Part shown: in pieces, positions 1 through 21,600 of the stretch
Numbering within the stretch: position 1 is the first letter of the stretch
Layout of the letters: the number at the start of each line of letters is the position of its first letter
From: a virus
Virus record (IMG/VR): IMGVR_UViG_3300034112_001137
Location: 1 to 21,600 of that record
Strand: one strand, 5' to 3'
Length of the DNA stretch: 21,600 nt
Notes under the pieces: generated by a model
Database searches by the model: none
Told to the model about the DNA's origin: nothing
The model's input: only the letters and a program-made list of their open reading frames with translations
Made by a program: the position numbers and the translations under genes

Positions 1-86
1 TACCAAGCCTCATCACGATTCTCGGCGGTTACCACAATGTAGTACTCCTGAACCACATCACCATAGACTTTATATTGTTGACTCAT
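1..86 (-). CDS. Unknown small protein, 3' part outside window
   Basis: Only the first 28 codons are present; the frame runs off the left edge. The visible N-terminus starts MSQQYKVYGDVVQEYY and continues as a beta-strand-like stretch ending ENRDEAW, a pattern common in small phage proteins of unknown function. Its ATG overlaps the stop of the gene at 83-220 by four bases (ATGA), so the two are probably translationally coupled. No function can be assigned. Confidence 0.6.
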   Translation of the reverse strand, partial: MSQQYKVYGDVVQEYYIVVTAENRDEAW

Positions 87-220
87 AGTCCCACCTGCTC
101 TACCTTATCTTTAATTAATTTAGAAATTATGTTGTGCGCCTCGATGTTTTCTGTTTCGGAGCCACCCCATAGCAAGGCTTGGGCCTTACTAAGTTGATCG
201 TTAATGTAATCATCACTCAT
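83..220 (-). CDS. Unknown 45-aa protein
   Basis: A short frame starting MSDDYINDQLSKAQALLWGG and ending EQVGL. It is predicted mostly helical and has no cysteines or membrane segment. It overlaps the previous gene's acidic C-terminus by 8 bases and the next gene by ATGA, as expected for a compact phage operon. I do not recognise the family. Confidence 0.6.
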   Translation of the reverse strand: MSDDYINDQLSKAQALLWGGSETENIEAHNIISKLIKDKVEQVGL

Positions 221-536
221 CTTCATCTTCGTCCTCCTCTTCTTCATCTTCTTCAAACATTGTGTCTACAATGTAGTCCCTACTCAACATCCAGTCTTGT
301 ACGTCTTCATGATGTTGCTCCGCACCGTATTCCAAGGAGAAGCCCATTCCAGCCTCCACAGCCTCGCACAGGTGGTCCCACATTTGGTCTTGGGTAACCT
401 TAGCCTTATAGGTCTCGTCCTCTAGTATATTATTAATTGTCGACCATGTCCATAGCCAAACTAATGATAGACCTAAGTCTGTGTCATCTAGAATTTCTAA
501 ACACTTGTTTAGTTTATCTTTATCGTCAGGCTTCAT
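213..536 (-). CDS. Unknown protein with poly-acidic C-terminal tail
   Basis: About 107 residues when started at MKPDDKDKL. That ATG has GGAG six bases upstream and overlaps the preceding gene by only 11 bases; a longer frame to 554 would overlap more. The middle is Trp- and Met-rich (SLVWLWTW), and the last 13 residues are almost entirely Glu/Asp. Such acidic tails occur in DNA mimics and in proteins that bind basic partners, but nothing else here supports that role. It sits in the P1 operon. Confidence 0.7.
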   Translation of the reverse strand: MKPDDKDKLNKCLEILDDTDLGLSLVWLWTWSTINNILEDETYKAKVTQDQMWDHLCEAVEAGMGFSLEYGAEQHHEDVQDWMLSRDYIVDTMFEEDEEEEDEDEDE

Positions 537-798
537 CCCGTGCTCCAATCGCAAATGATAGTTGGTATGTTAGATTATATAGTTCTACTAGCATATCTAG
601 GCGCCCTTCACATTCTGTGCGGACCATAGAGTCCATTGCCTCTTCAGACAACTCCTCCTGCTCTAATGCGCTTGCTAAGTCTTGCTCAGCAATCAACATT
701 AGATTCTTTAGTTCACCGTGCATTATATCTAATCCGCTAACACCTGCATTTACCAAACGTTGCAAGTGGGGCGGGAGCCCAATGTCTTCTGAATTCAT
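526..798 (-). CDS. Unknown helical 90-aa protein, first gene after promoter P1
   Basis: The protein starts MNSEDIGLPPHLQRLVNAG and is predicted all-helical, with an acidic heptad-like middle (LASALEQEELSEEAMDSM) that could form a coiled coil. The ATG follows an AACGAAAGGG ribosome site and lies 21 bases downstream of the predicted P1 start. It therefore heads a transcript covering the four genes at the left edge. No family recognised. Confidence 0.75.
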   Translation of the reverse strand: MNSEDIGLPPHLQRLVNAGVSGLDIMHGELKNLMLIAEQDLASALEQEELSEEAMDSMVRTECEGRLDMLVELYNLTYQLSFAIGARDEA

Positions 799-980
799 TC
801 ATATACCCTTTCGTTAGAAGCATTCATTATATCAGTTGCCACTGACAATAAATGCCTGGTAGCATAAATTTGTCCTTCAATATCTACTACATGTAAAGAC
901 ATGGGATTTTCTTCTAGGTCTTGTTCTAAACTAATTAGATGTAACTTCATATACTCTAGGAATGCAGATGATTTAGTCAT
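795..980 (-). CDS. Unknown 61-aa helical protein
   Basis: Starts MTKSSAFLEYMKLHLISLEQ. I chose the ATG at 980 because the two codons before it (TTG ATA) lie inside the upstream gene without a better ribosome site. It overlaps the upstream stop by 8 bases and the downstream ATG by 4. Promoter P1 lies inside its coding region, so its 3' half also serves as a control region for the next gene. Confidence 0.7.
   Translation of the reverse strand: MTKSSAFLEYMKLHLISLEQDLEENPMSLHVVDIEGQIYATRHLLSVATDIMNASNERVYE
826..848 (-). promoter_or_regulatory. Promoter P1 (TTGTCAG box, 11 bp, extended -10)
   Basis: Read on the minus strand: TTGTCA, 11 bases, then TATAAT with TGA in the extended -10 position. 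The predicted start is about 819 and the AACGAAAGGG site of the gene at 526-798 follows. The promoter is embedded in the upstream gene. No CRP-like palindrome lies at the usual distance. Confidence 0.7.
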
Positions 981-1155
981 TATCAAAATATCCTTCTGCC
1001 CATAGCCCCTGGAGGAAGTCTTGTGCTTTTAGTAGCCCGTCTACAACGGGATCTTCATCAACACGAACGATATCTGATTTAAGAATATAAAAAAGCTTGG
1101 CGTCATGCATAGCATTTCCCATTTCATCTATATCTGTTTTAGTGTAGCCTAGCAT
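973..1155 (-). CDS. Unknown 60-aa protein
   Basis: The sequence MLGYTKTDIDEMGNAMHDAK... is soluble and slightly acidic, with no recognisable motif. The start overlaps the previous stop (1149-1151) by seven bases. The gene belongs to the leftward run of small genes; function unknown. Confidence 0.7.
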   Translation of the reverse strand: MLGYTKTDIDEMGNAMHDAKLFYILKSDIVRVDEDPVVDGLLKAQDFLQGLWAEGYFDND

Positions 1156-1295
1156 TCAATCGCCTCCATATATTTAATCATAGTGTTTAATGTTATATGA
1201 ATGTGACAATCACAATCATCTGATGTATCTCTGTCATCAAAATGGATTAAGTTGTCATCATAGATATAATCAATTAGTTCTTGTGATGTAATCAT
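1149..1295 (-). CDS. Unknown 48-aa acidic protein with CDC motif
   Basis: Begins MITSQELIDYIYDDNLIHF and has the mid-segment DDCDCHIHI. The Cys/His cluster (C-x-C-x-H-x-H) might bind metal, but it is very short. The ATG overlaps the upstream stop by four bases and the TAG lies inside the next gene's start region. No family recognised. Confidence 0.65.
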   Translation of the reverse strand: MITSQELIDYIYDDNLIHFDDRDTSDDCDCHIHITLNTMIKYMEAIEC

Positions 1296-1522
1296 TCTGC
1301 CTCATTCCATTCTAAATAGTATTGGTCGCCTGGATTTAAATCATAGAATAGATTAAATCTACCCTTTAAGTAATTGTTATCTGACATTTCTGCAAATCTA
1401 AAATCTGCATACATTTGCCCTTCATCTAAATTAGAGTTGACCCAATCTTCGACAAGCATTTCGCCAATTTCTGAATATGTTGCGTCTATTACCATTTGGT
1501 TTTCATTCTCTAGAAAACTCAT
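1292..1522 (-). CDS. Unknown 76-aa acidic protein
   Basis: Starts MSFLENENQMVIDATYSEIG and is acidic and aromatic-rich (LFYDLNPGDQYYLEW). A strong site, AGAAAGGTGGG, precedes the ATG. Promoter P2 lies just upstream, inside the Api92-like gene, so it can be expressed separately from that gene. It overlaps the upstream stop by ATGA. Function unknown. Confidence 0.75.
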   Translation of the reverse strand: MSFLENENQMVIDATYSEIGEMLVEDWVNSNLDEGQMYADFRFAEMSDNNYLKGRFNLFYDLNPGDQYYLEWNEAE

Positions 1523-2256
1523 TTGGTTCCCACCTTTCTATATTCGGGTACTTTAGTGTCTAAGTATATCTTATGGGTCTGACAAATTGCGACAGCCTCT
1601 AGGTCAGCATTACCTAGCCAGTTGCAGTTGCCACAGATTTCACCGCAATCATTGTCGCAGTATTCCATTTGGTCAGTTGCATCACAATCACGGCACATAT
1701 TATCGTATTCTGATTCTGATATAACTTCTCCACGGAGGAATTCCATTTCCCCACCCCAACCTGTTTCTTCCTCATATGATAAAGTAAATAGTAGATTGGG
1801 ATATTGTGCAGATAGTTTAGAGATAGCACCAAGAGGTCGTGACCAAGCAGTTTGGAAGTTATAATGAACTACATAGTTCTCGCCATTCTCGGCTTCTTCC
1901 ATATTGGTATCAGGATATTTATCATCCTCAGATACGGCTACATCCCACTTAGTACCCCACTCACGAACATTAAAGTTGTACCAGTCATTGGTCTCAAACT
2001 TCATTGCCTGAGAAAAGTCGGTGGAACGAGGAGGCTGTCCATGATATACCTCATCAGTAATACCAGCATCTCTATAGTTATAGATATTATGAAAAGCAAA
2101 GATAGGATTAACATACTTAGTCTGCTTGACATCATATGATAAATCACCTAATGCAGTAATAGAATAAACAAATGGCTTATTCATCTGCTTGATTAAAGAT
2201 TTAACTTGCTCAGGATTACCTTCAATAGTTAATCCATTAAACACCCAATTTGGCAT
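1519..2256 (-). CDS. Api92-like / YubB ferredoxin-fold protein with Cys-rich C-terminus
   Basis: A 245-residue protein. The N-terminus MPNWVFNGLTIEGNPEQV and the later WGTKWDV motif match the Api92-like/YubB (DUF1281) family found in phages and plasmids, whose biochemical role is unknown. The C-terminal quarter holds a dense cysteine cluster (CRDC, YCDNDCGEICGNC) that looks like a zinc-binding ribbon and is not part of the core domain. I start at MPNW (2256), not at the upstream ATG at 2340, because promoter P3 and an ACGAAAGG site lie just before it and the added residues would be encoded by promoter DNA. It heads the P3 transcript. Confidence 0.85.
   Translation of the reverse strand: MPNWVFNGLTIEGNPEQVKSLIKQMNKPFVYSITALGDLSYDVKQTKYVNPIFAFHNIYNYRDAGITDEVYHGQPPRSTDFSQAMKFETNDWYNFNVREWGTKWDVAVSEDDKYPDTNMEEAENGENYVVHYNFQTAWSRPLGAISKLSAQYPNLLFTLSYEEETGWGGEMEFLRGEVISESEYDNMCRDCDATDQMEYCDNDCGEICGNCNWLGNADLEAVAICQTHKIYLDTKVPEYRKVGTK
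1563..1585 (-). promoter_or_regulatory. Promoter P2 (TTGTCAG box, 11 bp, TATACT)
   Basis: On the minus strand: TTGTCA, 11 bases, TATACT, with a predicted start near 1556, 34 bases before the ATG of the gene at 1292-1522. It lacks the TGn extension and any CRP-like site and lies inside the 3' end of the Api92-like gene, so it is the weakest member of the set. Confidence 0.5.
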
Positions 2257-2283
2257 TTTATATCCTTTCGTTGATATGTGATA

Positions 2284-2306
2284 ATTATACATTGGACCAC
2301 TGACAA
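2284..2306 (-). promoter_or_regulatory. Promoter P3 (TTGTCAG box, 11 bp, TATAAT)
   Basis: On the minus strand: TTGTCA, 11 bases, TATAAT, with a predicted start near 2277 and the leader leading into ACGAAAGGATAT. It drives the Api92-like gene. A CRP-like palindrome lies at 2351-2366. Confidence 0.8.
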
Positions 2307-2350
2307 ATGGAATAGAATTGGCATGTGATACATGCCACATAATTCAGATT

Positions 2351-2366
2351 TGTGGTCAAGATCACA
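2351..2366. promoter_or_regulatory. CRP-like palindrome upstream of P3
   Basis: TGTGG-N6-TCACA, one mismatch from TGTGA-N6-TCACA. It is centred at about -81.5 from the predicted P3 start, slightly off the spacing series of the others. Flanked on the right by AAATTCCAG, the same flank seen at the P6, P9 and P11 sites. Confidence 0.5.
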
Positions 2367-2412
2367 GCAAATTCCAGCGAATATAATTGACAGTCGTAAA
2401 GACAATATGCTA

Positions 2413-2460
2413 CCCTCATGTCTTTGAGGGCAAAGAAAAACCCCCAGCTTAACTGGGGGT
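2413..2460 (-). terminator. Tandem hairpins including an intrinsic terminator
   Basis: Read on the minus strand: an 8-bp stem (ACCCCCAG / CTGGGGGT, 2440-2460) followed by a run of U (2436-2440), a textbook rho-independent terminator. A second stem, CCCTCA/TGAGGG (2413-2430), follows immediately. It ends leftward transcripts before the P3 control region. Confidence 0.85.
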
Positions 2461-2578
2461 CTTGAATAATGGCTGCCTGGATTTCCAACGAAAGAAATAA
2501 ACCCGCTTTACTTAGCGCCTGGCCCGAAGACTGATAGACGCACCATTATATTTCCTATTAAAACCAGGACCTTAGTCC
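2436..2578 (-). ncRNA. Candidate structured leftward transcript (low confidence)
   Basis: This gene-free stretch follows the gene at 2587-2952. An extended -10 (TGG-TATAAT, 2585-2590 on the minus strand) overlaps that gene's stop and could start an RNA of about 140 nt ending at the terminator at 2436. The RNA would have several short stems: GGAC/GTCC, CGCT/AGCG, CCTGG/CCAGG and a long-range ATAATGG/CCATTAT pair. It has no -35 and no tRNA fold. The alternative is a long 3' untranslated region. Apart from this stretch, the 330-base gap 2257-2586 holds only promoter P3, its CRP-like site and the hairpins. Confidence 0.3.
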
Positions 2579-2586
2579 TAGTCTAA

Positions 2587-2952
2587 TTATACCATAACTA
2601 GTCGACTGTATTTGTCCACGAATGCAGCCAAGGATAAACTAAATACAACTGTTTCAAGGTCCTCTTCATACAGTGTAAACGTTTGATTAGCCCAATTAAT
2701 CACGGGCACCTTATGTTCGTTGTCCCCCAATTGATTGACATAGATTCCCCACGATAGTGTTTGATTCCAGTCTTCTCCAATTAGATGTGATATTGCAATA
2801 CGTGTTGCATATGATGGGTCCTGCCATCTTGTCTCCGCTGCCTGAACAGCATTTGCTAGTTTTGCTAGCATGTCATATCCCGCCCAGTGCCCGTATAAAA
2901 ATACCGTATCACCCTTTTGGTCTTTAAACCCAAAGTTTGCTCTGTCTCCCAT
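2587..2952 (-). CDS. Conserved actinophage 'MGDRANF' protein
   Basis: 121 residues. The N-terminus MGDRANFGFKDQKGDTVFLYG followed by HWAG, and the internal DPSYATRIAIS, resemble a protein common in actinobacterial phages and in some other phages and bacteria, with no assigned function. No membrane segment or metal motif is visible. It lies one base downstream of the zinc-ribbon gene, so the two are probably co-transcribed from P5 or P4. Recognition is from memory of the family, not a search. Confidence 0.8.
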   Translation of the reverse strand: MGDRANFGFKDQKGDTVFLYGHWAGYDMLAKLANAVQAAETRWQDPSYATRIAISHLIGEDWNQTLSWGIYVNQLGDNEHKVPVINWANQTFTLYEEDLETVVFSLSLAAFVDKYSRLVMV

Positions 2953-2953
2953 T

Positions 2954-3154
2954 TTATTCCGCCTTTTCTAAAGTAGGTAGTGCTGGTTCTTTCTTGTCTA
3001 ATTCTATCACTTCATAGGCGACCTTGTCTAGGCCTGCCTTATTTTTGTTGTAGTGGTGACCGCAAAAAGCTAGTTCGCCTTCTACTAGTTTAATTAAATA
3101 CATTGCATCTGCTGATCCACATGCATCGCAAGGAATGAATTCTCTGTCTCTCAT
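2954..3154 (-). CDS. DUF7455-like small zinc-ribbon protein
   Basis: 66 residues. MRDREFIPCDACGSADAMYL and LAFCGHHYNK give a CxxC (residues 9 and 12) and a C-x-H-H (31-34), the layout of the DUF7455 family frequent in actinobacteria and their phages. It probably binds zinc; the partner is unknown. The ATG overlaps the previous stop by four bases (ATGA). Confidence 0.8.
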   Translation of the reverse strand: MRDREFIPCDACGSADAMYLIKLVEGELAFCGHHYNKNKAGLDKVAYEVIELDKKEPALPTLEKAE

Positions 3155-3297
3155 AGAGCACCGCCTTCAATCATCTCAGAAAGACGGTCAAGAATCCAAG
3201 AATCAATATCGTTGATATCAATTTCTGATAACTTCTCCATTATTTCTTCACGGGCAAACTTATACCCATCATCCCAGCCATCTTTATACTCTGACAT
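3151..3297 (-). CDS. Unknown 48-aa protein
   Basis: Starts MSEYKDGWDDGYKFAREEIM. The YKDGWDDGYKFA pattern is common in small phage and bacterial proteins of unknown role and is followed by a helical acidic segment. A GGAG site precedes the ATG, and it is coupled by ATGA to the zinc-ribbon gene. Confidence 0.75.
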   Translation of the reverse strand: MSEYKDGWDDGYKFAREEIMEKLSEIDINDIDSWILDRLSEMIEGGAL

Positions 3298-3306
3298 AAT
3301 CTCTCC

Positions 3307-3510
3307 TTAATAACCTGTGGTTTCGTAGTCCGATACATAAGATTCAGTTAAGTTATACTTATCTCTAAGTCTACTTACTTTCTCAATACTACCAGTTCCA
3401 ATGTTGAATGTCAACGGAGACATTGCTTGCGGGTCGAGCCCTGTTATTTGTGCATCCCAATAGGCCATCTCCATGGATAGCCTATCAGGAGCGGTAAGTT
3501 CAAAGTACAT
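3307..3510 (-). CDS. Unknown 67-aa protein
   Basis: MYFELTAPDRLSMEMAYWDA... is soluble with no motif recognised. Its ATG overlaps the upstream TAA (TAATG). It lies downstream of P4 and P5. Confidence 0.75.
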   Translation of the reverse strand: MYFELTAPDRLSMEMAYWDAQITGLDPQAMSPLTFNIGTGSIEKVSRLRDKYNLTESYVSDYETTGY

Positions 3511-4127
3511 TAGCCCTCGATTCTATCTACAGATGATGATAGCCAAGTGATAGCATCTGAGTCATAAGACACAGTGTCAAAATCAATATCATGAATTAGA
3601 TTGTGTGCACTCTCTTCATCACGAGCATTAACTGTAATTGAATATAGAACTGTTACTTCTAGTTCAAACTCATTTGTTAGTTCAAACCCACAGATGCCAG
3701 CAATTTCTTCTGCTTGGTATTCTGTAATAGAATCGTCATCAAGACCTTCTAATGTGAATACCTTCATGTCGTCACGTAACTTGTTTAATGTTCCTGCAGT
3801 TGCATAATCACGCTGAGTTATACGCTGGATGTGCTCTTCTAACTGTGTAATGCGGGCTTTGTTATCTACTAACTGTGACTCAAGGAATTCTCGTGTCATG
3901 TAGTGATTATCTGTAGTTGTTTCCATTTTTACCTCTTCCGTTGTTGTTGGTGTAATTGTAGCATGCTCCACTGACAATAAGGTAGTCTTACGTCCGCAAG
4001 GGCATGTGAGTTCTGTCACACCTGATGGGAATCCAAACCCGTCAGATGATGTTAGTTCTATTAATGAATCGCATTCATCTGGGTCACAGACAAAGGTGTA
4101 CTTACTTGATACTAGTTCGTTGGTCAT
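3510..4127 (-). CDS. Two-part protein: Cys-rich N-domain plus coiled-coil domain, probable leaderless mRNA
   Basis: 205 residues if started at the ATG at 4127. The first ~67 residues hold a CxxxxC (CDPDEC) and a C-P-C (TCPCGR), a probable zinc-binding module. The rest, from METTTDNHYM at 3926, has a coiled-coil segment (VDNKARITQLEEHIQRITQR) and an acidic C-terminus. The -10 of P5 ends seven bases before the 4127 ATG, so that start would be leaderless. A second promoter (P4) with its own CRP-like site, and a GGAAGAGG site, lie inside the frame just before the ATG at 3926. The locus could therefore make both a 205-aa and a 138-aa protein. Neither domain is recognised. Confidence 0.75.
   Translation of the reverse strand: MTNELVSSKYTFVCDPDECDSLIELTSSDGFGFPSGVTELTCPCGRKTTLLSVEHATITPTTTEEVKMETTTDNHYMTREFLESQLVDNKARITQLEEHIQRITQRDYATAGTLNKLRDDMKVFTLEGLDDDSITEYQAEEIAGICGFELTNEFELEVTVLYSITVNARDEESAHNLIHDIDFDTVSYDSDAITWLSSSVDRIEG
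3955..3977 (-). promoter_or_regulatory. Promoter P4, internal to the 3510-4127 gene
   Basis: On the minus strand: TTGTCA, 11 bases, TACAAT with TGC before it; predicted start near 3948, 22 bases before an in-frame ATG (3926) that has GGAAGAGG upstream. Confidence 0.7.
4005..4020. promoter_or_regulatory. CRP-like palindrome for P4, inside coding sequence
   Basis: TGTGA-GTTCTG-TCACA, both arms perfect. Centred at about -64.5 from the predicted P4 start. The same bases encode the start of the VTELTCPCG segment. Confidence 0.65.
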
Positions 4128-4134
4128 AAAGAGA

Positions 4135-4157
4135 ATTGTACCAGGTCCCACTGACAT
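4135..4157 (-). promoter_or_regulatory. Promoter P5, predicted leaderless start
   Basis: On the minus strand: ATGTCA, 11 bases, TACAAT with TGG before it. The predicted +1 (about 4128) coincides with the ATG at 4127, and there is no ribosome site in between. Confidence 0.7.
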
Positions 4158-4183
4158 TATCAAGGATTTCCAAGGGATATTTA

Positions 4184-4199
4184 TGTGAGTCGTAACACA
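4184..4199. promoter_or_regulatory. CRP-like palindrome for P5 (imperfect)
   Basis: TGTGA-N6-ACACA, one mismatch in the second arm, centred at about -63.5 from the predicted P5 start. Confidence 0.4.
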
Positions 4200-4205
4200 C
4201 TTTTT

Positions 4206-4225
4206 GCCCCCTTAGCTTTGAGGGC
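4206..4225 (-). terminator. Hairpin downstream of tRNA-Asp
   Basis: GCCCCC/GAGGGC stem (one G-U) with an 8-base loop, three bases beyond the tRNA 3' end. There is no U-run on the minus strand (an A-run follows), so it may be a processing or pausing hairpin. Its loop sequence CTTAGCTTTG recurs in the hairpin at 5511-5527. Confidence 0.4.
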
Positions 4226-4228
4226 GCT

Positions 4229-4305
4229 TGGCGATCCATAACGGACTTGAACCGTCGACCTCTACCGTGACAGGGTAGCGCTCTAACCAACTGAGCTAAT
4301 GGACC
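4229..4305 (-). tRNA. tRNA-Asp (anticodon GUC), CCA encoded
   Basis: The 77-base cloverleaf on the minus strand has a 7-bp acceptor stem (GGTCCAT/ATGGATC), a D-arm with GCTCAGTTGGTTAGAGC, an anticodon stem CTACC/GGTAG with loop CTGTCAC, and a T-arm CGACGGTTCAAGTCCG. The anticodon is GUC. The discriminator base is G, as in bacterial tRNA-Asp, and CCA is encoded. It lies between the DUF932 terminator and P5. No promoter of its own is obvious, so it may depend on read-through. Confidence 0.95.
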
Positions 4306-4339
4306 TAAAAAAATTGTGAGCAGTTTTTATTCATGCTCA
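4304..4339 (-). terminator. Intrinsic terminator after the DUF932 gene
   Basis: On the minus strand: TGAGCA (4334-4339), an 11-base loop, TGCTCA (4317-4322), then CAA and seven T. It ends leftward transcription after the gene at 4353-5360, although the tRNA 5' end lies right at the end of the U-run. Confidence 0.7.
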
Positions 4340-4352
4340 GGAATTTATTTAT

Positions 4353-5360
4353 TTAGAACGCAGAAATTAATTTCTTAATTTTATTTTTTTCTGCGGTTAG
4401 AATTGGGTCAAACCCTGATGCACCCGCCATGAGTGTTTCAGAATTTCCACGACCTGAACGATAGTAATCAAGGCGTTCAGTAAGTGCATTGAATGCACCC
4501 CACTTTGTTCCCTTGATGTTAGCGTTAGTTGGTGAATTGTGATACAACTCGTCAAGCAACACGACTTTGTTTTCCCACTTAGTCAATGCAACTTTAGCAG
4601 CATCCTTATCAGGCTTAGGATAAATTGTCTGAATCAACTTTGAGAATTCAGCATCAGTAATTGATTGAGAATAAAGAGCCTGAGCCTCTTTCTCGAATTC
4701 ATCGAAGTACCCAAGAGCAAGCCCAAGAGTTTCACGAGCAACTTGGATGCGACCTTCAACAGATTGCGTGTGGCGAATCTTGAAAGATTGCTTAGCATTC
4801 TTCATTGCAAGGTTAAGAGTGTTTTGGCATACAACACGAACAGGAGTAACAGCAGCCTGAACAGCAACTGACCCGTCGTGAGATGTCCAAACAATTAGAT
4901 ACAACTTAGTTGCATCATTTGCGCCTTGTGGGTCAAGCACCATTGTGCGAGGAATATCCACTGTACCGAATACAACCTTACCGCTACGAAGTGAGCCAGC
5001 AGATTCCCAACGGCAATCTGCATTCGCATCGTGAATTGCATCGGCGAATGCGAATAGTTCCTCATTCTGCACAGGCTTGTAACGCTTTCCAACAGTTGCA
5101 AGAACATCAGTTCCATTGTTGAATGGGTTGTCACGAATAACTAATTGAGCATTAGATACATCGTTCCATGTTTCGGAAATGTGGTCAGTTAGTGGAGACA
5201 AGCGAACATTCCAGTTGGAAAGTTTTGCCTCATCTAACATCATTTGAGTTGTAACATCTTCATCCTGTGTAAAGATGCGATTTGCAAGGTTGTGCCATGC
5301 AGGTGCGCCACGAAGTGCGAATGCAACTTCGCCATTTTCCATTTCTAGATTATGAGCCAT
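4353..5360 (-). CDS. DUF932 phage/plasmid-like protein (TIGR03299 type)
   Basis: 335 residues, the usual length of the DUF932 family found in phages and plasmids. N-terminal MAHNLEMENGEVAFALRGAP followed by AWHNL, then the core with GKRYKPVQNEELFAFAD, and a central VAVQAAVTPVRVVCQNTLNLA are family hallmarks. Members are widespread in actinophages; the function is not established, though some are annotated as related to plasmid replication or anti-restriction. The gene has its own promoter (P6) with a CRP-like site and a DnaA-box pair, an AACGAAAGG site before the ATG, and its own terminator, so it is a single-gene transcription unit, probably strongly expressed early. Confidence 0.92.
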   Translation of the reverse strand: MAHNLEMENGEVAFALRGAPAWHNLANRIFTQDEDVTTQMMLDEAKLSNWNVRLSPLTDHISETWNDVSNAQLVIRDNPFNNGTDVLATVGKRYKPVQNEELFAFADAIHDANADCRWESAGSLRSGKVVFGTVDIPRTMVLDPQGANDATKLYLIVWTSHDGSVAVQAAVTPVRVVCQNTLNLAMKNAKQSFKIRHTQSVEGRIQVARETLGLALGYFDEFEKEAQALYSQSITDAEFSKLIQTIYPKPDKDAAKVALTKWENKVVLLDELYHNSPTNANIKGTKWGAFNALTERLDYYRSGRGNSETLMAGASGFDPILTAEKNKIKKLISAF

Positions 5361-5391
5361 TTTTTACCTTTCGTTTGTTTGATTAGTTGTA

Positions 5392-5414
5392 AGTATAACA
5401 GATGCCACTGACAT
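5392..5414 (-). promoter_or_regulatory. Promoter P6 of the DUF932 gene
   Basis: On the minus strand: ATGTCA, 11 bases, TATACT with TGT before it; predicted start near 5385, followed by AAACAAACGAAAGG and the ATG at 5360. Confidence 0.8.
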
Positions 5415-5451
5415 TGTCTATGATTAGTTACAATATGTCCGAATTGATCCA

Positions 5452-5467
5452 TGTGATTAATCTCACA
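5452..5467. promoter_or_regulatory. CRP-like palindrome for P6
   Basis: TGTGA-TTAATC-TCACA, both arms perfect, centred at about -74.5 from the predicted P6 start. The identical 16-mer occurs at 7255-7270 in front of P9. Confidence 0.7.
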
Positions 5468-5478
5468 AAATTCCAGGG

Positions 5479-5510
5479 TTATCCACAAGTGGTCGTAACC
5501 CTGTGGATAA
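5479..5510. promoter_or_regulatory. DnaA-box pair, inverted
   Basis: TTATCCACA (5479-5487) and its complement TGTGGATAA (5502-5510), 23 bases apart start to start. Both match the bacterial DnaA box TTATNCACA exactly. The pair lies 12 bases beyond the P6 CRP-like site. Confidence 0.65.
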
Positions 5511-5547
5511 CCCCTTAGCTTTGCGGGCCAGCTGCATATGCAACTGG
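5511..5547 (-). terminator. Tandem inverted repeats before the P6 control region
   Basis: A weak CCC/GGG hairpin (5511-5527) next to an 18-of-20 palindrome, CCAGCTGCATATGCAACTGG (5528-5547). They follow the stop of the gene at 5558-5812 in the direction of transcription and match the position of the hairpins at 7314 and 9457. There is no U-run, so the terminator role is inferred from position. Confidence 0.45.
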
Positions 5548-5557
5548 TGTTAGATCT

Positions 5558-5812
5558 TTACAGACCTAACTCATCCCTAGTTAATTGGTTTTTGCGATTG
5601 AAGTTAATAACTTCGGACGGGAGGTAAAGAGCAGTAGTCTTAGTCTTCTTCAATGTATCATACACATAAGCACGTACATCCCCTAAAAAATTACGTCTAT
5701 TAGAGAATGCTAACTCAGTTAAGTATTCTTTATCTACACCTTGTTCTGAATAGATTGTTACATCATTTGCTTTGTTTGCATCATAGATTTCTACTCTGAA
5801 ACGATTTTTCAT
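5558..5812 (-). CDS. Unknown 84-aa basic protein
   Basis: MKNRFRVEIYDANKANDVTIY..., rich in Lys and Arg with several beta-strand-like segments; no motif recognised. An AAAGG site lies before the ATG. Between it and the upstream gene is a 96-base gap with a small UUCG-capped hairpin (TCCC-TTCG-GGGA, minus strand) and an imperfect stem of the CGTT..CGCA/TGCG..AACG type, which could modulate read-through from P7. Confidence 0.75.
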   Translation of the reverse strand: MKNRFRVEIYDANKANDVTIYSEQGVDKEYLTELAFSNRRNFLGDVRAYVYDTLKKTKTTALYLPSEVINFNRKNQLTRDELGL

Positions 5813-5908
5813 TTTGTTGCCTTTGTTAGTAGTTGTCCCCGAAGGGAGAGCAGTTTGGCGACTTACTCAGGTCGTTCGCAATTTATCGTTATGCGAGAAC
5901 GATTTTAT

Positions 5909-6331
5909 TTACAGATAACGAGCAATAGCATTGTAAGTGCTTGTGCTTACTGTTTCCTCATCTGTCATCTTTAGAATACGAATTGCGTTTTCCAATTCCT
6001 CTTTCATCTCATTGTATGAGTGGCGGTGGAGAACTTCGTAGTCCTTCTCAGGCTCTTTAGGAAAGTCTGACTCATTAACTGTTAAATCGAAATCAACATT
6101 AAGTGTCTTATTCCATGAGCGATAGTTTGTGCGGAAGTTTTCTGCCTTAGCAAAATTAGCCATAGCGAACTTTCCTACTTCTTTGCGCCACTTTTCTAAA
6201 GCCTTTTCGTGCTTTGCTTCGTTGGCTTCTTGTGATGCGTAATCGGCATTTAACTTTGCCAAGCGAGTTTCTAGTGCCTTGATTACCTTTGGTGTTGCTA
6301 TCTTTACGCTAATTGCTTTTTGTCGTGCCAT
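5909..6331 (-). CDS. Unknown 140-aa coiled-coil protein
   Basis: MARQKAISVKIATPKVIKAL begins a strongly helical protein. Residues ~15-60 (LETRLAKLNADYASQEANEA, then KHEKALEKWRKEV) are heptad-like, and residues ~110-135 form another amphipathic helix. It is highly charged and has no membrane segment. P7 lies directly upstream, with a TTCTTTCGTTG-type (AACGAAAGAA) site. The family is unknown to me; coiled coils of this size in phages are often scaffolds or adaptors, but the early-type promoter argues against a structural role. Confidence 0.8.
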   Translation of the reverse strand: MARQKAISVKIATPKVIKALETRLAKLNADYASQEANEAKHEKALEKWRKEVGKFAMANFAKAENFRTNYRSWNKTLNVDFDLTVNESDFPKEPEKDYEVLHRHSYNEMKEELENAIRILKMTDEETVSTSTYNAIARYL

Positions 6332-6370
6332 TTGTTTCCTTCTTTCGTTGTGGGTTGGGTTGATGAAGTA

Positions 6371-6393
6371 ATTATAGCAGGGGGGTCTGACAT
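6371..6393 (-). promoter_or_regulatory. Promoter P7
   Basis: On the minus strand: ATGTCA, 11 bases (GACCCCCCTGC), TATAAT with extended TGC; predicted start near 6364. No CRP-like palindrome upstream, where the next gene's coding sequence begins. Confidence 0.75.
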
Positions 6394-6417
6394 TTCTGCG
6401 ACCCCCCTCCCATTAAA

Positions 6418-6600
6418 TTAAACGCCTAGTAGTGTTTGAGCGGATACTGAAGTCCAACGAGTTTCCTTGTTGGGCATTTCTAGTAGCACACGCACCGAGC
6501 CAGATGTTTGTGGGTGGATTTCTTTAATCACACCTGTTTTCTTTGACTTGAGGGTAGTGAATAAATCGCCTACCTGATACAACTTGTCGTTGATTGTCAT
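6418..6600 (-). CDS. Unknown 60-aa SH3-like small protein
   Basis: MTINDKLYQVGDLFTTLKSK then KTGVIKEIHPQ and VRVLLEMPNKETRW. The alternating beta strands and the VGDLF...TGVIKEI pattern suggest a small SH3/KOW-like barrel, common in phage and bacterial proteins that bind nucleic acid or protein. This is a fold guess only. It is a single gene under P8. Confidence 0.75.
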   Translation of the reverse strand: MTINDKLYQVGDLFTTLKSKKTGVIKEIHPQTSGSVRVLLEMPNKETRWTSVSAQTLLGV

Positions 6601-6630
6601 TTATTGCCTCTTTTCTTTGTTAGGTTGGTA

Positions 6631-6653
6631 ATTATAGCATTGGGGTCTGACAT
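6631..6653 (-). promoter_or_regulatory. Promoter P8
   Basis: On the minus strand: ATGTCA, 11 bases (GACCCCAATGC), TATAAT with extended TGC; predicted start near 6624. Confidence 0.8.
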
Positions 6654-6690
6654 TAGTCTAGCCCTGTCTCAGTATTTGAGAAAGTTATTG

Positions 6691-6706
6691 TGTGACCTTA
6701 GTCACT
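6691..6706. promoter_or_regulatory. CRP-like palindrome for P8 (imperfect)
   Basis: TGTGA-N6-TCACT, one mismatch, centred at about -74.5 from the predicted start. It overlaps the stop codon of the upstream gene (6698-6700). Confidence 0.45.
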
Positions 6707-6961
6707 TTCAGGTAGCCAAGCGTGGAGATGGTGTTGCTCGATGATCGCCCACACTGGCGCACATGTCTGCCCCTTGTAAGTAATCCCATCAGGCATTTCG
6801 ATAGTTTCATCCCACATGTCATCATGAGCAAAATCTATTGCTTCGATACATACTGGCACCATAGAAAGCGGAACGGGTGGGTAATGATTACCCTGTAAGT
6901 GATAACCTAGTGCTACCTCTAAATCTAATTCAGTTAAATCTAACGCTGTATTGTATCCCAT
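6698..6961 (-). CDS. Conserved actinophage 87-aa protein
   Basis: MGYNTALDLTELDLEVALGY then HLQGNHYPPVPLSMVPVCIEAID resembles a small protein seen in many actinobacterial phages (core NHYPPVPLSMVPVCIEAID), function unknown. No membrane segment. Its ATG is adjacent to the stop of the gene at 6961-7164 (shared base), so it is the second gene of the P9 operon. Confidence 0.8.
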   Translation of the reverse strand: MGYNTALDLTELDLEVALGYHLQGNHYPPVPLSMVPVCIEAIDFAHDDMWDETIEMPDGITYKGQTCAPVWAIIEQHHLHAWLPESD

Positions 6962-7164
6962 TATTCTGCCACCTTAAGAATTGCGTAGGACCCATTAGCA
7001 TTTACTTCATCAAGAATTGGTTGTAAGCGTGGTGCCACCAATTCTTTTAATAGTGACTCTAGCATAAAGATACGAGTATTTTCATCAAGAGCCATAACTT
7101 GTGCAGTTACTGGATGGCCTTCCTTAAACTCTGTAACAAACTTGAGATTATGTTCTACTATCAT
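6961..7164 (-). CDS. Unknown 67-aa protein, first gene of P9 operon
   Basis: MIVEHNLKFVTEFKEGHPVT... is a small soluble alpha/beta protein with no motif recognised. An AACGAAAGGC site sits between the predicted P9 start (7189) and the ATG. Confidence 0.78.
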   Translation of the reverse strand: MIVEHNLKFVTEFKEGHPVTAQVMALDENTRIFMLESLLKELVAPRLQPILDEVNANGSYAILKVAE

Positions 7165-7195
7165 TTTTATTGCCTTTCGTTGTTGGTATAAGAGT

Positions 7196-7218
7196 ATTAT
7201 AGCCTATGCCACTGACAA
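7196..7218 (-). promoter_or_regulatory. Promoter P9
   Basis: On the minus strand: TTGTCA, 11 bases (GTGGCATAGGC), TATAAT; predicted start near 7189. The TGn extension is absent (GGC). Confidence 0.8.
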
Positions 7219-7254
7219 ATTGTGCAACACGCCCAATCTTTATCTAATTTATTT

Positions 7255-7270
7255 TGTGATTAATCTCACA
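7255..7270. promoter_or_regulatory. CRP-like palindrome for P9
   Basis: TGTGA-TTAATC-TCACA, perfect arms, identical to the P6 site; centred at about -73.5 from the predicted start. Confidence 0.7.
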
Positions 7271-7283
7271 AATTCCAGGGGGT

Positions 7284-7313
7284 TGTGGATAACCTACGTA
7301 AGCCTGTGGATAA
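7284..7313. promoter_or_regulatory. DnaA-box pair, direct
   Basis: TGTGGATAA at 7284-7292 and 7305-7313, same orientation, 21 bases apart (two helical turns). Both are perfect TTATCCACA boxes on the minus strand. Confidence 0.65.
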
Positions 7314-7314
7314 C

Positions 7315-7346
7315 CCCGCAGTATTGCGGGCCTGCATAGCTATGCA
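7315..7346 (-). terminator. Tandem hairpins before the P9 control region
   Basis: CCCGCA-GTAT-TGCGGG (7315-7330) followed by the perfect 14-bp palindrome TGCATAGCTATGCA (7333-7346), starting right after the stop of the gene at 7347-7478 in transcription order. There is no U-run; a terminator role fits the position. Confidence 0.5.
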
Positions 7347-7478
7347 TCACTCTGCATACTTATTTTTATGTTTGATCTTTCGAAAATATTTTTTCTTATT
7401 GCGAACAGGTTGCGCCGCATTACTGCGACGCAATTCCTGAATTCGCTTTACTTTATCTCGAAGTGAATTTTGGGACAT
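7347..7478 (-). CDS. Unknown 43-aa very basic protein
   Basis: MSQNSLRDKVKRIQELRRSN..., with a C-terminal run rich in Lys/Arg (VRNKKKYFRKIKHKNKY), so probably nucleic-acid binding or ribosome associated by charge alone. It overlaps the previous gene by 26 bases, which is unusual, and the ribosome site (AAGCGAGTGGG) is weak. The frame stays open and compositionally sensible up to the hairpin pair. Confidence 0.6.
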   Translation of the reverse strand: MSQNSLRDKVKRIQELRRSNAAQPVRNKKKYFRKIKHKNKYAE

Positions 7479-7644
7479 GATACCCACTCGCTTCATGAAA
7501 TCTATTTACATCAAATCGCTCATTATCTTTCGCAAACATTTCTGCGAAATCATTTACCATTTTAGAAAATAGTGCTGGGTGTGCTTTATCGCTTGCGAAC
7601 TTTAAAATTTCTGCTACTGCGACATAATCTTTTCGTGTCATCAT
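7453..7644 (-). CDS. Unknown 63-aa helical protein
   Basis: MMTRKDYVAVAEILKFASDK, then FAEMFAKDNERFDVNRFHEASG. The YVAVAEILK...FAEMFAKDN..FD..RF pattern is common in small actinophage proteins of unknown function. The start overlaps the previous stop by ATGA; the second Met (7641) is an equal alternative. Confidence 0.75.
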   Translation of the reverse strand: MMTRKDYVAVAEILKFASDKAHPALFSKMVNDFAEMFAKDNERFDVNRFHEASGYHVPKFTSR

Positions 7645-7844
7645 TTAACTGATACCATTCCTGTTCTGTAGAAAACTTTTGTATAGCATTTGCCTGTTGG
7701 CGTGTAAATATTTACAGTTGAGTATTCGTTAGCAAATCCCCAATCGGTGAATAAGAAAAAGTTTTCCCAAGCACCAAATTCGCTTTCGTATTCTGCTGAC
7801 CAATGAGGAGCGTGTCCGTCATAAGCACAAGTTAATTTATACAT
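7641..7844 (-). CDS. Unknown 67-aa aromatic-rich protein
   Basis: MYKLTCAYDGHAPHWSAEYE..., many Tyr/Phe/Trp and no clear motif. It is coupled to both neighbours by short overlaps and lies in the five-gene run that precedes the P9 control region. Confidence 0.7.
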   Translation of the reverse strand: MYKLTCAYDGHAPHWSAEYESEFGAWENFFLFTDWGFANEYSTVNIYTPTGKCYTKVFYRTGMVSVK

Positions 7845-7987
7845 TAGTCATTTTCTCCGTTCCAAAATAGTGAGCCGTCATCTACGCAATCGCAAGGTTC
7901 GCAATCGAAATCATTATCATCACCAAAAAAGATTACTCCGTGCCCGTGGCAATCTTGGCAATCTATTGCTAATACTGAGTTAATCAT
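7844..7987 (-). CDS. 47-aa Cys-rich zinc-finger-like protein
   Basis: The sequence has CQDCHGHG (residues 10-17), the CxxCxGxG repeat of DnaJ-type zinc fingers, and a second cluster CEPCDC near residue 30. Two CxxC pairs make zinc binding likely. The target is unknown. Stop and start overlap as TAATG with the gene at 7987-8151. Confidence 0.7.
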   Translation of the reverse strand: MINSVLAIDCQDCHGHGVIFFGDDNDFDCEPCDCVDDGSLFWNGEND

Positions 7988-8151
7988 TAGTGTTGTTCCT
8001 CGCAATCTTTGTCATAGTCAAATTCGCAGAAATAGCAACCCATAAACTCTAAGTGCTTTTCGCAGTAATACTTAAACTGACTTTCATCACAACAAAAATG
8101 TTGCTCGTCTGCGATTTCATAGAAATCGGTTTTGTCGATTATGTTTAACAT
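7987..8151 (-). CDS. 54-aa Cys-rich protein, first gene of P10 operon
   Basis: MLNIIDKTDFYEIADEQHFC then CDESQFKYYCEKH and GCYFCEFDYDKDC. Six or seven cysteines with CxxH and CxxC spacing suggest a metal-binding fold. The ATG follows AAACGAAAGGAAAAC. Function unknown. Confidence 0.7.
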   Translation of the reverse strand: MLNIIDKTDFYEIADEQHFCCDESQFKYYCEKHLEFMGCYFCEFDYDKDCEEQH

Positions 8152-8179
8152 AGTTTTCCTTTCGTTTGTTTATTTAGTT

Positions 8180-8202
8180 ATTGTATCAGGTAGCACTGAC
8201 AA
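8180..8202 (-). promoter_or_regulatory. Promoter P10
   Basis: On the minus strand: TTGTCA, 11 bases (GTGCTACCTGA), TACAAT with extended TGA; predicted start near 8173. No CRP-like site is seen in the upstream gene. Confidence 0.75.
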
Positions 8203-8203
8203 A

Positions 8204-8416
8204 TTAGTCAGATACCTTGACCGCCAAATAGCGGTAAGTATCTTTTAGATTTAGCGGTGCAGAATAAATTGGGCGTACCTGCACTTTGTAAGTATCTGCA
8301 TTTGCATACCAGACACTATCATTTTTTTCTGCTGAGATAATTTCTCCAGTAAGAGAATTTGAGCGATACATTTTTCCTACAAGTAGGCTTTCGATTGTGT
8401 AGACATTTGCTGACAT
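8204..8416 (-). CDS. Unknown 70-aa protein
   Basis: MSANVYTIESLLVGKMYRSN then SLTGEIISAEKND and YKVQVRP; beta-rich, probably a small barrel. A GAAAGGCGGA site precedes the ATG. It is a single gene between P11 and P10. No family recognised. Confidence 0.75.
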   Translation of the reverse strand: MSANVYTIESLLVGKMYRSNSLTGEIISAEKNDSVWYANADTYKVQVRPIYSAPLNLKDTYRYLAVKVSD

Positions 8417-8447
8417 GAAGTCCGCCTTTCGTTGTTGTTATAGTAGT

Positions 8448-8470
8448 ATTTTACCAGAACCCACTGACAA
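8448..8470 (-). promoter_or_regulatory. Promoter P11
   Basis: On the minus strand: TTGTCA, 11 bases (GTGGGTTCTGG), TAAAAT with extended TGG; predicted start near 8441. An extra inverted repeat, TTACT-AGCC-AGTAA (8478-8491), is centred near -43.5. Confidence 0.75.
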
Positions 8471-8477
8471 AAGATAA

Positions 8478-8533
8478 TTACTAGCCAGTAATTCCAAATA
8501 ATGAGACGCTCAAGTCATGTGATAAAAATCACA
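8478..8533. repeat. 56-bp duplicated control region, copy 1
   Basis: Runs from the TTACT-AGCC-AGTAA inverted repeat through GAGACGCTCA to the CRP-like palindrome. The second copy is 9355-9410, with the same length and about 80% identity; the first 19 bases are identical. Confidence 0.75.
8518..8533. promoter_or_regulatory. CRP-like palindrome for P11
   Basis: TGTGA-TAAAAA-TCACA, perfect arms, centred at about -84.5 from the predicted start. Confidence 0.65.
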
Positions 8534-8564
8534 AAATCTCGGGCGTGTCGCAAATTCCAGGGGT

Positions 8565-8594
8565 TGTGGATAACCCCCGTAACCCTGTGGATAA
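8565..8594. promoter_or_regulatory. DnaA-box pair, direct
   Basis: TGTGGATAA at 8565-8573 and 8586-8594, same orientation, 21 bases apart; both perfect. Confidence 0.65.
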
Positions 8595-8595
8595 C

Positions 8596-8611
8596 CCCGC
8601 TCTTTTGCGGG
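8596..8611 (-). terminator. GC hairpin before the P11 control region
   Basis: CCCGC-TCTTTT-GCGGG stem. It follows the stop of the gene at 8646-8744 in transcription order and has no U-run. Confidence 0.45.
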
Positions 8612-8645
8612 CGCATCAACTTTTGTCAAGTCGACACGCCTTTAC

Positions 8646-8744
8646 TTATTCGAAATCTTTAAAAATTTCTTCAAGCTTTAAGATTTGCTCATCTGTTAAA
8701 TGATCAATTTCAATTGCTTTTTCAAATCCAAAAAAATCTGTCAT
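8646..8744 (-). CDS. Unknown 32-aa acidic peptide
   Basis: MTDFFGFEKAIEIDHLTDEQ then ILKLEEIFKDFE: one amphipathic acidic helix. Its ATG overlaps the upstream stop by ATGA. The size is small, but the reading frame, overlap and codon use fit the operon. Function unknown. Confidence 0.6.
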   Translation of the reverse strand: MTDFFGFEKAIEIDHLTDEQILKLEEIFKDFE

Positions 8745-8956
8745 TCGCTCATCAACCTTTCTAAATCATCTGCATTATCTTGCATGTAATTATCTTGAAA
8801 ATCTAATAGTGCCTCATTGTATGCAATAGGGTCGCAATCTTTTAGAATTTGGGACGGATAAAAAACAGCGTTACCCATTTCATACACGGGATAACAATCA
8901 TCAAGCATTTCATCAAATAATTGTTTAATCGCATTAGTAATTTCGAAATCTAGCAT
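8741..8956 (-). CDS. Unknown 71-aa acidic protein
   Basis: MLDFEITNAIKQLFDEMLDD... is acidic and helical (FQDNYMQDNADDLERLMSE at the end). It is coupled by TAATG to the upstream gene. No family recognised. Confidence 0.72.
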   Translation of the reverse strand: MLDFEITNAIKQLFDEMLDDCYPVYEMGNAVFYPSQILKDCDPIAYNEALLDFQDNYMQDNADDLERLMSE

Positions 8957-9117
8957 TATGCGTTTTCCTTTTCTTTTAGTATTTCAAGAATTAACTCTAA
9001 TTGTGTTGCGGTTAGTAGTGCGGTTGCACAACCCCATGACCATGCAAGGTGTTGCTCACCATAGTGCTTTTTAGCAAGAGTGCTAATCTCTTGCGTTAAT
9101 TCGAAATTAGTTTTCAT
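8956..9117 (-). CDS. Unknown 53-aa helical protein
   Basis: MKTNFELTQEISTLAKKHYG then EQHLAWSWGCATALLTATQLELI. The pattern AWSWGCATALLT is reminiscent of short actinophage proteins of unknown role. The mid hydrophobic stretch is probably too short and polar for a membrane helix. It overlaps neighbours at both ends by three or four bases. Confidence 0.68.
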   Translation of the reverse strand: MKTNFELTQEISTLAKKHYGEQHLAWSWGCATALLTATQLELILEILKEKENA

Positions 9118-9290
9118 TTAGATACATACCAATCTGTCCACATAGGGAATTGCTCAGGGTCACTGTCATAGTAGTAACGCTCAATGTTTTGTTCGCAATC
9201 TACGCAGAAAGTAAATTGCTCATCTCCTACATTTGAGATAGCGGACACCATAGGGGTATGGTCTTTACATAGTGTGTTTAGTGTAGTCAT
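9114..9290 (-). CDS. 58-aa zinc-ribbon-like protein, first gene of P12 operon
   Basis: Started at MTTLNTLCKDHTPMVSA because AAAGGTGG precedes this ATG and P12's predicted start (9317) lies just upstream; a longer frame to 9332 would begin inside the promoter. CxxH (residues 8-11) and FCVDC near residue 30 form a possible zinc ribbon. It heads a four-gene run (9290 to 8646). Confidence 0.75.
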   Translation of the reverse strand: MTTLNTLCKDHTPMVSAISNVGDEQFTFCVDCEQNIERYYYDSDPEQFPMWTDWYVSK

Positions 9291-9323
9291 TTGAGACCAC
9301 CTTTCTTTTTCGTTATAGTAGGA

Positions 9324-9346
9324 ATTGTACACTAAGGGGCTGACAT
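9324..9346 (-). promoter_or_regulatory. Promoter P12
   Basis: On the minus strand: ATGTCA, 11 bases (GCCCCTTAGTG), TACAAT; predicted start near 9317. A TTACT-AGCC-AGTAA inverted repeat (9355-9368) is centred near -44.5. Confidence 0.75.
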
Positions 9347-9354
9347 TTCTCTAC

Positions 9355-9410
9355 TTACTAGCCAGTAATTCCATAATGTGAGACGCTCAGCCTATGTGAT
9401 AAATCTCACA
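9355..9410. repeat. 56-bp duplicated control region, copy 2
   Basis: The partner of 8478-8533. Starts with the identical 19 bases including TTACT-AGCC-AGTAA and ends with the CRP-like palindrome. It indicates that whole promoter cassettes duplicated, not just single operators. Confidence 0.75.
9395..9410. promoter_or_regulatory. CRP-like palindrome for P12
   Basis: TGTGA-TAAATC-TCACA, perfect arms, centred at about -85.5 from the predicted start. Confidence 0.7.
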
Positions 9411-9422
9411 TAAATCCAGGGG

Positions 9423-9454
9423 TTTTCCACAGAGGCCCGTAACCCTGTGGATAA
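9423..9454. promoter_or_regulatory. DnaA-box pair, inverted
   Basis: TTTTCCACA (9423-9431, one mismatch to the consensus) and TGTGGATAA (9446-9454, perfect), 23 bases apart as in the P6 pair. Confidence 0.55.
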
Positions 9455-9456
9455 CT

Positions 9457-9494
9457 CCCGCAAGTACTTGCGGGCCAGCTTGACAATGTCAAGC
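9457..9494 (-). terminator. Tandem hairpins before the P12 control region
   Basis: An 8-bp stem, CCCGCAAG/CTTGCGGG (9457-9474), and a perfect 17-base palindrome, GCTTGACA-A-TGTCAAGC (9478-9494). They follow the stop of the gene at 9510-9632 in transcription order. No U-run. Confidence 0.55.
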
Positions 9495-9509
9495 CGACAC
9501 TCCGTTAGG

Positions 9510-9632
9510 CTAGTGTGATTCGTGCCACATCTCTCGCATCTCTGCCTTAAAGTCATGCCATACGATCCTCGCCATGTATAGGGCGGGGAGGGCAAGGGAT
9601 AACTGTACTAGTGTAGTAAGTAGTCTATTCAT
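9510..9632 (-). CDS. 40-aa membrane-anchored protein
   Basis: MNRLLTTLVQLSLALPALYM followed by ARIVWHDFKAEMREMWHESH: one hydrophobic N-terminal helix (about residues 4-24) and a charged helical tail, so probably an inner-membrane protein with a cytoplasmic tail. The ATG overlaps the upstream TAA (TAATG). It is the last gene of the P13 operon. Function unknown. Confidence 0.7.
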   Translation of the reverse strand: MNRLLTTLVQLSLALPALYMARIVWHDFKAEMREMWHESH

Positions 9633-9802
9633 TACGCATTAACCTTATCTCTTAGTGATTGCATAGCGCTATCTATTTGATTATACGCATTAGCGCATGA
9701 GTAGCAATAGGTTTCGGTTAAGATACCACCCAATAGCATGGCATCTATTCCGCTATAAACTAAATCGGTATTGTTGCAGTTAATTACTTTACACTCTTTC
9801 AT
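9632..9802 (-). CDS. 56-aa protein with CxxxxC and CxxC
   Basis: MKECKVINCNNTDLVYSG..., later TETYCYSCANAYNQ. Two cysteine pairs, C4/C9 and C33/C36, suggest zinc binding. Linked by TAATG overlaps at both ends to its neighbours. Confidence 0.7.
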   Translation of the reverse strand: MKECKVINCNNTDLVYSGIDAMLLGGILTETYCYSCANAYNQIDSAMQSLRDKVNA

Positions 9803-9969
9803 TATGCGGTCACCTTTATGTCCATTACATTAGCGGTAAACTTTTTAACCTTGCCTAATTCGCTATCGTTAAGTGATGCGATTACATGGTCAATAGCCTT
9901 AGCCTCATGCGCTACATTGTCAATAGAGATTAGTTTAGAGCCTTGCCAAATTGAGTAAGTGATAGTCAT
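9802..9969 (-). CDS. Unknown 55-aa protein
   Basis: Started at MTITYSIWQGSKLISIDNVA (9969), because a longer frame to 9984 would overlap the upstream gene and GGGAG stands before the 9969 ATG. A small alpha/beta protein with no motif recognised. Confidence 0.68.
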   Translation of the reverse strand: MTITYSIWQGSKLISIDNVAHEAKAIDHVIASLNDSELGKVKKFTANVMDIKVTA

Positions 9970-9971
9970 TA

Positions 9972-10154
9972 TTAGTTCTCCCATGTTAGTTCGTATAGTT
10001 TTGCTAGTGCCTCATCATCTGAGTCATCAAATTCATCTAGTGGAGGTTGTTCCTCATCTACCTCATCAAGGTATGCGTATGCGTCTGCGACATCTGATTG
10101 GATAGTATCCCACTTAGACACGCTATTAGTTTCGTATGAGTATGCGTATGACAT
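9972..10154 (-). CDS. Unknown 60-aa strongly acidic protein
   Basis: MSYAYSYETNSVSKWDTIQS then a long Asp/Glu-rich stretch (DEVDEEQPPLDEFDDSDDE). Net charge is very negative, a property shared with DNA-mimic proteins but not proof of that role. An AAGGAGATG site lies upstream, and it is coupled by TAATG to the gene above. Confidence 0.7.
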   Translation of the reverse strand: MSYAYSYETNSVSKWDTIQSDVADAYAYLDEVDEEQPPLDEFDDSDDEALAKLYELTWEN

Positions 10155-10267
10155 TATTTATTCATCTCCTTAGCAATAGACTCTGACTTACGAAGTGCCT
10201 CTAGGGCGATTGATAGGGAGGCAAGGCGTTGCGCCTCTACCATTTGCTTGTATTCATCTAGTGTCAT
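10154..10267 (-). CDS. Unknown 37-aa helical peptide, first gene of P13 operon
   Basis: MTLDEYKQMVEAQRLASLSI then ALEALRKSESIAKEMNK: one long amphipathic helix. It is preceded by AACAACGAAAGGTC and P13. The stop overlaps the next ATG (TAATG). Confidence 0.7.
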   Translation of the reverse strand: MTLDEYKQMVEAQRLASLSIALEALRKSESIAKEMNK

Positions 10268-10299
10268 TTATTCTGACCTTTCGTTGTTGTTATGTTGTA

Positions 10300-10322
10300 A
10301 GTGTAGCATGGGGGTCTGACAA
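10300..10322 (-). promoter_or_regulatory. Promoter P13
   Basis: On the minus strand: TTGTCA, 11 bases (GACCCCCATGC), TACACT with extended TGC; predicted start near 10293. It drives five genes (10267 to 9510). Confidence 0.78.
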
Positions 10323-10349
10323 ATTGGGGAGGTTAGCCTAGCGTGTCGG

Positions 10350-10365
10350 TGTGAGGTGTGTCACC
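10350..10365. promoter_or_regulatory. CRP-like palindrome for P13 (imperfect)
   Basis: TGTGA-GGTGTG-TCACC, one mismatch, centred at about -64.5. It overlaps the last codons of the upstream gene (stop at 10361-10363). Confidence 0.45.
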
Positions 10366-10531
10366 TTCCTCGCTTAACTCGAATAGCCTCGGCTTGCGCT
10401 AATTGCTCAGGGGTAGCGTTACGGAAAGCCTGTACGCTCTCTCTAATCCAAGGGGACTTAGCCATAGCCTTTTCGTGAGCGATAGCGTTGCGCTCTTGTT
10501 GTTCTAATCTAATTCTATCTAATGTGTTCAT
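10361..10531 (-). CDS. Unknown 56-aa basic helical protein
   Basis: MNTLDRIRLEQQERNAIAHE then KAMAKSPWIRESVQ and a C-terminal RVKRGR. Helical and positively charged at the end. It is the first gene of the leftward arm, preceded by an ACGAAAGGC site and P14, hence transcribed away from the oxygenase gene at 10788. Confidence 0.7.
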   Translation of the reverse strand: MNTLDRIRLEQQERNAIAHEKAMAKSPWIRESVQAFRNATPEQLAQAEAIRVKRGR

Positions 10532-10561
10532 TTTATTGCCTTTCGTTTTTGTTATACCTTA

Positions 10562-10584
10562 AGCATAGCATGGGGGACTGACAA
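10562..10584 (-). promoter_or_regulatory. Promoter P14, first of the leftward arm
   Basis: On the minus strand: TTGTCA, 11 bases (GTCCCCCATGC), TATGCT with extended TGC; predicted start near 10555. The -10 is weak. Confidence 0.7.
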
Positions 10585-10621
10585 ATTAAGGCAAATCTCG
10601 GGCGTGTCGGAAAAAAATGTT

Positions 10622-10637
10622 TGTGATAAGGCTCACA
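10622..10637. promoter_or_regulatory. CRP-like palindrome for P14
   Basis: TGTGA-TAAGGC-TCACA, perfect arms, centred at about -74.5 from the predicted P14 start. It lies in the divergent region between the two arms. Confidence 0.68.
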
Positions 10638-10753
10638 CTCACGCTCAAGACCAAAAGAATTATGGGCGCACTATCCAAAATGTCCGTTTTGTCCAGGGTG
10701 TGTATCATACATGTAAAAAATATATTAACATTTTCTTAAATCTTAAAAAGCAG

Positions 10754-10781
10754 TTGACTAGAATATAGGACGGGGTATAAT
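10754..10781 (+). promoter_or_regulatory. Sigma-A-type promoter for the first oxygenase, leaderless
   Basis: TTGACT, 16 bases, TATAAT. The predicted +1 (10788) is the A of the ATG, so the mRNA should be leaderless. It faces away from P14. The rest of the gap 10638-10753 is AT-rich with no other signal I can name. Confidence 0.8.
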
Positions 10782-10787
10782 AAGGGT

Positions 10788-11516
10788 ATGGAACCATATG
10801 CATCTATAGTTAAAAAACAGCTTGCTCAAATATTAGAAAAAGAACCCAATGCGGTACTAATTGAGAAGAACATAGTTGTACTAAAAAACTGGTTATCAGA
10901 TGATCTTTGCGACAGGTTAGTATCTCATGTAGAATCTTTTGGAGAAGATATTTGGTGGGAAAAAAACAAGCGAGAATGGTGGCATGGAAAATTTTTCTTT
11001 ATAGAAGATAAAGATCTTGATGCAGAGCTAAAACATATGCGTATAAGGCTACAGGAGCTGTTTAGACAAGAGCTCTGGGTAGAAAGTATGAACTCTGTTC
11101 ATAGAATGACTAAAGGCCAGTCTATGTTCTTACATGCTGATAATTTGGCGGAATCAATGGGGATGGACAACAAATGCGTATTTGGCGTTACTCATTATAT
11201 AAGCAATTTTGACGGTGGTGAGATATCTTATCCAAATATTGGATTTCAATATAAACCAGAAAAAGGCGATTTGTTATTACATCCTGGATGGGAAGCATAT
11301 GCACACTATACAGAAGATGTAAGAGGCGATAGAATCAGATATATTGTAGCTGGATTTGCATCACTTCCTGAAGCTGAGGAATTAAGAAAAAATGATCAGC
11401 TATATGAAGGCATAGATGCAATTAAAATGTCTAGTGCTGTAAATGGAGTATTTGGAGAAGATGATTTGCCTGAAGGATTTTACACTTTGCCACATGAGTA
11501 TACGAAAGAAAAATAA
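10788..11516 (+). CDS. 2-oxoglutarate/Fe(II)-dependent oxygenase, prolyl-4-hydroxylase-like
   Basis: 242 residues. The C-terminal jelly-roll carries the iron triad H-x-D (FLHADN, H116 and D118) and the distal histidine H173 (YAHYTEDVRGDRIRY). R182 or R184 is placed to bind the 2-oxoglutarate carboxylate. The FDGGEISYP and KPEKGDLLLHPG strands are typical of the P4H superfamily. It would hydroxylate a substrate using O2 and 2-oxoglutarate in the cytoplasm; the substrate cannot be read from sequence. The ATG sits at the predicted transcription start, so it is probably translated leaderless. The last ~50 residues extend past the domain. Many AUA codons occur here and a tRNA-Ile(UAU) is encoded nearby. 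It is clearly different from the two oxygenases downstream. Confidence 0.88.
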   Translation: MEPYASIVKKQLAQILEKEPNAVLIEKNIVVLKNWLSDDLCDRLVSHVESFGEDIWWEKNKREWWHGKFFFIEDKDLDAELKHMRIRLQELFRQELWVESMNSVHRMTKGQSMFLHADNLAESMGMDNKCVFGVTHYISNFDGGEISYPNIGFQYKPEKGDLLLHPGWEAYAHYTEDVRGDRIRYIVAGFASLPEAEELRKNDQLYEGIDAIKMSSAVNGVFGEDDLPEGFYTLPHEYTKEK

Positions 11517-11525
11517 ATAAACCTA

Positions 11526-11555
11526 TTGACTTTGATAAAAACAAAATGATACACT
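11526..11555 (+). promoter_or_regulatory. Promoter after the first oxygenase
   Basis: TTGACT, 18 bases, TACACT; predicted start near 11562. It would make an RNA with a structured first 60 bases leading towards the small membrane genes and tRNA-Ile. Confidence 0.6.
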
Positions 11556-11561
11556 TAGTTT

Positions 11562-11640
11562 GCTTTGTGGGGGCTTACCCTGAAACTCAATATGTACCAG
11601 ATGTAATCTGTGGGTATTTCAGGAACGCTTCTCTATCTTT
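11562..11640 (+). ncRNA. Structured RNA leader or small RNA (candidate)
   Basis: Downstream of the 11526 promoter, CCTGAAA (11579-11585) pairs perfectly with TTTCAGG (11617-11623) around an inner stem TACC-AGAT-GTA-ATCT-GGTA. No open reading frame covers it. Farther on (11640-11748) are two G6-type tracts (GGGGGG-TA-GGGGGG) and an extended -10 (TGC-TATAAA, about 11702) before the next gene. It matches no riboswitch I recognise; it could be a leader, a small RNA or an attenuator. Confidence 0.4.
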
Positions 11641-11748
11641 CCAAAAAGAAAAAATTTGGGGGGTAGGGGGGCTTTCCTAAAATCTAATATCCCCAGATAA
11701 TGCTATAAAAACATAAAGAAAATACATAAGAAAAGGCGGGATAAAAAG

Positions 11749-11826
11749 ATGAAGACTCTTATTGCAGTAGCCATAATAGCTGTCATTACTTTTATCCTTG
11801 GCATACTCATACAGATAATAGGCTAA
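11749..11826 (+). CDS. 25-aa membrane peptide
   Basis: MKTLIAVAIIAVITFILGIL then IQIIG: essentially a single transmembrane helix. An AAGGCGGG site lies upstream and the stop is five bases before tRNA-Ile. The very short length means function is unclear; holin-like or membrane-modulating peptides of this size are known in phages. Confidence 0.55.
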   Translation: MKTLIAVAIIAVITFILGILIQIIG

Positions 11827-11831
11827 TATAA

Positions 11832-11906
11832 GGGCCTATAGCTTAATCTGGTTAAAGCAATTGTCTTATATGCAATCGACTTTGGGTTCAAATCCCAATA
11901 GGCCTA
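11832..11906 (+). tRNA. tRNA-Ile (anticodon UAU), CCA not encoded
   Basis: A 75-base cloverleaf: acceptor GGGCCTA/TAGGCCT (one G-U), D-stem GCTT/AAGC, anticodon stem ATTGT/GCAAT with loop CTTATAT, T-stem TTGGG/CCCAA with loop TTCAAAT, discriminator A. The anticodon UAU reads AUA directly. Most bacteria read AUA with a lysidine-modified CAU tRNA instead, so this phage tRNA is notable. No CCA follows, so the host must add it. Confidence 0.92.
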
Positions 11907-11920
11907 CAAAGGAGTAGAAT

Positions 11921-12025
11921 ATGAATAATGTAAGAGTGCCATCTGAATGGCCAAGAAAAAAGAAGATCAGATTTATTGCCCTTTGCTTTCTTGCTATATC
12001 GATCTTCCTGTTTTTTAATATATAG
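11921..12025 (+). CDS. 34-aa membrane peptide
   Basis: MNNVRVPSEWPRKKKIRFIA then LCFLAISIFLFFNI: a basic N-terminus (PRKKK) followed by one hydrophobic helix to the C-terminus, so a single-pass protein with its N-terminus inside by the positive-inside rule. An AAAGGAG site precedes the ATG by seven bases. Confidence 0.65.
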   Translation: MNNVRVPSEWPRKKKIRFIALCFLAISIFLFFNI

Positions 12026-12031
12026 GCCTAC

Positions 12032-12060
12032 TTGGTTTCACGTGGAACATGGAGTATAAT
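12032..12060 (+). promoter_or_regulatory. Promoter for the 49-aa membrane protein, leaderless
   Basis: TTGGTT, 17 bases, TATAAT. The predicted +1 is the A of the ATG at 12067, the same geometry as the 10788 gene. Confidence 0.6.
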
Positions 12061-12066
12061 ACTAAT

Positions 12067-12216
12067 ATGATAGCTTATGATGTTCCTCTTTCCACCCTCC
12101 TTTTTATTATGTGGGCAGGTATTATAGTAGAGCATAAAATAGGGTCTGAGGAACAACGTCTAGCTAATATGGAGTATTTGAGAAGTTTATACGAAGATGA
12201 AAATGATGGTCTCTAA
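12067..12216 (+). CDS. 49-aa single-pass membrane protein with acidic tail
   Basis: MIAYDVPLSTLLFIMWAGII then VEHKIGSEEQRLANMEYLRS and an acidic end (YEDENDGL). There is one membrane helix near residues 7-22 and a charged helical C-terminus. I chose the ATG at 12067 because the -10 ends six bases before it; an in-frame ATG at 12049 would lie inside the promoter. Function unknown. Confidence 0.65.
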   Translation: MIAYDVPLSTLLFIMWAGIIVEHKIGSEEQRLANMEYLRSLYEDENDGL

Positions 12217-12267
12217 TTTTCGGCTCACTTTTCGCCGCACTTTCTGAAATCAATAAGGAGATATGTT

Positions 12268-13020
12268 ATGTCTATAGAAGTTGAAATATACAACGATAAA
12301 ATTTTTTATTTTAAAAATGCAATACCTAATTCTAAAGAAATTCTAAAGTACATAGAATCTACGTCAAATGATATTATTACCGATTGGCTACCATGGGGAA
12401 ATAAATATGCGTTTTCATTAGAGCAAAAAAAAGATTGGGAAGAATTAGGAATTACTCCAGAAGACTTTGGGTTAGCTAAATGTATATATGACCCAAACTG
12501 GTTTGACCCACATAAAAAAGATACTGAAAGTCATTGGGTATTTGAATCTATTAATAAAGCTGTTATAGATTGCTCAGATAAGTATGCAAACCATTTAGGG
12601 ATAGACACTACCTTGAATCCTAGAATCCCATCGCCTGGATATGTTATTGGTAAATACAACTCCATGCAATCTAGAGGACTGCACACAGACTGCCCCTATG
12701 ATGACCTAGAGCACTCCTTTGTCATATACTACAATGATGATTATTCTGATGGATATTTATATTTTCCAAACTATAATTTACAAATAAAACCAGAATCTGG
12801 AAGCATCATCATGTTTAAGTCTTCGGATCTAGATAATGAACATGAAGCTGTTCCTAATATAGGTTTTAAGTACATAACCCCACATTTTTGGAGAATGGGT
12901 CCATCACAAGGGTTTGTACCTTGGGGATTCAAAGATGTTAAATTACCAGAAAACGTAACTAATGATTTTTATAACTTGGAAACAGTAGAAAAAAATAAAA
13001 AACGGATATTTGGTGAATGA
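12268..13020 (+). CDS. 2-oxoglutarate/Fe(II)-dependent oxygenase, second copy type
   Basis: 250 residues. The iron ligands are H139 and D141 (GLHTDCP) and H192 (NEHEAVPNIGFKY), with K201 in the 2-oxoglutarate position; the YLYFPNYNLQIKPESGSIIMF strands fit the double-stranded beta-helix fold. The N-terminal ~115 residues are specific to it and aromatic-rich (DWLPWGNKYAF). It would catalyse hydroxylation of an unknown substrate. An AAGGAG site stands ten bases before the ATG. It overlaps the third oxygenase by four bases (ATGA), so the two are co-translated and may act on the same substrate. Similarity to the 10788 product is limited to the catalytic motifs. Confidence 0.82.
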   Translation: MSIEVEIYNDKIFYFKNAIPNSKEILKYIESTSNDIITDWLPWGNKYAFSLEQKKDWEELGITPEDFGLAKCIYDPNWFDPHKKDTESHWVFESINKAVIDCSDKYANHLGIDTTLNPRIPSPGYVIGKYNSMQSRGLHTDCPYDDLEHSFVIYYNDDYSDGYLYFPNYNLQIKPESGSIIMFKSSDLDNEHEAVPNIGFKYITPHFWRMGPSQGFVPWGFKDVKLPENVTNDFYNLETVEKNKKRIFGE

Positions 13021-13613
13021 TGGATAAAGTATACTTAGATGAAAACATATTTTATATAGAAGATTTTATATCTAAAAAGGATCTAGTTATCTTAAACAAT
13101 GCGATAAAGTCAGATTCTCATATAGAAGACTACGGACACTCATCACACACTTCTTTGATTATAGAAGAAAGTAATATTACCAGTATTTGGGATGGATATT
13201 TATCAAAGCTTGATGATTTTTTTAACAATGAAACAGAAACTTTAATCAGGCCCTATACAGATTTTGTGTCACTGATTAAATATAGAAATTTCGATTTTTC
13301 TTTCAATAATTTTCCAGAAGAGTTTGCAAAAACTGACTACATAATGCCTCCTCATGCAGACGATGTTTCTTATGACATGTCAGAACAAGATTTAATAGAA
13401 AGAAAATCTTTTGTGTCGAAAGGCATAATTATATTTATTAACGATGATTTTGAAGGTGGAGAAGTTGTGTATGTCAATAAGAATATATCTGTTAAGCCTA
13501 AAGCTGGCACACTAGTTTGCCACCCTGGAACAAAAGAATATTCTCATGCCGTAAATAAATTTTATAATGGAGACAGAATAATAGCATCAATGTTTGTACA
13601 CAAGCTTCTGTAA
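13017..13613 (+). CDS. 2-oxoglutarate/Fe(II)-dependent oxygenase, third
   Basis: 198 residues. H113 and D115 (PPHADDVSYD) and H177 (YSHAVNKFYNGDR, with R187) form the iron and 2-oxoglutarate site. The FEGGEVVYVNKNISVKPKAG segment matches P4H-like enzymes, as in the first oxygenase (FDGGEISYPN..., KPEKG). It is shorter than its neighbours, close to a minimal domain. The start is either of two adjacent Met codons (13017 or 13020). Translationally coupled to the preceding oxygenase. It is AT-rich with frequent AUA codons, like the other two. Confidence 0.85.
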   Translation: MMDKVYLDENIFYIEDFISKKDLVILNNAIKSDSHIEDYGHSSHTSLIIEESNITSIWDGYLSKLDDFFNNETETLIRPYTDFVSLIKYRNFDFSFNNFPEEFAKTDYIMPPHADDVSYDMSEQDLIERKSFVSKGIIIFINDDFEGGEVVYVNKNISVKPKAGTLVCHPGTKEYSHAVNKFYNGDRIIASMFVHKLL

Positions 13614-13632
13614 TATCTGACTAAAATAAAAA

Positions 13633-13660
13633 CCCCAATCAGAGGCGGATCCGATTGGGG
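13633..13660 (-). terminator. Intrinsic terminator between convergent gene sets
   Basis: CCCCAATC (13633-13640) pairs with GATTGGGG (13653-13660) around a 12-base loop. On the minus strand the stem is followed by TTTTTATTTT, so it ends the leftward set 15220-13691. It may also slow rightward transcripts, but only two T follow on that side. Confidence 0.85.
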
Positions 13661-13690
13661 TTAAGCACTTACGTGCATACGTAAGGAGTT

Positions 13691-13852
13691 TTATCTCGAC
13701 CTACGTAATTTTATTTTTATTTCCTTTATATTAAAGAATTTAATAAAAAGATTTTCTAATTTACACTCAAAACATTTACAGTTAGACAGAATTTGATTTT
13801 CCATTCTAAAGTATGGACTATTCATTACCTTTTGAAAATGTTTAGGTGACAT
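13691..13852 (-). CDS. 53-aa basic Cys-containing protein, leaderless
   Basis: MSPKHFQKVMNSPYFRMENQ, then CKCFECK and a Lys/Arg-rich tail (IKEIKIKLRRSR). CxCxxC suggests metal binding, and the tail suggests nucleic-acid contact. On the minus strand TATAAT (with TGA extension) ends six bases before the ATG, so it probably has its own leaderless mRNA. It is the last gene before the terminator. Confidence 0.62.
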   Translation of the reverse strand: MSPKHFQKVMNSPYFRMENQILSNCKCFECKLENLFIKFFNIKEIKIKLRRSR

Positions 13853-13858
13853 AAACTA

Positions 13859-13864
13859 ATTATA
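13859..13864 (-). promoter_or_regulatory. Extended -10 of the 13691-13852 gene
   Basis: TGA-TATAAT on the minus strand; the predicted +1 is 13852, the A of the ATG. No clear -35 is seen. Confidence 0.5.
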
Positions 13865-13867
13865 TCA

Positions 13868-14065
13868 CTATTCGTATTTTATAATGTCATTTTCATCAAG
13901 CTTGTTGTAAATTTCACTCATGTAATAAATCATTGCTGGGTTTGCCTCTTTAGTTTTTGCTTCCGCTTCTTCTTCAGTCATTCCAGACATCAATGCCATT
14001 TTTGTATTTATACTTTCATAAACTGCAACCATAAGTTGCACTACAGATTCTTTATCCTTATTCAT
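13868..14065 (-). CDS. Unknown 65-aa Met-rich helical protein
   Basis: Started at MNKDKESVVQLMVAVYESIN, with GGAAG nine bases upstream; the longer frame to 14122 lies mostly inside the upstream gene. It is rich in Met and Glu (KMALMSGMTEEEAEAKTKEA) and predicted helical. It overlaps the upstream stop by eight bases. Function unknown. Confidence 0.68.
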   Translation of the reverse strand: MNKDKESVVQLMVAVYESINTKMALMSGMTEEEAEAKTKEANPAMIYYMSEIYNKLDENDIIKYE

Positions 14066-14261
14066 TCTTTTCATCTTCCGCTCTAAATGCTGGGGAGGGT
14101 CCCAGCAAAAATCCCTCTTCATGATATTTTACCATTTTTTCAATCTCATTACTACCCCCATTTAATTTCGCTATTAGGCATAATACGTCATATATCCTAT
14201 GAAGCATTATGTAGTTAACCATAGGGAGATTGTCTTCTAAATTATTACTCGGATTGTCCAT
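14058..14261 (-). CDS. Unknown 67-aa helical protein
   Basis: MDNPSNNLEDNLPMVNYIML then HRIYDVLCLIAKLNGG and an acidic end. The PMVNYIMLHRIYDVLCLIA helix is amphipathic, and the layout resembles small actinophage proteins found near lysis genes, but I cannot name it. It overlaps the upstream gene by 17 bases. Confidence 0.68.
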   Translation of the reverse strand: MDNPSNNLEDNLPMVNYIMLHRIYDVLCLIAKLNGGSNEIEKMVKYHEEGFLLGPSPAFRAEDEKNE

Positions 14262-14448
14262 TTTTTACTTTCATATCTTCAAGCAATTCATCAATAGTTA
14301 TTAAACCTCTAGATTTAGCTTCTTCAGCATATTCTTTTACTACAATAAGTGCTTTTTCAGCAAGAAGCAACCCAGGCATATGCATGCATGGGATATTCCT
14401 TGCCACTTTGGCTCTTAGTGCTTCATCAAATTCATTATTCAGTGGCAT
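14245..14448 (-). CDS. Unknown 67-aa protein
   Basis: MPLNNEFDEALRAKVARNIP then CMHMPGLLLAEKALIVVKEY. Helical with a CxHxP element, no recognised family. It overlaps the upstream gene by 14 bases; a GGAGG site lies 10 bases before its ATG. Confidence 0.68.
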   Translation of the reverse strand: MPLNNEFDEALRAKVARNIPCMHMPGLLLAEKALIVVKEYAEEAKSRGLITIDELLEDMKVKNGQSE

Positions 14449-14647
14449 TTTTTACACCCTCCAACATTTTTGAATAAATAGCGGTACCAATATAATTTTT
14501 ATATTGGCAAGAAAGACAATACACAAATATTTTTTCTTCTATGTCTTCGTTTGAAAAGAGAAGACCCTGGTCTAATGGGCAAACCATCTCTGACACAAGG
14601 CCTTCTCTTGAGAGAGCTAGATATTGAGATACTACTTGTATCTTAAT
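14435..14647 (-). CDS. Zinc-ribbon-like 70-aa protein with possible ATT start
   Basis: The frame reads ATT-AAG-ATA-CAA and continues QVVSQYLALSREGLVSEMVC, then PLDQGLLF and VYCLSCQYKNYIG; one Cys (MVCPLD) plus CxxC suggest a small zinc fold. There is no ATG near the strong ribosome site AGAAAGGAG; the codon five bases after it is ATT (14647). Alternatives are GTG at 14596 (with AGAAGG four bases upstream) or ATG at 14587. I list the longest form because the site is a nine-base match to the expected anti-Shine-Dalgarno and the coding sense continues to it. The stop of the lysozyme-like gene is 12 bases upstream. Confidence 0.6.
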   Translation of the reverse strand: MKIQVVSQYLALSREGLVSEMVCPLDQGLLFSNEDIEEKIFVYCLSCQYKNYIGTAIYSKMLEGVKNATE

Positions 14648-14659
14648 ATTAACTCCTTT

Positions 14660-15220
14660 CTAACTTTTAGATGGAAACTTGTCTAACCACTCTTTTGTTC
14701 GAGGTGTTAAACCTTTCCATGACGACCAATCTTGACCGCCATTGGTCATATAATACGTTATCTCTGCGTTGATTGCTGGATCGAATAACGAGTAGTTACT
14801 ATCCAGTTTGAACTTTTCTTTACGATCATCACCTAGGTTACCCAACATGTTGATCTGAAAAATTCCATAGGAACTGTCTCCAGTTTTCCTGTTGCCGTTA
14901 TAAGCCATTGGGCGTCCATTAGACTCCTTTTTAGCCACAGCCCACGCCATTTTAAGGGCGCTACCCTCAAAGCCTACAGCCTTGAGAAGTTCAACCAATT
15001 CTTTGTCTGTTAAAGACTCTGATGGTTTCCACACAGTATTGCTGAATTGCTCCAGCTTTTCCTTGTTAAGTTGTGCTTCGGTTTTTACTTCTGGTTTTAC
15101 AACCAGCGCAGATGCTGATTGAATTATTTCTGGTTGACCAGTAAATAAAAACAGTACAGCTACTGCTATTGCAACATAGTGATGTAAGACATCGCTAAGT
15201 TTTTGCTTTATATTCTCCAT
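14660..15220 (-). CDS. Lysozyme/transglycosylase-like protein with N-terminal membrane segment
   Basis: 186 residues when started at MENIKQKLSDV, eight bases after GGAGG; ATG 15226 is too close to that site. Residues ~15-30 form a hydrophobic helix (AIAVAVLFLF), a signal or signal-anchor, followed by a linker. The catalytic domain has AWAVAKKESNGRPMA with candidate catalytic Glu99, SSYGIFQIN, and an INAEITYYM helix followed by DWSSWKG. These are hallmarks of the SLT/lysozyme-like fold that cuts peptidoglycan glycan strands. It acts outside the membrane. It could be an endolysin, or a virion- or cell-associated muralytic enzyme. It has its own sigma-A-like promoter (15254-15283), divergent from the ribonucleotide reductase. 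Confidence 0.85.
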   Translation of the reverse strand: MENIKQKLSDVLHHYVAIAVAVLFLFTGQPEIIQSASALVVKPEVKTEAQLNKEKLEQFSNTVWKPSESLTDKELVELLKAVGFEGSALKMAWAVAKKESNGRPMAYNGNRKTGDSSYGIFQINMLGNLGDDRKEKFKLDSNYSLFDPAINAEITYYMTNGGQDWSSWKGLTPRTKEWLDKFPSKS

Positions 15221-15253
15221 AGGCATTTCCTCCAATAGAGATAACGAACTATA

Positions 15254-15283
15254 AGAATACCATTAATCTTTACAATATGTCAA
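15254..15283 (-). promoter_or_regulatory. Sigma-A-type promoter for the lysozyme-like operon
   Basis: On the minus strand: TTGACA (perfect), 18 bases, TATTCT with extended TGG; predicted start near 15247, 27 bases before the ATG. Confidence 0.75.
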
Positions 15284-15373
15284 CTTAAAAAAAAGTGTTT
15301 ATTTATTCTAGTTAACCAATAAACTAGCTATTGAATAATATTTTTCACCCTTCCTTTCTATAAAAAACTTTGG

Positions 15374-15379
15374 TAGAAT
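15374..15379 (+). promoter_or_regulatory. Extended -10 for ribonucleotide reductase
   Basis: TGG-TAGAAT with predicted start near 15386 and no convincing -35. The 40-base leader is too short for a cobalamin riboswitch, so control by B12 through RNA is unlikely. Confidence 0.5.
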
Positions 15380-15426
15380 AAGACTCTTACTAAAATTTAT
15401 GTGCCATAGGGCGGAAAAGAGACAAA

Positions 15427-17517
15427 ATGACAAAAATTCAAAACTTTAAACAATCCTCAGATTACTTTGATGAGAAGCCAATGGTATTGCTTGAGCCAAA
15501 TGCAGATAGCGCTTTAATAGAAAACCCATACGAAAATTTTATAGCTATTTCTAGATATGCTAGATGGATACCAGATTTAAATAGAAGAGAAACATGGAAA
15601 GAAACCGTAGATAGATATTTTTCTTTTATGCTAAACAACCTAAAAGAAAATTTTGATTATACTCCAGACGAGATACTTCTTTCAAATCTTAAAGATGCTG
15701 TATACAAGAGAAATGTAATGCCTTCTATGAGAGCTGTTATGACTTCTGGTCCCGCCCTAGAAAGAGATAACGTTGCTGGATACAATTGTTCGTATTTGCC
15801 AGTTGATCACCCAAGAGCATTTGACGAAACTATGTATATATTGATGTGTGGCTCTGGAGTTGGTTTCTCAGTAGAATATAAGTACATTAATAAGCTTCCT
15901 TCAATCCCTCAAACTTTGGAAAAAGTTTCTGACGTTATTGTTGTAGAAGATTCTAAAACAGGCTGGGCAACAGCCTACAAGATGCTTTTAAAAAGCCTAT
16001 GGGATGGAAAGATTCCATCCTTTGATGTTACAAAAGTTAGACCAGCTGGTGCAAGGCTTAAAACCATGGGCGGAAGATCATCTGGACCGCAGCCCCTTGT
16101 AAACTTATTTGATTTTACTATTGCAAAGTTTAAAAATGCAGCAGGAAGACAACTTAAGCCAATTGAAGCGCATGACATAATGTGTAAGATTGGCGAGGTT
16201 GTTGTTGTTGGAGGAGTTCGCAGATCAGCTATGATTTCTCTTTCTAATATAAACGATATAGAAATGGCTCAAGCAAAATCTGGAAACTGGTGGGAACACA
16301 ATCCACAACGTGCTCTTTCAAATAATTCTGTAGCATATTCTAGAAAGCCAGATATGGAGCAGTTTATTTCTGAATGGAAATCGCTATACGATTCAAAATC
16401 TGGAGAGCGAGGAATCTATAATGTTGCAGCAGCACAAAAACAAGCTGCATTGAGCGGGAGAGACCCAGAGATACACTACGGAACTAATCCCTGCTCAGAA
16501 ATCATATTAAGACCAAATCAGTTCTGTAACTTGTCAGAAGTTGTTATTCGTGAAGATGATAACGAAGAGTCTGTTTCTAGAAAAGTAGAGCTTGCTTCAA
16601 TACTTGGTACATGGCAATCTACACTAACAAACTTTAAGTACATAAGAGATGTTTGGAGAAAAAATACAGAAGAAGAAAGACTGCTTGGCGTATCTTTAAC
16701 TGGTCAGTTTGGAAATTCTTATTTTTCTGGAAAATATCAAGCACATAAAAAAGAAGGTTATACATGTAGGTACGCATGTCCTGGAAATTGCGAAAATTTA
16801 GATCACATTAAAGAAGATGATCACCTTCGACTAGAACATGCCCTACAAAGACTAAAGACCAGAGCTAACGAAGCAAATAAAAAAGAGGCATTAAATATTG
16901 GCATAAATCCTTCTGCTTCTGTTACATGTGTAAAGCCTTCTGGAACAGTTTCACAGCTTACTGGAGTTTCTTCTGGCATGCATCCTTGGCACTCAGAATA
17001 TTACATAAGAACAGTTCGTGGCTCAAAAGGAGATCCAATTTCAATTTTTCTTAAAGAGATTGGAATACCAGTAGAAGACGATGTTATGAAGCCAACCGAA
17101 ACTTATGTTTTTTCTTTTCCTGTAAAGGCACCAGAAGGTGCTACACTTAGAAAAGACCTTACAGCCATAGAGCACCTTGAGCTTTGGATGATATACCAAA
17201 AGGCTTGGTGCGATCATAAGCCATCAATTACAGTATCTGTAAAAGACGAAGAGTGGATGGAAGTGGGTTCCTGGGTATATAAAAACTTTGACGATCTTTC
17301 TGGAATTTCTTTTCTTCCATACTCTGATCACTCTTACAAGCAAGCCCCATACCAAGAGGTTTCAAAAGAAGAATATGAAGATCTGGTATCAAAGATGCCT
17401 AAAAGCATTAGATGGGAAGATTTATCTTTCTACGAGCTAGAAGATGGCACTTCTACAAATGCAACGCTTGCATGTAGCTCTGATGGTAATTGCGAATTGG
17501 TAGATATTAGCGCATAG
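15427..17517 (+). CDS. nrdJ: Class II (adenosylcobalamin-dependent) ribonucleoside-triphosphate reductase
   Basis: 696 residues, monomeric RTPR type. It reduces ribonucleoside triphosphates to deoxy forms with B12 radical chemistry, without oxygen. Landmarks: PSMRAVMTSGPALERDNVAG then YNCSYLPV (C121), the radical-site NPCSEIIL (C356) and FCNLSEV (C367), and the C-terminal redox pair ACSSDGNCELV. The 11-residue gap C356-C367 equals C408-C419 of the Lactobacillus leichmannii enzyme, whose partner C119 matches C121. The C-terminal Cys pair is CxxxxxC, one residue wider than in that enzyme. It supplies dNTPs for phage DNA and makes the phage depend on host cobalamin. The start is set by GGCGG...AAAGAG upstream. 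No intein is visible. Confidence 0.95.
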   Translation: MTKIQNFKQSSDYFDEKPMVLLEPNADSALIENPYENFIAISRYARWIPDLNRRETWKETVDRYFSFMLNNLKENFDYTPDEILLSNLKDAVYKRNVMPSMRAVMTSGPALERDNVAGYNCSYLPVDHPRAFDETMYILMCGSGVGFSVEYKYINKLPSIPQTLEKVSDVIVVEDSKTGWATAYKMLLKSLWDGKIPSFDVTKVRPAGARLKTMGGRSSGPQPLVNLFDFTIAKFKNAAGRQLKPIEAHDIMCKIGEVVVVGGVRRSAMISLSNINDIEMAQAKSGNWWEHNPQRALSNNSVAYSRKPDMEQFISEWKSLYDSKSGERGIYNVAAAQKQAALSGRDPEIHYGTNPCSEIILRPNQFCNLSEVVIREDDNEESVSRKVELASILGTWQSTLTNFKYIRDVWRKNTEEERLLGVSLTGQFGNSYFSGKYQAHKKEGYTCRYACPGNCENLDHIKEDDHLRLEHALQRLKTRANEANKKEALNIGINPSASVTCVKPSGTVSQLTGVSSGMHPWHSEYYIRTVRGSKGDPISIFLKEIGIPVEDDVMKPTETYVFSFPVKAPEGATLRKDLTAIEHLELWMIYQKAWCDHKPSITVSVKDEEWMEVGSWVYKNFDDLSGISFLPYSDHSYKQAPYQEVSKEEYEDLVSKMPKSIRWEDLSFYELEDGTSTNATLACSSDGNCELVDISA

Positions 17518-17526
17518 TGGTACAAT
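17497..17526 (+). promoter_or_regulatory. Possible late promoter before the structural genes
   Basis: TTGGTA, 18 bases, TACAAT with extended TGG, overlapping the end of the reductase gene; predicted start near 17533. Confidence 0.5.
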
Positions 17527-17533
17527 AATATAA

Positions 17534-17571
17534 TTGGGTTAAAGCCCAAAATTACTAGGCAACCCGCCTAG
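17534..17571 (+). other. Two hairpins in the leader of the holin-like gene
   Basis: TTGGG/CCCAA (17534-17549) and CTAGGC-AACCC-GCCTAG (17555-17571), just before the AAGGAGG site. No U-run follows either, so a leader or mRNA-stability role is more likely than termination. Confidence 0.45.
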
Positions 17572-17589
17572 AAATAAGGAGGATCAAAA

Positions 17590-17823
17590 ATGGCAAAAGC
17601 TAAAGAAGATCTTAATGGAGATGGAAAGGTTACAATGCAAGAGAAGATTCTAGCAGCACTAGCAAGTTATGGACGTCATTTTCTAGGAGCGGCAATTGCT
17701 CTATATATGACAGGCAACACCAGCCCAAGAGACCTACTACTTGGCGGATTCGCTGCCACAGCACCCGTAATTTTGAAAGCACTTAACCCTAATGAATCAT
17801 CATTTGGGTTTACCAACAAGTAA
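17590..17823 (+). CDS. Holin-like small membrane protein with EF-hand loop
   Basis: 77 residues. The N-terminus has a canonical 12-residue calcium loop, DLNGDGKVTMQE (residues 7-18: D, N, D and E at positions 1, 3, 5 and 12). Two hydrophobic segments follow, around residues 31-43 (FLGAAIALYMTG) and 49-66 (LLLGGFAATAPVILKAL), then a polar tail. Similar small proteins in actinophages are often called holins or membrane proteins. An AAGGAGG site lies eight bases before the ATG. It sits between the reductase and the tail genes. Calcium binding and hole formation are inferences from motif and size. Confidence 0.75.
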   Translation: MAKAKEDLNGDGKVTMQEKILAALASYGRHFLGAAIALYMTGNTSPRDLLLGGFAATAPVILKALNPNESSFGFTNK

Positions 17824-17842
17824 ACAAAAATAGTCGATTAGA

Positions 17843-17876
17843 AATACTCCTGTGCTAAAATTAGTACAGGAGTATT
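17843..17876 (+). repeat. Near-perfect 34-bp inverted repeat
   Basis: Two 16-base arms (AATACTCCTGTGCTAA and TTAGTACAGGAGTATT) around AA, with one G-U. It would form a very stable hairpin between the holin-like gene and the next ribosome site; the outer right arm holds GGAG. It could be a terminator without U-run, an RNase site or a protein-binding site. Confidence 0.7.
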
Positions 17877-17898
17877 CCTATTTAGGAGACTATGGCAA

Positions 17899-18246
17899 AT
17901 GGCAGGACAAAAGAATTTCGAAGTAGATCAAAATGCAACATTTAGTTTTATAGTAGAATATAAAGACGAAAATGACGATGCAATTGATCTTACTGGTGCA
18001 TCTGCAAAGATGCAGGTGCGTGATACAAAGGGCGGCAATAAATTAGCTGTTACACTAACATCACCATCTGGCGGAATTACAATTGATGGACCTAATGGTA
18101 AATTAACTGTAAAAATGACACCAACACAAACAAGCAAAATCTTTTATCCTAAATCATCTTATGATGTTATGGTTGTAGATTCTAATGGGAATAAAATAAA
18201 GCTCCTTGAAGGGTTTATGACCCTAAATAGATCGGTAACTATTTAA
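17899..18246 (+). CDS. BppU-like N-domain / Ig-like tail or baseplate protein
   Basis: 115 residues. The pattern FSFIVEYKDENDDAIDLTGA then SAKMQVRDTKGG and SYDVMVVDSNGNKIKLLEG is that of the small beta-sandwich found at the start of phage baseplate proteins (BppU-N-like) and other fibre adaptors. It is probably a virion protein linking fibres to the tail. The stop overlaps the next gene's ATG. An AGGAG lies upstream; an out-of-frame ATG at 17892 is not used. Confidence 0.7.
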   Translation: MAGQKNFEVDQNATFSFIVEYKDENDDAIDLTGASAKMQVRDTKGGNKLAVTLTSPSGGITIDGPNGKLTVKMTPTQTSKIFYPKSSYDVMVVDSNGNKIKLLEGFMTLNRSVTI

Positions 18247-18686
18247 TGACTGAATCCGTAGTTGTTCGAGAGCAAATAAATAAAATAGTAATTTCTTCTC
18301 CAGGTCCACAAGGACCAAGAGGAAGAACCATTCTAAATGGAAATGGGGATCCAGCAGCAAATTTGGGTCTTACTGGAGATTTTTACTTTGATATGCTTTC
18401 AGCTGCATTTCACGGACCAAAGCTTTCTGATTTAAATTGGTCGGGAGCAAGCAAAATATTTTTAACAAACAATACGCTAGCCTATCCTTGGGAGCTAACT
18501 CAAGTTACTGGTCCTTTGTCTGGAGTGTATTCTGTTGTTATTAATCACGGGCTAGGGTATCAACCAAACGTAACAGTTAAGTCTAGCGCTGGAGATATTT
18601 TGGAAACTGGAATAGACTACAATAGTACTAATCAAATAACACTGACTATGGCTCAACCATTTTCAGGGACAGCATACCTGTCATAA
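18246..18686 (+). CDS. Tail-fibre-type protein with short collagen-like motif
   Basis: 146 residues. The N-terminus MTESVVVREQINKIVISSPG leads into GPQGPRGRT, a two-triplet collagen-like (Gly-Pro-X) segment often seen near the start of phage fibres. The C-terminal ~65 residues (YSVVINHGLGYQPNVTVKSS, ...GDILETGIDY, ITLTMAQPFSGTAYLS) form a beta domain typical of fibre ends. Presumed to contribute to receptor binding. It directly follows the previous gene (shared base) and precedes the larger fibre. Confidence 0.75.
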   Translation: MTESVVVREQINKIVISSPGPQGPRGRTILNGNGDPAANLGLTGDFYFDMLSAAFHGPKLSDLNWSGASKIFLTNNTLAYPWELTQVTGPLSGVYSVVINHGLGYQPNVTVKSSAGDILETGIDYNSTNQITLTMAQPFSGTAYLS

Positions 18687-18697
18687 GGAGATAGCAA

Positions 18698-19978
18698 ATG
18701 GCAAGAAAATTTTTAGTTAGCGTTGATCTCAACAAGAATGAGTTGCTCAATGCTAGAATCCAAAACTTAGGCGCAGCGCCTTCAAATCCAGTATCTGGTC
18801 AGATTTACTATAACACTGGAACAAATGTTCTTTACTTCTATAATGGCACTGAGTGGACACCAGCATCTGGTTCTACTGAAGTAATTCAAGATGTTATTGG
18901 ATCTTCCGTAATAGCTGGTACAGCTTTAACATCAACATATAACGATGTTGCAGGAACAACTACATTAAATCTTAATGATACAGCAGTAACTGCTGGATCA
19001 TACGGATCAACAACAGCAATTCCTACATTTACAGTTGACGCTCAAGGTCGTTTGACTGCAGCTGGAACAGTAAACGTAGCAACTAATCTTTCAGTTGCTG
19101 GAGATACAGGAACAGATACAGTTGACCTTCTTACAGATACTCTTACAGTAGCTGGCGGAGAGGGAATTGACGTAGCTGTAACAAATAATACAATTACAAT
19201 TTCAGCAGAAAACGCAACATATACAAATAAGGGTGTAGCAAGTTTCGATGCAAGCGACTTTACAGTTGTAGGTGGCGAGGTATCTCTTAATAAAGATCCA
19301 GTAATTACTCTTTCAGGAGATGTAACTGGTTCTGCAACAATGACCAATTTGGGCGATGTTACAATATCAACAACAATTGAGCCAAACTCAGTTGCTCTTG
19401 GTGCTGACACGACTGGAAGCTATGTTTCAACAATTGTTGGAACATCTGGAGAAATTACAGTTTCAGGATCTGGATCAGAATCAGCAGCAGTAACTATTGG
19501 CTTGCCAGATGATGTAACAGTTACTGGTAACTTAAGCATTGGTGGAAACCTTGATGTTCAAGGATCTATTAACTCTATAAGCACAACAGAAGTTAATATT
19601 GTTGACAATAAAGTTGTTCTTAATACAAATGTTACTGGAGCTCCATCATCAGATGCTGGTCTTAAGGTAAACCGTGGAACCTCTGCAGATGTAGAAGTTT
19701 TATGGAATGAGGCGGCAGACCAATGGACATTAACAAATGACGGCACAAATTATCATGAGATAACAAGAAAATATAAGACTACACTAAATACATCAGCAAC
19801 ATCTTATACAGTTACACACAATTTAGGCACAAAAGATGTAGTGGTTTCTATATATGAAGTAGCATCACCATTTGCAGAAATATTTGCAGATGTTGAGCAT
19901 ACATCAGATTCAGATATAACTATTAAATTTGCAGTTGCACCAACAGCTGGAGAATATAGAGTAGTTGTAATAGGATAA
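18698..19978 (+). CDS. Tail fibre protein
   Basis: 426 residues, rich in Thr, Ser, Val, Asn and Gly, low in charge. The N-terminus MARKFLVSVDLNKNELLNAR is followed by a trimer-like element QIYYNTGTNVLYFYNGTEW. The centre consists of beta-rich repeats (TFTVDAQGRLTAAGTVN, VTGNLSIGGNLDVQGSI). The C-terminal domain, KTTLNTSATSYTVTHNLGTK then DVVVSIYEV, resembles the 'HNLGT' fibre tip modules. It presumably forms a trimeric fibre that binds the host surface. An AAGGAG site precedes the ATG. The QGRL.AAG and NLDVQGS elements are shared with many environmental phage fibres. Confidence 0.85.
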   Translation: MARKFLVSVDLNKNELLNARIQNLGAAPSNPVSGQIYYNTGTNVLYFYNGTEWTPASGSTEVIQDVIGSSVIAGTALTSTYNDVAGTTTLNLNDTAVTAGSYGSTTAIPTFTVDAQGRLTAAGTVNVATNLSVAGDTGTDTVDLLTDTLTVAGGEGIDVAVTNNTITISAENATYTNKGVASFDASDFTVVGGEVSLNKDPVITLSGDVTGSATMTNLGDVTISTTIEPNSVALGADTTGSYVSTIVGTSGEITVSGSGSESAAVTIGLPDDVTVTGNLSIGGNLDVQGSINSISTTEVNIVDNKVVLNTNVTGAPSSDAGLKVNRGTSADVEVLWNEAADQWTLTNDGTNYHEITRKYKTTLNTSATSYTVTHNLGTKDVVVSIYEVASPFAEIFADVEHTSDSDITIKFAVAPTAGEYRVVVIG

Positions 19979-19987
19979 GGATTCTAA

Positions 19988-20362
19988 ATGGCTAAAAAGT
20001 TTAAATCCCTACTCAACCTCCTTACACTTGCAGAAGACCCAATTTATGGTTCATCTGGAGATGTATACTTTAATGTTACAAGTAAGAACATTAAGATATA
20101 CAATGGTAGTGTTTGGGTTGACTTAACTCCAGCCTCTAAAGATCCCGCCCCATTTTATATGCACACACACTCCTATGATGGAAATGTTCATACAGTTAAC
20201 TTAAATGAAACTGTATATTTTGATAATTTAAATCAAAATTCTGGAGTTGAAGAAACAGTTCCTGTTATAATTGGCATAGACGGTGGTTCTCCAACATCAT
20301 CGTATACAAATGCAAGTTACACGCAACTAACACTGTTGGATGGAGGACAAATTGGCAACTAG
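19988..20362 (+). CDS. Fibre-associated 124-aa protein
   Basis: MAKKFKSLLNLLTLAEDPIY then GSSGDVYFNVTSKNIKIYNGSVWVDL, the same GDVYFNTTTKNIKVYNG-type module that opens the larger fibre (QIYYNTGTNVLYFYNGTEW). It continues with a His-rich segment (YMHTHSYDGNVHTVNL) that could bind metal. Probably a minor tail or fibre protein. It overlaps the next gene by 11 bases. Confidence 0.72.
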   Translation: MAKKFKSLLNLLTLAEDPIYGSSGDVYFNVTSKNIKIYNGSVWVDLTPASKDPAPFYMHTHSYDGNVHTVNLNETVYFDNLNQNSGVEETVPVIIGIDGGSPTSSYTNASYTQLTLLDGGQIGN

Positions 20363-20903
20363 CTACCCAACATCAAAAGATAACTTTACAAATCCTGCTG
20401 CAACCGAATCAATGGAAGGCCACGCAACGCTGCATGGTAATGTCAATGATGCAATTGAAGCAATTGAAAATAAGCTTGGTGTAAATAATTCACAAGATGT
20501 AAACTCAATAGACTACAAGGTAAGTCAGCTTCAGGCAAACCTATCCACTCTAGATGCAGAAAATGCTTCAGAGCTTTTGGGACTGGACGGGAACAATGAT
20601 CTTACTATAGACGGTATAGAAAATAAAACAATTATAGATTCATTCTCAAAGACAGTATACAAGACAGTTAGATACGCACTACAGATTGATAAGTCTGTTG
20701 GAAATCTAACACATACTTCAACTATTGTTTTGCTTAACGATGGAACCAATGTTTACATATCAGAATCAGACATCGTATCAAACACAGATTTATCACTAGC
20801 CACAGTCACTTTTGAAGAAAATAGCGGTATAATAAGTCTATGCGTAACACCTGTTTCAGGATCAATAAAGGTAAGATATTTTAGAACAGCATTAAAAGCA
20901 TAA
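20352..20903 (+). CDS. Minor tail/fibre protein with TTG start
   Basis: 183 residues. I start at TTG (20352), reading MATSYPTSKDNFTNPAATES, because TGGAGG stands five bases before it and the MATSYPTS...FTNP N-terminus, followed by HATLHGNVNDAIEAIENKLG, is a known start for actinophage minor tail proteins. The ATG at 20340 has no ribosome site. The helical DAIEAIENKLG segment is followed by a beta-rich C-terminus ending VRYFRTALKA. It is part of the tail/fibre gene series. Confidence 0.78.
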   Translation: MATSYPTSKDNFTNPAATESMEGHATLHGNVNDAIEAIENKLGVNNSQDVNSIDYKVSQLQANLSTLDAENASELLGLDGNNDLTIDGIENKTIIDSFSKTVYKTVRYALQIDKSVGNLTHTSTIVLLNDGTNVYISESDIVSNTDLSLATVTFEENSGIISLCVTPVSGSIKVRYFRTALKA

Positions 20904-20929
20904 AAAAGCAGTAAAAGGGAGTCATATCA

Positions 20930-21600
20930 ATGGCAACAGTAAACAAAAACTTTAGAATTAAAAATGGTCTGATCGTTGAGGGTGCTACAGCTACCGTTAA
21001 CGGTTTTGATGTATTAACCAAGGCACAGGCAGACCAAGACTACATTGTTGGTATTATTGGCGGTACAGCAACTTCAGCCAATACAGCAAATACCGTAGTA
21101 AAACGCGATGCCAATGGCAACTTCGCCGCAGGAACAATTACTGCTACATTTGTTGGCAACCTTACTGGTGATGTAACAGGTACAGTTTCAAGTCTTGCAA
21201 ATCACGATACAGCAGACCTTGCAGAAAATGCAGCAAACAAATACTTCACAGATGCTCGTGCACTTTCAGCAACAGCCGCAGCATACGATGCAGCAGGCTC
21301 AGCAGCAGCAGCGCAATCAGCAGCAATTACTGCAGCAGGAACAGATGCAACAACTAAGGTAGCAGCAGAAGCAGCACTTAGAGTATCAGGCGACGCAGCT
21401 TCAGTATCAACTGCATCAGCAGATGCAACATCTAAGGCTAACGCAGCTCAAGCAGCAGCTATCTCAACTGCATCAGCAGATGCAACATCTAAGGCTAACG
21501 CAGCACAGTCAGCAGCAGAAGCAACTGCAGCAGCAGATGCTACAACAAAGGCTAACGCAGCTCAAGCAGCAGCTATTTCGGCAGCAGCATCAGATGCTAC
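20930..21600 (+). CDS. Ala-rich repeat fibre protein, 3' end outside window
   Basis: At least 223 residues; the frame is open at the window end. The start MATVNKNFRIKNGLIVEGAT and VVKRDANGNFAAGTITATFV are standard fibre elements. After about residue 130 the protein becomes Ala/Ser/Asp-rich with a 19-residue repeat (SADATSKANAAQAAAIS type), predicted to form a long helical coiled-coil rod. An AAAGGGAG site precedes the ATG. Confidence 0.85.
   Translation, partial: MATVNKNFRIKNGLIVEGATATVNGFDVLTKAQADQDYIVGIIGGTATSANTANTVVKRDANGNFAAGTITATFVGNLTGDVTGTVSSLANHDTADLAENAANKYFTDARALSATAAAYDAAGSAAAAQSAAITAAGTDATTKVAAEAALRVSGDAASVSTASADATSKANAAQAAAISTASADATSKANAAQSAAEATAAADATTKANAAQAAAISAAASDA
21407..21600 (+). 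repeat. 57-bp tandem repeat (19-codon unit)
   Basis: Units begin at 21407, 21464, 21521 and 21578, each beginning (A/T)C-type ACTGCA/GCAGCA and holding GATGCAACA-TCTAAGGCTAACGCA. The first two are almost identical, the later ones more diverged. Codon-aligned, so it lengthens the protein rod; copy number may vary between relatives. Confidence 0.85.

Follow-up and report, generated by a model that had tools for sequence, protein, structure and literature searches.

The window, a stretch of 21,600 nucleotides of viral DNA (IMG/VR record IMGVR_UViG_3300034112_001137, positions 1 to 21,600), contains 14 minus-strand sites which are probably promoters of an early gene block of an actinobacteriophage that borrows PafBC and CRP from its host. 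Each site consists of a -26 box WTGTCAG of the RecA-NDp/PafBC type, a fixed gap of 10 nt and a -10 element TAnnnT, usually with TGn; ten of them have a CRP/GlxR-type palindrome, TGTGA-N6-TCACA, as an additional part further upstream. The gene block is presumably early. Coordinates are given in Table 1.

Table 1. Promoters, CRP-type palindromes, DnaA boxes and the DUF932 gene in the window. Offsets are relative to the box of the promoter named.
Feature	Position	Strand	Description
P826	826..848	-	TTGTCAGTG box, N8, TATAAT; gene start 798; in 3' part of ORF 795-986
P1563	1563..1585	-	TTGTCAG, N10, TATACT; ATG 1522; in 3' end of upstream gene
P2284	2284..2306	-	TTGTCAGTG, N8, TATAAT; ATG 2256
Palindrome (1 mismatch)	2324..2339	.	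offset -33, P2284
Palindrome (1 mismatch)	2351..2366	.	offset -60, P2284
P3955	3955..3977	-	TTGTCAGTG, N8, TACAAT; ATG 3926; inside ORF 3510-4127
Palindrome (exact)	4005..4020	.	offset -43, P3955
P4135	4135..4157	-	ATGTCAGTG, N8, TACAAT; ATG 4127, 7 nt past -10
Palindrome (1 mismatch)	4184..4199	.	offset -42, P4135
DUF932 protein gene	4353..5360	-	downstream of P5392; protein used to fetch relatives
P5392	5392..5414	-	ATGTCAGTG, N8, TATACT; DUF932 gene, ATG 5360
Palindrome (exact)	5452..5467	.	offset -53, P5392
Two DnaA boxes TTATCCACA	5479..5510	5479-5487 +, 5502-5510 -	upstream of P5392
P6371	6371..6393	-	ATGTCAG, N10, TATAAT; ATG 6331
P6631	6631..6653	-	ATGTCAG, N10, TATAAT; ATG 6600
Palindrome (1 mismatch)	6691..6706	.	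offset -53, P6631
P7196	7196..7218	-	TTGTCAGTG, N8, TATAAT; ATG 7164
Palindrome (exact)	7255..7270	.	offset -52, P7196
Two DnaA boxes	7284..7313	-	direct repeat, 21 bp apart; upstream of P7196
P8180	8180..8202	-	TTGTCAGTG, N8, TACAAT; ATG 8151
P8448	8448..8470	-	TTGTCAGTG, N8, TAAAAT; ATG 8416
Palindrome (exact)	8518..8533	.	offset -63, P8448
Two DnaA boxes	8565..8594	-	direct repeat, 21 bp apart; upstream of P8448
P9324	9324..9346	-	ATGTCAG, N10, TACAAT; first ATG 33 nt past -10
Palindrome (exact)	9395..9410	.	offset -64, P9324
DnaA box	9446..9454	-	upstream of P9324
P10300	10300..10322	-	TTGTCAG, N10, TACACT; first ATG 32 nt past -10
Palindrome (1 mismatch)	10350..10365	.	offset -43, P10300
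P10562	10562..10584	-	TTGTCAG, N10, TATGCT; ATG 10531
Palindrome (exact)	10622..10637	.	offset -53, P10562

All 14 sites reported in the first-pass annotation are present as WTGTCAG, exactly 10 nt and TAnnnT, which corresponds to the claimed gap of exactly 11 nt between the hexamers, and all are on the minus strand. TGn precedes the -10 in ten of them, as had been noted. The statement that most are followed by AACGAAAGG is only just correct, because the exact sequence occurs in eight of the 14, barely a majority. On the minus strand of the window, TAnnnT lies at spacing 10 in 14 of 17 occurrences of WTGTCAG, while each of the remaining spacings (0–30) yields 0–3 matches; the plus strand has two WTGTCAG and no spaced match. 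A stricter pattern, WTGTCA-N11-TAYAAT, was found nine times in the window compared with 0.03 expected from 100 dinucleotide shuffles. A strictly intergenic position is not universal, as sites 826 and 1563 overlap the 3' part of the upstream ORF and site 3955 lies within an ORF. The observation of the 14 sites as a whole was confirmed, and they look like the real promoters that they had been taken for.

To follow the motif beyond the window, we used 80 related contigs (1.3 Mb) which had been fetched with a single phage protein, DUF932, and were thus selected by protein only; none of these records is known to be complete. With spacing 10, the motif has 837 matches on the gene strand and none on the other. 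Other spacings between 5 and 15 gave no match, except for 15 at spacing 8; beyond this range, spacing 4 gave one match and spacing 16 gave 5 on one strand and 21 on the other. Spacing 8 was rejected as an alternative class, as all 15 matches fall on a single gene's coding start, ATGTCAGCAAA, which also accounts for 12 of the 837 matches at spacing 10. These coding-start matches (12 of 837 or 21 of 1004) are retained in the spacing, base and palindrome counts for the relatives. Strand and location had been suggested as a test that could refute the promoter reading. This test was run on a relative of 117 kb, which has 16 matches (one being the coding start, at 30306); all of them are confined to one block of 11.4 kb on one strand.

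In all 80 contigs, a spaced site (TGTC?G, with A or G) precedes the DUF932 start, the -10 ending 27–33 nt before it, and box plus CRP palindrome are found within 150 bp ahead of the gene (38 distinct sequences). Among 11 more divergent contigs, nine of them at 52–54% identity and all drawn from a motif-selected set, the box precedes DUF932 in ten and the palindrome in six. In a collection of viral contigs, the combined pattern of box and palindrome was detected in at least 120 stretches and, with one extra spacer base, in none. The N8 pattern was found in at least 119 stretches, compared with 25 for an N9 version, all of which are single. We followed up 50 of these N8 stretches; 15 had no DUF932 relative, many of them with a single motif match. 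The sites in the relatives, the divergent contigs and the viral contig set are kin by descent, so that their counts do not represent independent events. The spaced motif marks the whole phage lineage.

These data bear on the simplest alternative, ordinary sigma-70 promoters with a TGTCAG repeat of chance or coding origin. A few sites (e.g. 4135, 5392 and 6631) do have a nominal -35 at 17–18 nt, and one coding start contributes to the matches as described above. However, a general sigma-70 scan gave 75 hits versus 59 ± 7.5 in shuffles, so this pattern explains little, and the shuffle, strand and spacing controls (9 versus 0.03, 837 versus 0, and at least 120 versus 0) refute a chance repeat. 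We consider this explanation scarcely credible. The box differs from an ordinary -35, as the first-pass annotation had argued; this is borne out by the absence of TTGACA upstream of it, where a -35 would lie (483 sites; e.g. 7% C at position -2). Something other than sigma region 4 probably reads the box, and for this reader there is now a candidate. Sites at locus ends and duplicates of the local sequence were dropped before the base counts (483 and 563 sites), the count of sites lacking a palindrome (511), the 10.5-bp period and the start-codon count (504) were obtained.

The candidate comes from a published host class which the earlier reading had missed: TTGTCAGTG-N8-TAnnnT corresponds to RecA-NDp, or recA P1. 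Its consensus is tTGTCRgtg, 8 nt, TannnT (PMC5656591), and its reader is host PafBC. RecA-NDp is the actinobacterial promoter of the RecA-independent DNA-damage response, with PafBC at the -26 box, and the PafBC complex provides structural evidence for the -26 motif (PMC11804915). The core TGTCRG-N10-TAnnnT and the gap of 8 nt between gtg and TAnnnT are found in all 14 window sites, the full consensus TTGTCRGTG-N8-TANNNT in six, the gtg part being only partly kept. The R position is also reflected in the relatives: among 563 distinct relaxed TGTC?G sites (versus five on the opposite strand), it is A in 509, G in 44, C in 6 and T in 4. Assuming the usual +1, TGTCAG is centred at about -26, as in the PafBC complex. 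The phage sites share with the host class TGTCRG after T or A, the 8-nt gap past gtg, TAnnnT, the -26 box and, probably, the actinobacterial setting. They differ in occurring in a phage, in 8–16 copies mostly within one gene block and usually with TGn, and in that a phased CRP-type site often accompanies them; PafBC is here a candidate reader. The gtg is less conserved (TG or AC/CC), and A or C at its t in 36% of 483 sites counts against the PafBC fit.

Host PafBC would bridge sigma-A and the -26 box and so replace the -35 contact (sigma adaptation), while host CRP would touch the same RNA polymerase from upstream. Mycobacterial PafBC is switched on by single-stranded DNA; phage entry, replication or breakdown of host DNA could therefore raise expression. 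Single-stranded phage DNA acting through PafBC would then form a positive feedback on phage expression.

The first-pass annotation had compared the layout with T4 middle promoters. As an analogy of layout this is fair: in both a box replaces the -35 contact, an extended -10 is often present and the housekeeping sigma factor is used, which for the phage studied here is likely. The sequence does not agree, as the MotA box, according to PMC2988021, is (a/t)(a/t)(a/t)TGCTTtA at 12 ± 1 bp, compared with WTGTCAG at a fixed distance. A further difference from MotA concerns the reader. In 17 phage records searched, no WYL-domain protein, no cNMP_binding domain and no sigma70_r4 domain above cut-off was found, and a phage-encoded WYL, CRP-type or sigma-4 protein was rejected for these records; a weak Sigma70_r4 match below cut-off was seen in seven relatives and in Samisti12. 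That no WYL protein was found in these records makes host PafBC the likely reader. The earlier interpretation as a whole is thus partly supported.

A small unannotated phage protein might nevertheless read TGTCAG and appropriate sigma-A in the manner of MotA/AsiA, the likeness to RecA-NDp being convergent. This is suggested by the T4-like layout and by the many small phage proteins without known domain, which we counted against a host reader. In relative G003, the early-region set comprises 47 proteins, DUF932 among them, which match only eight Pfam families, so that most have no known function. Neither MotA nor AsiA is among the Pfam matches listed for G003 (one list giving the best 25 of 44 families), for which 136 of 195 predicted ORFs were scanned, a set that excludes the majority of the structural genes and part of the small ORFs. 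As named relatives lack the motif, such a factor could be lineage-specific. On the other hand, the match to the host class covers the 8-nt gap and the -10 as well as the box with its R position, neither a WYL nor an above-cut-off sigma70_r4 domain turned up in the 17 records, and the promoters of the block, if early, must work before phage proteins exist. We regard a phage-encoded activator as unlikely.

With one mismatch allowed, no motif excess was seen in 14 named actinophages, among them the closest relatives in culture that were found (0–2 matches each, 0–3 in controls). In a separate count, Samisti12 gave one match versus one in the control, and a near-match search in named phages gave no near match. 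Phages in general thus do not need the motif, and it was rejected as a trait of actinophages at large. The nearest named relatives are Streptomyces phages. WhiB, an actinobacterial marker, is encoded in seven of 16 long relatives. When a genome collection was scanned with the DUF932 protein, a single locus was obtained; it is a phage contig that had been placed in the bin of a cyanobacterial MAG. Window positions 13–1155, used as query in a distant search, returned 56 records, with a query cover of 3–6% among the 20 matches listed. In the literature searched, no link between Nanopelagicales and the proteasome was found, and a text search with the letters of the box returned, among the matches listed, only papers unrelated by title.

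The second promoter part, the helically phased CRP-type palindrome, had escaped the earlier reading. Palindromes with at most one mismatch number 12 in the window versus 0.97 expected. Upstream of ten of the 14 promoters their positions step by about 10 bp, which places them on one face of the helix. In the relatives, 697 of 843 palindromes lie 20–130 bp upstream of a box, a zone comprising at most 8.5% of the sequence. Of four control palindromes (0/40, 0/29, 22/95 and 25/77 upstream of boxes), the latter two are also over-represented there, presumably due to descent. The best period is 10.5 bp (R 0.78). Of 78 promoter groups, this value is based on the 40 in which a palindrome is the commonest state, the 38 groups with no palindrome as commonest state being left out. 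Within the range analysed, gaps of 21–51, there are peaks at 28, 38 and 48, with R up to 0.66, whereas none of 1000 uniform controls exceeded 0.26; off-phase gaps of 33–34 account for 22 of 160. Offsets of -43, -53 and -63/-64 recur in divergent phages, and no palindrome within one mismatch is present at 177 of 511 sites. The sites lacking a palindrome, the off-phase gaps and the two over-represented controls count against the proposed reading.

With TGTGA-N6-TCACA in whole-turn steps upstream of a promoter, the palindromes resemble CRP, GlxR and CRP-Mt sites; they differ from such class I-like sites in that their partner is a -26 box and not a -35. With +1 placed 7 nt past the -10, they are centred at about -64.5, -74.5 and -84.5, which speaks against a full match, as class I CRP sites of E. 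coli (centres at -61.5, -71.5 and further whole turns) lie some 3 bp closer to the promoter. Activators are more commonly found in helical phase with a promoter than repressors are, and the palindrome would accordingly be activating rather than repressing. We consider it very unlikely that another host factor (ClgR, a sigma-A-bound WhiB-like protein or an unknown paralogue) reads the box and a CRP/FNR-family repressor the palindrome. Some phages do carry their own WhiB, and PMC5656591 cites a claim that ClgR recognises the recA P1 region; against this stand the phasing and the structural evidence for PafBC at a -26 motif (PMC11804915).

The start codon lies 6 or 7 nt past the -10 at 48 of 504 sites, while distances of 3–5 or 8–11 nt never occur as the first such start. 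Judged from these distances, this fits leaderless mRNAs, and the transcript from P4135 is probably leaderless. DnaA boxes at four window promoters (Table 1) had also been overlooked.

The RecA-NDp/PafBC promoter class is known; the sites described here would be a phage variant of it, often together with a phased CRP-type site. No natural promoter joining a -26 box and a CRP site was found in the literature searched. It is conceivable, and proposed here tentatively, that early expression in the whole lineage is coupled to three global regulators of the host at once: CRP-cAMP (carbon state), PafBC (single-stranded DNA, DNA damage) and DnaA (replication; four window promoters). If so, the phage would sense the state of its host without coding for any sensor, and its own single-stranded DNA would feed back to raise expression. 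The results would provide a promoter map for uncultured phages and a case in which the role of sigma adaptation in controlling phage genes can be tested; about 500 distinct natural variants may reveal the bases tolerated by the reader. If the switch of this phage lineage is indeed the DNA-damage activator of its host, a response that helps the cell would help the phage.

The 14 minus-strand promoters proposed in the first-pass annotation, each with a WTGTCAG box 10 nt from a TAnnnT −10 element, are all present in the window. WTGTCA-N11-TAYAAT occurs there nine times, against 0.03 expected. In the set of relatives (80 of the 252 contigs fetched with the DUF932 protein, 1.30 Mb), a spacing of 10 gave 837 matches on the gene strand versus none on the other, spread over all 80 loci with 6–15 per locus. 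The other spacings from 5 to 15 gave none, save 15 matches at spacing 8; outside this range, spacing 4 gave one match and spacing 16 gave 5 and 21. All 15 spacing-8 matches and 12 of the 837 coincide with ATGTCAGCAAA, the coding start of a single gene. The 16 long relatives carry 8–16 copies each of a looser form of the motif on one strand, four of them (G001, G011, G012 and G013) with a single opposite-strand match; a control pattern gave 0–2 matches. In the 117 kb relative G003, all 16 matches fall within 21.3–32.7 kb, one being that coding start, at 30306. Among viral contigs, TTGTCAGTG-N8-TATAAT was found in at least 119 stretches, many with several sites, and the version with an N9 spacer in 25, each with a single site. 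Of 50 contigs from the former group, 35 encode a DUF932 relative (52–100% identity); the motif was matched in all 50 and the control in none. The promoter motif is real and conserved, and not a product of chance.

The region upstream of the DUF932 gene was analysed in 80 contigs (38 distinct sequences) picked by the DUF932 protein alone, the motif being no part of the selection. In every one of them, the 150 bp ahead of the DUF932 start contain WTGTC[AG]G-N10-TAnnnT as well as a CRP-type palindrome (TGTGA-N6-TCACA, up to one mismatch). The start codon lies 27–33 nt from the −10 element, and box, −10 element and palindrome are the conserved islands of the alignment. A divergent set of 11 contigs was drawn from the motif-selected set (nine at 52–54% identity, one at 68%, one at 80%); 10 have the box and six the palindrome, while one has TTGTCTG instead of the box.

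A start codon could be assigned for 469 of 505 sites and lies 27–33 nt after the −10 element in 282 of these. At 48 of 504 sites it follows after only 6 or 7 nt, and a first such start at 3–5 or 8–11 nt was found at none of the 504. This pattern points to leaderless mRNA and lends independent support to the assigned start sites. The 12 starts of this kind among the matches listed all belong to one gene, that of P4135, whose mRNA is probably leaderless.

Coordinates of individual features in the window
Feature	Position	Remark
P4135 −10 element and start codon	4127–4135	start codon 7 nt after the −10 element
tRNA-Asp (gtc) gene	4229–4305	
DUF932 gene (minus strand)	4353–5360	downstream of P5392
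DnaA boxes	5479–5510, 7284–7313, 8565–8594, 9446–9454	two pairs are direct repeats 21 bp apart
Twelfth palindrome	9514–9529	about 170 bp upstream of the P9324 box, assigned to no promoter
Promoter-like site TTGACT-N16-TATAAT	10754–10781	first plus-strand gene (10788)
tRNA-Ile (tat) gene	11832–11907	

By sequence, the phage sites match the consensus of the actinobacterial RecA-independent DNA-damage promoters (RecA-NDp), tTGTCRgtg - 8 nt - TannnT (PMC5656591, citing Gamulin 2004); six window sites fit it in full. Among 563 distinct relaxed sites (opposite strand: 5), the R position of the consensus is A in 509, G in 44, C in 6 and T in 4. In 483 sites, TGTCAG is preceded by A or T, as imposed by the filter, and followed by T (64%) or A (29%) and then by G or C; the G of TGn ahead of the −10 element is present in 78%. 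TTGACA does not appear in the preferences of these sites. The ordinary site ahead of the first plus-strand gene is unlike the promoters of the minus-strand block. The class itself is already known in hosts: it extends to other Actinobacteria, with PafBC as activator (PMC8223512, PMC6789036). PafB contacts the −26 motif by its HTH and PafC contacts sigma-A domain 4; ssDNA activates PafBC (both from PMC11804915), and damage leaves its level unchanged (PMC6789036).

The palindrome occurs 12 times in the window against 0.97 expected, always within 2.3–10.7 kb, and lies upstream of 10 of the 14 boxes at offsets of −33, −42/−43, −52/−53, −60 and −63/−64. A palindrome lies within 150 bp of 334 of the 511 distinct sites in the 80 loci, and 697 of 843 palindromes lie 20–130 bp upstream of a box, a zone that takes up no more than 8.5% of the sequence. 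For four control palindromes the counts in this zone were 0/40, 0/29, 22/95 and 25/77, so that two are also enriched, but far less. An activator touching RNA polymerase would need helical phasing. Periodicity of the offsets is strongest at 10.5 bp (R 0.78, from 40 of 78 promoter groups), and the window alone gives R 0.84 at period 10. A second set, overlapping the first in part, has gap peaks at 28, 38 and 48, an off-phase class at 33–34 (22 of 160), and R 0.66 at period 10; 1000 uniform draws gave no value above 0.26. Offsets of −43, −53 and −63/−64 recur in divergent phages, where 56 of 105 sites have a palindrome. The joint pattern of palindrome and promoter was found in at least 120 viral stretches, its control with one more spacer base in none. 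CRP-Mt and GlxR of actinobacteria bind such sites, whereas Streptomyces coelicolor CRP does not (PMC5449483).

Searches of Samisti12 and 16 relatives (17 records in all) gave no WYL protein, no cNMP-binding protein and no sigma70_r4 match over the cut-off; each search was positive in control genomes, including Corynebacterium. Reading of the sites by host factors would therefore be the economical answer. A Pfam scan of G003 (136 of 195 ORFs) gave WhiB, RecA and SSB among other families. In five relatives (G001, G002, G003, G004 and G007), an open frame of 50–51 aa (L239, L240, G003:C1:102892-102987) matches sigma region 4 below the cut-off.

With 21,600 bases (38% GC), the window spans an entire IMG/VR record and is shorter than its relatives. 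Between about 0.1 and 10.6 kb the minus strand holds many small ORFs; plus-strand genes from 10.8 kb on include ribonucleotide reductase, and one plus-strand protein has a sub-cut-off 2OG oxygenase match. Among named phages, the closest relatives found belong to the Stanwilliamsviridae and infect Streptomyces (DUF932 protein about 50%, ribonucleotide reductase 61% identical); a DNA-level search gave no near match among named phages. Seven of the 16 long relatives, among them the five that reach 110 kb or more, encode WhiB, a protein restricted to Actinobacteria according to PMC6802176. The window therefore most likely derives from an actinobacteriophage. A low-GC freshwater actinobacterium, for example of the Nanopelagicales, is our guess for the host from GC content only. 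One phage contig with these promoters (CAINGU010000031.1) has been assigned to a MAG named uncultured cyanobacterium, a probable case of misbinning.

The DnaA box TTATCCACA occurs seven times in the window (0.24 expected), always upstream of P5392, P7196, P8448 or P9324, and six copies share one orientation. The 117 kb of G003 contain seven copies, none of them outside its promoter block, and 505 upstream regions of 200 bp contain 178 boxes of one orientation and 12 of the opposite one. The boxes may belong to an origin of replication, serve control by DnaA, or do both. Upstream of the same four promoters, CCTGGAATT or CCTGGATTT and GCCCGCAA blocks repeat in the stretches that separate DnaA boxes, palindrome and upstream gene; they are possibly terminators or a further binding site. 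CCCTGGAA, CCTGGAAT and GCCCGCAA are enriched in relatives.

Among the matches listed, the available text of publications joining PafBC with phage, or on RecA-NDp, describes no comparable phage promoters, and none emerged by title among the listed results of further literature searches. Within the reach of these searches, a phage gene block with this class as its main switch is new, and so is the joint architecture. Beyond the sequence fit, we infer that on phage entry host RNA polymerase with sigma-A would meet a usually extended −10 element lacking a −35, that ssDNA-activated PafBC would bridge sigma-A and the −26 box, and that CRP at its phased site would provide a second contact. Phage DNA replication or host DNA cutting would then yield more ssDNA and drive the gene block harder.

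Follow-up and report, generated by a model that had tools for sequence, protein, structure and literature searches.

Locus and gene content

The window analyzed here is a stretch of 21,600 nucleotides (positions 1 to 21,600 of IMG/VR virus record IMGVR_UViG_3300034112_001137). Its plus strand carries three genes for 2-oxoglutarate (2OG)/Fe(II) oxygenases: g1 (10788..11516, 242 aa), g2 (12268..13020, 250 aa) and g3 (13017..13613, 198 aa). An ORF check returned the same three reading frames as the initial annotation. The iron triad HxD...H and the Arg/Lys that binds 2-oxoglutarate are complete in all three, at H116-x-D118, H173 and R184 in g1, at H139-x-D141, H192 and K201 in g2, and at H113-x-D115, H177 and R187 in g3, and the motif is kept in relatives. 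The H-x-D...H...R/K pattern reported in the initial annotation could thus be located residue by residue, and the loss of the active site in two of the three enzymes, which it had named as one outcome that would speak against its reading, was not found. The strong divergence that it had noted outside the motifs is confirmed by pairwise identities of 22%, 31% and 22%, as is the overlap of the last two genes, an ATGA at 13017-13020 that is common to the end of g2 and the start of g3. In one relative, represented by two independent assemblies, g2 and g3 are fused into a single protein of 449 aa. With dN/dS values of 0.07-0.21, all three genes are under purifying selection.

Matches to PF13640 (2OG-FeII_Oxy_3) are weak but independent (E 3e-4, 7.5e-4 and 2e-5 for g1, g2 and g3, respectively), with scores of 20.8-25.8 bits that lie under the Pfam gathering cut-off of 27. 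Given that several orthologues in relatives exceed this cut-off, the low scores reflect distance rather than absence of the domain. The three proteins also match PHROG families containing 2OG oxygenases (phrog_61 and phrog_2297; best E 5e-14). The genes are real and apparently encode functional enzymes of the protein hydroxylase type.

The trio had been described as an oxygenase block of 3 kb. The three genes are indeed there, but g1 and g2 are separated by 750 bp that contain a tRNA-Ile with anticodon UAU (11832..11907, plus strand), which most relatives share, and a small conserved ORF of 55 aa (12049..12216, plus strand) with a hydrophobic N-terminal half and homologues at the same place in two relatives, G002 and G004. 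Directly 5' of g1 lies a promoter-like site, TTGACT-16-TATAAT (10754..10781, plus strand; 11 of 12 matches), in an upstream stretch that is kept in 9 of 10 relatives. As its -10 box is just 6 nt from the ATG of g1, a leaderless mRNA is likely. Downstream of g3, a hairpin resembling an intrinsic terminator (13631..13662, minus strand), with a 13 bp stem and, in minus-strand sense, a T run, marks the end of the convergent genes encoded on that strand. The constant flank of the cassette comprises a transglycosylase-like protein (14660..15235, minus strand) and a ribonucleotide reductase (RNR; 15427..17517, plus strand). The former has a weak PHROG match, and its position corresponds by synteny to that of the protein annotated as transglycosylase in the Streptomyces phages Coruscant and BillNye. 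Further along, a short tail-region protein (18246..18686, plus strand) contains a collagen-like stub, GPQGPRG, which makes it a minor candidate substrate; a collagen-like substrate was considered and set aside, this single stub being all that was found within the window.

Fold and enzyme class

The initial annotation had proposed a structural comparison with the P4H, AlkB, PhyH and TET/JBP classes, and the g3 model fits P4H. This predicted model (pLDDT 88) gave 166 PDB matches at E<=0.001, the best of them to prolyl hydroxylases: PBCV-1 vCPH (5c5t, E 4.6e-8), the P4H of B. anthracis, Chlamydomonas P4H-1, human C-P4H-II and P3H1. Profile matches of g1, g2 and g3 likewise include prolyl hydroxylases. 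The nearest structural and profile relatives are P4H, P3H and PHD enzymes. The double-stranded beta-helix is assigned from the predicted structure for g3 and from sequence profiles for g1 and g2. As modelled, the g3 structure is of the peptidyl-prolyl hydroxylase type rather than of the AlkB, PhyH or TET/JBP type, and PhyH (PF05721) gave no match at sequence level. It shares with the known peptidyl prolyl 4-hydroxylases of PBCV-1, B. anthracis, Chlamydomonas and human both the beta-helix and the HxD...H...R/K site, at 14-17% identity in the structural match. The viral and algal enzymes act on Pro-rich peptides. Unlike these P4Hs, the phage enzymes occur as numerous paralogues within a genome, and the array described below includes a conserved pseudoenzyme.

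Three substrates had been offered in the initial annotation, of which modified DNA bases gain no support here. TET/JBP-class 2OG enzymes do serve phages for DNA, and one array member from another phage gave a sub-threshold Tet_JBP match. However, neither TET/JBP (PF12851) nor AlkB (PF13532) had a match over the cut-off in the window or its relatives, neither a TET/JBP nor an AlkB fold appeared among the top 50 PDB matches listed for the g3 model, and no partner enzymes for base modification were found among the proteins scanned. Hydroxylation or hypermodification of DNA bases, or DNA repair of the AlkB type, is therefore very improbable.

Phage kinship and the modular cassette

Searches of annotated phages with the trio, at near-DNA and protein level, found almost nothing, and relatives were therefore drawn from IMG/VR. 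Sequence comparison identifies the window as a piece of a freshwater phage related to Streptomyces phages (Stanwilliamsviridae). The kinship was established by hallmark genes and gene order for relatives G001 and G002, and through RNR, transglycosylase and gene order for the window itself. The window RNR is 95% identical to its G001 orthologue, which in turn shares 59% identity with the Coruscant enzyme. Likeness to Coruscant, Gilson and BillNye extends to the terminase (61-63% identical), the DNA polymerase (up to 58%) and the RNR (59%), and the order transglycosylase-RNR-...-LamG-portal is common to both groups. The host is probably an actinobacterium, on the grounds of this kinship; two scans of bacterial genomes for homologues of g1 and of a host-like secreted protein found none.

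In contrast to the window's group, where longer relatives carry at least 12 2OG oxygenase genes in 110 kb, these cultured cousins have no PF13640 genes and carry glycosyltransferases beside the RNR; the portions of them that were examined also lack PPxF repeats. The trio represents a modular cassette in its smallest version, with g1 as the constant gene (83-100% identity among relatives). Cassettes of relatives add sulfotransferase-like, SGNH-like and more 2OG genes, in sets that differ between close relatives. Genes for phrog_274-type 2OG oxygenases and sulfotransferase-like proteins, which are not in the window, are co-present or co-absent in 13 of 13 cassette types. The sulfotransferase-like proteins show 5'-PSB (YPRSGKNW / HIPRTSG) and 3'-PB (RDPVE..S) motifs; matches of ST_A/ST_B are weak (profile E 0.095; Foldseek best E 0.009, with sulfotransferases in all top five places). 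A sulfotransferase-like protein of the array type matched heparan sulfate 6-O-sulfotransferase significantly, at E 1.2e-5. The type of cassette was also compared with the variable tail-fibre module that a phage carries, and the two do not go together.

This genetic context could indicate that the trio, unlike the array described below, modifies a glycan or envelope component of the host or virion, first hydroxylating it and then adding sulfate or acyl groups, in place of the cousins' glycosyltransferases. Such a role would agree with cell-surface sugars, the second of the substrates offered in the initial annotation. In Coruscant, the position of the trio next to transglycosylase and RNR is taken by glycosyltransferases and a heptose adenylyltransferase, and Gilson and BillNye have one or two glycosyltransferases at this locus; the gain of sulfotransferase-like and SGNH-like genes and the fast change in cassette content, like that of surface-modification loci, point the same way. 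Nevertheless, we regard this explanation as unlikely: the nearest folds are peptidyl hydroxylases and not sugar-modifying enzymes, phage glycosyltransferases may themselves modify virion proteins, and sulfotransferase-like genes are also found within the PPxF arrays of other phages.

A second oxygenase array adjoins a repeat tail protein

Relatives carry a second, conserved 2OG array. The gene immediately upstream of it encodes a tail protein in which PP[F/H/Y]F is repeated 22-35 times in tandem. The operon-like array comprises, in order, a 2OG gene, DUF6065, a DUF6065-like gene and six further 2OG genes, the last of which encodes the pseudoenzyme. The repeat tail protein is present in 9 of 9 relatives covering the region, and in G001 about 750 bp separate its gene from the array. 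The window's contig ends before this gene, which in relatives is about 17-20 kb from the trio; its presence in the window's own phage is presumed from them. Selection at the codon level could not be demonstrated for the repeat, since its DNA is almost uniform within any one phage. A profile search with DUF6065 gave no relative of solved structure.

The association holds across IMG/VR. Of 98 PPFF-repeat loci, 74 had at least one 2OG gene within 6 kb, as did 19 of 77 tail-fibre loci that served as controls (p 2e-11); four or more such genes lay within this distance at 36 of the 98 and at 1 of the 77. After strict de-replication the counts were 34/48 and 7/38 (p 1e-6); a greedy procedure was used, as single linkage collapsed nearly everything. 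The median distance between repeat locus and 2OG gene was 633 bp, and the nearest 2OG gene was downstream of the repeat in 78/79 cases and on the same strand in 71/79. In the reverse test within the control set, Pro/aromatic repeats occurred in 12 of 15 loci with at least two 2OG genes, compared with 2 of 58 without (p 2e-9). DUF6065 is present in 51 of 54 arrays. That 2OG arrays of aquatic phages lie just downstream of Pro/Phe-repeat tail proteins suggests a chemical modification of the tail by the phage itself.

Proposed role in tail maturation

We consider it probable, at roughly 60%, that the trio are 2OG/Fe(II) oxygenases of the peptidyl-prolyl hydroxylase class whose targets are protein side chains, most likely in the tail of the phage itself. 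Tail protein side chains are the best supported of the three substrates originally offered, given the P4H-type fold, the arrays beside Pro-aromatic-repeat tail proteins and the collection-wide linkage. The repeat tail protein is the prime candidate substrate, and we infer that the trio itself, rather than the array alone, acts on it. The trio would be part of a group of about 12 paralogues whose core is the array behind the repeat tail gene, with the trio in the second, modular cassette. At virion assembly, several oxygenases, each for one position, would hydroxylate prolines of the repeat tract, and perhaps Phe, His or Tyr. Hydroxylation could make this extremely hydrophobic tract soluble and define its surface, and in some relatives the new hydroxyls may then be sulfated. 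The stepwise hydroxylations envisaged in the initial annotation are plausible in view of the roughly 12 genes per genome in relatives and the sulfotransferase-like genes gained in some, while the order of the steps, like activity and substrate, is presumptive. Several observations weigh against this reading: the window has no PPxF gene, which in relatives is far from the trio; the cassette type is independent of the tail-fibre module; the window lacks the phrog_274-type and sulfotransferase-like genes; and the near-uniform repeat DNA gave no sign of selection that could be demonstrated.

We see an even chance that this is an undescribed and, in aquatic phages, widespread tail-maturation system, in which prolyl-hydroxylase-like arrays and a DUF6065 partner, encoded by the same phage, hydroxylate PPFF/PPYF/PPHF-repeat tail proteins at multiple sites, with sulfation added in some phages and with the trio as an accessory part. 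A literature search for PPFF repeats in phages or for hydroxylated prolines in phage tails yielded no pertinent work. A genetic partner immediately upstream, with association in both test directions, provides a concrete and directly testable substrate hypothesis; should it hold, phages would be applying collagen-like chemistry, perhaps with additional sulfation, to the polymer of their own tails.

Comparison with other phage oxygenases

The initial remark that phages often carry one such enzyme understates their number: the relevant passages of PMC9602691 give 1-5 2OG-FeII genes for cyanophages and 24 ORFs for S-SCSM1, and those of PMC9599517 give eight non-orthologous 2OG-FeII AMGs in pelagiphages. 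These expansions resemble the present one in having many diverged, partly clustered 2OG genes per genome, with the phrog_274 type in common. They differ in that the same passages describe neither a Pro-aromatic-repeat substrate nor a DUF6065 partner, whereas the window's group is a relative of actinobacteriophages with a defined array order. Many cyanophage 2OG genes are without a known Pro-repeat partner, which counts against a role in the tail.

With regard to cyanomyoviruses, 14 of 16 were found to have 2OG-FeII genes, and a host-metabolism role involving NtcA was proposed (PMC3037559). By analogy, the trio might lower 2-oxoglutarate, steer the nitrogen response or hydroxylate free amino acids of the host. 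We judge this improbable, as it accounts neither for the dozen divergent paralogues that stand in operons following a repeat tail gene nor for the repeat-2OG linkage in both test directions; moreover, the probable actinobacterial host presumably does not possess the cyanobacterial NtcA circuit. In a Phold survey (PMC12774648), 2OG enzymes from across marine phages resemble human EGLN3, a structural likeness to prolyl hydroxylases that is also seen here; its relevant passages, unlike the present case, propose neither a substrate nor a genetic partner.

Window oxygenases and their predicted class

The three 2-oxoglutarate (2OG)-Fe(II) oxygenase genes of the window, g1 (10788-11516), g2 (12268-13020) and g3 (13017-13613), were present as the initial annotation had placed them, including the ATGA overlap of g2 and g3. 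Their superfamily assignment was confirmed by Pfam and PHROG matches, weak but independent for each gene, and the H-x-D...H...R/K residues were located in g1 (H116/D118/H173/R184), g2 (H139/D141/H192/K201) and g3 (H113/D115/H177/R187). The strong divergence previously noted outside these motifs corresponds to pairwise identities of 22-31%. The proposed comparison with P4H, AlkB, PhyH and TET/JBP pointed to prolyl hydroxylases, which were matched by the sequence profiles of g1, g2 and g3 and were the top structural matches of the g3 model (pLDDT 88; best match PBCV-1 vCPH, E 4.6e-8, followed by bacterial, algal and human P4H and P3H1); family searches gave no match above cut-off to TET/JBP, AlkB or PhyH. 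As dN/dS against relatives is 0.07-0.21 (ribonucleotide reductase (RNR) control, 0.03-0.04), the three genes are under purifying selection. In one relative, represented by two separate assemblies, the g2 and g3 homologues form a single 449-aa protein (L081:10531-11877, minus strand; L090:314-1663).

A near-consensus promoter of g1 at window 10754-10788, ending 6 nt 5' of the ATG and kept in nine of ten relatives, implies by its position a leaderless g1 mRNA, which would be in keeping with an actinobacterial host. The window, a 21.6-kb IMG/VR fragment of presumably freshwater origin, going by IMG sample numbers, has longer relatives of 110 and 106 kb. These share with the Stanwilliamsviridae (Streptomyces phages) the gene order from RNR to tail genes, and for G001, one of the two, identity to the proteins of that family is 61-63% in the large terminase and up to 58% in the DNA polymerase. 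No PF13640 gene was found in three cultured cousins.

Linkage of oxygenase arrays to repeat tail proteins

An iterative HMM, derived from these phages and possibly blind to other 2OG types, identified 12 2OG members in G001, including counterparts of the trio. Seven form an array between the tail-fibre genes and the portal, with two DUF6065-type genes after the first member, and a further pair lies at 104-105 kb. Active sites are intact except in the last array gene; the member at 104.9 kb carries an apparent HxE variant. This last gene (L067:15194-15736, G001:35194-35739) retains the fold signature KPEAGS..RY and lacks HxD and the distal histidine in all five genomes examined (G001, G002, G004, G007 and G008). 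This makes it a conserved pseudoenzyme, which may serve as a regulatory or scaffold subunit.

When the relatives were scanned for Pro-rich proteins, each one covering the region proved to encode, some 750 bp upstream of the array, a tail protein of fibronectin type III that has 22-35 tandem PP[F/H/Y]F repeats at its end (L067:7391-8431 in G001). We scanned the whole IMG/VR collection with a DNA pattern for PPFFPPFFPP (at least 120 matches) and likewise for a control tail-fibre motif of Mtd_N type. Among the matches listed, at least one 2OG gene lay within 6 kb of 74 of 98 repeat loci versus 19 of 77 control loci (p 2e-11), and four or more lay near 36 and 1, respectively; the nearest 2OG gene was at a median distance of 633 bp from the repeat. 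The contrast persisted after strict de-replication (34/48 versus 7/38), and the nearest 2OG gene was downstream in 78 of 79 cases. The most telling test is the one within the controls, loci not picked for Pro repeats: long PFF/PPFF/PPHF-type tracts occur in 12 of 15 with at least two 2OG genes versus 2 of 58 without (p 2e-9). This test largely answers the concern that controls came from mixed habitats; relatives are not independent of one another.

Also among the matches listed, 107 of 133 repeat loci have the PPxF frame in the longest ORF that overlaps the repeat, a DUF6065 gene is present in 51 of 54 arrays with at least three 2OG genes, and sulfotransferase-like genes, of a type significantly matching heparan sulfate 6-O-sulfotransferase, occur in seven PPFF loci. 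DUF6065 (PF19541) proteins can be aligned with those of phrog_7084, and both are near-constant companions of 2OG arrays (L067:9880-11330; L071:6642-7418). Long repeats of PP[F/H/Y]F or PFF occur in tail proteins of about 18 masked protein families (loci L108-L343), many of these proteins being fn3-type or chaperone-ended and from aquatic phages.

Modular locus of the trio

The array is kept across relatives, mostly at 59-100% identity; the trio's own locus, or cassette, is instead modular, with variable gene sets between a constant g1 and a constant transglycosylase/RNR flank. Besides g1-g2-g3 of the window, types include g1-SGNH-g2-ST-og274-g3-g4, g1-SGNH-ST-og274-g3, g1-ST-g2-og274-g3 and g1-gX-[g2g3]-og274-ST-g4, among others. 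ST, a short protein of sulfotransferase-like type, contains both PAPS-binding motifs, and its profile and structural model match sulfotransferases weakly; SGNH is so called only for GDSL-like motifs recognised by eye, and it matched no family. The phrog_274-type 2OG enzyme og274 is common in cyanophages and annotated there as 'DNA endonuclease V'. ST and og274 are jointly present in seven cassette types and jointly absent in six (chance 1/1716 by our own arithmetic, relatedness ignored), and this co-occurrence suggests hydroxylation followed by sulfation. Coruscant, a Streptomyces phage of the Stanwilliamsviridae, has glycosyltransferases where relatives carry the cassette.

A tRNA-Ile gene with anticodon UAU (window 11832-11907) lies within the cassette in most relatives; this anticodon is uncommon among bacteria, where a modified CAU mostly takes its place. 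Proteins annotated 'DNA endonuclease V' (denV) in cyanophage and pelagiphage records (phrog_274, phrog_2297) resemble 2OG-Fe(II) oxygenases, with HxD...H...R and weak PF13640 matches, and the label is likely a propagated mis-annotation.

Proposed role

The analysis demonstrates the gene content, the intact sites, selection on the genes, their predicted fold and the linkage between arrays and Pro-aromatic-repeat tail proteins. Beyond this, we consider it probable (roughly 0.6) that the set comprises protein hydroxylases acting on virion proteins, with the repeat tail protein as prime substrate. The oxygenases would hydroxylate the repeat tract during assembly, several enzymes sharing out the positions of the tetrapeptide. 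Hydroxylation may solubilise the half-phenylalanine tract or set its binding properties, and sulfation would come after it in some relatives. That the trio itself acts on the repeat is a narrower proposal, which we hold to be less likely than not. The link is indirect: trio and array are paralogous and share the same genomes but occupy different loci, and the window stops short of the repeat gene.

Phages with multiple 2OG genes are already known: 24 are given for S-SCSM1 (PMC9602691), one to five for cyanomyoviruses (PMC3037559) and eight types for pelagiphages (PMC9599517); likeness of phage 2OG enzymes to prolyl hydroxylase is noted in PMC12774648. The two partners, namely the tail protein with Pro-aromatic repeats and DUF6065, and likewise the pseudoenzyme appear to be new, no description being found in the literature searched, which covered few subscription papers.

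Both large relatives also encode a predicted secreted protein with a PA14 domain and long PTPEPT-type repeats (L070:11326-13524, G001:91326-93527), possibly another Pro-rich substrate. A predicted secreted, host-like protein (L071:724-2157, G001:100724-102160), for which no close relative was found in bacterial genomes, has a coiled-coil-like C-terminal half. G001 further carries AhpC-, CMD (AhpD-like)-, glutathione peroxidase-, SDR- and subtilase-type proteins (L070:8221-9266, 9463-10140, 15175-16059, 18985-19980), and SDR- and peroxidase-like genes recur within 2OG arrays of other phages.
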